Of a stretch of 64,000 nucleotides of DNA, positions 1 to 64,000 are shown one piece after another (the first letter of the stretch is position 1; each line of letters begins with the position of its first letter). The DNA is from Porphyra umbilicalis (Eukaryota > Rhodophyta > Bangiophyceae > Bangiales > Bangiaceae): NCBI GenBank assembly GCA_002049455.2, contig KV918801.1:1-64000 (forward strand). The letters are read 5' to 3'. Both the position numbers and the translations under genes were made by a program. Under the pieces are notes generated by a model. It did not search any database. It saw only the letters and a list, made by a program, of their open reading frames with translations, and was not told the origin of the DNA.

Positions 1-260
1 CGTGGCAGACTTGGTGGCATGTACAGCAGGGACGTGTCGCAGCCATGAGACGTGGCGCAGCCATGAGCGGACTGCTGGTGCTACAGTAGGGCCGCCGTGC
101 CAAACGGCTGTGCACTGTACGACGCCGAACGACAGCTTTGCTCGTATCCGATGGGTCGTTGGCCACTGCCCACGAGACAGATCGATCATGCCGTGCGCCG
201 TTGCCGCTTGTCCCCGTCCACCACCCTGTATTCTCCTGCTCCTGTCTTCTTTCCTTGGAG

Positions 261-805
261 ATGCTAACGCCGACGAACAAGCGAGGCCGCCGGTGCGGCG
301 CTCGGCGCGGACAACATGCCGGCGCCAACGCCGCCGTCTTTGTCGCTGCCATCCTTGCAGCCTTGGGGGCAGTCCCTGCCAGGGCGAGGGCGCTGTCCCC
401 TGGGTTGCATCCAACGCTGTCCCCACAACAACCGCGACAAGCAGGGTCCTCTCCGGAACGCCCGACGATCAACAAGGTGCCCGCCGAGTACCATTTGATG
501 ACCGTCGGCGCCGCCGCAGCGGGCTGTCCCCGGGTCGTGAACATTTCCTACTCTGACCGCCCCGCCCCCGACCAACCCCCGCCATGGAACGCCGCCACGA
601 AGATGGCCATGCCGGTGGTCGGGAAGGATTGTTTGACTCGAGTGTGGTATGTTGCTCCAAGCGGCGCGTTGGGGAGCCCCTATAAGTTGGAGAGCAAGCC
701 TCCGTTGAACACCCGCATCAGCGGGTGTTCAACGGAGGCTCGCAGGACGTGGACGGTCTGGTGCGCGCGGCGTTGCAGCTGCCGCCGCCGCCGCCACCGC
801 CTTGA
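261..805 (+). pseudogene. Secreted or membrane-anchored protein gene, frame broken by a hairpin insertion
   Basis: The ATG at 261 opens an Arg/Lys-rich start followed by a hydrophobic stretch (AAVFVAAILAALGAVPARA), a plausible signal peptide or anchor. About 110 further residues follow, including NISYSDRPAPD and CLTRVWYVAPSGAL. At codon 150 (AAC, 708-710) the frame meets 23 bases (711-733) that make up most of a 19-bp perfect hairpin with its left neighbour. Leaving out those 23 bases joins ...PPLN directly to GGSQDVDGLVRAALQL and a proline run ending in TGA at 803-805. I infer that the original gene ran 261-805 and was broken by a short templated insertion. With the insertion present, the reading continues through the 39-bp repeats in another frame. 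I do not recognise the family; function unknown. Confidence 0.45.
698..739. repeat. Perfect 19-bp hairpin with 4-base loop
   Basis: Arms 698-716 and 721-739 are perfect reverse complements around the loop ATCA. It lies inside the broken secreted-protein gene and is long enough to form a stable stem in DNA or RNA. Confidence 0.9.
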
Positions 806-887
806 CGGGCGTTGCAGCTGCCGCCGCCGCCGCCACCGCCTTGACGGGCGTTGCAGCTGCCGCCGCCGCCGCCACCGCCTTGACGGG
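771..887. repeat. 39-bp tandem repeat, 3 copies
   Basis: Units start at 771, 810 and 849, each beginning CGTTGCAGCTGCCGCC and ending in CTTGACGGG. The first unit supplies the proline run and TGA stop of the upstream gene, so the expansion copied the 3' end of that coding sequence. The following 1 kb or so contains GC-rich low-complexity DNA and a MITE. Confidence 0.85.
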
Positions 888-1046
888 CGGTCAGAGGTGG
901 AGGTAGTGGACGGGAAGGAGGGGGGTGAGGGAGGTTGGGTGGAGGCGCGGGGGGGGGTGAGGTAGGATGGCCGCCAGGAAGACTGGAGTGGAAAGAGAGG
1001 TTGGGGCAGCGGGGAAGCCATCATCCTGATTTGGTACGCGTCCATC

Positions 1047-1188
1047 TACAGCAGTTCTCCCAAAAATCCCGCACTCGAACACGAACAGTTGCAAAAGAGT
1101 TCGAAATCGGCCTCTACGACCCCGCAGAGGCCGATTTGGAACTCTTTTGCAACAGTTGGAGTGCGGGATTTTCGGGAGAACGGCTGTA
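1047..1188. mobile_element. Palindromic MITE, Tc1/mariner type (copy 1)
   Basis: About 60 bp at each end are imperfect reverse complements: CAGCAGTTCTCCC at the left and the complement of CAGCCGTTCTCCC at the right, separated by a short centre. TA sits immediately outside both ends, as expected for the mariner TA duplication. A second copy lies at 59316-59451. No coding capacity. Confidence 0.7.
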
Positions 1189-1499
1189 AACGCGATTTTC
1201 GTTCGGGTCCCGATCCGGGCGTACAGAGCATCGGCGAGTTCTGCTCCCGTAGGGTGGGCTGCTGCGTCTTCACGAGCCCGTTGGCGGGGGCACCACGATC
1301 CGCCGCGGACTTTTCGCGGCGTTGACAGTCGCCGGATGTGAGGCGCCTGCGAGACTATCGCGGCCGGCTGCATCGCCTGTACGATACGTGCGGCGCGGAG
1401 GCGTAGGAGGAAGTGAGAGCTGGACGAAGAGAGCGTGGGTGCTGCGCAAGTATGTCTGACCAACGCTACGGCTCTGTGAGTGCGGCGGCTGTGGACGGC

Positions 1500-3185
1500 G
1501 GCCGCGGGGGTCGGTGGGATGGGCGCTGCTTGGAAGACGTGGAGGGGGGGCTGTTGACTAGGGGATTTTTTTACGGCCATGTATTGGTGTGAGCCGGGCG
1601 GGAGTGGACGAGAGAGGACTCTACTGTGGTGTGGTAGGACCACGGTGTGGGTGGAGGTGGTAATTTTTTTGTCGCGGCTGTCATGCCTCATTTTTTCATA
1701 GCAACGCTCCGGGGTTGTTCTCTGCGCTCTTCACTCTGTTTGGAGATGAAGAGCAAACAGGCGGGATGGAGCAAGTAAAACAACTCGCTCTCACGACGTA
1801 CTAACCCCTGTGCTTACTGCACTCGGTCACGTGGTCAGCGCTCCATCGTGAGCGCGCCCTGTCGGAGGTCCTTCGTGAGCTCCACCATCCTCGAGCCACA
1901 CCCCCCCATCATGATGTTCCAATGTCTCAGCTCGTGCACGGAGCGGTTCATTATACGCGACAAGCCATACGCAAAACTGCAGTTGTTTCTGCACTTCGAG
2001 CAGTTATACAGCTTGCGCACAATTCCAATCCCGGGCGCCGTCGTCTTGCATAGCGCCGCGAGTTTGGTGCACGCGCTCACGGCTTTGGCCCAATCTGCGG
2101 CGGTGTAGACGGGCGCGTCTTCGCCCAACACCGACGCCAGTGCGCCACCTTGGTTGGCCGTTGCGTCGGACCCGCCGGAGGCCATCGGCCGTGCAACCGA
2201 CGCAATGATGGAGAGGGCCGGCATGGCTGTGGCGGCGCGAGCGGCGGACAGCACAGCGACGGCCACAAAGGAGGCCGCGAAGAGGATGAAAGTGGAGGCC
2301 TTGCGCAGCGTCATGTTGAAGGGAGAACGATAGAAAGTTGGGGGGCGGTGGCAGACGCACAATGCCAGCGATACGAAGCAGTTGGATTGGTACGGCTAGT
2401 GGAGGCGAGGAGGGTGAGGCTGCGCACGGTGTGTCGTTCGGCCTGGGGAACGGGCCAGGTCGTCCTCGCCATTGCTGCCCTCTCCACCTCTTGTACATTC
2501 CGCCTGCAGCGTCGCCAGTGATCGCTCGCATGAGAGCACACCGTGGCCCTGTACCTCCAAGAAGCGTGTAGCTGGGGCCGTTGGGGCCACCAGCTTGGAT
2601 GCCTCCCGTGAGGAGGGACATAGCATGCTGCCGTCACTGAAAAGGACTGACCCGTCAAAGGGGACTCTAACGTGCCCCGCTGCGTTCCCAGCACCGTTCG
2701 TATCAACAGCGACAGGCGACGAAAACAGATGAAGCGATGAGCCGGTGGCTACCGGCTCAGGCGGTCGGGGCGTCCCCGGACGACCCCCGCGCTGTGACCG
2801 CCTGCCGAGGCGACAGATGGCATCGAGGCGCGGTTCTCGACCGGCGCGAGGGCGTCTGTGAGATGGCTCAGATCTACCTCGATCCGTGGATCAGAGGTCG
2901 GTCGCGCTTTGGGCCGCGGTTATGATCTATCGCGACAACAGTGATTGGCTTATTCCCTTTCAGACAGCGTGTGTCAGAATTCTCTCCAGAGCCTGGGCGC
3001 GACGTCCTTTTTCTGGGGCGCGTTGTACTTGCCATACGTTGTTGCCGAGGCAGACCGCGGTCCCGCCTCGGCGACGGGTTGGCGGACCCGCAAGCACCCT
3101 CTTAGCCCCCGAACTACGAGCACCTCCGCCGGTCGGTGCCCTTTGCGTCAGTCAACCCCGCACAGATGATCTTGAAAGAGGGTGA
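1500..3185 (+). repeat. Left copy of an inverted segmental duplication
   Basis: This stretch matches 56880-58600 on the opposite strand. Shared landmarks include the whole six-cysteine protein gene, its 3' flank (a CAACCCCGGAGCGTTGCT-like stretch near 1700) and a 5' flank near 2737-3185 that contains ATGATCTATCG and GTTGTTGCCGAGGCAGACCG in both copies. The copies differ at many positions and in small gaps, so the duplication is not recent. Confidence 0.8.
1835..2314 (-). CDS. Secreted six-cysteine protein (copy 1)
   Basis: A 159-residue protein. The start MTLRKAST is followed by a clear hydrophobic signal peptide (FILFAASFVAVAVLSAARA), so it is probably secreted. The mature part has six cysteines with spacing C-x6-C-x15-C-x2-C-x3-C-x26-C and the motif HELRHW. 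The paralogue at 57757-58242 keeps exactly the same spacing while many other residues differ, which indicates selection on a disulfide-bonded fold. Reading also extends upstream of this ATG, but the signal peptide argues for it as the start. Both copies lie in inverted duplicated segments. I know of no family with this pattern; function unknown. Confidence 0.75.
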   Translation of the reverse strand: MTLRKASTFILFAASFVAVAVLSAARAATAMPALSIIASVARPMASGGSDATANQGGALASVLGEDAPVYTAADWAKAVSACTKLAALCKTTAPGIGIVRKLYNCSKCRNNCSFAYGLSRIMNRSVHELRHWNIMMGGCGSRMVELTKDLRQGALTMER

Positions 3186-4119
3186 GAAAACCAGTTCCCG
3201 TTCGAGCCCCCAGATGTAGTGCACTCATCGATTTTGAGCCGCCGTTTCCAGCCTCTGGGCTGCTATGTGTTCGAGTTTATGTCAAACGTCAGGTGCCGCA
3301 ATCGCAAGGGTGGCTGTTACGTGTCAGGCAGCAGCCAATACGCAGCAGCCACGGTTCGTCAGCACTTAATTTACGGTTTGTGCTTTACTCCCACATTCTT
3401 CCTATGGACGACTACCCATACTCATTACCTCCATAGGTAGCCGGCCCAGATGACACGGTTGCAATGACGGCCGTGGGGGCTGGGTGGCGGCTGTCGTCCC
3501 GCCTCCAGCCTGGTGCCCACCTAGCGGAGGGATTGGAACGAGAACTAGGACCAAGACATGTCTGGAATGGCAACTAAAGAGCCCCTACGGCGACGAGGGT
3601 GACGGCGGAGGGTGCCGAGGGGGCGGGCTGCGACGGACGGCGGCCGTGGGGTGGCTGCTGGATGTTGAATCCCGTGGTCACACTGTGTGGGGCACAAGAG
3701 AAACACTGAGCATAAAAATGAAGGGGGGGGCATGGGGGGGGGAAAGCAGGGAGGAGGGGGGAGAGAGTAAAGGGAGGAGGTGTGGTATTGCTGTTTTCCG
3801 AATTCTGGCCGATGCGAACAGGAACAAGAACAGGATGGACACTTACAGCAGAGTTAACTTGCAAACGACGCGACCAGAAACCTTGGAAATTGCCCCACAG
3901 AGAAAATTCGGAGGCACTCTGGGCTTCGATTGGCACCCAAAAACGGTCCTCTGGTTCGTTTTTCAAGTGAAACCCCAAGCAGCACGAACACCTGTCCTCT
4001 TCCTCCAGGGAATGTCGCCATACAACTGCGGCACATTGGCCGACTCTCACAGCCATTGCGCCGTTGGGCCCGTAATTCTTGGCCCTGGCGCCCAATCTTC
4101 TCCACGGACACCCGGTCGG
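3186..4119. other. No supported gene
   Basis: Open frames occur on both strands with low-complexity or arginine-rich content and no recognisable domain. Part of the 3' side of the broken ABC1-kinase gene may reach about 4090. I see nothing else convincing here. Confidence 0.4.
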
Positions 4120-4800
4120 CGGTCGGGCGGAGGATGCCCATCATGAACGGCCATGATGGCCGTCACAGAAGTCCTGGGGCGTCCCCTCGTAAATGGCAAA
4201 GACGGTGTTGATGAAGCCTTGCCGCACCGAGGGGCTGATGCTCGAGCACATGCCGAAGTCGTAGTAGATGAGGCGCCCGCCATACTGGGCGTCCACGTGC
4301 AGGTTCCCTGGGTGGCAATCCTGTACCGAAAAAGAATCAATACGGGGCAGGCACAGACAAAGCCAGCGTCAAGCGGGCCAAAGAGCAACGGCCAGCAGCA
4401 CGTGTCAGTCGGTCGATGTCCAGCGTGGCCAAGGAGACCATGATGGTAGCCTCGTTGGGGGTGCCGCCGACTCCTCAAAAATGCCGAGCCAGTTGCGCTG
4501 CGCGCCTTCGGTTTTGAGGTCGACGCGGTCGAGGAGGCCCGCGAGCGCGCGCAAGTTTTTGAGGTCCACGTCAAAGAGCTTCCGCAGCCCCGCGCGTTGC
4601 ACCTTGACCGCCAAGTCCTCCCCGTCGAGCGTCGCGCGGTGCACCTGGCCGAGCGACGCGGCCGCAATGGGCACCTCGTCAAAGGTGTCAAAGAGGAGGG
4701 GCAGCGGCTGGCCGAGCTTTCGCTCGACGCTCGCCACCGCGTCGGCGCCCGAAAAGCCCGGCACCCGGTACCGCTGCCGTTGAATGCCCCTTCACAGACG
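4090..4800 (-). pseudogene. ABC1/ADCK atypical kinase gene, broken
   Basis: Three conserved blocks of the ABC1 (UbiB/ADCK) family appear in order on the minus strand. Near 4764-4475: ERKLGQPL, then the family's Ala-rich loop as PIAAASLGQVHRA, LAVKVQRAGL and DVDLKNLRAL. At 4320-4141, after a plausible CAG acceptor: DCHPGNLHVDA, LIYYDFGMCSSISPSVRQG and NTVFAIYEGTPQ. In another frame at 4144-4085: MMGILRPTADRVSVEKIG, which resembles plastid-type ABC1K proteins. About 80 residues expected between the first two blocks are absent, the last two blocks are out of frame, and the usual N-terminal region is replaced by low-complexity DNA. These kinases act in mitochondria or plastids in prenyl-quinone metabolism; this copy looks non-functional unless unusual splicing repairs it. 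Confidence 0.6.
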
Positions 4801-5059
4801 GGTGGCATCCACGCCGTGGCGGACGCGGCGTCCCCCGCAGCCGTCGCGGCGGCCCTGCCACGCCGACGCCGCGCCGCGGGTGGCCGCGCCCCCCGCCACG
4901 ATGGCCGCCCCGGTGTGCGCCACGGGGGCCATGGCCGTCGACGTTGTCGCCGCCGTCGCTGCCGCGGCGGACGCGCCAAAGGCATCTTGCCACCGCCGCG
5001 TCTGCCGAGGCGGCCGCAGCAAACGTGATCGCCGCGACGCTACCACCGGCGCCACCATC

Positions 5060-5064
5060 AGCCC

Positions 5065-5108
<44 letters not shown>

Positions 5109-5110
5109 CG
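5060..5110. repeat. GGC trinucleotide microsatellite
   Basis: A run of GGC/GCC triplets between 5067 and 5109, within the GC-rich DNA upstream of the broken ABC1 kinase. Confidence 0.85.
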
Positions 5111-5445
5111 TGGCGGGGAGGAGAACCACCACCCGACGCGGCGCGGTGCGCCACTGTGACAGGGACATGCGATCGAGGTCCGTGCTCGAGGCAAACGGCA
5201 CTCGACGCGACTCTGTCGGTGGGCGGTGGCACGCCCGCCGAGGACAATACATGGCAACCGTGAGCTCACGGCACCCTCGGAGGTGGGGCTGGCCGCCGCT
5301 CAGACGACGGCTGGTGGCACCACCGTAAGCCTGCTCCAGGTGGCACCGCCGCTATCGCCAGCTCAGACCCGAAACCGACAGTGACCAACGAGCCGCGGGC
5401 AGCAAGGAACTGGGCGGCCCGGCAGTCCCGGCCGTCAGCGACACG

Positions 5446-6855
5446 TCACTGGTCAGCCAGCAGCTGGCCGTGGGGAGAAGGGCCCCTGCAATGCCGACGC
5501 ACCACAAACGCAAACACCGTGATGGATACAGTGGATGTCAAAGTCAGTGGTAGCGGCAGCTGACGCAGCCGGCCGACCCCCCTCCCCCCGCCCAATAGGT
5601 CAGCCGCCGACAATGCTCTCGCCGCCCTCCCACGCGGCGGCACCCCACCCCCCCCCCCCCTCGGCAACCTCCCCCCCCCCCCCCCCGCGCGCTCCGCCGC
5701 GGCCGACAGCAACGCCACCGCCGCCACGTCGGCGCCCTCATCCGCAAACGGCACCTCGTACAAGACGCGGACGAGACACAGCCCCCGCGCGGGCGCCACC
5801 CACCGGTTGGCCCCCATCACGGGCACGTCCCGCAGGCGCGTCAGCGCGGCGAGCGACAGGCGCTCCGTCCCGACCGCGAGCGCCGCGCCGACCAAATTCC
5901 GCACCATCTTGTACAGCGCCGCGTCGAGCACCACGTCGACGCGGTAGTCGGCGCCGCCGCCGGCGGGCCGCGGGTGGCCCGGCGAGGTGCTGGGCGCCGC
6001 GTCCTCCGCAACGAGCTCCGCCGCCGCCACGGTGCGCACGGGGTTGTGCTGTGCGGCGGTGGTGTGGCCGCCGCCCCGCGACGCGGCCGTGTTGGCAAAT
6101 GACGAAAAGTCGTGCGTGCCGACGAGGGCGGTCAGGGCCGCGCGCACCGCCGCCACGTCGACGGGGCGGAACTCGTGCGCGCGGGTGCGGGCGGTGAGGG
6201 GGTCCTCCACACCCCCAAGCCGCAGGCGGTAGGTGTAGCGCTTGCCCCGCGCGCACGAGATGGCGTGCCACGGCACGGTGAGGGTGCGGGTGCCCGGCGG
6301 GCCCCCACCGCCGCCGCCCATGCCGCCATTGCCGTCGCAGCCGCCGCGGGCGTCGACCGCCGCCACGGCAGCGGCGTCGTGTGGCGTCGTCCCCCCCCCC
6401 CACCCTTTGGGGGCAACACGACGACGCGCGGCGGCGGCGCCACCTCCACCACCCCCACCCGCACGTCGGGCGGGAGCATCGCGTTGAGCGCGTGCCGCAG
6501 CGCCCCCGGCGCCGTCCCCGGCGGCGCGTCAAAGTGGCACACCTGCCCGACGGCGTGGACGCCCGCGTCGGTGCGGCCGGCGCCGACGACCTGCACCGCG
6601 CGGCCGAGGCGGCGGGCGAGCGCGTCGCCGAGGGCGCCTTGGACGGTGCGCGCTGCCGGCTGCCGCTGCCACCCGTGAAAGGCCGTGCCGTCATAGGCGA
6701 CGCGCGCGCGGTAGCGGACCCAGGGGGGGGGGGGGGGGGGCTCGACGAGGCGGGGGGGGGGGAAGGGGGGGGGGGGGGGTGCGCGCGGCCAGACGGGCGG
6801 GGGGGAAACGGGGTGGGCGACGGGGCGCCCGCAGGTGCCGACGCAGGCGGTCCAT
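5446..6855 (-). CDS. tRNA pseudouridine synthase, TruA family
   Basis: TruA-type enzymes convert U38-U40 of the tRNA anticodon arm to pseudouridine. Reading leftward: RYRARVAYDGTAFHGWQRQ, then VVGAGRTDAGVHAVGQVCHFD with the catalytic Asp of GRTDxG, then WHAISCARGKRYTYRL, LVGTHDFSSFAN, DAALYKMVRNLVGAAL and PARGLCLVRVLYEV. This is the full family order. A start at 6855 would give MDRLRRHLRAPRRPPR, which resembles an organelle transit peptide. The frame changes twice, in the G/C runs at 6721-6779 and near 6388-6405, so either the run lengths are misread, or short introns exist, or the gene is damaged. The C-terminal tail is Ala/Gly-rich low complexity. Confident family call, uncertain integrity. 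Confidence 0.8.
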
Positions 6856-6869
6856 CACCGGCAGACATG

Positions 6870-7634
6870 ACGGGAAAGGGAGGGGGAGCGGTCAAGAAGC
6901 GCGCCGCCCGCACCGGCACGGCCGTCGGAGCGGGTTGCGGCCGCCGCCGCCGCGGTGGGGGGCGGGCGGCCGCCCCGCCGTCGCCGACACGGGTGCCAGG
7001 GGCGCGGCGCGCCGCCAACGACAAGCCACGCAGATGACCACAGACAGGTAGAAAGGAAACACCCTTCATGCCGGTCCAGGGGGGGGGGGGGGAGTCGCAG
7101 AGGTCCCCAACCGCAGCGCCGCCGAGGGAGGGCGTCGCCGTGGGCAACGGCACGGCGGCGTGGGGCGGCGTCGTGCGATGCCATCACCGTCTGACCAAAT
7201 CGACAGCTCCGCGGCAGAGCCGGACCCGGGGGGTCCCGATCAAGAAGCCACATCGTCTGTCGCCGGCCGATTTGCGTCGAGCCCCTATCGTCTGTCGCCG
7301 GCCGATTTGCGTCGAGCCCCTATCGAACCCTGTCGACGGCCATCGAGCGTCGAAATACGGGTTCGATACGGTCGGTCGATTGGCATCGCAGCAGATATCG
7401 AAACCCCAGTTTCGACATTCATCGATACAGTCATTATTCGGTTATATCCATCGCCATTTGTTTACAGTGGCGGACAGTACTTAGGTTCCTCTGGCTCGAC
7501 TTGCGATTGGCTGCCATGAGGTCATTTCAATACTACTGGGAAGAAAGAGAAGTACGAAAGAGAGCATTTACGGTGAACTCGGACGAGATAAAATCCAATT
7601 TTACTTGCCTTCGCAGAACCTGATCACGCAAGAG
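6870..7634. other. GC-rich spacer; 35-bp direct repeat
   Basis: No gene is supported. A 35-bp unit starting ATCGTCTGTCGCCGGCC is present twice in tandem (7252-7286 and 7287-7321). The DNA becomes more AT-rich after about 7330. Confidence 0.6.
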
Positions 7635-8016
7635 TAGGGTTGCACACGACGCCCCTATTTCGGGGGCGTCAGGGGCGCGCGACGAATAAGACGCCGTACT
7701 GACGCCCCATTAGGCAGCCAAAACGCCCTCACGACGCCCCAAGTAGCACCCTCAATATTCACAATATGGCTAAAGTAGCACCCATATCATACTCTCATAT
7801 ATCATTTTTGTGTCCAGACTGGGTGCCTGTCCTCAACCAAGGTGCACAGCCGCCACCTGCTGAATCATGTGGACCCCCCTGAAAACTTCCTCTTCCCGAC
7901 GCCTTGTTGACGCCCTTTTGAGTTGAGGCGTTAGGGGCGCACGACGCCCAAATGACGCCCTGGTGACGCCCTTAACGACGCCCTTAACGACGCCCCGGGC
8001 GTTCTGAGCAACCCTA
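7635..8016. mobile_element. hAT-type MITE with 8-bp target duplication
   Basis: The 382-bp element starts TAGGGTTGC and ends GCAACCCTA. It is flanked on both sides by CGCAAGAG (7627-7634 and 8017-8024), an 8-bp duplication typical of hAT transposons, and the terminal sequence also suits hAT. The inside holds many GACGCC/GGCGTC motifs in both orientations, probably subterminal binding sites. It has no transposase. Confidence 0.85.
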
Positions 8017-8024
8017 CGCAAGAG

Positions 8025-8610
8025 TGTGCCTCGTACCGACCCACAACACGGATAATGCCAGGGTTGGGATGGGGGGTTTGTTGCAACGGCTCTGCGACAA
8101 ACCCCCCCCGCACCTCATCTGATTGGTTATAATATATTCAAGGCACGTGCGTGCAATACCCTGGCCTTCCGGGCAGTGGCACGCTCGGCGACGCATCGAC
8201 ACCGGGCACGCCGGCCGGCTCCATAGCCGCGAGCGCGCACGGGGGCACGTACAGCCACGCTGCCGTGGCGGGGAGAATGTGGGGCGGGGAAAGGGGTGCC
8301 GCCGCTGCCACCGCAGCGGCGGCGGCCCGCCGGCGTCGCGCGACGCCCACAGGACGGGCTGTCACTCCACCGCGCAGCGCACCTGCGCACGGCGGGCAGG
8401 GCGGCCGACACGGCGCACGGGCGGGCGGGTGGGACTGATCGCCGCGCGATGGGGCGCCTCCAACCGCGCCGCTAGGCGGCGTCAGCAACCGCCGACGCGC
8501 CGCCGCAACAGAAGACGGCGCGCAGGCACGATCACCCGCGCGTCATCGTGGGCGCGTCGAACCCCGGAAGTCGCTGCGCGCGGTCGCCGTGCGCAACTCG
8601 GGGCGGTGGG
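8025..8610. other. No supported gene
   Basis: A short G-run/C-run hairpin near 8070-8113 is followed by GC-rich DNA with arginine-rich frames on both strands. No domain recognised. Confidence 0.4.
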
Positions 8611-9427
8611 CACGCCTAGTTAAGGTGGCTCTTTTGGATTTGAAAAGCAAGATGCCATTACAGAAGTTGCCTGAAAGCGCCGCGATTCTGGTGTGGCCTC
8701 CAGTGGCTCTGGTCGACACTCTCGTGTCGGAGCGGCGATTTGGCAGCCCGTCTTGCTCGCCACCACGTCCGCCCGTCGCCGGATCATTCCGCACCGCGCT
8801 CTTGATCGCTGTGCCGCCATCCTGCGGCCTCTCCTTTCGCCCATTTTGTTTCCAAGCACCTTGGGGGCCGGCCCTGGACTTCAATAACTATATGGTAAAG
8901 GAGGATCTGCATACAACCATGATGTGCGGTCAGCAGGACCGGACAACACCAGCTCTGCCGTCAACGAAGGCAGTCCAATTACTCTGGGTTCTTTTGTTGA
9001 TAGTCTTGGGTGGACCGTATGTTTTTGGCATCATCGTGATCAGCGCTCTGAGTTGAACCCAATGGTATGAAGAGAACCCACCCGACCGCTATCGGCTCAG
9101 GCAGCAAACTGCATCTTCTTCGAACTGGGCTCGTCGGATGTCATCTCTTTCGCATGAGAGCCGAAGACAGATCAGAGACCGGCCTTCACTGGGAGTCGAC
9201 TCAAGGGCATCTCGCCTGTTCAGTAGGTGTCATGCGCTGATTGGCCCACATCCACTTCCGCAGGAAAAACTGAGGACGTGGAAGCAGTAAGTGCGTTCTT
9301 TTCCAACCCCACTGCCGGCCACCGCAACCACCAATAGAAAGCCGAAATTGTTGGACCAATCCAATCAGGTGGCTTCCTGGGCCCTGAAATCCAAAAGAGC
9401 CGCTGGAGGCGGTCTTAACTAGGCGTG
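8611..9427. mobile_element. Non-autonomous CACGCC-family DNA transposon
   Basis: The 817-bp element has terminal repeats CACGCCTAGTTAAG then GGCTCTTTTGGATTT. The two blocks are 2 bases apart at the left end and 12 bases apart at the right. TGGG flanks both sides (8607-8610 and 9428-9431), giving a 4-bp target duplication. The terminal blocks match the transposase-encoding element at 31795-35287, so this is probably a deletion derivative mobilised in trans. Its right 230 bp recur, inverted, at 52658-52898. No gene is supported inside. Confidence 0.85.
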
Positions 9428-9761
9428 TGGGGGGGGGCAGAGGGGCAGACGCCGTCCGGGCCCTGTGACCCTTGTGGCAGGAGAGTCCTTCTCAGCCACG
9501 TAATTCTATTCGCTTTTTAGCGTCATCGCGACCCTTCCAACGCTGACACGCCCTCAGATCCCTGAGGACACGAATGCAGACTGCCACCTCTGAAGCGGAG
9601 ATCAAGTCCCTATATCTAAGTATATGTGTGCATCACTACACTTTCTGAGCACCCTGTCCTAAAGGCCAGGGAATTCTTGCAAACTCAATCAATTCAAGAT
9701 GGTGCGAGCCAGATCATCATCTGCCGTGTCTCCCCGAGCCTCCGTAAGACTTCTCCGATTA

Positions 9762-9788
9762 TGGTGCGTGTCCCAAAAATGAGACATG
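9762..9788 (+). repeat. Left outer terminal repeat of the 26-kb element
   Basis: Begins TGGTGCGTGTCCC after TA at 9760-9761 and matches 35860-35886 in reverse with one mismatch (C/G at the thirteenth base). Confidence 0.8.
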
Positions 9789-10105
9789 CGCGTTTTCTGA
9801 AGGACTGACACATCACTGCATGGGGGCAGGCGGCGTGGGGTACGAGAAATTTCTTGACTGGCCTCCATGGAAAGAGCCTCTCCCGACGCGTGCTTGGCTG
9901 ACAACTCCTTAATACCCGCCTGTGGGCCCTGTTCTGTGGACCTCTCAGATAGCCCCGGTCTTGAAGCCAGTCTTTTTCAGGTTCTTGGGGTTGAAGGTTT
10001 GCAACGCCAAAGCTCATGTGCTAACTGGAGCTTCGATGAGGGGTGTCCCAAATCATGTTTTCCTCACAGGGGGCTACATGGCGGTCTTTTTCACGTTTTT
10101 ATTGG

Positions 10106-10131
10106 TATGGCGCTTCCCCCTTTTCTGATGG
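10106..10131 (+). repeat. Left inner box of the 26-kb element
   Basis: A 26-bp sequence beginning TATGGCGCTTCCCCC and ending TCTGATGG. It is identical in reverse to 35579-35604 and lies 344 bp inside the left end. Its first bases resemble the outer repeat. Confidence 0.75.
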
Positions 10132-10689
10132 CGATCGCTTTTGTGGTTACAGTGAGGCGGGGTAGTCCGCATTTTTTTTTTCTAGCCAAATTGACCAATG
10201 GCGTGCCTGGAGCGCAGGCCCGCCGTTGACTCAGCAGACAGCTCGAAGGCACGAGTTGCTGCAAGCCTCCATCGCCAAATTCGCAACCCACAGGACCCGA
10301 ATCTCCCATTTTGTCGCGCAGTAGCGTGCTCGCGCTCGTCGTCGTCGTCGGCGGTGAAACCGTCGCGATCACGGTCGGCGAAGCGGCCGCTGTCGCGCTG
10401 CCTGCCTAACACGGCCGTGGTCGACGGCTGTATGGGGGGCATCGTCGGTCATTGAGATCGTCATCGTGCTCAGCACCGGGGCTGGGGTGGTTGCGAGCGG
10501 GACGGCGGGCGCCGTCGCCGTCGTTTGGTCCGACGGCGTCGTGCTCGTCTGTGAAAACGCGGTCGGTTTTCAGCGTGACAGCAACAACGTCGACGTCTTC
10601 CCGCCCAGAGTCTGCGTGCGCCCCGCTGGTCTCGTGCTTGGTGCCGGGGAGGAGCTCGTCGTCGTCGGCGGCGACTCTGGCATGCCGGG

Positions 10690-11580
10690 GTTACTAGAGG
10701 TGCGCTTCGTCGAGTACGTCAACGAGCGCGCCGTCGTCTGTTACGACGCGGTCACACTGGTGATGCGCAAGGTGCGCGTGTAGGAGGGCGGCAGCGTGGT
10801 CGCCGTCGTCGGCGGCGAGGCAGTCGAGCTTGTGCTGGTGTTGGCCAGGGCGCGCGTGTTGGACTGCGTGCGCGAGGTTGGCGTCGTCGGCGGCGAGGCC
10901 GTCGTGCAGGTGCTTCTGTTGGCCAAGGTGCACGAATCAGCGCGTCCACGAGCTCGCCAACGTCGGCGGCGAGGCGGTCGTGGTGGTGCTTGTATTTGGG
11001 GAGGTGCCTGTGCTCGCGGGCGTCCGCGTGGTCGCTGTCGTCGGCGTCGACGTGGTCGCCGTCGTCGGCGGCGAGGCGGTCGTGGTGGTGCTTGTACTTG
11101 GGGAGGTGCCTGTGCTCGCGGGCGTCGGCGTGGTCGCTGTCGTCGGCGTCGACGTGGTCGCCGTCGTCGGCGGCGAGGCGGTCGTGGTGGTGCTTGTACT
11201 TGGGGAGGTGCCTGTGCTCGCGGGCGTCGGCGTGGTCGCTGTCGTCGGCGTCGACGTGGTCGCCGTCGTCGGCGGCGAGGCGGTCGTGGTGGTGCTTGTA
11301 CTTGGGGAGGTGCCTGTGCTCGCGGGCGTCGGCGTGGTCGCTATCGTCCGCGTCGACGTGGTCGTCGTCGTCGGCGCCGAGATGGTCGTGCTCGTATTGT
11401 CCTCCCTGGCGACCTGCAGCGTGCGCGTGTTTGAGAGCGTCCACGTGCTCGCCGTCGTCGGCGTCGAGGCGGTCGTGGTGGTGCTTGTATTTGGGGAGGT
11501 GCCTGTGCTCGCGGGCGTCGGCGTGGTCCCTGTCGTCGGCGTCGACGTGGTCGTGCTGGCGTTGGGCAAGGCACCTGCGG
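10690..11580 (-). repeat. His/Asp-rich coding minisatellite, locus 1 (102-bp units)
   Basis: Four 102-bp units begin at 10969, 11071, 11173 and 11275, with degenerate 78- to 102-bp relatives on both sides. Read on the minus strand they encode a 34-residue repeat containing HDRLAADDGDHVDADD and REHRHLPKYKHH, open for about 300 codons without a stop. Read on the plus strand they give a valine-rich frame that runs into the transposase gene. Because the unit is a multiple of three, several frames stay open, so real translation is uncertain. Related arrays lie at 18.06-18.96 and 30.23-31.25 kb. Confidence 0.7.
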
Positions 11581-11609
11581 GTGTGTCCGGGGAAGCACTT
11601 GTCTTCAGG

Positions 11610-12650
11610 ATGTATGTGGCAGCTCTGCGGTTTGCAGCGATATCGATGGTGCACCACGGTGTTCCGCGCTCAACCATCACGGCGGTTATTGGAGTTCGCT
11701 CTGCGCAGCTTGAGCGTTGGCTGTGCTATTGGAGGCGCAGCGAGAGCGTGTGGTGCGTACCTGAGCGACAAAATTGTCACGAAGATTCCTGCTGGGAGGA
11801 CGACACACTGCTGCGTGCTATCATCGCTCTCGTTCAAGAACATCCACTGGCACTTCTGAGAGAGCACACATCCATGATGACGGCCATGCGGGCGCTGCCG
11901 TCGGGTGAGTTTGCCCATCTGCGTGTGTCTAGGAGCACGGTGGACCGCATGCTGCGACGGCTCGGCTTCACACGGAAGGTCATCATCCGCTTGTACCGAG
12001 CGGCCAACCGAGAGCGTCGCCGCGAGCACGCAGTGTTGCGTCAGATGGTCGGGAACGGCTGCATCGTATCCGTCGACGAGACCCACAGAGACGGTCGCGA
12101 CGTTCTCCGCAGGTACGGGCGTGCTCTCCGAAAAGAGCGCGTTGACATGCTCGACATCAGTCCTCGGCACGTCGAGCGCGTCAGCACGACGATGGCGGTG
12201 ACGTCAGACGGGCGCATCCTGGGCTTGCACTCGGTCACGTGTGAGCGTGCACTGACGAGCAACGACTGGCGCCTGTTCTTGGGTCGTGTCATCCAAATGA
12301 TGGGTCGGTACACCCCTGGGGTCCCTTGGAACCTTCAAGCAGCAGCTTGCGTTTTGCTCTTCGACAATGCGCCAATCCACGATGCTGCTGGCGACGCCTT
12401 CTTGGAGAACAATGGGATCCCCTTCATCCGGCTACCGCCCTACTCTCCCGACCTGCAGCCCATCGAGGGTGTGTTCAACGACTTGAAGGTCATCATTCGG
12501 AACCTGGTGTACTTCAACCCGCATTTCCTCGAAGACGGCGTTCGTTTGCAGGCCCTGGCGGCAAGCCTCATCACGCGTCGACAGATAGTAGGGCAGTTCT
12601 CTAGAGTCGAAGAGAAGCTCGCCCGTGTTGCGGCCGGGCAGTGCTTCTAA
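11610..12650 (+). CDS. IS630/Tc1-mariner-type DDE transposase
   Basis: A 346-residue protein. I chose the ATG at 11610 because the open frame upstream is only minisatellite. Residues 10-45 form a helix-turn-helix (STITAVIGVRSAQLERWL), and a second one near 105-135 contains VSRSTVDRMLRRLGFTRKV. The catalytic triad is visible: Asp156 in VSVDETHRD, Asp252 in LLFDNAPIHD and Glu286 in PPYSPDLQPIEGVFNDLK, with 33 residues between the last two, close to the 34 of Tc1. The frame is intact, with a TAA stop. It lies 1.85 kb inside the left end of the 26-kb element, pointing inward, and is the best candidate for that element's transposase because TA targets are characteristic of this superfamily. It could instead belong to a small nested element whose ends I did not find. 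Confidence 0.88.
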   Translation: MYVAALRFAAISMVHHGVPRSTITAVIGVRSAQLERWLCYWRRSESVWCVPERQNCHEDSCWEDDTLLRAIIALVQEHPLALLREHTSMMTAMRALPSGEFAHLRVSRSTVDRMLRRLGFTRKVIIRLYRAANRERRREHAVLRQMVGNGCIVSVDETHRDGRDVLRRYGRALRKERVDMLDISPRHVERVSTTMAVTSDGRILGLHSVTCERALTSNDWRLFLGRVIQMMGRYTPGVPWNLQAAACVLLFDNAPIHDAAGDAFLENNGIPFIRLPPYSPDLQPIEGVFNDLKVIIRNLVYFNPHFLEDGVRLQALAASLITRRQIVGQFSRVEEKLARVAAGQCF

Positions 12651-14366
12651 AACTGTTGATGTAGACCAAAAATCCATGGCCTCCCGGAAACGAAACCCAC
12701 ACACGTGTGTGTGTGTGTGGGCCACACACGACATGCACACCAACATGACCTGTAGATATGACAGACGCAAGAGAGGGTTGTGTCGGGTACCCATGGCACT
12801 GGAGCAGTGAGGGTGGCGACGCACTCTAGCAGTGCTGACCATGACTGTCGTGTAGCGTGTCATGCAGGGCGCCAGGAAGACGCAGTTGACCTATGGGACG
12901 CAACAGGTGCCATCTGGGACTTGGCCAAAGGGACACAACAGGTGCCATCTGTGACTTTGCGAATGGGACGCAAGGGGTGGTGATCGGAGCCTGCTCATGA
13001 AAAACTTATTTGTTGCACTCTTTTGAAATAGAAAGTCCTGCGCCATTGAAACCGAAGCTTCCCCACAGAAGTCGAGCCATTTGAAATCTTTGAGATCGAC
13101 AAAAGAAGAAACTTGCTGGAGATTGTGGAAAGTCGATGCCGTCGGGATCCGTTGGCAGCAACTCTGTGTTTTTCTGTGCTGAAGGTGGCATGAACAGGGA
13201 CATCGCGCCGCCATTTGGGAGCCCATCACATCGACTGTGTGCCACAGCTGGTGTTTGTTTGGTATGCTACACAAGGGACAGTGCTAGGGACAGTGCTAGG
13301 ACCATGTGCCGTAGTGCTCGCCGGTCAATGAGCGCTGGAACGGCAACTGCACGGTGACATGCTACGAGGCACGACTCCCAAGTCACTGCCGTAGCAAGCG
13401 TTCTGCTTTTACTTGCACAGGCGGCTGCGTCGAGTGACAGTCGTGCTCTGGAGCTGTGAGGAGTGGTGCAGGCGGGCACCAGACTGGAGGCCATCGGTTG
13501 GCATAGGTGGGCATCACACTGGTGGCAAAGCGCCTCGCCGTCGCCGCACGGCGTTGTCGCGCGTTGCCAGCTACGGCGGGGCCACCGCGGTTGCGGCCGT
13601 GGCAGCCCCAGCGACGAATAGGCCACTCGCAGCTGTCTTACGTGCAGCCGCCCGCCGCTGGCCACGGGCAGGCAGGCGCACCCGCCGCTACCAACACTTG
13701 CGGCGGCAACGCGCCAGCCGCCCGTCAGCGGCGCGGGCCGACGGTTGCGGCCACCACGAGGGTGTGCAGACCCGCGCGGCCGGCGTCACACCCTCGGGCG
13801 ACGGGCCGCCGGAGGGTGTGACGCCCGGCACCGCCCCCGATGGAAGCGGTGTAGCTCCGCCATCGGTGGCGGCGGGCGACGAGAGTACCAAGTCGACGGC
13901 GGCGCGACAGCCAATTGCGTCGAGGTAGCGGCCTTACGTACCCCCCCCGCGTCCCCCCCCGACACGTCATCGTCGCCTGCGACGGCGACCGCTTCTTACG
14001 GCCGTGCGGCCGCGGGGCGGCCGCACAACCGCGGCAGCCGAGGCCTCAGGCGCCAGCCGTTTCCCGGCCGCCACGCTCAGCGGCATTGCCACTGACACGC
14101 CGACGGGCGACGAACCATTACGCACGAATTGTGAAATGACAACTGACATACCTCGCAATTAGCCTGTCCCAGATCAGCATGATTGGTCCACGCAGCAACT
14201 GGGGCGCGGAATTTTGGTGATTTGAGCACTTGAGCGACAAACGCAGGTCACGACACCTGCTGAGGTGCGTCGGGGGGAGCACGATCAGCTGTCGGCATCC
14301 CATTGTCAGCTGTCGGCATCTCGTTGTGGCTGGTCGCGGCCGCGGACCCCGTCTCGCCTTGCCACA
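12651..14366. other. Spacer upstream of the E(z)-like gene
   Basis: A short GT/CA microsatellite with inverted flanks lies at 12697-12730. At 12896-12975 a unit containing CAACAGGTGCCATCTG is repeated twice, with a third partial copy. From 13.4 to 14.1 kb the DNA is GC-rich with overlapping open frames on both strands and no domain. The E(z) promoter should lie here, but I see no convincing core motif. Confidence 0.5.
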
Positions 14367-17300
14367 ATGGCGACAATGCGCTGTGTCCCCGAGGAGAACT
14401 ATGTGGAGGATTGGCCCAACGATGAGGGGCATTTGTCCGATGTGGACGACGATGCTGAAGCTGCCGACCTTGTGGCTGCCGCCTCTGGGGACTGCACTAT
14501 TCTGAAGCGTGTCATCCTTCGTCTGTATGGCAGAGCGGGGCGCCGCGCTCGTCGGCGTCGTCGCGCGGAGGGGCGCATAGCCATTGCGGTGAATCGGGCC
14601 GCGGCTGAGCGCTACGCCCGCGCCGCGGCAGCGGTGTCTGTGGCTGCCGTCTCCCGCCCTGTTGAGCAGGCCCCCACATCGTCCGCGTTGCTCGCGCGTG
14701 TTGGTGCCCCCGACGTTGATAGTCGCTATGCCAGTACTGTGGCATCATCCAGCAGAGTTGGCCCGAGTTGCTGTCGCGGGGAGGCTTTGAGTCCGGGTGG
14801 GGGGAATGTGGTGTATGGAAGCCTCCTGGAGAGGAGCAGACGGAAGAATGGGGCACGCGCCGAGCAACCTGACGACGACGAGAGGCGGCCCCCCCGAGAG
14901 GCGCAGCGCACTATTCTCGACTACCTGCGCTCCGCACGGCACGCGCGGGTGGCGCCGAGCGCCACCGCCGCGGACGACGCTGTGGTCGTCACGATTCTTC
15001 CAGCAGCTGAGCGTCTCCCACCGGCGACTGCTTACACGTCATTGCGTCGGTCTTGGCGACGGCTTGAGCACGTGCCTCCCGCCAAGTTCACGACATACCT
15101 TGGCCCCTCGGACGAGGCGCATGCAAAGGCGGAAAAGATCATGCGAAAGAACGGATGGGCGCCCCCCGAGTGGAACAGTGACGGCAGCGACGCGTCTGAT
15201 CCGGACATCATTCATCACGAAGGGCACTACCGATCGCTCCCGTCGCTTATGTGTCGGTTGGCGCAGCGGGCGGGGGTGCAAGCTGTCGTGGAGGCCCTGG
15301 GTGAATCACCTGCGGTGGTGAGCGCTATGAGCAGCGCATTGGGCGAGACCGTCTCCTTCCTGACCCACGTCATACAACTCATCAAGCGTCGAGCGGCTGA
15401 CCACCGCCGGGCTTCTGCGGGTCGAGCCGCGCGCGCCAAGAGCCGAGCGAAGATCGAGCGCTTGACGGGCGGTGCCAGCCTCGCCGTCGTTCTCGGCACT
15501 GGAGCCGTAAGGGAGCAGGTCGTCAGTCCATCGGTCGGTGAGTGCGTTGCACAGGTCGGGCGCCTCGGCCATGAGGACCTTCATGGTCATCAGGCCGCGG
15601 CCGTGGCGCTCGCCGTCGCTGCGACGACAGCTGCGTCTGACGTGCTCGCTGCTGGTCTTCCCCCCGCCAGTCGCGCGTGGGCGACGCGGGAAGCCGCACT
15701 TGTACGAGAGTCGCACGCCGACAACGGCGCGCTGCGGGCCGACGTTGCCGCGCTGCGGTCTGTTCACGCTGCCCTTCGTGCTCCAGAGGGTCCTGCCGCG
15801 GTCACGCTTCTGCCTTGTATGGGCGCTCTGTTCTCCACGGACCATGTGGACCGCGCAGACGCTGTCGCCTCCGAGTGTGCGCCGGCGTTCGACTTTTATG
15901 GGACGTCGAGAGAAGTCTTCTTGCGTTTGTTGTGTCGAACGTGCCTGCGCTACACTTGTCGCGTGCACGGCACGCACACGGTGGAGCCGTCGTCGTCTGT
16001 ACCTGTCGCTCGTCGTGATGATGCGTGTCGAGGCCGTGATGCAAACGCGCGCGCGGACCCAGATCGGGTTGCGGGGGTCGTCCCTGGAGAGTGGAGAGCG
16101 TCATTCCACGCGGCGTCCTCCGCGCACCGCGAGCGGCATCGCCGTCGCAGGGTGCTCAGCGACAGTGATGGTGACGCGGACGGTGTCGGGGCTGGAAGTG
16201 CTCGCTCTCGTGCTGTGGCTGTCAGCGACAGCGACGGTGACGCGGACAGTGTCGCGGCTGGCAGCGCTCCCTCTCGTAATGTGGCTGTCAGCGACAGCGA
16301 CGGTGACGCGGACAGTGTCGCGGCTGGCAGCGCTCCCTCTCGTAATGTGGCTGTCAGCGACAGCGACGGTGACGCTGACAGTGTCGCGGCTGGCAGCGCT
16401 CCCTGTCCTGGTGTGGGTCTTGGCGTCGAAGGCGTCAGCGCGGGTCATCCTGCCGCGTGCGAGAACGTTGTTGGCTCTTCGAGAGGCGTTTTGGACCGTT
16501 TGTGTGGAGGCATTGACAGCCTCGTTGTCAATGATGAGGACGACCACGTTCCCGACAGTGATGTACCCGTCTTCGCACGGCCCTCCGTGTCGGATGGTCG
16601 CCGTGGTGGTCGCGCAGGCATTTTGCATGCTTCCATTGCCGCAGCAGCCAGTGGGTGCGCGGAGTGTCGCCACGACGCTCGCGTGAAGGCGGCCATGACG
16701 TACGAGAAGCCGACCGTCGATGATTGGAGTGACGCACAGGTGGCGCTTCTTCACCTAGGCGCAGACATTGTCGGGGACGGAGACACTTGTCTTCTCGCCA
16801 GATTTGTTCCTGGCAAGACGTGTCGCGGCGTTGCTGACTACATTGCAGGGGCGGGGTGGACTGGGCGGGGCATGTCGCACGTACAGCCGCCTGACGAAGA
16901 TGTCGACGTGGATGCCGCCGCACGCGACAGCTCCACGCCCGTGACAGGGGCTGGGGCGGCGTTTGCACGTGGCTTGCAGCAAACTCACACGCGTCCGGCT
17001 TCACCGCCGTTGTCCCTGGGTGCGTTTTCCTCGCCTGGGAGAACCACAAACGTCAGCAGTCAGGAGAACCCCGACGCGCCTGACAAGGTGCATGACTTCA
17101 TGCCGTGTTTCCACGTCGGTGCGTGCACGGCAGAGCGCTGCAGGTGCGCAAGGGTGGGACTGTCGTGCGAGAAGTCGTGCTGGTGCGCTCTTGGTTGTCG
17201 GGCAGCGGCGGGGCGGTCTGCGTCGTCGGCGGGCACCTCGTTGGCGCTCATCGACGCCGCGCCAGCTTCTGCGTCTCGGCAGTGCAACCGGCGCACCTGG

Positions 17301-17969
17301 TGCGCATGCGTGCCGCCGTCACGGTGTGCGACGGACGAGTGCCCGTGCTTCAGCGTCGACCGGGAGTGCGACCCCGATGCGTGTCTCACGTGCGGTGCAC
17401 ACTGGAATCCGGATACTGGTGTCGACGGGCTGCCAACACCACCCGGGCAAGCTGGCCCAAGCGCCGGTGTACCGCCTCTGCGTGGGGCTGGGCTCCTTAT
17501 TGAAGCGGACGTTGCTAGCGACGGCATGGCTGCTGGAGAGGCGGTCGGTCGGCGCTGTTGCCGGAATGTTCAACTACAGGTCGGTGCTCGAGCTCGCTGT
17601 GTGCTCGGCCGCTCAGGCGCACACGGACTTGGGGTCTTTGCATCTGAGCCGGCGGCTGCCGGGGACTTCGTCAGTGAGTATGTTGGCGAGCTACTCTCCA
17701 ACGGGGAGGCACATGCACGAGGGCGCGTCTACGACGCAATGGGCGTCAGCTTCCTGTACTCTGTCACGAAGACGGTCAACATCGATGCCAAGTACAAGGG
17801 CAATCGGACGAAGTTCATCAATCACCGAAGAAAGGAGCTCGCCAACGTTGAGGCAAAGCTGTTAAACGTGAGCGGCCAAATCAGGGTCGGCTTATTTGCC
17901 CGGGCTCCGTTGGTTCCCGGAGAGGAGCTCTTCTTCGACTATGGCTACGACGTGCCTGGGTGGGTGTGA
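14367..17969 (+). CDS. E(z)/EZH2-like histone H3 lysine-27 methyltransferase
   Basis: A 1200-residue intronless protein from the ATG at 14367. Domains in order: acidic and basic N-terminal region (about 1-500); an MCSS-like cysteine motif (LLCRTCLRYTCRVHG, about 520-535); four 22-residue repeats with the core VSDSDGDADSVAAGS (about 594-680); a second SANT domain (WSDAQVALLHLGADI ... PGKTCRGVADYI, about 785-825); a full CXC domain (912-1013, ending SVDRECDPDACLTCG); and SET (about 1073-1195). E(z) is the catalytic subunit of PRC2, which trimethylates H3K27 in chromatin. SET keeps Asn1152-His1153, Tyr1192 (FFDYGY) and GEELFFDY, but the usual NHSxNPNC stretch reads NHRRKELANVE, and the position of human EZH2 Tyr641 is Met. 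It lies inside the proposed 26-kb element beside the transposase. The reading frame is intact, so it is probably expressed and under selection; the altered loop could affect activity. Confidence 0.9.
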   Translation: MATMRCVPEENYVEDWPNDEGHLSDVDDDAEAADLVAAASGDCTILKRVILRLYGRAGRRARRRRRAEGRIAIAVNRAAAERYARAAAAVSVAAVSRPVEQAPTSSALLARVGAPDVDSRYASTVASSSRVGPSCCRGEALSPGGGNVVYGSLLERSRRKNGARAEQPDDDERRPPREAQRTILDYLRSARHARVAPSATAADDAVVVTILPAAERLPPATAYTSLRRSWRRLEHVPPAKFTTYLGPSDEAHAKAEKIMRKNGWAPPEWNSDGSDASDPDIIHHEGHYRSLPSLMCRLAQRAGVQAVVEALGESPAVVSAMSSALGETVSFLTHVIQLIKRRAADHRRASAGRAARAKSRAKIERLTGGASLAVVLGTGAVREQVVSPSVGECVAQVGRLGHEDLHGHQAAAVALAVAATTAASDVLAAGLPPASRAWATREAALVRESHADNGALRADVAALRSVHAALRAPEGPAAVTLLPCMGALFSTDHVDRADAVASECAPAFDFYGTSREVFLRLLCRTCLRYTCRVHGTHTVEPSSSVPVARRDDACRGRDANARADPDRVAGVVPGEWRASFHAASSAHRERHRRRRVLSDSDGDADGVGAGSARSRAVAVSDSDGDADSVAAGSAPSRNVAVSDSDGDADSVAAGSAPSRNVAVSDSDGDADSVAAGSAPCPGVGLGVEGVSAGHPAACENVVGSSRGVLDRLCGGIDSLVVNDEDDHVPDSDVPVFARPSVSDGRRGGRAGILHASIAAAASGCAECRHDARVKAAMTYEKPTVDDWSDAQVALLHLGADIVGDGDTCLLARFVPGKTCRGVADYIAGAGWTGRGMSHVQPPDEDVDVDAAARDSSTPVTGAGAAFARGLQQTHTRPASPPLSLGAFSSPGRTTNVSSQENPDAPDKVHDFMPCFHVGACTAERCRCARVGLSCEKSCWCALGCRAAAGRSASSAGTSLALIDAAPASASRQCNRRTWCACVPPSRCATDECPCFSVDRECDPDACLTCGAHWNPDTGVDGLPTPPGQAGPSAGVPPLRGAGLLIEADVASDGMAAGEAVGRRCCRNVQLQVGARARCVLGRSGAHGLGVFASEPAAAGDFVSEYVGELLSNGEAHARGRVYDAMGVSFLYSVTKTVNIDAKYKGNRTKFINHRRKELANVEAKLLNVSGQIRVGLFARAPLVPGEELFFDYGYDVPGWV
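16140..16405 (+). repeat. 66-bp in-frame tandem repeat within the E(z)-like gene
   Basis: Four copies of a 22-codon unit. The first is diverged and the next three are almost identical. They encode acidic Ser/Asp-rich linkers between the MCSS and SANT regions. Confidence 0.85.
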
Positions 17970-18059
17970 GGACCGGGCGGTCGTGGCATTTTTTGTGTTG
18001 GGGGAGATGCGCGCGTTGGAGTGTGCCAACATGGGCGCCGACGACGTCGGAAAGGCGTT

Positions 18060-18960
18060 CTGCTAGTGCTTGCGTTGGCCTGCGAGCGCGTGCTGGAGTG
18101 GTTACATGTGGCCTCTGTCTTCGGCGGCGAGGCGGGCGACCTGGCTCTCGTGTTGGGCGAGGTCCCGGCTTTTAGAGATGTCAAGGAGGTCGCCGTGCTC
18201 TACGGCGAGGCGGTCGAGCTCGTGCCCCTGCTGGCCTCTGTGCGCGTGCTGGAGTGCGTGAACGACTTTACCGTCGTCGGTGTCAACGCGGTCGTGCTGT
18301 TCCTGATGTGGCACCCGGTGCGCGTGCTGGTGGGCATCAACGAGCTCATCGTCGTCGGTGACGAGGCGGTCATGCTTCTGTCGGTGTGGCGCAAGGTGCG
18401 CGTTTTGGAGGATGTTGAGGTTGTCGCTGTCGTCAACGGCGAGGCGGTCGAGCTGGTGCTGGTGTTGCATCAGGGGCGCGTGTTGGCGGGCGTCAACGAG
18501 CGCGCAGTTGACGAGTTGGCGGCATCGAGGCGGTCGAGCAGGTGCTTGTTTTGGACAATGTGTGCGTGCCTGATTGAGTCCATAGGCACGCCGTCGTCGA
18601 CGACGAGGCGTCCATGTTGGTGTTGGCGTGGCGCCTCGTGCGCGCGTTGGCCAGCGTCAACGAGGTCACCGTGCTCGGCGGCGATGCGGTCGTGCTCGTG
18701 CTCGTGTTGGCCACGGTACATGTGCTCGAGTGCGTGAGCGAGCTTGCCATAATCGTGGGCGAGGCGGTCGGTCGTGCAGGTCCTGTTGTTTTGCGAGGTG
18801 CAGGTGTTGGCGGGCGTCAACAAGCTGGCCATCTTCGGCAGAGAGGCGGTCGTGCACGTGCTGGTACTGTTCGAGGTGGGAGGGTTGGCGCTCGTCAACC
18901 AGCTCGCCGTCGTCAGCGGCGACGCGGTCGTGCATGTGCTGTTGTCTGTCACGGTGTGAG
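18060..18960 (-). repeat. His/Asp-rich coding minisatellite, locus 2 (about 78-bp units)
   Basis: Diverged units of about 26 codons. On the minus strand they read like HDRLVTDDDELVDAHQHAH and HDRVAADDGELVDERQPSH. The array is in the same orientation as locus 1 and starts just after the E(z) stop codon, so the transposase-plus-E(z) block is flanked by directly repeated related arrays. Whether it is translated is unknown. Confidence 0.7.
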
Positions 18961-19329
18961 TGCTTGTTTGTGGCGACGCTACGGGTGGTGGCGATGCGGT
19001 TGTGCTGGCGATTGGGAAGGCTGGCATGCTGGCGAGTGGAAAGTCGGCCACCGTCGTTGCTGGGCGGCGTGCGCGTACTCGTGTGCGTGACAGGGATGAT
19101 GGTTAGCTATTAAGGGCCACTATGCTTCTTGCGCGTCACTACAGGACACAACACACAGCAGTAAAGCAGCAGGTACGACGAGACACACGTGCCCCACACA
19201 ACAATGCACAACAAACAGCAGTAAAGCAGCAGGAACAGCAACACACATCACACAGCAGTGAAGCAGAAGTTGCAACGACAGCAAAGAAGAGGGAGCGTAC
19301 TCCAGAATCGTTCTGTTGCCCTTTGCGTA
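18961..19329. other. Spacer with short direct repeats
   Basis: Contains several copies of ACAGCAGTAAAGCAGCAGG and related short repeats between 19158 and 19262. No gene supported. Confidence 0.5.
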
Positions 19330-20229
19330 CTACGTGCTGCACACATGGTTGATGAAGTCGTCAGCGGTAGAGTGCTGGCGGCGGCACACCCGGCACTCAA
19401 ACAAAACACGGGCCCCGGGCGGGACCTCCACTGCGTGACGGCCGTGCTGCGACGCTGGTACAGCGCGCGCCGCGGCCGCTCGCTCGAGAGCGTTTGTGGC
19501 GTGACCATGCCCGCCAATCGGCGGCGGGGTGCTCGAGGCGGCACCGCCACCGGTACAGGCAGAAGCTTCCCCCACGTCACGACGATGGACTCCATTTCCG
19601 GCTCGGGCATAGCCGCCACAACAAACGGCGGCTCGCGCCACCGCGCCGCCATCCGCATCGCGCTCGCGCCTGCGTTTGCGCAGGTGGCTACCATTCTCAT
19701 CAGCCCTTGCATCCGTGCCACCACTCCGTCCGCCATGTCCTGCAGAGGAACCGTGACCAGAAGGTCCGGCGGGACCGCCTGCCGCCTGCGCACCTGCATG
19801 GGCCTCCGTCTCATGGAGAACCTCGATGCAGCGGTCGTGGTCACCGCCCGACCGGAGAACCTGTAGCGCTGCCTCACGGAGACGAGGAAGAAGGGCTTGA
19901 AGCTCCCCTGCACGACCGGCGTCGGTCAGCACCGAGACGGCCCGGCGGTGGACTGCGCCCCCGACGTGGGCGAAGAGGCCCGCCGCCGAGTCGTTTCACA
20001 CCAAACACGTCGGGCACGTCCAGCGCAGAGAGGGGGCGTTGTGGTTGCTCGCGACTTCGATGGAAGCAGCGCGTTGCGCCCGCTTCTTGTGTGGGTTCCC
20101 GCGGACGTGCTGTTTCCAGCTCGTCTCACCCGTCAGCACGATGGTGCAGATGCTGCACATGTAGGAGCCTGGATGCCTCGGTCCCGGCGGCGGTGGCACA
20201 CGGGAAGGGTTGTTGTTGTTCTCGTCCAT
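19330..20229 (-). pseudogene. U1-type C2H2 zinc-finger protein with one internal TGA
   Basis: One frame of 300 codons from the ATG at 20229 to a TAG, interrupted only by TGA at codon 78 (19998-19996). Finger 1 is Cys25-x2-Cys28-x12-His41-x5-His47 (CSICTIVLTG ... HVRGNPHKKR), the spacing of U1/matrin-type fingers. Finger 2 has the same spacing (Cys72, Cys75, His88, His94) only if the TGA codon is counted as one residue. Finger 3 near the C-terminus (CRVCRRQHS ... FINH) lacks the last His. The middle is Ala/Gly-rich. Such fingers bind nucleic acid, often double-stranded RNA. A nonsense change in a once intact gene is most likely; readthrough is possible. A coding-like stretch at 20385-20642 on the same strand could be an upstream exon. 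Confidence 0.6.
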
Positions 20230-20642
20230 GACGAAACAGGCGTCAAAACAATAGAGGGAAACGCAACAACAAGACAGCGTGGACCGCCAGGTCCCGACGC
20301 GGGGGGGGTGCGTGATGTAGAGCGATTGTGGGAACCGGGGCCCGGAGGCGGCGGCGCTGCGATGTCGGGCGAGACCACCTCATATCAAGTGCTGAGGCCA
20401 GCCGCGCGACAGCGCTGTTGCCTGCATTCTGTTAGTGGCTGGAGGATTGCATCGAGAGACTTTTCGCCTACAGCAATTACGGCGACTTCGAAATCGTCCG
20501 AAGATACCGTGGCCCAATGAGACGTGCGGTTCGATAGACAATTGCGGACTTGAAAACGTGACTGGAACGCAGGTGCGTCCAGCCGTGCCGCAATCCCGTG
20601 GCCATCGGTCGCACTCGTCCTGACGGCCAATTTCCTAGGCAA

Positions 20643-22183
20643 TGTCTTATCGGCGACTGCGTAGCCGTTGCGTCCGCCACCGGGGCCGCGCGCAGGGGCG
20701 GCTGCCGGCCGTCGGGTTCCGACAGGGACCGCGCTCGGGGACGGCGCAAGCCCTCCTGCGTGAATGCCCGCGGATCGGGGCAGCTGGACAGTTTCTTTCT
20801 ACGGTAGCGAAGACGACAGCGGCCATTCCGGTAACTGGGCAGCCGGAAGGGGGGAGGGTGGTCAGGCAGAAACCAAGCAACAGAAAGCCGCGCTCAGTGC
20901 GTAGTGTTCGTCGCCCTCAGTCAATCCCTCGTCTACCAGCCTGGATCACTCGGGTCGTGCCCGACAACGTACCAGGCCGCCCAGTAGGACCAGTGCCGAC
21001 CGCCTGCAGACGCAGTGGCTGTCGGCGGGGCACCGTGGGCGCCCGCGCTGCCCACGCCTGCAAGAAGGCGTGTCCATCGCACGGCGGGAAAGTCTTCCCC
21101 TCTCTCCCCAGGCGGAGGTCGCTTGAATAGCTGAGGCACCACTACATCTGATCGGTGGAGCTGAGTCACCAATACATCAAGTTAGTTGAAGTGCTTTCAA
21201 ATACAAATCGGTACGAGAGAACGATCGACCGTGAACCTTTGTAGTAAATATGCGATCGTCGTCTGAAGCAACGACGGTCGGGACAAGCGAAGGATGACGA
21301 TCGAGGCTCGACCGACAATTGCTGCTTCCTCTGAAAAAGGCCCGAGCCCGGTGTTGCAGTCCACTGGGCCTGACGGAGCCATCGTGCCCGGAGGACATCT
21401 GCGCTATTGCAAGGTCTTCTCTTTGGGCGTCTTTGTCCGCGAGTACGCAAACCAGGGAGATGAAAAGGTGAAAAAGACACACTCAACCATGCCATGAAGG
21501 ACAGCGACGGTGTCGCCCGCATATGTCTGCACCTTGCAGATCGAGCAGACAGTCGTGCGCAGCCTTTTCAGGCGCATGCATGTCAGAAACGGTTCGTTGG
21601 CTCGTGCACCACACGAACCACCCGACTCTGGCACACGACGGACCCATTCTACGCCAAGTCGAAAAGTACACAGATGCCAAGTGCTCTTAGGACTTGCGAG
21701 GCGGCGTACTGTCTCGTTCCCAACGGCCTGTGTCGGCCGCGGCGACCATGCGCTTGGCCGAGTCGACGCGTTTGGCTGCTCTGCCAACGCATCGATCGTC
21801 TTTTTCCTTGAAATTTGGCAATTTTTTGTTCTCAGTGAGACGCCAGGGAGCACGAGATATCCGTCGCGGGCAGCAACGGGTGGCCACGGAGCGACGACTG
21901 GTTTGCGGACCCACCTCATTGGTTGGGTTGGAGACCATCAATGTGACTCACGGCACGGCCAACCGGGCCACCCTCGACGCAGCAGCGGTCGGGGTGACCG
22001 TCATCATCGTCAGCCTCGTCCCCGTTGGCGGGGGCGCACCGCTCATCCCACGACGGTCTGTGACGCACTGAGTAGGTACGACCGGAGACTTCTCGTGAGA
22101 ACTGTATGCTACCAATCATGCATTGCTTCTCTTTTCACCGTGGTGATCTACAGTGTCGGCGACGGGACTGCTCGTCTCTAGCT
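20643..22183. other. Unresolved, possibly exon-containing region
   Basis: Minus-strand frames at 21177-21482 and 21404-21919 read partly like coding sequence; the latter contains a CSIC pair within TTVCSICKVQTYAG. I could not assemble a gene. No domain is recognised. Confidence 0.3.
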
Positions 22184-22834
22184 TCACTCGGTCCTGTGTG
22201 GTGCCGCTTCTTCGTTTTCGTTGGACATGTCTGCGACTGACTGATGGGGGGCCTCTCTTTGCGCATCTCTTTCGATGACGTCTGCAACACTCTGCGCACC
22301 GGGGTCTGTTTTTATTTCTTGTCCCAGATCTGGGCGGCGCCTATCCTGCGGGCAGGCCTCGTGCGCTGCGTGTCGCCGTCGGCTCCTTTTCTCCCGGCAT
22401 GCATTTTTGGCGAGCTGGGAATCCGCTTTGAGTGAGTGTTTCATGACCGCATGACTACTACCTCGTGAGGATACCAGTAGAACTATGCGACGCAACGAGG
22501 AGAACTAAAGAAGGACGCCGTCCAGTCCAAGCCCCGTAGTGCCTCGTCCCCGGCGCCGACAGGAGCAACGTTGCTTTGCGTCCCACAAGCGCGAAAACCA
22601 CAGCGCCTCTTAGCGTGAGAACCACCGCTGAGCTGCAAAGGACCGTGACCACCTTCGGGTCCACCAGAGTAAGTAGTGAAGGCCAACGATCACAAGTGCT
22701 TCGCGGCATCGGTTGCGAGCTCGTTGCGGCCGACGACATCGAAGCCCTCTCCGCGCAGGACAACGGCGACCGGGCGGGCGTTGTAATCTTTGACGGCCTC
22801 TAGCACGAGCACCTTGAAAGGGACGACTGCCATT
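22184..22834 (-). CDS. Possible multi-exon hypothetical gene
   Basis: The ATG at 22834 opens a 47-codon peptide of normal composition (MAVVPFKVLVLEAVKDYNAR ... RGEGFDVVGRNELATDAAKHL). Downstream on the same strand another coding-like stretch contains RRCGFRACGTQSN, and a third ends in a charged tail (DVIERDAQREAPHQSVADMS ...) with TGA at 22184. The joins between them are not resolved, and GT and AG sites are available for more than one model. Neighbours on the same strand are zinc-binding proteins. No family recognised. Confidence 0.35.
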
Positions 22835-23180
22835 GTTTGACACGGACGAGCACCAGCCTAACCTCCGTTATGAGCCCAACTGAGACGGCGTCGCTACAGA
22901 TTTTCGATGGGCGAGGCCGTCCACGGTCACAAGCCTGAATGCGTGCGGGTTACCGATAGTCCACTGCCATCGAGGCGACCCGTCGAGGCGACCCGTCAGC
23001 GAAGGAGTTGTTTCTTTCTGAGCTGCGTTCCTGGCATGGGTTCAGAGACGGGAGGCTGGAGGAAGAGCCGCACTTCTATGGAAACCATCTAGAGACAGTT
23101 GGAATGAGTGTGAAAAAGTTGCAAGTGCATACTGCAGAACCCATCCCACAGCCGACGCGACACTCCGACAACAGCCTAGA

Positions 23181-23555
23181 TCACGGGTCCACTCGAGGCT
23201 CGTCTGCTTGTCGATCAGCGGGGTCCACATCTAAGCAGTGGAGCGGGCACGCAAAGTCGGCGGGCTCCAGTGGACGCTGGGGGCTTGCGGGCACACTAGC
23301 TCCGTTGCGAAGCTCCCACCGACCAGCGCGCGGCAACTGAGAGCACGGCTCGTGACCCCGACCGCCACAAACGGAACAGATGCGCTTGCAAGTCCAGCCG
23401 TCGCCTCTGCAGCTATGCACTCGGAGAGGGAGGAAAAACGGATCGTCCTCCTGTAGCGTGTGCCGACACGCAAAATCGGCGTGAGGGCAGGTACTGTCGT
23501 TGTGATGCCGATGACCCGACGGCGCGACCACCAAACAGAAGATGCACTGATTCAT
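23181..23555 (-). CDS. Small zinc-binding protein related to 28662-30140
   Basis: A 124-residue protein from the ATG at 23555. It begins MNQCIFC, then GH, CPHADFACRHTL, a PF motif and WTCKRICSVCGGRGHEPC, a zinc-knuckle-like CxxC-x4-H-x2-C. The same series (MxxCxxC, GH, C-x6-C-R-x-T-L, PF, CxxC-x4-H) starts the 492-residue protein at 28662-30140. The present protein stops after the domain, so it is either a short family member or a truncated copy. Probably nucleic-acid or protein binding; function unknown. Confidence 0.55.
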   Translation of the reverse strand: MNQCIFCLVVAPSGHRHHNDSTCPHADFACRHTLQEDDPFFLPLRVHSCRGDGWTCKRICSVCGGRGHEPCSQLPRAGRWELRNGASVPASPQRPLEPADFACPLHCLDVDPADRQADEPRVDP

Positions 23556-23759
23556 CCTGAAAGCACTGGTCGCAACGCAATAACAAGCAAAGACGACACA
23601 AGAAAACGAACGAGCACAAGAGAGTACCGTCAATACACACAGATCATTTCCCCAGGAACCATCGGGCATGGTGTCCAGCGATACCAACTCTCAGTGCTAC
23701 AAAGAGCACTGTTCGAGCCACACGAAAGCAGACGAACATCAGAGCATCACCACCAATAG

Positions 23760-26559
23760 CTTACCTGCAAGACGATGCTGAGAGCATACGCCACAACCAG
23801 GCGGCAGCCGAGCAACCACACCGCAGGCACCGGGCACGTCCTGATGCTGACAAGAAGAAGAAGAACCTCTCTCAAAGCGCTACGAGACACGATACTAGGT
23901 GCGCGTGTTGGCTGCTCGTCGCCCTCCAATACAAGAGCAACGGCGGCAGCGGCGGCAGGGGCGCGGGACAAACGCACAGGACCACGTGGAAGACTGGAAC
24001 GTGACGGCTGACGTCGGTTGCTGTGGGGCCGACGACGACTGACTGACGAAATACTCGCTGCATGTGAGCTCACGAATCACCAGAAAACGAGGTCTACTTC
24101 ATCAATTTTCTCTCCTCAAACACTGACCTCGATCGACGCAGTCGACCCGCCCACATTCGTTGAGGGCCAGCACAGCTCGTGTCCACGGCATCCGGATCCC
24201 AACGTGTTGGGTCACGCAAGCTGGCTGGAAGGTGGAATGCATGGAGGGTGACTTGACGGACAATGAAAGAAGTGCCTCGCGACAGCAACAGACCCCCCCA
24301 GGGTTCAAGGCCAAGCTTTACCGCTGGGTTTGGTCACAAAAATGCAATGGGCGCCCACTGCGCATCAGTTGAGGAGAACTGGTGCGTTATAGGTTGCACC
24401 AGTCGCCGACAATCGCAGTACCATCGACGACAAACGGCGACTATGGCACAATGCAGGTCGTGCTGCTTCTAAGTTGGTGACGTCTGAAGTGTGCGGCGTC
24501 GAGAGCCGCCCGCATCCTCAGTGGGATACTAATTCGAAATGATCCGCGGTCGCCTGCAACGGGAAGGTTTCCATGGCGTACCGCAGAGACACATGCGATA
24601 GCGCAGGAACTGTGCTCGGATAATTTTCGATACACCGGGCCCTCGACTCAGAGTGATGGCAGGGGAAGTTTCCTCAAGACTGTCTCCGCAGGGACTGAGT
24701 ATTGGGCGAGCGCAGTTGGCGATGCAGCTCGCGGCACACCCGTCATGGACATATTCCACAGCGGCTAAGGGAGCAGTAGCGGCCCTTTCGCCCGGGTCCA
24801 ACGAAGGCACATTGTTCGCCCCGTGCAACGGGACGTTCGTACTCATGTGCACGGCCTGCGTTTCTTCCGAGACATGTGTGTGCTCACCACGATGAGGGTC
24901 ATGGTCGGAAAGTGGAGGCTTCCGAGTTTTCCCAAGTCAATGATCGGACGACGGATTGCATTTTGACGATGAGTGTGCCGACGATCGATGGGTTGATGTC
25001 ACGATCGCGATCGAGCTAACCTTCCATGTCGCGCCATCCAGGCATCCTGTCTGCTGTTGCTTGCACAAATGTCGGATCATTGAAGAATTAGACCGTGAAG
25101 CAGAATCAATTTCTTTTCGCGAAATGAAGTCCTTAGATGCGCCTTCGTGGCCTGTCTCCGAGGGAGAAGAGCCGCTCCCGGAGTTCGATAACCTGTGCTG
25201 TGTACAATTGCGAACACGCGGCCGACGGCGGCGATGTCGACCGTCGCTGCGGGTCGCACGCGCCGCGGCCAGCGGCGCAGCCGCCGCCTTTGCGTCGGCG
25301 CTGGCGCCATCGCACTCAAGGGACAGCATAAGCGCCGATAACATGCGCGGGGGCGCAAGCGAGACGGGAAAGCTGCCTGTTCCGGCGCCTGCAAAGCTGC
25401 AAAAACTGGCAGCAGTCGCCAGCTCCGCGGCCGCGACAACACAGGAGCGAAAGCGGCCGCGTTCGCGAGGCCTCTTTTGCCGTTCGCAACCTCTGCGGCC
25501 GGCAGCAGCTGTGGGTCCCGCGCTGGCGCCCGTCGCGTGGGTAATGCGCAAGCGAGGTCAGTTGCGGGCGCCCGGCGCGCTGTGAGAAAGGGTAGTGGTG
25601 ACGGGGGCGGAGATGGCGGCGTGCCGCACTGCGCGTGCCGACAGCGTTTCTGCTGCCCGCTTCAGTGAGGAATCTCCTCGCGGCGAGTGTCTTTGATCTC
25701 TCTGTGGCGTCCACGGCTGGTCAGACAGCATCGCCATCGGGCGTCGTGCGCGGCGACACTGCCGGCGACGCGCCGCCGGGTTTATGGCCACCAGCTCGCT
25801 CGCCAGTCCGTGGCGGTCGCCCGGCGGCAGCGGCGGTTTTGCCGACGGCGCTGGGCGGCGTGGGCGCCGCCACCGCGTGACGGTCACCGCCATAGCGGCG
25901 GCCCTGGAGCTGCTGGAAACGCGCGGTTGTACCGTGCTTTCGCGGTCCCACGCGTCGCCATTGTACGGCGCCCACATGCGCGGTCGGCATGTCATTGAGC
26001 ACGCGGTTGATGATCGCGGTGGGTGCACCGGGACGGAGTGGTCGGTCCTGGTGAGGGGGTGGGTGCTCGTGAGTCTGCCGGGGCGAATGCTCAGGGTTGG
26101 AATGGCACTCCCGCATCACACCCGTCAGCGACTCTCAGCTGCGGTCCATGTCGGGCCATAGGACAACCATTCCTGTCAAGTGGCATTTCAGATATCTTGC
26201 GATGAAAGTGCTTTGGAACTGCCGACCATCGTTGAATTTATGTTCATCACATGCATCCGCGTGCTGCTGAAGGCGCCCCGCCTTCGGTGAATGCTTTTCG
26301 AAAGGGTCTGTGGACAATAAACTTATTTCAAAGGACATGGCTCACCCGTGTTGTATGCGTCATGAATGGAAAATATCTGACCATCGGCGTCATGACTGGA
26401 AAAAGATCTGACCATCAGCGCAAGATTCGAAGTGTTCGACATGAATTTGCAATCGGTTGACGGGTCGTGAAAGACTTAAGCCAATATTGTCCCGAGTGCT
26501 TTTGGAATCGATCGACTTGGGACAGAGACGAAGTGCTGGAGACCCTCAATCAGAAGCTT
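23760..26559. other. Region with weakly supported open frames
   Basis: Plus-strand frames from the ATG at 25125 to 25585 (MKSLDAPSWPVSEGEEPLPE ...) and at 25784-26161 (with VTVTAIAAALELLETRGCTV) read more like protein than their opposites. They have no recognisable domain and lack clear neighbours. The rest shows nothing I can support. Confidence 0.3.
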
Positions 26560-28440
26560 CCCCACAGCAGCGGTGTTGCCGTCCCGTTTGGTGCGTAAGT
26601 CGCAGGGTGTCTCGCTGTCTCTCTTGCGGGCGTGGCTCTGCATCAGCAGCGGTGCTGCCGGCCCGTTTGGTGCGTAAGTCGCAGGGTGTCTCGCTGTTTC
26701 ACTTGCCGGCGTGTCTCTGCATCAGCAGCGGTGTTGCCGGCCCGTTTGGTGCGTAAGTCGCAGGGTGTCTCGCTGTTTGTCTTGCCGGCGTGCCTCTGCA
26801 TCAGCAGCGGTGTTGCCGGCCCGTTTGGTGCATAAGTCGCAGGGTGTCTCGCTGTTTCACCTGCCGGCGTGCCTCTGCATCAGCAGCGGTGTTGCCGGCC
26901 CGTTTGGTGCGTAAGTCGCAGGGTGTCTCGCTGTTTGTCTTGCCGGCGTGCCTCTGCATCAGCAGCGGTGTTGCCGGCCCGTTTGGTGCGTAAGTCGCAG
27001 GGTGTCTCGCTGTTTGTCTTGCCGGCGTGCCTCTGCGTCAGCAGCGGTGTTGCCGGCCCGTTTGCTGCGTAAGTCGCAGGGTGTCTCGCTGTTTGTCTTG
27101 CCGGCGTGCCTCTGCATCAGCAGCGGTGTTGCCGGCCCGTTTGGTGCGTAAGTCGCAGGGTGTCTCGCTGTTTGTCTTGCCGGCGTGCCTCTGCATCAGC
27201 AGCGGTGTTGCCGGCCCGTTTGGTGCGTAAGTCGCAGGGTGACTCGCTGTTTGTCTTGCCGGCGTGCCTCTGCATCAGCAGCGGTGTTGCCGGCCCGTTT
27301 GGTGCATAAGTCGCAGGGTGTCTCGCTGTTTCACTTGCCGGCGTGCCTCTGCATCAGCAGCGGTGTTGCCGGCCCGTTTGGTGCGTAAGTCGCAGGGTGT
27401 CTCGCTGTTTGTCTTGCCGGCGTGCCTCTGCATCAGCAGCGGTGTTGCCGCCCCGTTTGGTGCGTAAGTCGCAGGGTGACTCGCTGTTTGTCTTGCCGGC
27501 GTGCCTCTGCATCAGCAGCGGTGTTGCCGGCCCGTTTGGTGCATAAGTCGCAGGGTGTCTCGCTGTTTCACTTGCCGGCGTGCCTCTGCATCAGCAGCGG
27601 TGTTGCCGGCCCGTTTGGTGCGTAAGTCGCAGGGTGTCTCGCTGTTTGTCTTGCCGGCGTGCCTCTGCATCAGCAGCGGTGTTGCCGGCCCGTTTGGTGC
27701 GTAAGTCGCAGGGTGTCTCGCTGTTTGTCTTGCCGGCGTGCCTCTGCATCAGCAGCGGTGTTGCCGGCCCGTTTGGTGCGTAAGTCGCAGGGTGACTCGC
27801 TGTTTGTCTTGCCGGCGTGCCTCTGCATCAGCAGCGGTGTTGCCGGCCCGTTTGGTGCATAAGTCGCAGGGTGTCTCGCTGTTTCACTTGCCGGCGTGCC
27901 TCTGCATCAGCAGCGGTGTTGCCGGCCCGTTTGGTGCGTAAGTCGCAGGGTGTCTCGCTGTTTGTCTTGCCGGCGTGCCTCTGCATCAGCAGCGGTGTTG
28001 CCGGCCCGTTTGGTGCGTAAGTCGCAGGGTGTCTCGCTGTTTGTCTTGCCGGCGTGCCTCTGCATCAGCAGCGGTGTTGCCGGCCCGTTTGGTGCGTAAG
28101 TCGCAGGGTGTCTCGCTGTTTGTCTTGCCGGCGTGCCTCTGCATCAGCAGCGGTGTTGCCGGCCCGTTTGGTGCGTAAGTCGCAGGGTGTCTCGCTGTTT
28201 GTCTTGCCGGCGTGCCTCTGCATCAGCAGCGGTGTTGCCGGCCCGTTTGGTGCGTAAGTCGCAGGGTGTCTCGCTGTTTGTCTTGCCGGCGTGCCTCTGC
28301 ATCAGCAGCGGTGCTGCCGGCCCGTTTGGTGCGTAAGTCGCAGGGTGTCTCGCTGTTTCTCTTGCGGGCGTGGCTCTGCATCAGCAGCGATGTTGCCGGC
28401 CCGTTTGGTGCGTAAGTCGCAGGGTGTCTCGCCTTCTTTC
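26560..28440 (+). repeat. 79-bp tandem array, about 24 copies
   Basis: Units are nearly identical. Each contains GGCCCGTTTGGTGC, then GTAAGTCGCAGG, then a pyrimidine-rich stretch ending GCATCAGCAG. The unit length is not a multiple of three, so the 67-codon frames in each copy are incidental. Variants mark internal history: a GTGACTCG variant at about 27239, 27476 and 27792 is followed in each case by a GTGCATAAG variant about 64 bp on, giving higher-order steps of 237 and 316 bp (3 and 4 units). The first and last units share a diverged TCTTGCGGGCGTGGCTC form. It lies inside the proposed 26-kb element. Confidence 0.95.
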
Positions 28441-28661
28441 TTGCAGGGGTGCCCCTGGACCCAACAGGCAGACGTGGCTTTGAGGTTGCCACGGGGCACT
28501 TGTTGCTGACGCCGAATGCTATCAATCGTGGTCGTATTGCACGACGTACCTGAAGCGCACTCGCCGTCGACGCACTTCGTGGGGGGGGCATTAATAGCCG
28601 AAGATATGAGACACGGGGAGACGAAAACTAACAGTGTATTCTTCCACCAAGTCGTCCACCG

Positions 28662-30140
28662 TCACACGTGGGGTGGACCCTCGTCAACATCAAACGGTCC
28701 TTCTCCATCAGGACTGTCGTCTCCACCACTACCGCTGACGCATCCCGACCCACCCACAATGTCACCGGACCGCGACCGCTTGCGAGGCCGCCCCTCCTTT
28801 GGCGCTGACAATTCCGCTTCCTTGTGTATCTTGACCATCCAGACCGCAAGCATCATCAGCAAGTTCGTGTGCGGCTTCAGCAGCCGAGACGAGCACAGCT
28901 GCTCCGCGAAGCGCGCCGGCGTCACGACACCACAAGTGAGCATTACGCCCAGGAGCATGTTGTTCCGGGCGCCATCGATGAAGTCTGCTTTCACCTCAGG
29001 CAATTTAGACGCCATGGCGTCGCCGAGCGATCCCTTGTGCGCCGCCAGCGCCAGCTCTTCTGACGTCATGACGCTGAGCGACGGCTGCTCGAATGCACGC
29101 AGAGACTCTTCAAAGCGCTGGCGCTCGCCCGGCGGCCACGCAAAGGGGCTCGCCGCCGCCTCAAACGACCGCGTCCCACTACCCGTGCCAGTTGTCGCGT
29201 TGACGGCTCGTGACGCTCGCCGCGTCGATACAGACCTCGTCAAAGAGAGACGGCGAGCAGTATCTCTGCCAGCTTGCGCCATTGGCAAGTTGCTGGCGCC
29301 AAAGAGCGTCTGCGCGCTTACGAGGGAGCTCCCTCGCGACGTCTGGCCGCCGCATGACCGCGGCATGGCCTGTTGTCCGACTGATTGTTCGGCATTGGCG
29401 GCAGCGGCCGCAGTGGCAGATGGAGCAGCCCGAGCGGCTGCTCGAACGGCAGCCGCGACGCCGTGCGCCGAAGGGGCGCCAACGACAGGTCCCGTTGGTC
29501 CCGTTGCCGCAACGGGGCCTACTGCCGATGGCCGCGTCGAACCGACGAACACGCCGCATGCCCCCAAGGCTGCATCCACAGCAGACACATTGGGGTCTTC
29601 CAGGAGACGCGACGACTCGTCAAAGTGTGCCCGGTTGGAGGGATCCAGGGTAGCGGCCTTCATTCCCATCTCCTCCATGCGGGCCAGGCTTGCCGCTGGG
29701 TTCATCCCCGACTGCGACGCGTTGCCAACGAGCTCCTCCGCGGCACCTGCCAGACAAGCTGACTCATCCAACTTCTTCTTGTAGTGGGCAACCGCGGCCA
29801 CGCGAAAGCCCTCGGCCTCGGCGTCGTGAATAAGGCCACAAACGTAATCCCCCCCGCGTAACGGCGGTGCGCTCTCCTTGCGCAAAATGCTGCCGCCCGT
29901 GCCGCTGCGGTAGTGCGTGCCACTGACGGCGAGAGTTCGGTTCGAATGTCCCATAATGTCGCATGATGGGCATTTCTGCCTGCAAACACATGCCAGGTCG
30001 GTGCATCGTGTGATGTGGCGCTTGAAGGGGTTCCCGGCGGGAAGCGTACGGCGGCACGGTAGTTTGCGCAAGTCGCATGACACCTGCCCGTGGCCGGTCT
30101 TGTCCTTCGAGTCAAAACCGCACAGCAGGCACCGAGTCAT
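28662..30140 (-). CDS. Zinc-binding protein with acidic tail
   Basis: A 492-residue intact frame from the ATG at 30140. The N-terminal 65 residues hold a cysteine/histidine series: Cys4, Cys7, His16, Cys21, Cys28, Cys45, Cys50, Cys52, Cys56, Cys59, His64 (QKCPSCDIMGH). This domain is shared with the small protein at 23181-23555. The middle is Ala-rich with helical stretches (FDESSRLLEDPNVSAVDAAL), then comes a conserved-looking segment near 380-440 (KADFIDGARNNMLLGVMLTC, LMMLAVWMVKIHKEAEL), a basic RPRKRSRSGD motif (possible nuclear signal) and an acidic tail. It resembles a nuclear DNA- or chromatin-binding factor, but I cannot name it. It lies within the 26-kb element, and the His/Glu-rich array lies just upstream. 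Confidence 0.65.
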   Translation of the reverse strand: MTRCLLCGFDSKDKTGHGQVSCDLRKLPCRRTLPAGNPFKRHITRCTDLACVCRQKCPSCDIMGHSNRTLAVSGTHYRSGTGGSILRKESAPPLRGGDYVCGLIHDAEAEGFRVAAVAHYKKKLDESACLAGAAEELVGNASQSGMNPAASLARMEEMGMKAATLDPSNRAHFDESSRLLEDPNVSAVDAALGACGVFVGSTRPSAVGPVAATGPTGPVVGAPSAHGVAAAVRAAARAAPSATAAAAANAEQSVGQQAMPRSCGGQTSRGSSLVSAQTLFGASNLPMAQAGRDTARRLSLTRSVSTRRASRAVNATTGTGSGTRSFEAAASPFAWPPGERQRFEESLRAFEQPSLSVMTSEELALAAHKGSLGDAMASKLPEVKADFIDGARNNMLLGVMLTCGVVTPARFAEQLCSSRLLKPHTNLLMMLAVWMVKIHKEAELSAPKEGRPRKRSRSGDIVGGSGCVSGSGGDDSPDGEGPFDVDEGPPHV

Positions 30141-30229
30141 GATGACTCCTACCTCCAGCTCAGGGCGCTGCTGAAAACGACGGGCGCCACGCGGACGGTC
30201 ACCACGACGTCCTACCTGCCGAACGACAC

Positions 30230-31250
30230 ACACGCGCAAAAACAAAGGTACGAGGACGAGCACCAGCGCGCGCGCGGATGCGACGCCGCCGACAACCACG
30301 TGCAGCTCGTCACCGACAACCCCGACCTCCTTCCAGCCCTCCACAGCGACGCCGAAACGGCAACGAGCACGATCACGAGCACGAGCTCGCGCAGCACGAC
30401 GTGCACGATCACAGGCACGAGCTCGCGCAGCACAACGTGCACAAACACGAGCACGAGTGCGCGCAGCCCGACGTGCACAAACACGAGCACGAGTCCGCGC
30501 AGCCCGACGTTCACCACGATGGTGAGCACAAGCGCGAGCTGGAGCGCGAGCTGGAGCGCGAGCTGAAGAGCGAGCTGGAGCGCGAGCACGAGGAAGAGCG
30601 CAAGCCAAGCGTGAGGGCGAGCACGAGGAAGAGCGCAAGCACATGCGGGAGGGTGAGCACGACGACGAGCACGACGACGAGCACAAGTGCGAGCACAAGT
30701 GCGAGCTGGGGCGCGAGCACGAGGAATAGCGCAAGCACAAGCGGGAGGGTGAGCACGAAGACGAGCACGACGACGAGCACGACGACGGGCACGACGACGG
30801 GCACGACGACGGGCACAAGCGCGAGCAGGACCGCGAGCAGGACCGCGAGCGCGAGCTCGAGGTAGAGCCAAGCACAAGCGGAAGCAGAAGCGCGAGCAGG
30901 ACCACAGACACGAGCAGTTGCAGCCCGTGAGCGCGCACCTCTGCTCGGCCGCCGCGCCCGCGCGCACAACGCCGACTACGAAAGTGTCGCCGGAGAAAAC
31001 CACGGCCACCTCGTCACTGACGACCACGACCGCCTGGTGCCCCCCCCAAATGAGCACCAAAAGGAGCACGAGCACGAGCGCGAGCACGAGCGCGAGCACG
31101 AGCGCGAGCACAAGCGCGAGCACGAGCGCGAGCACGAGCGCGAGCACGAGCGCGAGCACGAGCGCGAGCGCGAGCGCGAGCGCGAGCGCGAGCACGAGAA
31201 CGAGCACAGGCACGGGCACGGGCACGGGCACGGAAGGGAGCCCTAGCAGG
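30230..31250 (+). repeat. His/Glu-rich minisatellite, locus 3
   Basis: On the plus strand, units read HELAQHDVHDH, HKHEHECAQPDV and then long EHERE runs built from 6- and 12-bp repeats (31060-31200). Segments such as HGHLVTDDHDRLVPPP resemble the repeats of loci 1 and 2, here in the opposite orientation. The long leucine/valine frame on the minus strand is the by-product of the same repeats. It lies upstream of the zinc-binding gene at 28662-30140. Confidence 0.65.
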
Positions 31251-31794
31251 AGCGCTAGCAGGAGCACTAGCACAAGCGAGAGCAGCGGCAGTCGGAGCCC
31301 GCGAGCGAGCTCCCTGGCGGCCGCGCCCACGCCGACAACGATCTCCACGCGGCCCAGCACCACGAACGCCGACACGAACAGGACCACGACGCACGACAAC
31401 ACGCTCGGGGGACGCGAAGTGCCAGCGAGGCGACTTCGCGAGAAACAGAGCCAATGAGAACAGTCCCCTGGTGCACCCCTGCTGCCCGTCGCGAGATGCG
31501 GTGGAGGGCCGCCGTGCAAGAACACGCCCCGTCTGAGACATGCACAGAGGACCGGTCTGCTGACCGAGGCGGCCGACGGGAGAACACACCGGCTGCAGCG
31601 ACCCACACATGTGGGGGCAACAGCCGTCAACGAGGAATCACCCACTTGCCCGAACGTTCCGGGGTGCCACAGGTCGCATAAGGCCGTTCAGACAAGCAAA
31701 GAACCGAGGAGGCCAAGTGAGCTTCTGAGCTTTTTTCGGATGAGGTCCCAATTGGGACCATATTGAAGGACGTCGATTTAACGGCACCTGCATC

Positions 31795-34700
31795 CACGCC
31801 TAGTCAAGACCCTGTGTATCGGCTCTTCTGGGTCGCGACCGCAGTTACAACGTCCCATTGGGTTCTCGCGTCAAATGCAATCGTCTATTGGTCAGATCAG
31901 AATCTGTCAGCCTCCTCTCGCATTACGCCGAAGACACCTGTCTTTTCCTGTGACTCGCCACGTGGATCAAGTCAACCCCCTCAGCTGGGCCATGAGAGGG
32001 GGGGGGGCTTTCCTTGCAGGGACCTGTACCTTAGAGAAATCGGCACCGACCCGCCCCCCTCTCCACGATGCGACGCGCGTCATGTACCGGCACGGCTCGC
32101 TCACTCCACAACTCGGCATGCCGCCGCACATTCACCATAGTGCCCGCCCCGCGCAGTACCCTCCGCCATGCCCATGTCCAAAACAAAACACTGCCATTTT
32201 ATCAGCGAGCCTGGTTCTGCAGACGACCCTCGTACGTAACCATGGTCTCTGCAGCGACTGCGAACACCTTGTCCGCCCACAGCTCCCGCTCGTGCTCAGC
32301 TTTCTTCTGCGTCTCATCACACAAGGGCACTGCGGGCTTGTTGGCGCGCAGTCGCCCGTCTCCAGCTTTGGTAGCCTTGTGCGCCCCGTCCTTTGCCGAC
32401 GCCCGCTGGGGGCCACCCCGCCCGACCACAGCGGGGCTTGCGTCCCCAGCCAGCGTCATGGCGCGCACGAATGCGGCGGCGGACGCGAGGTCCGATTCGC
32501 CCGGGTACAGCCGCGCGGTCTGGGTGTACCGCCCGTGCCATGCTTCTAGGCCCTGCTCACCGTAGAGCCCGATGCTCCCAAACTCATCCAGGAAGTCAGG
32601 GGCGTGGGCTAGTAGGATGTGGAGCTTAGGAGACAGGTTGACCCACCCGAAGGACCGCTTCAGGCCAGCCACAAATGCGGCCACATCCGACCTAAACGCA
32701 CTAGCCTCGGCGGCCGTCGCGATGGTCGCACGGTTGAGGACCTTCCGGACACCGTTCCACCGCCCCCACGCGTCCTTGTACGCCTGCAGGTACTGCATGG
32801 CTCTCTCGCCGCGCTCCGCTACCGCACCGGAAAGTTTCCCCTCCAGCGCCGCGCACACAGCGTCACTGTGCTCCCCGATTGCGTGGCAATCACGCCCGAT
32901 AAACAGGCCACCATGATATGGCACAGGGTGCACATGCGCCTCGGTGTGCAGTAGCTCAGCCAGCTCGTAGGCAAAGTCGGATGCCACGCTTCGGCCGCAG
33001 CACCGTATCACTACTTCCACACTCAGCCGCAACACCCGGGAGGTGATTCCAAGTGTGAGGTGAACAGGAATTGGGACGATTTGGCGAGGATGGGGGGACA
33101 GCAGCGGCCGTCGGGTCACAGACAGATGGTCGTCCTGGTTGGACTTGGACTCGTTCGCCGACCAATTGACGTATTGACCAGCTTCACACGGGCGCCATGG
33201 CCCCGAAACGTCTTGAAGGGTCCCGTACTTCGCGTCGAGCGTCGAGTGCGTGACGGTCGGCGCCTTGGTGCTCTTGCACTGGATGCACGGCATCGTCGCG
33301 CTGGGGCCTTTGTGCCCCACAACCGTGCATTGCGACTCGAGGTCGCCAGACAACAGCAGCCGCACAGGACGTCGCTCCCCGCGTACGTCCAGCCCCCGCT
33401 GCAGGAGCTCGTTCACACCGGCCGTGTGAGTGGCCATCATAGCCGAAACCTCGGGGTACTTGTCTTTAGTGCATGGGCAGACCGCAGCGAGGATGGTGTT
33501 GCTCGGGTTGTTCGGCCGGTCCTGGTTGACAATCGAGAGCACGATTTTCTCGGAGGCGGGTTCGCCCCCCTTGTCCAAGCCGACGGTGATGTGAACGTCG
33601 GGGACTGTCGGAGGGGGGCGGCCTCCCCAGGCCCCGATTTCGAAGTCGCCTGGGACGACTGCGTCCTCTGCCCGCAGCGGCTTGCGGTCTGCGCCGTAGA
33701 CAAACCGCTCGACGAATCGGCCTGCATCGCAAAGAGCGGTCACGCGCTCCTGCACGGCCATTGCCAAATTGGCCAGATGGGCACCTGTGGTTGTGACCAC
33801 CACCTGCTTGGCGGGCGAGTCCGCGAGTTCTTTCTTGGCGGCGCGCAACACGTGGCGGCTAGCCAACCCGCTCTCGCGTCCGCCCATCGCCCGACGGAGT
33901 TTGTTGAACGCCGACCAGCTGATGCCCAGCTCAAAAACGATCCCAACCTGCTGCCTGTGGGATAGGTTTACCCGTGCAGGCCCACCACCGGCACAGACCG
34001 ACCCCTCGCTGTCCACGCCCGACACCACGCCGGCTACCATCAGCTGGCGTCGAGCCGCCGCTCGCCGCTTGTTTTCTTGGCTTCTTTTGACGGCCACCTT
34101 CCGCGGCGACACTTGGCGCACGTACACCCGAGGCCGTCCGTTTTTCTGCTGGAGACAGATCTGATCGCGGTCTGCGTGCAGCAGAATGGCCGATGCAATG
34201 CGCCAAAGGATGGACTCGTCCTGGGTCCGGCCGACGCCACCCGAGAGAAGGTAGTCCAGAAAGGCTTGGCAGCTCGGCTCGGGGTGAACCTCAGCGGGTA
34301 GGGCGGCGGAAGCGACATTGCCGACATCGGCGTCGGGGCGGAGCAGTGCATCAGCAGCAGGACCGGTGTCCACTTCAAGTGATGGGCGGGGACAGTCCGC
34401 TTCCGGCGGACACAGGGAGGAGGTGGCAGAAGGGTGGCCCACAGCCGGCAGTGTCGCACGTGCGCGCTTCGCGAGAGGATGAATTGAGGTAGTGGAGACT
34501 ATGGGGACTGCGGGAGGGGCCACAAAGCCACGCTTTGCTGCCCTTCGCTGCCGAGAGAAGCACGCGTCACGGCTGCCTCGTCTGCACCTCGATACAGGGA
34601 GGCGGGCCACGCGCAGGCACGGTGTGCCTGGTGGACTCTGGAGTGCCACTTCCCGCCACGCAGTCATGCCAACTGCCTCCTTGAGGAAGAGGCGGGTGCA

Positions 34701-35287
34701 TGAGTCACACGTGTAGGCCCAGACTGGCCCGTCAAACGCGGATGCAAAGTCATCCACCGTAGCCCTGTGGACAAGAAGGCACAAAAAAAGGGCCAGACAC
34801 TGCTGCAAGGGTCAATGGGACATGTCCAGAAAAGCAGCGGTCATGGACGGTATGACAGGCGGGGATGAAGCAGGCGTGCGATCGCGTAGCACTCAGATCA
34901 CAGCTCCCGTACTCATCCGTACACTAATAACGTACTTCCCGTTTCCGACAGTGTCGACCATTTTGTGAACCCTCACAGGATGACCGTTGCAGGGTCGGCG
35001 CAAGGGAGCGGAAGAACCTCTTCACCAGGGCACAGTTGCCAACTGCCACCTGCGACGACACGGGATCACGTCATGACTCTGATGTCAGCATCGACGATTG
35101 ATTTTTGGTGGTGCCGCACCCCCCTCAATGAGGCAGCAGCGGGGGGGTCGCATTTGGGTCGCGGCGCAAATCGCGTTCGACCACTCATGTTTATGCACGT
35201 TGCTCAAGATGTTTCAGGGGGTCGCTCCGAGTTTTCAGGGGGTCGCTGTCAAGCACCGACCCAGAAGAGCCACCTTGACTAGGCGTG
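31795..35287 (-). mobile_element. Autonomous CACGCC-family DNA transposon, 3.5 kb
   Basis: Terminal repeats: CACGCCTAGTCAAG then GGCTCTTCTGGGTCG at both ends, with a 12-base spacer between the blocks at the left end and a 2-base spacer at the right. CATC flanks both sides (31791-31794 and 35288-35291), a perfect 4-bp target duplication. One spliced gene fills the element. It sits inside the proposed 26-kb element, 0.6 kb from its right end. A 4-bp duplication with CAC-type termini would fit CMC (Chapaev-like) or Academ-like elements, but assignment is open. Confidence 0.9.
32202..34961 (-). CDS. Transposase of the CACGCC element, two exons
   Basis: Exon 1 is 34961-34936 (MVDTVGNG plus two bases). 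A 171-nt intron (34935-34765) has GTACGT at its start and a pyrimidine-rich CCACAG end. Exon 2 starts at 34764 and keeps frame to TGA at 32202, giving about 862 residues. A CDSC pair near the N-terminus and CIQC near 495 suggest zinc binding. Acidic candidates for a DDE-type site are Asp406 (VGLDKGGEP), Asp483 (LLLSGDLESQ) and Glu745 or Glu749 (YGEQGLEAWHGRY), preceded by SPKLHILLAHAPDF. This order resembles transposases common in invertebrate and protist repeats, but I cannot name the superfamily. The intact frame and perfect target duplication suggest recent activity. Confidence 0.8.
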
Positions 35288-35578
35288 CATCTGGGACACC
35301 GCAGGGCGACGCGTGAAAAAAAGCTGGGTACCGACTAGGAAAGAACTAAGCTTTTTTCACATGGCGGATGACAGTGGCTCTGAGCTTACCCCGTTTTGAA
35401 GCACTGGACCCCTAGAGTCGCACCAATCGGCGACTTTTCTCGTGACTGGCTCAAATTACTTTGCCACACGAGTGCAACAAAAAACTGCAGAAGCCCAGCC
35501 CAGAGCATCTCCGATCGCCCCCCTCTGGCATCCTGGGAGGGGTCAAAAGAAAAACTGGTGCCAGAAGCTCAAGGTGTC

Positions 35579-35604
35579 CCATCAGAAAAGGGGGAAGCGC
35601 CATA
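35579..35604 (-). repeat. Right inner box of the 26-kb element
   Basis: Exact reverse complement of 10106-10131, lying 282 bp inside the right end. Confidence 0.75.
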
Positions 35605-35859
35605 AGGTGGTGCCCTTTTCTTGGTGCACAAATTGTCAGCACATGCCTGCTCTAGTATCTGTGCATTTGATTGGGCAGCGTGATTGTCACCTGTCGAAGT
35701 TGCAATGAATGACACTTTCCCCCATGACACGTTAGGATGTGCCGCCTCTGCTAACACCGTCAGGGGCTGTTCTGGTAGCACATTGGGACCGAGTGGGTCA
35801 CATTACATTATCGGACCGTTGCAGAAGGCCAGTGGGCCGAGAAAAAAAGAAAAAACAGC

Positions 35860-35886
35860 CATGTCTCATTTTTCGGACACGCACCA
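35860..35886 (-). repeat. Right outer terminal repeat of the 26-kb element
   Basis: Reverse complement of the left terminal repeat with one mismatch, followed outside by TA at 35887-35888. Confidence 0.8.
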
Positions 35887-35999
35887 TAGCGCCGACGAGA
35901 ATGTAGCCCTCCCATATGGGTGCTACCCTTGTTTCGCAGCACCCCTTAGTTTGAACACTCAGCGCTTTGAACTGGACCACCATTTGAAATGCGGGATGA

Positions 36000-38580
36000 C
36001 GTCATGATGGGCTGCTCCGCGCGCTGCTGCATGACTGTGCCGCTGCCCTCTTCGGCGCATCACCCCCCCACCACCGGCACAGGCCGCCCGCTCACGAGTC
36101 CCCAGACCTTCCCTCTCGCCGTCGCGGCACCGTGTGGCGCTACCGACGGCCGCCGCGCCCGCCGCCACCGCCGCACTCGCCGCCGCCACCCGGCGCGCCA
36201 AGGACGTGTGTTGCTGTCGGTCGTCGCCGCCGCCGCCACCGCCCCCTCCTCCATCGCTACCAGGGGCTTCGGAATAATGATTCGGATAAAGCACCGTTCT
36301 GTAAGCAGCGGCCTCCTGCTCGCAGCAACATCTCATGTTCATCAGTCTTTCCACGAAGAACCTGAGCATGAGCCGAGCTTTCCAGCAGTGTCTTCCATTT
36401 TGCTCTAACATTGGATGGCGAGAAGATTCCAACGGGTATATCCGGATAAATCTGGACATATCCCAGATTCTGCTGAAAAGTCCGGATTCTGAAAGGCCCT
36501 GATCGCTACCGCAGACGCGGCGGCGGCGGCGGGGGTGCTCCCCCACCCCGCCCGGCCCACCGCTACCGCCGTCTCCCCCGCGGCCGCCGGCCGTCCGCAG
36601 CGGGCGCACGCGGCGGCTGGAAGGCGTACCCTCCGCCGCCTTCGCCGCCGGCTGCGGCGGTGCGGCATGGCCCGCCCTGGCGGCGGGCTGGTCGATCTCG
36701 CCGCGCCGGGACCGCCGCCGCCCGACGGCCCGCCGCCCGACGCATTTAGTTCCGTGCCCCGCGCCTCCGCCGCCACCGTTCGGCGGTGGGGGCCGCTGCT
36801 ACGGTGGCGGTGATGCCGGCGGCGACGATGGTAGCACCGCGGCCAATGCAGCGGCACTCACGGTGCGGTGGAAGGGCGGGGGCTGAGGGTTGGGGGGGGA
36901 AGGGGGTGCGGATGGCACCGCCGCAACAGACGGCGACGCTACGCCCGAGGGTGAGCGGCCGTGGCGCACCTCGCCACCAGGCGCCACGTGCGGCGGCGCC
37001 GCCGCGCACGTTTTTCCGCAGGCACAGTGCGTGTCAGCCCCTCCCATCTCCGTGGTGCGGCCGTGGTCGTCCAGCGACACCTGGGGGGGACGTGGTGTTC
37101 GCTGCAGCATCGGCGGCGACAACGCCGGCGGCACCCTTCGCAACGCCGTCGCCTGCCAGTGGCCATCCGCCGGCGGCCGCGGTGGCGGTAGCGCCCGCCC
37201 CCGACGGCCAGTGGCCCGCGCCGTCGCCCCCGCGCCTGTGCCAGCCGCCGCGCCGCCGTCACGGGCAGACGAGCCGCTGCCGCCGTTTGTACGGGCGGCG
37301 GGGCGCCCCGTTCTCTTCTCCTGCCCTCCCCCACCAGGGACCGGACGCCGCGACGCCGCACGTCGCCCTTCCATTGCCACCAGCGCCGCCGGCGGGCCAG
37401 CGCCGCGCGCTCATCGTCACCGCCAGCCACGGCGGCGGGTGTGGCCGACGGCGGCCGCGTCGCCGCCGCTCGCCCCGACCGGCAGCGGGCGCAAGGGTGG
37501 TGTCGACCGGCGGTAGTGCCGGCGTGCGTGCCGAGCGCGCGGCCAACGCCAGTGTCCACACCCTCGCGCGGCGCGGCGGCACGGACAGAGCGCAACTTCA
37601 TGGCGGCGCGACGCGGCCGTGGTCGGCCGCGACGCCCCGACCGATGCACGTAATCCACACGGAGGAGGGTGCTTCGCCGGCGGCGATGCAGACAACCCCC
37701 CCGTCGCCGGCGTGGTCGGGGGCGGCGGAGGCGCCACCCCAGGCGACGTTGCGTTGTCGACGGCCGGCGGCGGCGGTGGTGGGGGGGGGACGGGTGGGTG
37801 GCGTCGGCGGCGGCTGCGGGGGGGGGGTGGCGGGGGGCGGCCGTGCCGCCGCGGTGGAACTGGCGGGCGTTCGGTGCCCGACTGTCCCGCCGACCACCTT
37901 CCACAAGGCTGCGGAGCGACGCGCCGCCGCATCCACCGCTGACATGAACTGTCGTGCAGGTCCGAAACTGAACACACACGACTAAACACACACATGCAGG
38001 TGCTTATCAAAGAAGGCGAACGGCGCGACGAGCAGCTTAGGCGCGTCCCACGTCAATGAGTTGGCGTAGAAGGGACTGTCAAAAATAATAGAAGGGACTG
38101 TAAAAAAGAAATAAGCAGCAACAGTGCAACCATACAGAGTAGAAGCGCTACTTGCTTCAACAGCGCAGCGCATCCCTCCCCGTCAGACTCGCCACGACCG
38201 TCACCCCCCCGGCTCTGCCGCTGCCGTCGGCTGCATCTGCGCCGCCAGTCACGAGGGGCGGCGGCGACGCTACTTGTCCCATTGCCTGGGGCCGCCCCCC
38301 CCACCAGCGGCACCCTAACCCCCCCCAGGCTCCCGCGTGTGGTCACCGCGGCGCATCGAGCGCGCAGTGGTCGATCCGTCGCCACCACCTCATTGCGGAA
38401 CGCACCCCCCTCGAGCGCGCAGCAGTCAAAGAGCTCGCAGACCCCCGCCGCCACAACGTTCCCACTGCGGCCGCAGCGCACAGACGCCGCGCTGGAAGCA
38501 ACCAAAAAAGTATGTCGGATGAGGGCGCGCGCGACGAGGGGGCCCCCCGTCGCCCGCCAACAGCTCTGCCCTGACAGTGC
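36000..38580. other. GC-rich low-complexity region
   Basis: Very GC-rich DNA with long overlapping open frames on both strands (for example 36786-37985 plus and 36939-37991 minus) rich in Pro, Ala, Arg and Gly. A minus-strand ATG near 37943 opens a transit-peptide-like start (MSAVDAAARRSAALWKVV) but no domain follows. I support no gene. Confidence 0.4.
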
Positions 38581-38599
38581 ATCCCTATAAGAAAAGTCT

Positions 38600-38800
38600 G
38601 CATGTTATCCCAGGTTCTTGGACACCAAAATCCCAGGTTGCTTCGACCAAAATCCCAGGTTGATTTCCCTCAGATCGCTCACAGACCGCGGTTCGGAGTC
38701 CCAGAAATCCCAGGATTCCAGGGATGCCGGAGGGTCCCATGGTTGCCTTATCCCAGAAAACCTGGGATGACGGCATCGTGAGAACCTGGGATCGGCTGGA
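38600..38800. repeat. Cluster of AATCCCAGGTT motifs in both orientations
   Basis: ATCCCAGGTT recurs at about 38608, 38629 and 38653, and its complement AACCTGGGAT at about 38761 and 38783. The string TATCCCAGAAAACCTGGGAT near 38748 recurs as ATCCCAGAAAACCTAGGAT near 44927. These may be subterminal repeats of a transposon. Confidence 0.55.
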
Positions 38801-38829
38801 CTTTGATTCGCTCACGCAGCGCCACGTTG

Positions 38830-39087
38830 CAGAAATGAGTGGCTGCAGGCGACGCTCTCAATGTCCACCGGAAAGAGCGATATGACATATGGTTATACTG
38901 GAAATAACTGGTATGAGTCTCACGGAAACCATATTCATTTCCAAGTTAAACATTGCTGGTCGATATATTATCTTAGTCAAGGTATTTGTACATGCATCCA
39001 CCACATACACCGCTGGTGGTTAGTCGCCCTCCCAAAAATCCAGATTGCATAGATAGGGTTTGATGAACGACGAGGAATTTAATTAGG
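38830..39087. other. AT-richer spacer, nothing supported
   Basis: No gene or repeat recognised. Confidence 0.4.
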
Positions 39088-40236
39088 CTAAGGGTTCATT
39101 GCAAAGAAATCAGCGGGCGACTGGGCGGTCGCGCCAGCATCAGCAGCTCGACCGTCGCCCATCCCACCGCGCCCGACCGGTGGAGCTCGCGGCGCCGGCA
39201 ACGACGATGGTGCCGAGCGCTGGAGCGGCCGCGGGACCACCACCGGCGCCGCCGCGGGTGGTGCGCCGGTCGCGTCAGCTGTTCTGGCCGCGGCGACCTC
39301 CCTGGCTGCGTCGGCCTCCCTGGCCGCGCCGGCATCCTTGGCCCCGCCGGCGTCCTTGGCCGCAGCACACGCCGCCTTTGCGGCAATGTAGGCGGCACGG
39401 TTGTTTGCCGCCTTGGAGAGAAGCGTGCAAGCGCCCCAACTGCGCTCGCACACGCCCAGCCGTGGCTCCTTGAGCTCGAGAAAAGCAATGGCAATGGTCA
39501 GGTCCGCGCGCGACTGCTGACAAAACGTCACCTCAGGGTCAAAAAACCTCGCCGCCTGGCGTGCTAGGCTCTGTAGGTGTGTCTTCTCGACGGACGAGAT
39601 GCCCACCGCCGGGTTGTCAAAAATCGGCATCCGGTTGATAGAGCCGCCCGTGAGCGCCACGGTGTGGCGGGCGGAGTTGGGGTCATTCTCTAGGTCGAAC
39701 CCAAGGCGCCCATTGGTGCGGCTCTTCCGCCGCCCGCCCACGCGCCGGGTAGGTGGGAGCACCACCAATGGCTGGGTCCGCTTGGCGCCCTAAAACGCCG
39801 GTGGCCCACTCGGGGCGCTCCTTCCCCCAACGCCGGATGAAGCAGCCCCCGCGGCGGTTGGGCGTGCTTCGGCACAGCTGACACTGGCGCGCAGCCGTAC
39901 AGGCCCGGCCACTTCTTGGCGCGCGGGCCTCGGCGGAGGCGCAGGCCGGGGAGCCAATGGGCGATCGACCCGTGCTGACCGCGCCGCCGACGACAGTGGT
40001 GCTTCGGGTGGCGGTCGCCCCACTGTGGGGCGGAGCGCCTGTGGAGGGGCCACTGAGGGAGGGACAGGCCGACGGGTTGGCGCCGGTGCCGGGGAAGACA
40101 CCGCACCGATGCGGCCACGCCTTGACGTCTGACGGCGCCCAGGTCGAGCCGGAGGGGACGGCGTCCGTTCCCGGTAGGTGGGGGCGGGCGCTGCAGGCAG
40201 CCGTGCGGCGGCCGCCACAGCAGCCGCGAGATTGCC
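39088..40236 (-). CDS. Hypothetical gene, at least two exons
   Basis: A clear acceptor (TTTTTCCTTCTCAG) precedes 40236 on the minus strand, so the gene continues upstream of it. The 3' part (about 39792-39088) reads RTQPLVVLPPTRRVGGRRKS, GGSINRMPIFDNPAVGI, HLQSLARQAARFFDPEVTFC and SRADLTIAIAFLELKEPRLG, then an Ala-rich region and a short tail ending in TAG. The 5' exon contains QCQLCRSTP and an RRWGKERPEWATG stretch in one frame; the exact join is not resolved. No family recognised. It lies next to transposon remnants, so it may be transposon-encoded. Confidence 0.45.
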
Positions 40237-40279
40237 TGAGAAGGAAAAAGCCAAAATCAGACCGTGAACGAGATCTCAC

Positions 40280-41276
40280 GAATAGAAATCATAACAGACG
40301 CAGAAGCAATATGGTCGACCGGGCACGTTAGTCACGATACCGAAACACCATACGCACCGTGTGGGAGCAATTCGGTCCCGGGAAAAAGATGGAGGAGGCA
40401 GCGGTGCAAGTACAGGCAAGGACGAAGGGATCACATGTCACGGAATACTTGGCAACATCGAACGAGTCCATCACCATCGTACGACGGGGGGGCAAGGTGT
40501 GTCTGTTATGATATAAATAATACGCAAAACACATAAGAAACGTACCGCTGCTGTCACGAGCACGCTTACGGCGGCCGCCCGCCATGCCGCAGCAGCGCGG
40601 AAAGAAAATAGAAGAAAGGCAACGCCGGTCGCAGGAGGGGAATGCCGAGCACAGAGGTGACGGAAAGGGTAGGGGGAGAAAGGCAGGGCGAGAAGGGAAG
40701 GGGGAGAAGGGCGGGGAGCAGTGACGTGTGCCAGTGTGACCACGGCAGGCGCGAACGGTGTGGTGTGCATCTGGCACGAGCGGTGTGGCGTGCGTGACCT
40801 CGCTGTCGTGTGCGTGACAGCGGTGCGTGCTGCTTGTGCAAATGGGGGTGCATGTGGGCGTGCGTATGCGACAGTGCACAGTGCCTTCTGGGTGCCACTC
40901 AGAGTCCCCCCTCACGGCAGGCTGCGAGCCCCCCCCCCCTCCCTGTGTTCCGCACGCGCAGGTGGCGGTCTGCAGCCCCCCCTTCCCGCCCCACCCCCCA
41001 TCTCTCGTCCTCCAGAGGGCGGGCTGTCTGCCGGGCCCTGGATCACAGCTCTGACAGTGTGCGGCAGAGAGGCCCTCTCGCTCGGAGGACGACGCGGGAT
41101 CAGAAGCGCCCCACCTCCGTTGGTGGTCGACGGCTGAAGGGTGTGGAAAATCATGGAGATCACGAGTAAAACGACAATGATGACCTTAAGTCTTCTAGCT
41201 TAATTTCTTACGTAGCTAACTGAACAACCTAACAATTTGCAATTGGCCAAGCACCTTCATGGTGTGTTCCCTTGCC
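40280..41276. other. Spacer downstream of the decayed transposase
   Basis: G/A-rich and C/T-rich stretches at 40610-40720 and 40920-41010. No gene supported. Confidence 0.4.
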
Positions 41277-44216
41277 CTACAGGCCATCGGAGAACGGCTC
41301 TCTGCTAAATAAAATAAAGTGCATCCCTTCTCTCTCGATGGTCCCGACGACTTCGTCTAGGGCCCCGACAGGCACGTAGTAGCGAGTCCCGCCCAACCCG
41401 AGGATGACCTCAATCCCGTACTTGGTCCCGCTATACCCGAAACGTCCGCGGCGATCCTTCGTGGACTTGGCGCGCTCCACAAAAGCAAAAGCCATTACAC
41501 GACCGTCAATGAAGACAGCGGCGTAGTGAAGAACCGCCCCAAAGGTCGAGACAGGCCGCTCCTCGACTGAGCCGTTTGGCAGTCGAACCTCTTCAGTAGA
41601 GTTAATCCGAACCACATAGTTACGGCGCCGGTGCTTGTCACAATCTGACCCGAGGGGCTTGGAGCCCGCAATTTTGCCAGAAGCCATGTTGATCCGGTAG
41701 TACTTCTTTGCCAAAATTTCGGGAGGTACTTCGTTGGCCTGTTCTTGCGCTAGCACCGCCCGCATGCTTGTTAGCTCCTCCCCGTTGAGAGTTGCTGGGG
41801 CGTTTCTTGGCGGCAACAGGGCTCAGTCGGCGCCGATATCTTGGGGTATCGTGAGACTGCCAACAGGCAGCCCCGTCGCCGCTGGGCGCTTCCCCATTGC
41901 GCCCGCCCACTCCTTCGGTAAGTACTTTTCGCCAAAGGAGTTGATGAGTTCGGCCTTGCACTGCCACGTTAAGTTCTCTACTAGGCTTGCATGAGGCCTT
42001 GAGTGAGATCGAATGAGCTTGCGCAGCGTCCCAATCTTGCGCTCCATTGGAAATTGCCAGAAGACCCAGGCCGGTCCGCACGCCCACAGCAGGGGTACGA
42101 TGTGTAGTAGAGTGGAAATCGTCGATAGGCACAGCGGCAGGCGCTCAGTCGACCCGCGGTATATCTCAGCGTAGTAGTTGGTGACAAAATACTTGATATC
42201 CGCGTCAATCGCCTGGATCTCGGCCCTTGTGACCCCCCTTGGCCGAAATAGCAGTCGGCTCGCCCGGCAAAGCGCCATGAATATGTCGTAGAAATCTCCA
42301 GGAATCCGCCCGGCAAGTAGGACCTCTCCTCTGCAGAGGATAAAGTGCAACCAATCGACTGCCTTGAAGACTTGTGGTGGACGTCAATACTTCTTAGAGA
42401 CCGGGCCTGAGCCCGGGGCACTGTCCGTCGGGAGCCTTGAACTTCACGACCGACCAGCGCCACTGTGGCCTTAGACATAATCTAGGCTTCGTCCTTCTTC
42501 TTGTCAACGAGCTTCAAGCCCGCAAACAGCTTCCACATGTGCGAGACCACATTTAGGAGAACCAGGTGCATAGTGTCGTAGGGAGCTGCGGTAGGGCCCA
42601 TTTCCCACAAGTTCTTAAGGTGCGGGTAGGCTTCGCGCATCGCCGGACTGGGCGCAAAGAAGAGGGAGTAGCCTTGCTCCCGGTTTTCTGTTCCAGGCTT
42701 GTCTGGTAGGCAATGGACCTGCCGGCCGCGCGCGCATCCTCGACCACGGCGGCACTTGCGGCAATACTTGTGGCCGTCCGGGAAGTTGCAATGCACTCTT
42801 GTCCTTCAATACAGTCCTCGATTTCGAAAAGCGTGTTGCCACTGGCGGGGTCCTTGGGCGGGTAGTAGACATGGTTGCTCGCGGAGAAGTAGACCCCTTT
42901 GAAAAGACCAAGCCGATTGTAGATGTAGCTGTTGATGCCCTTAAATTGGGTAAGCTTATCGCCACCAGGTTGGTCCGTCGTAAAGTTAAGCACTGCCGCC
43001 GTTAAGACTTGCGGCGTCGTCGAGCCGGCCGCCATAAGCCCAGAAACTCCCTTCGCCAGCTCGTTCAGCTCCTCCGCAATCGGGTGAAGAAAGGACTCCA
43101 GGTCGACAGGTTGTTTTGGGCCGGGGGTTACTGCCATCAGCAGCTGATACTTGTTTCGGGTCCGTTGGTCTGGGCTCATACTAAGCGGGGTCATGACAAT
43201 TGGCCATCCTTCAAACCCGTTTTGCCTCCAAAATTGGAAGCCGTCGGTACCGCAGTTCAGCATGACGCAGACGCCGCCAAGTAGCCCTTTGTCGAGGAGG
43301 AAGCGGAAATTTTTGCGTGATAGTAGTCGTGCACTCCGTCTGCGCCTTTCTCCGCTGACTTGCGGGCGGCCGCCATGTTCTCCAGCATGGATTTCCCGAT
43401 GACGGGGTCACCAAGGAGGTGGGCCAGCCACGACGTGAGGGACCAATATGTCATCTGCTTAGCTGGTTTCCCGTCCGCTTTGTAGAGGGGTGCGCCGCAG
43501 GCGTCGCATGCGTTCTGCTGTACGCGCTTGTGGGTGAAGGCGAGGCACCCGTTTCGGCAGCAGTCCACGGTGCGAGTCTCCAAATTGACGCTCGCCTCGA
43601 TAAAGCGTTCCATTATGTAGGGCGTTCGATACTTTGCCGCGCAGGTGCTGAGCTTAAGTAGGTCTGCTACCGACGCTCGCGTCAAATCGTGTTGAACCGT
43701 AAACGCGTACAGTGCCAAAACCGCCCGGTTGTCCTTGAATTGCCCAACTGGAAGCCGGTGTTCGTTGGTGCTGACAGTTGGCTGGTAGATCGGAGAGGGA
43801 GGTGCCTCGTTGACATTTTCTGCCTCGGCCGCCTCCACGAATTCCGGTGGGGGAACATCTTCTGGGTCGGGATCTTGGCCGATGCTTGGAGGGCTGCTGG
43901 CAATACTGGGTTCGGGCGTGTCTTCAGCATTGCACTGGGGGATGGTTTCCGCTGGAGGGGCCGCCCCAGCGCTGGCCCCAGCGCTCGCCCCAGCGCTCGG
44001 CGCAGTCGGGCCCGCCCCGCCCCCGCCTGAAGGCGATTCTCCAGCATCTGGCAGCGGTGTCCTTGCTGACCCGCCAGCCCCGCCGCCGAGGGCGAGGCGT
44101 CGGCGTTTTTCCGGCTTCTGGTGGGCGTACCAGGTGGCTCTAGACACCATCTTGGAGCCACTGTGTCCGCCGTCAGAGCACACGAAGCAGGAGCACGGAT
44201 ACTTTTCTCCCGCCAT
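41277..44216 (-). pseudogene. Plavaka/tnp2-like transposase, decayed
   Basis: The blocks run in the order of this CACTA-related family. From the ATG at 44216: a CSCFVC zinc-finger start; LLDKGLLGGVCVMLNCGTDG and FEGWPIVMTPLSMSPDQR (43.3-43.1 kb); YDTMHLVLLNVVSHMWKLF (about 42.56 kb); VFKAVDWLHFILC through CGPAWVFWQFPMERKIGTLR (42.4-42.0 kb); and a C-terminal domain with KHRRRNYVVRI and FGAVLHYAAVF (41.7-41.5 kb). Breaks: a frameshift at the A-run 43312-43316 (one A too few), another near 42795, a TAG at 42482, a frameshift near 42378 and a TGA at 41823. The enzyme would have cut and pasted a CACTA-like element; this copy cannot make full-length protein. Confidence 0.8.
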
Positions 44217-46020
44217 GCCAGCAGCTGGAAGAGGAAAGGGTGCGGGTAGGGGGGGCAGGTGCGGTCTTGTGCAGGAGGTGACAGGTGGGATGCACCCCGG
44301 CGGTGTACGCGTCGATAGCTCACATGAACAGTCATCGAGAAGTCCGAAGGGTACTCTATTATACAGTACTGGAAGAGAGATCGGGCCAATCAATGCGCAG
44401 GATCATGCTGCTGACAGTAGAAGGCAGTGGAAGCTTCGGTTGGCTTCGGGGCCTTACCGATCGAGATCTCGGTTGGAAGCACTTCAAGGGTTCCAAGCAC
44501 CAGATTTTTCCGCCCCGGCCACAGGCTTCAGAAAAGCCTTCCAGCGTGATCACGAGAGGCGGCCTGTGAATTGCTGTGTCTCTCTTCATGCACCGTCCAC
44601 GCGTCCAGTACTGGTGCGTGCGCGGGGTCGAGGCGCAGTGGGGCGCGGGCACCGGGCACCAAGGGAGCGGTCGCTCAGGGCGCGCCCCCCCCCCCCCCAG
44701 CCCACTATCTGGGCGTGGCGCGGCGGCGTCGGGGCGCGGGGGTGCCGGGCACGGCGCGCGGGGGCGCCAGAGTGAGCGCAGCGGTCGCGGCGCGCGGGCG
44801 CTCGGGCACTCAGGACGCAGGAGCGCCGCGCCCGTGCCTTGAGCTGACCAGCAATCCCTGGTTGATCCGCATGAACCGGGCTCAGGGGCCAAAAATCCTA
44901 GGTTGACCCGCATGAGGTGCTCCGATATCCCAGAAAACCTAGGATTCCCGGTCAGAAACCTGGTATTTTGTGCCAGAATTTCTTGTAGGGCATGGTATTT
45001 CGGCTCGACCGGCCGCCCGCCTGCCCTCCCGCCTGCCCTCCCGCCGGCCAGCCCGCCCGCGCGGTGCAAGCGGCGGACAAATCTATCGAGTCCTTACCGG
45101 CGGCACGAGCTGTTGACCGCCACATCGCGCGGGCGCCTCCCCCCCCCCCACACTTCATCACCCGTCTCCCACCCCCCCAGCCCGCCGCGCTCTGCTGTTG
45201 ATGCGGCCGGCAGCCGCGTGTGCGGAGACGACCGCACGTGCGAGGACGACTGCACGTGCGACGCACCTGCCGCTTGCGGCCGCCGCGGCAGTGCCGTCGC
45301 ACTGACTGGTAGCCCCCGAGCCGCCAAGCCGTCAACGGCATGCGGTGGCCGCGCCTATCCGACGCCGGCGGCAGCGCCGACGGCTGCGTGCACCGCGGTA
45401 AAGACTGAAAACCGCCCCTACCTCCTCTGTCATCTCGTGCGGCCGCCGTTGCCTCGTCATCACACGCAGCGCGCGCGTCTACCACAGCGATTCAGATCCG
45501 CATAGAACTCGGCGGCCACGGCGACAGCGGTGTGCGCCACCCGCCGAGTTTCCTCCAGCCGTCGGGCAACCCGGAAAGGCCCGCGCCGGCAACGGCAGCC
45601 ACCACGGACGGCCGTGCGGGCCGCAGCGTGGCCCCTGCACGACCCCTCCCCACTGTTCTTATCACGCGCCGTGTGCCACCGGTCGGTCGGCGCCGACCGC
45701 CGCCGACACCCGCCGAAGTCACCCGCTTCGTCGTCAGAGGGTCGGTGGCGCCACCTTGGTGGCGCCAACACCCGCGCCGTCGCCGCGCACGCAGCCGGTT
45801 GGCGGCAACGGGCGGGGTGGTTGCGGGCGCAGCGGGGGGACCGACCCCCGCCACAGGCTACCGCGGCGCCCGACGGGCGGCGCGGTTATCCTCCCTGCTG
45901 CCGCGTGCGCGGCGCCGTGGCGCGGGCGGCGCTCCGCCGCCGATGCCCCACGCCGCCGTCAGCCCATCCCGGCGTCACACAGTTTCGAAACTACACGCCC
46001 TTTAGTTATGGCCATCTTGC
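44217..46020. other. Spacer with transposon-end-like motifs and GC-rich DNA
   Basis: At 44850-44970, AATCCTAGGTT and AACCTAGGATT motifs recur in both orientations, resembling the cluster at 38.6-38.8 kb. Pro/Gly/Ala-rich GC DNA follows at 44.99-46.0 kb. No gene supported. Confidence 0.45.
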
Positions 46021-46179
46021 CAGATAGAGAGAGCTTTGGCCATAGCTGTGTCGTGCACGCGAGCCAGAAATCCTTTCAAGCTGAGCACGTCCCCCAGTTT
46101 CCGACTTTACTGCTGGATCGACAAACCCAACAGCCCTTGCTCCCGAAACACTGCGGTCATGCCCACCGCCAGGGGAGGG

Positions 46180-46330
46180 AAGCGGTCGGCAGAGAGGTGG
46201 TTGGCGGGTGGCCGGGGGGGGCGGGGAGGGTAGCGGTCGGCAGGGATGCTGTTGTCGGGTGGCCAGGGTGGGACTGGTGCGAGGCAGTCGGCGGGGAGGT
46301 GGCTGCCGTGTGGCCAGGGACCGCGGATGA
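46180..46330. repeat. Imperfect tandem repeats of about 40-55 bp
   Basis: Units carry GCGGTCGGCA(G) followed by GTTGNCGGGTGGCC. On the minus strand they read as repeats of LATRQPPPRRLP type. Probably non-coding. Confidence 0.55.
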
Positions 46331-46589
46331 GGCTCTGTCCGGCTGTCCGGCACCCGACATGGTACTGGTGTATCAGTCAAGTCGGCGATGCCCGGATGGT
46401 GGCCGTCGACGAAGATGAGAGTCGCTGGACGGGGATCGCGGCCGACCGCGGCGAAGTCTCTGGTCGCGGACAGCCACACGAGGCACGTGAGGATCCAAAT
46501 TTGAACCCTGGCCAGACCGCCCGCATCCGGAGCCAGCATCCAAAAGCACCCCTGCGCCCCATGCAATCAGAACTGTCAGCTCCCCCCAT

Positions 46590-46690
46590 CCTACCAATCA
46601 CTAACGCACCCCTAACCCCGGACAAACCCCCCCTAACCCAGGACAAACCCTGTAACCCAGGACAAACCCTACCTAATCAGATCCGAACCC
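46590..46690. repeat. Degenerate CCCTAACCC-containing repeats
   Basis: Three to four units of about 19 bp built on CTAACCCAGGACAAACCC. A related GGGTTTGGATCT repeat in the opposite sense lies at 47410-47440. They resemble subterminal transposon repeats more than telomeric DNA. Confidence 0.5.
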
Positions 46691-46699
46691 TGGCATTAT

Positions 46700-48070
46700 C
46701 GACACTCTGCCAGAGCCGCAAAAAGCAGCCGACCAGGACGTGGGCTACTATTCCAAAATGTGGCGACTGACAAGCATCCATGGATCTGACCAATCACAAA
46801 TTTCCTGGCTGCCTTCTTGGAACTGTTGACGACGGCCGAACGTCGAGCGCAGCGTGCGCTGGGGTACAGTAATTATTCGGTTAAATCCGTCCCGGTTCTA
46901 TCCACAGTGGATATAACCGGGCCGAAGAACGCACCACAGGCGCCGAGAGAACGGGGAATGTGGACTGCAATCACATTTATGGTCGACCTATTGAACTTAA
47001 TCTCAGGTAGGATCAACTTACACAAATCCTAGCTCATCCTGCAGGAATGGAACGCAATGTTGCCCGCGCAGATTGCCCGCCGATCTGCCTGGAGGCGGAC
47101 TGCCTGCCCAACAGGGCCAACACTGAGCTCAGACGCCAGCCTGATGACGTTCATCCTGTTGCTGACAACAAAATCTTGGACGTGTCTTCTCTAGTAGCCA
47201 TGATGGCCAACACGACGCTGCAGTGCGAGTTCGAGAGCGTAAGCGGTGAAGACCATGCGCAGGTGATGCGTCGCTGAGTGGTGGCTGAGACCAATGTTGA
47301 GGCCATCGATGTGAAGGTTGACGTGGTTTTGGCTGGTGCGGACGATGATGAGTGATGGGGCATGGTGGGTCGGAGTAGTGGTAATGCCAGCGTTCGTCTC
47401 AGATTACAGGGGGTTTGGATCTGGTTATAGGGTTTGGATCTCAGTAGGAGGGGCATTTTGCGTGGCTTGGGGCGTGGGGGGGCTGACAGTAATCCGCCAG
47501 GGGGGGCAGGGGGATCTTTTGAATGGTGGCTCTGTATCTGGGACCCTCAACGGCTTTGAAGTTCGAGCGTCGACTGCAGCGTGAACTCGTCGGCACTGCC
47601 CTCGTCGGGCACTCCCACCGCCTCTCCCTCCCGCCTCCTGTGTGTAGCACACGTCGCCCCCCCCCCCCCGCGCTGTCTTTAATGGCAGACTTGTTTCTCT
47701 TCCTCCGACCACCTTTTTGTAGCATCCTACTCGTACCCCCCCCCCGCATTTCCATTTGGCGTGGCACGCGCGTCTCTGCCCCCCTCCCCCCCCGCTGCCA
47801 ATGCATTGCAGACCCTGCTCTGCCCCTCCCGCGTGGCTTCTTGGCGTTGCACGTGCGTCTCTCCCCCCCCGCCGCTGCCATTGCGTTTCAGACCCTGCTC
47901 TGCACCCCTTGCACCATGGCGGTCGGGGGGGGGGGGATCGGTCGGTGGCATCCTCGCCGGTTCCCCGATTCCCGCCACCTCCCCACTGCACTCGCCCAAT
48001 TTCTTCGAGACCATCCCGGGTACAGTGCGTGCCGGTGCCTGCAGCGACCCCTCGGATCACCGCCCGGATC
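46700..48070. other. Spacer; homopolymer-rich, no supported gene
   Basis: C-runs and pyrimidine-rich stretches at 47640-47930 contain repeats of GCCNNTGCGTTTCAGACCCTGCTCTGC (two good copies near 47803 and 47878). An open frame at 47047-47277 has no recognisable domain. Confidence 0.4.
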
Positions 48071-49253
48071 ATGGTGTCGAGGTCTTTTTCCCTGCGACGG
48101 GACAAGGCAACCGTCCCCGCGTACCCTGTGCTGCCGTCCGACCGCCGCGAATCCCCGATGGACGGAGATGACTTGCTTCTCTGTGAGGCTTGTGTGTGCG
48201 GACGTCTCGGGAAGAACTGCGTGCTCGGTCTGCATGTCTACTCGGACGGCAGCCACGTATTATGGTCTAGAAGTAAGTTGGCAAAATATTATCGCGCTTG
48301 GAGCGGGAGCGAGGGGTGCGAGTGGGTCGGCTGTCGTTTTCTTTTTCATGTCGTGTGCGTTTGCTCGTGGGGATGTCCCGTGCCACGGCCAACCGAGTAC
48401 TGACGACCCGCCCGCCTCGATTCATATTTTTTGTATATGCCCGGCTTCTGTGTTCTATATATATATACTGTGCAGCGCACAGACTGTATTCACTCAGAAT
48501 ACGTCTCGTCAATTTAGTGACGGGAGCGATCGAATGGCATACGGTCGCATACATCCCCGTTGTCTGCACCCTAAAAAAGGCCGCACCGAACCAGCGCAGA
48601 AGAGAACGCCGGTGCGGTGTCCTGCAGCGCGTGATCTACCTTGCTTTCCAGGCGGCAACTGAGGCCAGCAGCTCGGGCGTTTTCACCGACGGCGGTGTGG
48701 CAGGGAAAATGCGCGCATTCTTGCGGATCTTGCTAAACCTGTGCGATCAACCAGAGGAGGAGGCTGTACTGTGCCTACAGGCCGGCACGACTGCCATGCC
48801 GTGCTCTGGGTGTCGCGTCGCGGCCGAAGACGCGGTGACCCCGGCGGCGCTGCCTGCCGCGGACCGCAACGTCCTCGTCAGACTCAACGGCCACCTTGAC
48901 TCCAGTGCTAACCGGCGGTACGGGCGCGAGGGTAAGCGCGGCCTGCAACTCGAGGCGGCGCACGACATCCACAGCAGCGCCGGCGCTGGCAGCGATGGCT
49001 GGTCTCGGTACAGATCCATACCTCTTGTACTAAATGATTGGTTCCGACACTTTCGACGTACGTTTTCTCTTCTGTCTCTCATCATTGTTTTGCAGCTTCC
49101 TGGTCATCGCTTGGTTTTGATACCCCCTATCATTGTTTCTGGCGACTGGCACTGGCTCCTCATTCTTCTTCTGCTTTTCTCCCTTTCGTTGTCTTGTATG
49201 TGTGTGTTGCGCAGTTGCTGGACCTCGGTGTGACCCAGATGCTCACTCGATAG
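48071..49253 (+). CDS. Fragment of a Plavaka/tnp2-like transposase, spliced
   Basis: Exon 1 runs from the ATG at 48071 to 48272, ending LHVYSDGSHVLWSR. The intron is 48273-48475 (GTAAGT ... TGCAG, 203 nt). Exon 2 is 48476-49057 and continues in frame THRLYSLRIRLVNLVTGAIE, WHTVAYIPVV, then LRILLNLCDQPEEEAVLCLQ and MPCSGCRVAAEDA. This fits the part of tnp2-type transposases with a D-x-PE motif and a CxxC zinc pair. A second intron starts GTACGT at 49058 and ends TTGCAG at 49095, and a third exon carries LLDLGVTQMLTR before TAG. The N-terminal zinc region and the rest of the catalytic core are missing or lie in unresolved exons. Likely a remnant, though these exons are clean. Confidence 0.6.
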
Positions 49254-52200
49254 CTGGTTCTAATCTTATCGTACATGTGGGACGGCTGCACGCCAATCTG
49301 TGGAAGCTTAGCGGCCACCCTGCGCATTGCCAACCCGCGTCTCGCTCTTCTCGGTCGCCGTAGCACGGCCCGGTCCATAGCGCCTGGGTATGTGCGGGGT
49401 GTCGGTGACTTTTTGCCGGGAGGATCTACCCCGGTATACGTATCAGCTACAGCAGCGTGATCGGAACTTTTCTCACTTTTGGTACTGACCTTTCGATGCC
49501 CCAAGTCTTCTCTGTGTCCGTGCATGGTGCACTGCTCTGCTCACTGAATTTTTGCGGTCCCATCCTGCAGGTTTTTCGTGTGACCCGGTGATACGCCGGC
49601 CACATTTACAGGAGCACAGCAGCGCGGGGGGGTCGCCTTGCTCGCTTTCGTGGTCATCGGTCACATCGGCCGCCTAGAGCCCCGCGTGCAGAACGCGCCC
49701 GCCGCATCGAAGGCGAGGTTCGCGGCGACGGCGGAGGGGGGCGCGGCAGCGGCGGGCAGGGCGGCGGCGGCGGCGGCGACGCAAGCGGCAGAATCGGCGG
49801 AGAAGGCGGTGTTGAGGCAGCCCCCCAAGCCCGCGCAGGTAAGTCGGAGTTACCGCGGTCTGCCTGGCTACTTCCAGGAGTACTTGTGCGGTCATCGGTT
49901 TCTTTGGCTGTGCCATTGACATGCATTGCTGCATGTGTGTGATGTAATTACTTGTACTTGTTTCTCGAGGGCAGCTCACTTTCCCATCCGCCCGCCGCCG
50001 CCGCCGCCATCAGCGCATCGAAGGCAGCACCTGCCCACACGGGCACCCCCCCCCCCCCGGTGGGGCCGCCTCATAGTGCAGGAGGCGGTCCCCCCCCCCC
50101 CGTGGAAGCCGCTCCCCCGCCCCGAGCCACCCTCTCCCGGCGGCGGAACCAACACCGCCGCCGTGCCCACCGCAACGAGCGACCGCAGCGCCTCTGGCAC
50201 GCTGCGGTAGGCGCTGGCGCGCCGCATCGGAGTCGGAAGCGTCAAAGAGCACGGCCGCGACGTCGGCAGGGCGGCACGCTGTGCCGAGGGGGCCCGCCGC
50301 GAGCACCTCGCCGACGGCGGCACGCAGGTGCGCGAGGGGGAGGGCATACGCATCGTCGCCAGCGCCGCCGCGCGGGGGAAGGGGGAGCCCACCCCCACCA
50401 GCGGTGACCGTAGATAGCCGGGGGAGAGACAATCGGAGTGCACCAGCACCCTCCGTGTACCCAGTCCGCCGCCAACCATCGTCCGAGCCGCCGGCTCGCC
50501 GTCACCAAACGCGTGACCCGTTTGTGAGGCTCTCCGGGAAATAGACTTACCGTGCCCACCGGCGGGCGGCATTGCTAGCGCAGTGCTGTGCGGTGGTGGG
50601 GTGGGGGGGATGCGACGGGGGAAGGCTCACCGCCGCTGCCACTGTCGTAAGCCGACGCTACCCGTCTGGGCGGTGGGCATGCCCGGCCCGACGGACCGAT
50701 CGGCCGATTCTTCAGCACAGGCGGGTGGGCGAGCCGGCGTGCGGGCGGGCAGGCGGAAGGGCGGTCGGCGGCACACCACTGCGTCACCTGCGAACGGGTG
50801 GCGGGCGGAGGGAGACAGCGTTTGCAGCCGCGTCGGCCGTTGCTCCGGCTGCGGCAGTGTTTGAGCCCCCGTAGGCGCGCGGACTGTGGGTTGCGCCCGC
50901 GGAGGACGTGGCGGGCTGGCGGGGGTTCCCCCCTACAGGAACAGAACCGCAATAAAACCGCGATCCGTGATGCTCGCGCAGGGACCGTGGGCCGAGGTCC
51001 AAACCGCGATAAAACCGCAATCTGCCGGACTTTGATTGGCCCACAATCGCCCTCAGCTGGGCCCAGCGGAGGAGGTCTGTCGACCATGCTTACAGCCCAC
51101 AAGTGCGGACTACTGTTCGTATCGCTGCCTATTTCTCTGTTCCTTCGTATTAATATTGTATTTTATTTCTGTTCTATTACTCTAGCTGGCGAAGACGATC
51201 AAGCTGCTGCTGCGCCAGCTCCTGCTCCCGCGTCGCCTGTGCCGGAGCGTCGCCGTTGCTGGCCGTCGACGAGGCAGCAGCGTCCGCGGGGAGGGCGGCG
51301 GCAGCGGGCGGACCCCGCCGATGTAAACCCCCCCCCGCCCAGTGTGTCCGGACAACGGGGGCGGGGGGGAAGGCGGGGAGGAAGGCGGGGGGGGAAGGGG
51401 GGCAGCCGCCCGGAGCGTCGGCAAAGGAGGAGGCGGAGGGGGAGGGGGGGGGGCGTCGACGCCGGTGCAGGAGACGCGATCACCGGTGGGGGGGGGGATA
51501 GGGGGGGCAGGTACTGCCAGCTGTGCGGCTCAAAGCAGCGGCCACCTGAGAGGCAGCCAGCAGACCACCCACATCTGAGTAAGGGACACGGGAAAAAGAC
51601 GGATGCGACAACTACAACAAAGATGTCAGCAGCCACGAGCGATGTGAAAAAAAAGCCACAAAGCCCGCACGGCGACCAAGACCGAGCCGTATCCCCTCAC
51701 CAAAAGCGCACGACAAGGATCCTCCGGTGTGCTTACCTGCCCGGCTCGTGAGCGGCCGTCGAAAGGCGCAGAGCGCAGGCGAGAGCTCCGACGTGGTGGC
51801 ATGGCGGTCGGAATTGAAGGGGGAGGGTGCAGAGAACGCGGGAAAAGAACGCGTCCGCGTGGGGCAACTCGACGATGAAGGCAGTTGACGGGTGGTCGAC
51901 GACGCTGGGGACAGCCAGGCGTCAAAGCCCAAGGCTTGTCGCTGCGCTGCAATGAGGTCTTGGTATAATAATGGAGCCACACGGCCGAACGCTGATCATG
52001 AAAGGGTGCACGACTCCTTATTGGATGGCACTAGATGTTTAAGGAGGCTTCCGGAACATGATTGGATGCTTCAAGTCGCTTCGAGAAGCTATCAGAACAG
52101 GATCTGCGAACTTTGTGGAAAGCCAATCAGAACTCATGAAGGCATCCGAGAAGCCATCTTGCACTGTCAGGACCCAGCGATCCGACCAGGACTCGTCCAG

Positions 52201-52657
52201 ACCCCTGTTGGCCCGTGGGAAAACCGCGATATCGCGGTTTTATCGCGCATCTGTTCCCGTAGGGCCCTGGGGAGTGAACGGCCCCCTTATTGGGACCGCA
52301 CGCGGCGCCGCGGCGGCGGTGCCTCCGCCACCGCTGCTCGATACACTGGTGGACGCGGCTCGGGCGGCACGCGAGAGGGGGTGCGCTTCGGCGAGCGGCG
52401 CGCACACCAAGGCGACGGAACGAGTGGGGGAGCCGTCACCCCTCAAGGCTGGCGGTGCCACTGGCAACGACAGTGATGGCAAGGTTGGAGAAGGGGGAGG
52501 GGTTGGAGATATTGGCGGGGAGGGGCGTCCTGGTGATTCTAACATTTAGGGTGGGGGACGCGCTGCCCGGGGAAGGCAGTGGTGCACCGGCACGGGGTGG
52601 TTCGTGTTGTTGCTCCTTTCGTCTTGAGTTTCTCCGTGGCGCTCGCCTTCCCACTCT
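49254..52657. other. Mostly GC-rich low-complexity DNA
   Basis: A possible further transposase exon at 49254-49455 (SIAPGYVRGVGDFLPGG) follows the fragment upstream. A minus-strand frame at 50432-50200 reads YALPLAHLRAAVGEVLAAGP and TACRPADVAAVLFDASDSDA and may be part of a gene, but it breaks into another frame. Paired AAAACCGCGAT-type motifs occur at 50945-51022 and 52218-52245. No gene is supported with confidence. Confidence 0.4.
52218..52239. repeat. 22-bp perfect palindrome
   Basis: A perfect palindrome centred on CCGCGATATCGCGG with AA/TT arms. The half-site GCGATAAAACCGC also occurs near 51005-51020, pointing the other way. Confidence 0.8.
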
Positions 52658-52898
52658 CACGCCTAAATTTAGTCAAGACAGCCTTCAGCGGCTCTTTCGG
52701 AATTCAGGGCCCAGGAAGCCATCTGATTGGATCGGTCCAACAATTCTGGCTTTCTATTGGCGGTTGCGGTGGCCGGCAGTGGGGTTGGAAAACATAGCAC
52801 TTACTGCCTCCACGTCCTCAGTTTTTCTTGCGGAAGTGGATGTGGGCCAATCAGCGCATGACACCTACCCAACAGGCGAGATGCCCTTGAGTCCACTC
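52658..52898. mobile_element. Truncated CACGCC-family element
   Basis: Starts CACGCCTAAATTTAGTCAAG and matches the right end of the 8611-9427 element in inverted orientation for about 230 bp. The match stops exactly where the next CACGCC terminus begins at 52899. Confidence 0.7.
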
Positions 52899-54123
52899 CA
52901 CGCCTAGTCAACAGGCAGTGTTCCTGCTCTTCTGGGTTTTGAAGCGATTTGCGGGCCTTGGTTGGCTGCTCCGTCCAAATGTGACACCTTATTGGTCACA
53001 AATGAGAGTGTCAGATCGGGCATCTGTAGTTTCAACCGTAGTACCACGTGGAGAACAGCACCCCCTCTCACCAACCCTGCCGGGCAGTACAGCGTGATCG
53101 TTTCGAGAGGCTCTCGTGAAAATCTGGTCGGAGAGAAGCGGTGTTTGAACGGCCCCGCTACTCCGTCGGAAGCGACGCATATCACTGCAGAACGACAGAA
53201 ACGGCAACAACTCCGACACTGTTCACGCTGTGGCAGCATTCTTTGGCTTATTCTGCTGCACTGTGCGGTGTATCGCATAAATCGGCACCGCCAGAGCACG
53301 TGCATTTCCCACACAAAAGGTAGCTGGCAGATACACGAGTCCATGTACACGGGGTTGTCAGAGGGTCGCAAGTGCTCCGATGCTCGTTCCGACGACAGAT
53401 TCTGACTCAGAGTACCCCAGTTACCATAGCTATCGTAGGGGGAGCTTCTGGTTGTGCCTTGTGGCACCGACAGACCCCCCCGACCGATTTGGTACCCGGG
53501 CATGCCGGGCCGAGTCAAGCGATCTTGTGGGAAAACGGGCATAACTCCGGCTGTGTGTATGCATTTTGACTGTTCTTTGGCTCATTCTGCTGCGCTGTAT
53601 AGTGCACTGCATAATACAGCACCGCCCGAGCACGTGCATTTCCCACGAAAAATATAGCAAGCAGATATACGAGTCCATGTACACGGGGTTGTCAGAGGGT
53701 CGCACGTGCTACGATGCTCGTTCTGACGACGGATTCTGACTCAGAGTACCCGAGTCACCATAGCCATAATAGGGGGAGCTGGTGGTTGGGTCGGTTGGCG
53801 ACCACGGGCTCCCTGAACCCCATTGCCATATTGCGCCCCACCTCAAAAGGACGGCGACCAGGCAGCGTCGACAGGGAAAAGCAGGTATAAAATCGCCTGC
53901 AAGACGAGGCGCGGGCAAGACGTGATCCGCCCCGGATCACGTCGGACCGCTGCTGATCCGGTGACGCCGGCGACCCCGCTCAGAGCGGCCATCAGCCGGG
54001 GTCCGTAATGGGGTCGCGACCCAACTTTGTATCGACCACTAGAATTTCAGCACGTTGCAGCGCAGCTTTCACTGATGGAGTGTAATGCCCAGACCCAGAA
54101 GAGCAGCCTTGACTTTTGGCGTG
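52899..54123. mobile_element. Non-autonomous CACGCC-family element with internal duplication
   Basis: Left end CACGCCTAGTCAAC ... GCTCTTCTGGG (long spacer) and, inverted at the right, CACGCCAAAAGTCAAG ... GCTCTTCTGGGTC (short spacer). Flanking 4-mers (ACTC and CTTC) do not match, so the ends may have decayed or come from different insertions. No transposase inside. Confidence 0.6.
53205..53795 (+). repeat. Direct duplication, 334-bp offset
   Basis: The stretch with CGAGTCCATGTACACGGGG and GGTTGTCAGAGGGTCGCA near 53336 recurs near 53670. About 240 bp on each side match with substitutions. It lies inside the 52899-54123 element. Confidence 0.8.
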
Positions 54124-54149
54124 CTTCCTAGCTAGGTTGGCACCAGGCC

Positions 54150-55010
54150 TCACCAAGAGTATTTCGGGAAGGGTATCACTCGAGTATATTTTTCGGGTAT
54201 ATACTCATACTCGCGGGATTTTTCGGTCCTTCCCCAATACCCATACTCGGTGAATGAGCAGTGGTCACATACCTGCGAAACCTGACGTCCAAGGGTATCA
54301 AGAGTGTTACTCGTACTCTCGATTCTGGATAATTCGACACTTTTGACGGTGAATTGACCGGATACTCCCACATCAAATCGATGCCTGGCAATCTGAGCAG
54401 AGGCAGAGCGTGCGATTCGGGCCAACATCACGCATCTGCATGCGTGCGAAGCGAGTGACAGCCCACCATCCACCCTCTTGCGCTCTTAGGCGTCCGTCAT
54501 CCTTCTCTGCTCTCCCCGTTCCTCCGCCCCGATCTTCATCCTCGCCCACCTCGCGGCGCGGCGGCGGTCACCTTCCCAACCCTCCCGTTCGTCTCGCCTT
54601 TCGCGATCCTCTCGCTCGCTCCTTGCACTTCCACCGAGAGTTCCAATCGGTCCTTGGGGTGGACGCATTCGACAGGGCCTGTAGCCCTGATCGCCGCCCG
54701 GTCGGACCCAGTGACAATGCTCGTTCGGGCCGAGGAGCCAACGGAGGTCCGGCACCACGACGACATCAGCCGCTTAACGAATAAATTGGTATCAAAACTA
54801 CAAAGTTAGCTGCACGAAGGAAATATGCATTCCTGTGAAAGGTATACGCATACCCGCGCCTCGGAACGACATTGGATACCGACGTCCCAAAACTTCAAGG
54901 GTATGTACTCTTGATACCCGCTCTGTCAGGTTTGAGCGATACTCATACTCGGACGTCTAAAATCCGTCTCACTGTCAGCCAATACTCGGTGGCTGGATCC
55001 GAGCCACATA
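54150..55010. mobile_element. Possible non-autonomous element with GTATAC-rich inverted ends
   Basis: GGGTATCAAGAGTGTTACTC near 54294 and the inverse of GGGTATCAAGAGTACATACC near 54900 face each other, each inside stretches dense in ATACTC/GAGTAT motifs. No target duplication was identified. An Arg/Pro-rich frame at 54410-54784 inside is unlikely to be a gene. Confidence 0.4.
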
Positions 55011-56879
55011 CTGTACTCGTGGCTGAAACTGATGCCCTTGGTGAGGCCTGGTTGGCACACTCCGAGGCTGTGCGCTGCGCTCTGTGTCAACTCTTTTATC
55101 AGTTGCAATTACAATCGCTACTTATTTGTCCACCCTGGAAAGGCGATTGCGGTCGTCAATGGGATAGGATAATCGGCCTCTCTGGCCCTGATCTGCCGCA
55201 TTCCGGGGACTTGAGCGTCGAGCGTTCACCCAGTGACCTACGAAGAAACGCCCCCAGCTTGTCACCAGCGGATAGAAACTCACCAGAACCATCATGGCGG
55301 GACGTCGAAGGACCCCCATCACCCCTCTGCAGGTAGGCGCGATCAAGGAGATGGTCGCCAACAAACAGTTCAACGGCGACATGGCAACCTCCAACAGCCA
55401 CAATCAAACAATGGATGCTTATATACAGTCACTATCCGCACCCTTGCGCACTTTGTAGCCCCCGTGCTAGCAATGCATTCCCACGGCGCACCACGGCGAG
55501 GCGTTCTCGTTTCACGTCCGATCGCTGCCATTTTGACCGAGAAAGGGGCTGCTGGTGCTCATGATTGCAGGAGTTAAGGACCATTTCAGTTGGTCGATCG
55601 CATGAAGGGGCGCACAATTACGGATTTGATATGACTTCGAGTTCCACACGCGCGTCCTCCAGCGACACGATCCGACACAAAGTCTGAGCATCCTCGAGCT
55701 GGGAACCACCAGACTTCATACGGGACTGGAGTATGATAAGTTTCTTTTCTGAGAAAAAGAATTCGAATGATACGACTAGGGGTTTATGAAGATCATTCAA
55801 CGTTGCTGTCCGATGGGTCCTCACTCGCTTCCGTGTCGGACCCAGTACGACCCCTGCCGTCCGTGCCGTCATGCCCCTCGCCGTCCAAGTCGGCACTGTC
55901 CCCGCCGTCTGCCCATTTACATCCTCCATCGTCCGACACGCCACTCCTCCCGCCGTCCGAGTCGTCGCTCTCCCGGCCGTACGAGGCGTCACTCCCGTCG
56001 CCTTCAGTGGCATGGCCTCCCTCGGCCTCGTCCAACCCAGTCTGGCCCTATGTGGCTGGACAACCGCTGTGGGGAAAAAGACGGTGGCGTCGATGACGGT
56101 GGCGTCGATGACGGTGGGGCCCAGGATGATTGTCAGCGTCATCGGTGGTAGGACGGATGACGGTATGTTCACATCGATGGGTGCAGTGTGCGACAAATCC
56201 GTCACGTTTTCCCAATTCCCCCTGTCTGGGCTGCATTCCAGAAGACGATCGCGAGATTTGTCAATGGTTCCCGTGGAAGTTGTCGATCGCTATCCTCTCA
56301 GTTTGATAGCACGTGACATATAACTGGAGCGCATATAACCGGATATTGACTGTACCGCCACTCGGGGATATGGCGGGCTGGCCGACAATGTAAACAGGGG
56401 CAGGACAAAGGTGGTGAGTGAATGCGAGCTGCCCGGGCTCCGTCTGCTGGAGCAGGACGCCCCCTTCGCCAGTCTGGCAGAAAACGATGAATAGCTCGAT
56501 GCCGAGAGCACCAACACTGCTGGAGGGCTCTCTGCCCCCCACTTGTCTTTCCAAACGATGCAGAAGGCCGTCAAGGGCCTTGGATTGTCATCTCGTTCTC
56601 CTGCCAAGAAAGTTTCTCCTTGTCTGCCAACAAGGACACACGCCTCGAGGGCGAGGAACCGCAGGTCGGGGACCTACCACTGGGTGTTCGTCTTCTTCTC
56701 TGACAAAGGCTCCTTTGTAGTGCGGCAGCAGCAAGCGCGGTTTGTGTGAGACCGGTCTCGGCAACCGTGCGCATTGGCCACGGATAGGGGTGGACAAATA
56801 TTTTTGAGTAGCGATTGTACAGGGGGGGGAACAATTCTGCCGCGATGTGATCGTCGGCCGCCGGGATCATATCTGTCAA
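55011..56879. other. Region with one possible exon
   Basis: On the minus strand, 56035-55793 reads as an acidic Asp/Gly/Ser-rich tail (SDASYGRESDDSDGG ... TEASEDPSDSNVE), and 55770-55618 in another frame reads GGSQLEDAQTLCRIVSLEDA. These look like protein but cannot be joined into a gene. Nothing else is supported. Confidence 0.3.
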
Positions 56880-58600
56880 GCAACCTGGGTTCAAGATCGA
56901 CTGTGCGGGGTTTACTGGTGCAGAGAGCGCCGACAGGCGGAGGTGCTCGTTGGAAGACCGCTAAGCGGGCGCTTGCGGGTCCGCCAACCCGTCGCCGCAG
57001 GTGGGGACCGCGGTCTGCCTCGGCAACAACGTATGGCAAGCACAACGCGCCCCAGGAAAAGGACGCCGCGCATAGGCTCTGGAGAGATTTCTGACACACG
57101 CTGTCTGAATGGGAGTTGGCCAATCACTGGCGTCTCGATAGATCATGACTGCGGCCCAAAGCGCGACCGACCTCTGATCCACGGATCGAGGTATGGATTA
57201 ATCTCGTGACCCAATTCACAGATGGCCTCGCGCCGGTCGAGCACCGCGCCTCGGTGCCATCTGTCGTCTCAGCAGGCGGTCACTGCGCGGGAGGTCGTCC
57301 GGGGACACCCCGGCTCAGGCGGTAGCCGCCGGCTCGCCGCTTCCTGCGTTTTCACCGCCTGCTTCTGTTTATACGGACGGTGCTGGAAACGTTGCGGGGC
57401 ACGTTGGAGTCCATTTGACGGGTCAGTCCTTTTCAATGACGGCAGCATGCAATGCTCCTCCTCCCGCGAGGCGTCCTACTTGTTGGCCCCAACGGCCCCA
57501 GCTACACGCCTCATGGAGGAACGGGCCACGGTCGGCTCTGATGCGAGCGACCACTGGCGACGTTGCAGGCGGTATGTACAAAAGGTGGCGAGGGCAGCAA
57601 TGGAGATGACATCTTGGCCACTCCTCAGACGGAAAGCTTCACCGAGTGCAGCCTCACCCTCCTCCCCCCCACCAGCCGCATCAATCCACCTGCTTCGTAT
57701 CGCTGGCAATGTGCGTCTGCCATCGCCCCCGAGCGGTCCATCGTCCTCCTTCCAATATGACGCTGCGCAAGGCCTCCACTCTCATCCACTTCGCGGCCTC
57801 CTTCGTGGCCGCCGCTATGCTGTCCGCCGCCAACCCCGCCGCAGCCCTGCCGGCCCTCTCCGTCACAGCGTCGGCCGCACAGCCTATGGCTGTCGCCGGG
57901 TCCGACGCAACGGCCAACCAAGGTGTCGCACTGCCGTCAATGTTGCGCGAAGACAAGCCCGTCTACACCGCCGTAGATTTGGCCAAAGCCGTGAGCTCGT
58001 GCACCAAATTGGCTGCGCTTTGCGAGAAGCCGGCGGCGACCATCGGCGCATTGCACAAGATACGGAAATGTATGACGTGCAAGACCACCTGCTCTTTCGC
58101 ATTTGATGTGGCGGATGTGCGAGAACGCCCCACGCACGAGCTGAGACATTGGAGAGTCAAGACGTATTCGTGTACCTTGACGCTGAAGACGCTCTTGAAC
58201 GGCTTCCGAGAGAGCGTGCGCGACGGGATGCTGACCACGTGAGGGAGTATAGTAAACTTGGGGGATGAGACAATGAGGGAGCAAGGTTTCTATTCAAGTC
58301 CATCCCAACTGTTTGCTCTTCGTCGTTAAACAGAGCGCAGACTGCAAAGAACAGCCCCGGAGCGTTGCTGCGATACAATAAGGTAAGACAGCCTCGACCA
58401 AAAAGTACCACCAGCACCTTCGCTGTGGTCCTATCACACCGCAATGGCGTCCTTCTCTCTCATCCACTTCTTCCTGGCCCACTCCAAGGTATGGCCATGA
58501 AAAACGCCCACAATCAACAGACGCTCCCCGAAGTCGCCCAAGTAACGCCCTTCCCACCCACCCCCGCGCAGTGGAGCTTAACTGGGGGTGGGACAGAAAA
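56880..58600 (-). repeat. Right copy of the inverted segmental duplication
   Basis: Matches 1500-3185 in reverse across the six-cysteine gene and both its flanks. The alignment includes small gaps and many substitutions. Confidence 0.8.
57757..58242 (+). CDS. Secreted six-cysteine protein (copy 2)
   Basis: A 161-residue protein from the ATG at 57757 with signal peptide MTLRKASTLIHFAASFVAAA, followed by the same C-x6-C-x15-C-x2-C-x3-C-x26-C pattern and HELRHW motif as the copy at 1835-2314. Start, length and cysteine spacing are conserved, while the loop sequences and C-terminus differ. The 5' flank is also conserved (a CVCHRP-encoding stretch just upstream), perhaps as a leader or regulatory DNA. 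Ends in TGA. Function unknown; secretion is inferred from the signal peptide. Confidence 0.75.
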   Translation: MTLRKASTLIHFAASFVAAAMLSAANPAAALPALSVTASAAQPMAVAGSDATANQGVALPSMLREDKPVYTAVDLAKAVSSCTKLAALCEKPAATIGALHKIRKCMTCKTTCSFAFDVADVRERPTHELRHWRVKTYSCTLTLKTLLNGFRESVRDGMLTT

Positions 58601-59315
58601 GCCATTCTGGTCATGTGGACAGCAAGTGTTCGTGTGGAAAGTCATGTGGTGAGTCAAAAACCACACACATCAGCACGGTTTTGTGGTGACCGTTGTTGGA
58701 CCCATGGCTCAGGGTCGAATGATTGGCCAGCGTTGCGCCACAGGTGCCCACATCCCACAAATTACGGCCGTCCCCACATGTGGCGCTTTACTTTAGAAAT
58801 CTCATTTTTTTTTGTGCAGTGCCGAACGGAGCTAGAGGCATTCAAAGGTCGAGGCCTCCAGGGCCGCTTGGTTCAGAAGTAGCCTACCAATCCATGCGGA
58901 CTGCCCCTGAGAGAGCGATTTCGTGCAAGGCTCTCCGTCCAGGTCGAACGTGCCTGACATTTGTTCTTGGACAGATACAAGCGCTACGTGACAAGGAGAG
59001 AAGCATGAAGATCGCAGGGAGCACCATCAGAAAGAGCACGTCAAAGAGCATAAGGTGTGTGTCTCATCTTGCAAACTCGTCAAGCCTCATAAGATGAGAG
59101 TTCTAAAATAAAGCGCCACACATGCCGCTGTGAAACGCGGTACGGCAGTTCCACATGTCTATGTGAAGCGCACTTCCGGTGCAATAAGTACGCCAGATAC
59201 GGAGGGGCATTCTTCATCACGTCGAGACGCTTCGGAGGCTATAAAGCGGAAGCGGTACGTCCTCGTCGTCCCGGAAAGACAATCCACATGGCTACAAAGA
59301 AAAAACCTGCCCTTA
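58601..59315. other. Spacer, nothing supported
   Basis: No domain-bearing frame or repeat recognised between the duplicated segment and the MITE. Confidence 0.4.
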
Positions 59316-59451
59316 CAGCCGTTCTCCCAAAAATCCCGCACTCCATCAGTTGCAAAAGTGTTCCAAATCGGCCTCTATTTGCGACCCCGCAGAGGCCGAC
59401 TTGGAACTCTGTTGCAACTGTTGGAGTGCGGAATTTTTCGGAGAACGGCTG
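59316..59451. mobile_element. Palindromic MITE, Tc1/mariner type (copy 2)
   Basis: Same inverted ends as 1047-1188 (CAGCCGTTCTCCC ... GGAGAACGGCTG), with TA directly outside both ends. A partial further copy of the terminus (TTACAGCCGTTCT) follows at 59454. Confidence 0.7.
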
Positions 59452-59683
59452 TATTACAGCCGTTCTAGGCCGTTCTCAGCCCACGTCACGAGTGCAGCGC
59501 CAGATACACTACAGACGGCGGAGCCGCGCGGAGTGGCGCGCAGGCGGCCAGCGCCACGCCGGGTGCCAGCGTGCCGGCAGCCATCGGCAACCAAAAAGAG
59601 AGCAACTGCAGGAAGCTCCTAACCTCTCTCAGCCACCCACCCTATCCACGCTGCCGTCCCCCCCCCCCCCCCCCCCACCTGCC

Positions 59684-61799
59684 TCATACAAACGGGCAGT
59701 CAGACGGGTACCGCCACGCGGTGCCGCTCCCCAACCGCCGCTCCACCTCCTCGTGGTCCGCCCCGTACGCCGGCGGCTGGTTGCCCGGCTGCCGCTCCAT
59801 GTACTCCAAACACCAGCCCGCCGTAAATGCCGGCAGGCCGTCCATGTGGCTCGCCGCCCCCGGCAGGCCGAGCACCGCGCACCCCCGGCGGATGGCGTCG
59901 ACGCCGCTGCCGCGGCAGGTGCGCCCCCGGTTGGTCGCGTACCGGCGGAGGAGCTCCACTTGGCGCGCCGGCGCGATGCGCCGCCCGATCGCCCGCGTGG
60001 ACACGGCAAACGACGTGTAGGCGACGAGGGTGGAGCGCACACAGTCGGGGATTTTGACGACGGACGGCGCGCAGCCGAGGGCGAGGAGGGACAGCCCATT
60101 GGCGGCGGCCACGTACACGCGCTCGTGCGTCCACAGGTTGGAAAAGCACGCGAGGAGGCCGCTCCACCCAAACGTCCACCGTGCCTTGCGCCCGTCCTCG
60201 TAGATTTGGTCGCAGAGGCGCTTAAAGGCGGTGGGGAAGCGCGCGAGCAGCAGGGGCGTGGCGGCCAGCTCGCACGCGTAGTTTTCCAAATCCATCCCAG
60301 ACAGGTAGAGGGGGACGGGCGAGCGCTCCCCAATGCCCACCGCCATGACGCGCCACGACGTGAGCGACGGGATGCGCAGGGAGCGGCCGCCGCCGTCCGC
60401 GCGGCGGGAAGCCTCGTGAAAGCAGTCTGTAAACGTTGTCGTGCCGTACCAGAGGGAGCTCATCCGGTGCGGCACGTGCGCCGTCTTTTCATACACGAGC
60501 GTCACCACCCCGCGCGTGCCGGCCGTGTCGAGCAGTGGCCGCGGCAGCGTCAACGTTCCCGCCGTGTCTTGCATCCCCGCGGCGGGTCCCGGGAAGCGCG
60601 GGTTGGGCGCCCCCGTCGGGGTCAGCGGTGGCTCGTCGCCATACACCATGAGTGCACGTACCCACTCATCGGCGGAGCCGATGACGGAGCTGTGCGGCTA
60701 GCACCCGTCGACCGCCTGCACCGTCTTGGGCCAGTGGCCGACGCCCAAGTCAAACGCAATGGAATGCAGCGTCGTGTCCTAGGTCGATGGCGCGCTCAGC
60801 GTCGCGCACCCGGTGGGGTCTTGGGTCCACCACGCGCGCCAAAAGGCAATGGCCCACGTGCGGGAGGTGGCCGCAAAGGGGTTGAGCCACGGCGTTGCCG
60901 ACGTGACATTGTTGTCAATGAGCGCAGACGAGACGCGGAGGGTGGAGAGCGGCTGCGCGAGCAACGCCGCCCTGATGGCGGGCGTCGACCGGCGGTGCGA
61001 CTCGTTGGGAACAGACACGAAAAAGTTGTGGAGGATGCGGCTAAAGTGGGTGTCGAGGCGCCGCAAGGCGGCGAGTTGCGTGCAGCCGCGGATGTTGCGT
61101 GCGACGAGCCACCTGTGTGGAGCGAGAGGGGGAAAGAACGACAGGAACGCACAAAGCCAGTATGTCGCATTCGTGCAACGTCGGGATCGAAAAGCGAGAA
61201 AGGCGGCAACGACCCTGAGTCAGCCACTCCCTTGTAAACAGAAACAGGGGGACCAGCCCACCGCGGTGGCCGTGCCTCCACCACCGCGCGCGGGATTGGT
61301 ACCCCCCCACACCTATACCCACCCCCCCACCGAGCCCCCGCCGCCCAACGTACAGGTTGAAAAACATGGCCACCAGCACCGTCGCGCACTCGTCCCACCG
61401 GCCGTCGCGCGGCGGCAGCGCCACCAACTCGACGACGTACCACGTGCCCACCGCGTAGGCCACCACAATGCACGTGGTGCTGACGCCGAGGCGGAGCGCC
61501 ACCACCGACCGGCGGCGGAGGGTGTGGTCAATCGCGTCAAACACCGCCACAATCGTCCACGGGAGGAGGGTGAGGAAGGTCACCCAAATGACGTGCGCGC
61601 CCTTGATCGGCAGGTGCACGTGGCGGGTGGTGAGGGAGGGGAGCCCCCCAGCCGTCGAGCACGGCGGGGGGAGGGGAGGGCGCCGCCACCCAACCGGCGA
61701 CGGCAGCGGCACGCCGACCGCGGCGGGGGGCGCCGCCAAGGCGGTGGCGCCGACGAGCAGCGCAGCGGCCGCGCGGACACAAGACCGACGCCCACGCAT
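59684..61799 (-). CDS. Three-exon gene for a signal-peptide/membrane protein
   Basis: Exon 1 (61799-61354) starts MRGRRSCVRAAAALLVGATA, a typical signal or transit peptide, then three hydrophobic segments (VIWVTFLTLLPWTIVAVF; GVSTTCIVVAYAVGTWYVVE; ECATVLVAMFFNL). Intron 1 (61353-61113) runs from GTACGT to a pyrimidine-rich CACACAG, and its phase agrees. Exon 2 (61112-60810) reads LHNFFVSVPNESHRR and LIDNNVTSATPWLNPFAATS. Two in-frame TAG codons (60779, 60698) lie inside a possible 120-nt intron (60809-60690, GTGCGC ... GCACAG) with matching phase. Exon 3 runs to TGA at 59684 with LYLSGMDLENYACELAATPL and RTLVAYTSFAVSTRAIGRRI-like stretches. Total about 584 residues. I do not recognise the family. 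Membrane location in an organelle or the ER is inferred from exon 1. Confidence 0.6.
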
Positions 61800-63403
61800 G
61801 GCGGCGCGTCGACGGTGCGGCGCGCGGGACCGAGCGGACCACCGACGGGGGGGCGTCGACGCGGCGGCCGCCGGGTGGTTGTCGACGCGGGGACACGGCG
61901 GCATTCGGGCGGTCGTCGACGCGGGGCCGCCCGCCCCGGCCGACGGGGTCGACGCCTGTATAAAGGCGCCGCGCCGACGCCGGGCGCACCGGCAGCGGCG
62001 GCGGGGCCGCCCCCGCAGGCGGCCGCACCCACAGGCGGCCGCCCGCCGGCGGACGCGGCCCGCCGGCGGACGCGCGTGTCGAAAGGCGCGGCACGCGACG
62101 CGCCCCGGCGCCGCCCGGCGGACCGCCCACGGGCGCCAAGCTGCACCCCGTGCACGTCGGGGCTGGGGGGGGCTGGCCGCCCCGCCACGCCCGTATTGCT
62201 CCACTGCCACGGCCATCCGCATGAGGAGGACGGCAGGGCGCCACCCACATTGGGCGGGGCGTGCATGAATGGGCGCCCGGGGGGGGGGCGCCTGGCGGCC
62301 GAGGAGGGGCGCGGCCCGAGCAGGGACCGCCCTTCACCGCCATCCGTGACACGGAGGTGGCGCGTTTGGCCAGCATAGATGGGGCGGCCAAAAGGGTACC
62401 AAGGGGGGGGGGGGGGTGACAGCGCCCCCGCCCACCCCCGTCGGCGGGGGAGCACGCGGGGCGGGCGCCCACACGGCGCGCAGCGGGGGCGAGCCGCGCG
62501 CGCACCCCCCCCGCGCCATGGATATCAAATTGGCCGAGCGCCATCAGCCGCCGACGAACCAAGCGGTACCGCAACAGACGGTTCCATGATGGAGACGGTA
62601 GCGGCGCAGTGGTGCTTAAACCGTGTCCTCGCGCAAGGAGGTGGATGGGCCGATTTCACGTCGCAACAGCTTGCGGGCGACGCCGTTGCGGGCCGCAACG
62701 CTCAAGAATATGTTGGCCGTGCACGCAAAATTTTGTGCTCTGGCCATGTGCGTGGATGCTGGATCTGGCCACACCATGAAATCCTGTTGTATCTCGCGCA
62801 GAGGACGCTGCTGATAGCGAACATCCGCCAATCATCCTCCGTAACGATCCACACCGCGGGCCAATCGGAGGCATCAACCATGTGACAACCCGGACGACAA
62901 GTGAAGGAAACTGACGAGTCGATTGGTCAGGGGATGGCAAGCGTGACGTGGGACTGCTCACGCGGACAGGCGATAGAATCGGAGAGAGCCTCTGGTCTTC
63001 TGAAGAAGCGTGAAGCGATGGGTGCTCATGGATACAGGTAAAACTCCTGGCGTCGCTCGTTGCCCGCGCAGGTCGCTCATTCAGTTACCGCGAAGCTCGT
63101 AGGTAAGAATCATCCTCCGTTGTCTCTGACGTGTTGAAAAGAAGTCCAAGAGATTAAGTGCATCAGGCGACTTCACATTCGAGATTATCCGTGCTACTAG
63201 CCGCTGCGACCGTCATCATCAAGACTTGGCATCAGGTTGAAAGCCACGGCATCCAACAGTTTGTGCAGGTGTTGCTCACTCAATGGACAGTACCAGCTTT
63301 CCCGCATCGTTGTCAAGAAATCAGGCCTCTCTTTCCAAAGGCAGCCCCCATTGTTTTTTAGCTTGATTCCACTCGCGCCCTGGATCTGCCTCTTCATGGG
63401 GGG
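61800..63403. other. GC-rich upstream region, then unique spacer
   Basis: From 61.84 to 62.1 kb, GTCGACGCGG-type motifs recur (61856, 61893, 61916, 61950), followed by GGCGGACGCG repeats. A TATAAA lies at 61961 on the plus strand, but no plus-strand gene follows. G/C runs occur at 62280 and 62400. From 62.6 to 63.4 kb nothing is supported. Confidence 0.4.
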
Positions 63404-63961
63404 CTAACTGTGCCACAAGGTCGTGCACGAATGAGCGGCAACGTGTCGGCCCTCTACCGTCCGAGCCTCTCTGTCTTCGCCTGAACTCGGCAAACCAGTT
63501 CGCCGTGGGCGCTGCCGACGCTGACGTTCTGGCAAGACCCTCCCCCCCGCATCACCCTCCCCCACGCCTTTTTCGCAACTGCCCACGAGGGTGCCACCCC
63601 TGCCTACCACCGCCCGCCGCGACTGCTGCCCTTTCTCCCCAACCACGGGCGGGCTGCCGACGAGGGTGCCACCCCCGCCGACAACCGCCTGCCGCGACTG
63701 CTTCCCTTTCTCCTCAACCACGGGCGGGCTGCCGACGAGGGTGCCACCCCCGCGGACAACCGCCTGCCGCGACTGCTGCCCTTTCCCCCCAACCACGGGC
63801 GGGTTGCCGACGAGGGTGCCACCCCCGCCAACAACCGCCTGCTGGGACTGCTGCGCTTTCCCCCCAACCCCGGGCGGGCTGCGCACGAGAATGCCACCCC
63901 CGCCTACCACCGCAGCCGCGACTGCTGCCGAAGTCGGCGCCAATCGAGGCGCATCCTCCAC
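63404..63961 (-). CDS. Protein of 25-residue repeats (hypothetical)
   Basis: An open frame of 185 codons built on about 4.5 units of 75 bp (63590-63930). Each unit encodes a 25-residue repeat with GGGGTLVGSPPVV and KGQQSRQAVV. The non-repeated C-terminus is basic and ends WHS before the stop. The start is uncertain and the gene may continue past the window edge. The unit length is a multiple of three and the repeats are conserved, which suggests but does not prove translation. No family recognised. Confidence 0.35.
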   Translation of the reverse strand: MEDAPRLAPTSAAVAAAVVGGGGILVRSPPGVGGKAQQSQQAVVGGGGTLVGNPPVVGGKGQQSRQAVVRGGGTLVGSPPVVEEKGKQSRQAVVGGGGTLVGSPPVVGEKGQQSRRAVVGRGGTLVGSCEKGVGEGDAGGRVLPERQRRQRPRRTGLPSSGEDREARTVEGRHVAAHSCTTLWHS

Positions 63962-64000
63962 CCGCCGCCGCCCCCGCCGCTGCCGCTGGGTGGCTGGGTG

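Follow-up and report, generated by a model that had tools for sequence, protein, structure and literature searches.

The window, by which we mean the whole stretch of 64,000 nucleotides analysed, holds three transposable elements nested one inside another, together with the genes and repeats that belong to them. The features, numbered from the first nucleotide of the window, are as follows.

9760..10107, forward strand: left part of a MITE, with its own TA and a 27-bp TIR at 9762-9788; it joins the right part to give 632 bp
10106..35604, no strand assigned: giant transposon, mariner-type, 25,499 bp with both TA copies; other convergent box pairs of the same family occur
10108..10131, forward strand: left TIR of the giant, 24 bp, with TA at 10106-10107
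10942..11390, no strand assigned: tandem array of 102-bp units, lying after the left end and before the transposase
11601..12650, forward strand: predicted transposase of Tc1/mariner-IS630 type, candidate start Met at 11610
14226..17969, forward strand: predicted Enhancer-of-zeste-like protein, encoded by a single open frame (1247 aa); CXC and SET domains present
19251..19641, reverse strand: conserved short stretch
26565..28457, no strand assigned: 79-bp tandem array, 24 copies
28662..30140, reverse strand: predicted zinc-finger-like protein, 492 aa, at the end of the element opposite the transposase
31795..35287, reverse strand: separate TE inside the giant, TIR CACGCCTAGTCAAG, with a 4-6 bp duplication; right boundary accurate to within a few bases
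32205-34811, reverse strand: single ORF of that TE, 869 aa
35579..35602, reverse strand: right TIR of the giant, 24 bp, with TA at 35603-35604
35603..35888, forward strand: right part of the MITE, with the TIR at 35860-35886 and TA

Nested architecture of the locus

The outermost feature is a 27-bp inverted repeat (9762-9788 against 35860-35886, 26 of 27 positions identical) with TA outside both ends, at 9760-9761 and 35887-35888. An exact 26-bp inverted box lies 344 bp inside the left outer end (10106-10131, forward) and 282 bp inside the right (35579-35604, reverse). An earlier note on this DNA had reported both motifs, and all are present in the sequence. Its judgement that they would hardly pair by chance also holds: about 2.5e-6 exact 26-bp inverted matches are expected in a 64-kb window of the same composition. 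A search of the assembly with both end boxes, as the note had proposed, gave 740 matches to the outer motif and 17 to the inner box, the pattern for which includes TA (at most two mismatches; reversed control 0 in each case), and other full-length copies of the giant were found.

When 10106-35602 is removed from the window, the outer parts that remain add up to exactly 632 bp. Thirty complete copies of this short element (exact 14-bp ends) were recovered among the loci fetched; 25 are 632 bp long, three are 631 bp, one is 633 bp and one 644 bp, with TA on both sides. The left part in the window aligns to positions 1-365 of many short copies (among the best 40 of 421 candidates scored), and the right part to the right part of short copies (best 40 of 406 candidates scored, so that the match list is a lower bound). 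The outer element is thus a TA-flanked MITE, short, present in many copies, of near-fixed length and bounded by TIRs. The TA at 10106-10107 is common to the left part of the MITE and the giant element. An uncut junction with a single TA (ATTGG-TA-AGG), which represents a paralogous empty site for the giant in the window, occurs in 27 of the 38 loci scanned.

Copies of the giant elsewhere stop at the inner box, and the sequence flanking them differs. Five more complete copies of the window's family measure 22,011 bp (C21), 21,825 bp (C138), 18,440 bp (C115), 12,087 bp (C50) and 11,794 bp (C179); the copy in the window (C41) is 25.5 kb long, or about 22.0 kb once the nested 3.5-kb TE is subtracted. 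TA is constant at the giant ends despite the differing flanks, although some search patterns required it, TA being built into the patterns behind both the 17 inner-box matches and the 85 exact boxes described below. Among the loci fetched, MITE parts lie on both sides of a giant only in C41. The giant in C138 occupies the same MITE site, with one MITE half only, the other being absent within 1.5 kb.

An intact empty site for the 3.5-kb TE is present in the C21 copy, and the TE is missing at the same place in all seven related right ends examined (C21, C115, C138, C50, C179, C144 and C110). The 869-aa ORF was for these reasons rejected as a gene of the giant and assigned to the nested TE. Together, the 632-bp join, the uncut junctions, the giant copies ending at the inner box and the TE-free right ends establish a three-layer nest, in which a giant of about 22 kb interrupts a MITE at a TA within it and is itself split by a 3.5-kb TE. 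The 632-bp join and the ends of the giant copies also led us to reject the IR/DR arrangement, with two repeats per end, that the note had read into the motifs, which are instead the ends of two nested elements. Its proposal of a giant mariner-like element with genes is borne out as regards the TA flanks, the cargo and the existence of full-length copies; the bounds are 10106-35604 rather than 9762-35886.

Genes of the giant element

The transposase frame matches DDE_3 (PF13358, E = 7e-15), above the cut-off in the copies from both C41 and C50, and contains a full triad, D159, D255 and E289 in the numbering of the translated stretch, with 95 and 33 residues between them. It also matches the IS630 model NF033545 (E = 3e-23), yet under that model's cut-off. 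With its TIRs and TA target duplication, the giant is best assigned, from these sequence features, to the IS630-Tc1-mariner group. Tc1/mariner elements are normally about 1-5 kb long, a size that the giants exceed (17 pairs of ends span 11.8-43.8 kb), and length was treated as a variable trait.

The second gene encodes a protein with matches to PF00856 (E = 4e-15) and PF18264 (E = 2e-5). Its C-terminal part matches EZH2 chains (E = 4e-34), EZH2 being the best solved match. Five collinear segments were matched, of which the first three score only 0.8-6.2 bits each alone; MCSS (PF21358) was matched at E = 0.008 in one of the two copies scanned, and the MCSS-like and SANT2-like matches are weak. 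The order of CXC then SET and the match to EZH2 argue that the protein belongs to the E(z) subfamily. Its SET domain is divergent: GxGVF, NH and FFDY are retained, PNC is lost (NHRRKELANV compared with NHSVNPNC of EZH2), and Met or Ile stands at the position that we take to correspond to Tyr641 of EZH2.

The zinc-finger-like protein has no Pfam match; its gene gave at least 110 match rows genome-wide (best 87 of 245 candidates scored). Comparison of C41 with C50, the only pair used, gave dN/dS values of 0.06 for the transposase (241 codons), 0.21 for the zinc-finger protein (354 codons) and 0.35 overall for the E(z)-like protein, with 0.31 in the window containing most of the CXC region and, for the final two windows (those containing SET), 0.17 and 0.09. 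All three genes thus appear to be under purifying selection in this single pair of copies. Stops are found in the transposase or E(z) gene of several copies (best 116 of 379 and best 37 of 2417 candidates scored, respectively). Structure predictions were of low confidence (pLDDT 31 for the zinc-finger protein and 28 for the CXC-SET part) and were not used. The stretch at 19251..19641 is 72% identical to the compact C50 copy and contains a frame with a CxxC motif (FECRVC...STAxDFIxHV) that had no match in a Pfam scan. Only about 390 bp of the 79-bp tandem array is present in the C21 copy.

The lineage across the genome

Pairing of TIRs was restricted to exact boxes because a search allowing one mismatch gave 222 matches (100 of the 222 places listed) against 45 in the reversed control; pairs in C19 and C1, with one mismatch per box, were viewed apart and lie outside the counts. 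The 85 exact boxes formed 24 adjacent convergent pairs closer than 60 kb and none in other orientations. Seventeen of the convergent pairs are 11.8-43.8 kb apart; 16 of these 17 enclose both transposase and E(z) genes, 15 the zinc-finger gene and 10 a Su(z)12-type VEFS box, while a 32-kb pair in C13 has none of the four markers listed.

Clustering of these genes was also seen in the match lists, which give minimum numbers, scoring having been confined to the best candidates. Fifty-eight of 76 CXC matches lie within 20 kb of a transposase (4.1 expected if evenly spread over the genome), and 72 of the 76 lie less than 40 kb from a transposase or zinc-finger gene, as judged from 116 transposase rows (the best 116 of 379, with C61 represented twice) and the 110 zinc-finger rows merged to 81 places. 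Likewise, 23 of 26 VEFS matches are within 30 kb of a CXC match (1.4 expected if evenly spread). Neither a transposase nor a zinc-finger gene is linked to four of the CXC matches (C278, C466, C76 and C412) or to three of the VEFS matches (C478, C154 and C6). A VEFS match lies 14 kb from the CXC match in C466 and a TIR box 5 kb from that in C278; the other five have no other marker either.

A second family is represented by copies in C86 and C57, both 20,643 bp from TA to TA with different flanks; their end stretches are 99.7% identical over 1878 bp and 99.9% over 1361 bp. For the VEFS ORF of C86 the Pfam profile gave a match (E = 4e-10), and a single-sequence search with it matched no SUZ12 chain. 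No VEFS/Su(z)12 gene was found in the window's own family with the VEFS profile, the C86 VEFS protein or Pfam scans of five window ORFs, alongside which two ORFs of C86 were scanned; Pfam gave no WD40 match among the window ORFs scanned. Compact 12-kb copies retain the E(z) and zinc-finger genes, and the gene association extends, among the best candidates scored, to transposases about 51-58% identical to that of the window. The giant is therefore a member of a diversified, TA-flanked lineage whose recurrent genes are the DDE_3 transposase, the E(z)-type gene and the zinc-finger gene, with VEFS in other families.

Discussion

We regard the locus as a nested giant mariner-type transposon of a gene-carrying lineage, with a probability of about 0.88. 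If the outer repeats delimited one mariner-like element of 26 kb that had an IR/DR motif pair at each end, this would account for the pairing of both motifs in the correct order and orientation with TA outside, but it is scarcely credible given that the outer parts alone form an element found intact at many places and that giants elsewhere end at the inner box, with MITE sequence on both sides in C41 only among the loci fetched. The intact outer ends might now be able to mobilise the entire 26 kb as a composite, the giant being carried within the MITE. This is distinctly improbable: among the giants for which flanking sequence was read, none proved to be a further copy bounded by the outer ends, the second MITE half is missing near the giant in C138, and the span is far above that of any complete MITE copy. 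Size and gene cargo would also suit integration of a DNA virus or of something virus-like, a notion with very little to recommend it, as no viral family appeared among the ORFs scanned (Pfam; NCBIfam for five ORFs), two scans of viral contigs gave no relative of the transposase or E(z), and short TIRs with TA flanks match a DDE transposon.

The cargo invites two further explanations. PRC2 genes are ancient in eukaryotes (PMC9018016, in part), and the seven unlinked CXC and VEFS matches, five of them without any other marker, would fit the view that E(z) and VEFS are ordinary host genes beside which giant mariners had inserted. Their position between paired TIRs in nearly all large pairs, and at identical offsets in C86 and C57 at different loci, makes this highly improbable, and for TIR-bounded copies a host-gene reading of E(z) was rejected. 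Alternatively, the E(z), VEFS and zinc-finger genes could be neutral captured passengers with no role for the element; giant DNA transposons often hold accessory genes of unknown use (PMC12477816, in part), and some copies carry stops. We consider this unlikely in view of the low dN/dS values in the one pair compared, including those of the SET and CXC windows, the retention of the genes in compact copies and the reach of the association to divergent transposases.

For the nested giant transposon, we propose that the transposase would bind the 24-26 bp ends and that cut-and-paste transposition would carry the full 12-44 kb into TA. Encoded by the element, E(z) and VEFS may act as PRC2 subunits, either entering host PRC2 or competing with it, altering H3K27-type silencing at the element and most likely securing its own expression or persistence. 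The chances of such a PRC2 role seem to us about even. If there is one, the proteins might silence the element's own copies in self-restraint or serve as decoys that counter silencing by the host; we lean slightly towards their hindering or redirecting host PRC2. The broader proposal, that a giant Tc1/mariner lineage took up two core PRC2 genes into its life cycle and encodes Polycomb machinery which lays down or blocks the repressive mark proposed to silence transposons in single-celled eukaryotes, we hold to be as plausible as its opposite.

The giants resemble other IS630-Tc1-mariner elements in their DDE_3 transposase, TIRs, TA on both sides and shorter TIR-bounded relatives in the genome; they differ in their size of 12-44 kb, the extra conserved genes, the 33 residues from the second D to E and the lack of IR/DR. 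SETMAR likewise combines a SET domain with a mariner transposase; it is a host gene in which one SET gene and one mariner are fused, but here the two are separate genes on mobile elements. Giant algal DNA transposons exceed 10 kb and reach more than 30 kb, with accessory genes and nested TEs, and one 21.5-kb Sola-1 family encodes a ParB-DNA methyltransferase protein, assigned to a proposed class of epigenetic accessory proteins (PMC12477816, in part). The lineage described here shares their size, accessory genes and nested TEs. Those giants belong to other transposase superfamilies (KDZ, EnSpm and Sola-1 are named, and Mariner-Tc1 is not among them, in the portions of PMC12477816 cited here), and the methyltransferase there is of prokaryote type, whereas the subunits here are PRC2-type. 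A DNA silencer within the transposase ORF of certain mariners uses host PRC2 (PMC4777549, in part), likewise linking mariner and PRC2, but here the element itself encodes PRC2-type proteins. These share with PRC2 proper (PMC9018016, in part) the CXC and SET domains of E(z), the weak SANT2-like and MCSS-like matches and the VEFS of Su(z)12-like proteins, and differ in occurring as many copies within transposons and in the divergent SET motif. None of the papers searched described a giant mariner-type element carrying Polycomb genes.

PRC2 has been hypothesized to have begun as a transposon silencer in single-celled eukaryotes (PMC10638273, in part). Here a transposon lineage itself bears PRC2-type genes, in a single genome where 72 of 76 CXC matches lie close to other genes of the lineage; a Polycomb-transposon arms race therefore becomes directly testable, and the divergent proteins of E(z) and VEFS type offer a natural collection. 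Some of the E(z) and Su(z)12 genes counted in protist genomes may belong to transposons, and mariner-type elements as long as 44 kb now join the giant DNA transposons.

Two nested elements behind the end motifs

The window, with a G+C content of 63%, is part of contig C41 in an assembly of 83.8 Mb and 665 contigs (C-numbers denote its contigs), whose size and gene content point to a eukaryotic host. Both pairs of end motifs reported in the earlier note were recovered where it had placed them: an outer inverted repeat of 27 bp, identical at 26 of 27 positions and with TA beyond both ends, and an exact inverted inner box of 26 bp, 344 bp and 282 bp inward of the outer ends. About 2.5e-6 exact 26-bp inverted matches would be expected per such window. 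The features concerned are as follows.

9762-9788 and 35860-35886: outer repeat
10106-10131 (plus strand) and 35579-35604 (minus strand): inner box
10106-35604: giant element
11601-12650: transposase frame
14226-17969: Enhancer-of-zeste-like, E(z), frame, 1247 aa
Other end of the giant element, minus strand: zinc-finger frame, 492 aa

The note had assigned both motifs to each end of a single 26-kb mariner-like element. This assignment was not borne out: the outer repeat belongs to a MITE, and the inner box is the terminus of a second, distinct element. The left part of the MITE, from the outer end to the inner box, gave at least 64 matches genome-wide (best 40 of 421 candidates scored) and the right part at least 46 (best 40 of 406 candidates scored); in short copies the two parts directly adjoin, without a gap. 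When 10106-35602 is excised, the outer parts join to a unit of exactly 632 bp. Among 30 complete MITE copies in the fetched loci, defined by exact 14-bp ends with TA included in the searched ends, 25 measured 632 bp, three 631 bp, one 633 bp and one 644 bp. Of the first 38 loci, 27 had the uncut junction ATTGG-TA-AGG. The MITE end motif, with up to two mismatches, had 371 + 369 matches (reversed control, 0), which limits the MITE to about 370 copies at most, or 0.28% of the genome. In one case, two MITE ends lie head to head with one TA in common (G000:C1:107280-107331).

With the inner left flank as query, ten further loci proved to carry the terminal stretch (C21, C138, C115, C14, C61, C144, C50, C179, C253 and C5); at eight of these, C144 and C5 being the exceptions, the box could be recognised. 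The right terminal stretch matched at C21, C115, C138, C50, C179 and C144, and elsewhere in parts only. Allowing two mismatches, the inner box had 17 genome matches (control, 0), which form six complete inverted pairs; sequence beyond the box varies between copies. Searching the genome with both end motifs, as the earlier note proposed, thus yielded further full-length giant copies and empty MITE junctions, but the outer ends proved to be those of a short MITE.

Complete copies of the giant element
C41 (window): 25,499 bp
C21: 22,011 bp
C138: 21,825 bp
C115: 18,440 bp
C50: 12,087 bp
C179: 11,794 bp

Insertion of giant elements at the MITE

Ten copies with a visible terminus and flank were compared (C41, C21, C138, C115, C61, C50, C179, C144, C14 and C253). 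Four of these lie within or directly at a MITE: C41 and C138 use the identical TA, C61 uses a different TA within the MITE, and C14 occupies the terminal TA of a MITE, where either element could have inserted first. Either order is likewise possible at C23, a copy from another family of the lineage (the wider set of related TA-flanked elements) that adjoins a MITE end. With a MITE share of 0.28% of the genome, a binomial model gives a probability of about 1e-8 for four such copies in ten. The difference in TA density, at 26.9 per kb within the MITE and 22.0 per kb in the window flanks, does not explain this frequency. At C138 the other MITE half was not found within 1.5 kb beyond the giant element, so that this locus is either rearranged or not a simple insertion. 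The C14 MITE is itself located at the ATTGG-TA site that the C41 and C138 giants also use; together with the head-to-head MITE ends on C1, this makes a hot target site inside the MITE possible.

Genes of the giant element and selection

The transposase frame matched DDE_3 at 7e-15 and IS630 at 3e-23, the latter below the model's cut-off, and carries the triad D159, D255 and E289; a sequence search of solved structures returned no relative. In the E(z) frame, SET and CXC domains were matched; all NCBIfam matches stayed below cut-off, and the strongest was to a family of bacterial effectors with a SET domain. Among solved structures, the closest relatives of the frame are chains of EZH2 (E 4e-34 for the C-terminal part, 3e-33 for the whole frame). 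The whole frame aligns with EZH2 in five collinear segments, three of which (MCSS, SANT2 and the first CXC segment) score only 0.8-6.2 bits individually; the MCSS model matched at 0.008 in one of two copies scanned (C50). The SET domain carries NHRRKELANV and has Met or Ile at the position corresponding to Tyr641; given these changed residues, the protein may or may not be an active methyltransferase. The zinc-finger frame matched no known family in the scan. All three genes recur in the compact C50 copy, where the 9 kb of sequence read has no further frames of at least 200 aa. Several copies contain stops.

Nei-Gojobori dN/dS values (custom script) for a single copy pair, C41 versus C50, were 0.06 for the transposase (241 codons), 0.35 for E(z) (1207 codons) and 0.21 for the zinc-finger frame (354 codons), showing purifying selection on all three genes in this pair. 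In windows along E(z), dN/dS was 0.17 and 0.09 in the final two, which hold SET, 0.31 where most of the CXC region falls, and 0.28-0.52 elsewhere. The respective dS values of 0.46, 0.64 and 0.54 are similar, which suggests that the association of the three genes is of comparable age.

A lineage with recurrent gene linkage

Relatives were numerous genome-wide, with at least 116 matches for the transposase (best 116 of 379 candidates scored), 70 for E(z) (best 37 of 2417) and 110 for the zinc-finger gene (best 87 of 245). There were 76 CXC hits, each exceeding the cut-off, and 26 hits to the Su(z)12 VEFS box; neither domain was hit in 14 control genomes. A transposase lay within 20 kb of 58 of the 76 CXC hits (expected 4.1), a zinc-finger gene within 20 kb of 48 (expected 2.9), and one or the other within 40 kb of 72. 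The remaining hits are on C278, with a TIR box 5 kb off, C466, with a VEFS hit 14 kb off, C76 and C412. Both genes occurred within 40 kb of 47 CXC hits, with E(z) between the two in 37. Of the 26 VEFS hits, 23 had CXC within 30 kb (expected 1.4; exceptions C478, C154 and C6) and 17 had a transposase within that distance (expected 2.1), demonstrating recurrent co-occurrence. In the window's own element, VEFS is absent or unrecognisable.

The structure of such units was demonstrated with the box TATGGCNCTTCCCC, which had 222 matches with up to one mismatch versus 45 for the reversed control. The 85 exact matches formed 24 adjacent convergent pairs of less than 60 kb, and none in other orientations. 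Seventeen pairs are large (11.8-43.8 kb); transposase and E(z) were found in 16, a zinc-finger gene in 15 and VEFS in 10. The 32.2-kb C13 pair (G000:C13:247903-280136) had no hit for these four markers and is possibly a giant non-autonomous member. The seven small pairs (3.4-4.8 kb) also lack the four markers. A 3.7-kb unit on C19 (G000:C19:117449-121152), with one mismatch per box, contains a transposase and a partial zinc-finger gene, with no E(z) hit, and is a short form of the lineage. Near-identical copies at separate sites were seen on C86 and C57: each is 20,643 bp from TA to TA, with ends resembling TGGCACTTCCCCAAAATTTGATGGCA, different flanks and identical offsets of the four markers. 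Base-by-base comparison, covering the end stretches, gave 99.7% identity over 1878 bp and 99.9% over 1361 bp.

Proposed mechanism and relation to known giant transposons

The DDE transposase would move the giant element by cut-and-paste, while the PRC2-type proteins would act at chromatin. The element's own E(z), together with VEFS in other families, may mark the element's own copies; alternatively, these proteins may divert host subunits. PRC2 is linked to transposon silencing in unicellular eukaryotes (PMC9018016, PMC8788455, PMC10638273), and animal mariner elements bear silencers using host PRC2 (PMC4777549).

An Ectocarpus study (PMC12477816) describes giant elements of the KDZ, EnSpm and Sola-1 superfamilies that carry accessory genes and harbour nested insertions; their products include a ParB-DNA methyltransferase protein, which the study proposes to be an epigenetic accessory protein. 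The main text of a giant-transposon review (PMC6431247) mentions neither mariner nor Tc1, and no report of transposon-encoded E(z)/SET genes or giant mariners with chromatin cargo was found among the titles listed from open-licence PubMed Central. Giant DNA transposons with chromatin-modifying cargo are thus a known kind, to which the present elements add members of the mariner superfamily with PRC2-type subunits.

Further repeats in the window

A 3.5-kb transposable element is nested in the window giant at about 31795-35287; it bears a separate terminal repeat, CACGCCTAGTCAAG, and is accompanied by a duplication of 4-6 bp. It was missing from all seven related right ends examined (C21, C115, C138, C50, C179, C144 and C110), and its site is intact in the C21 copy; without it, the window giant is about 22.0 kb, similar to the C21 copy. 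The nested element has a 14-bp TIR and an 869-aa ORF with a weak, below-cut-off DUF1280 match, and an end stretch of 563-588 bp recurs at 90-100% identity in C19, C46, C2, C59 and C179. Long inverted repeats also pair the window flanks around the giant element (1126-3176 with 56890-59376, and 9192-9421 with 52670-52899; 76-94% complementary), possibly representing a further repeat family or an inverted duplication.
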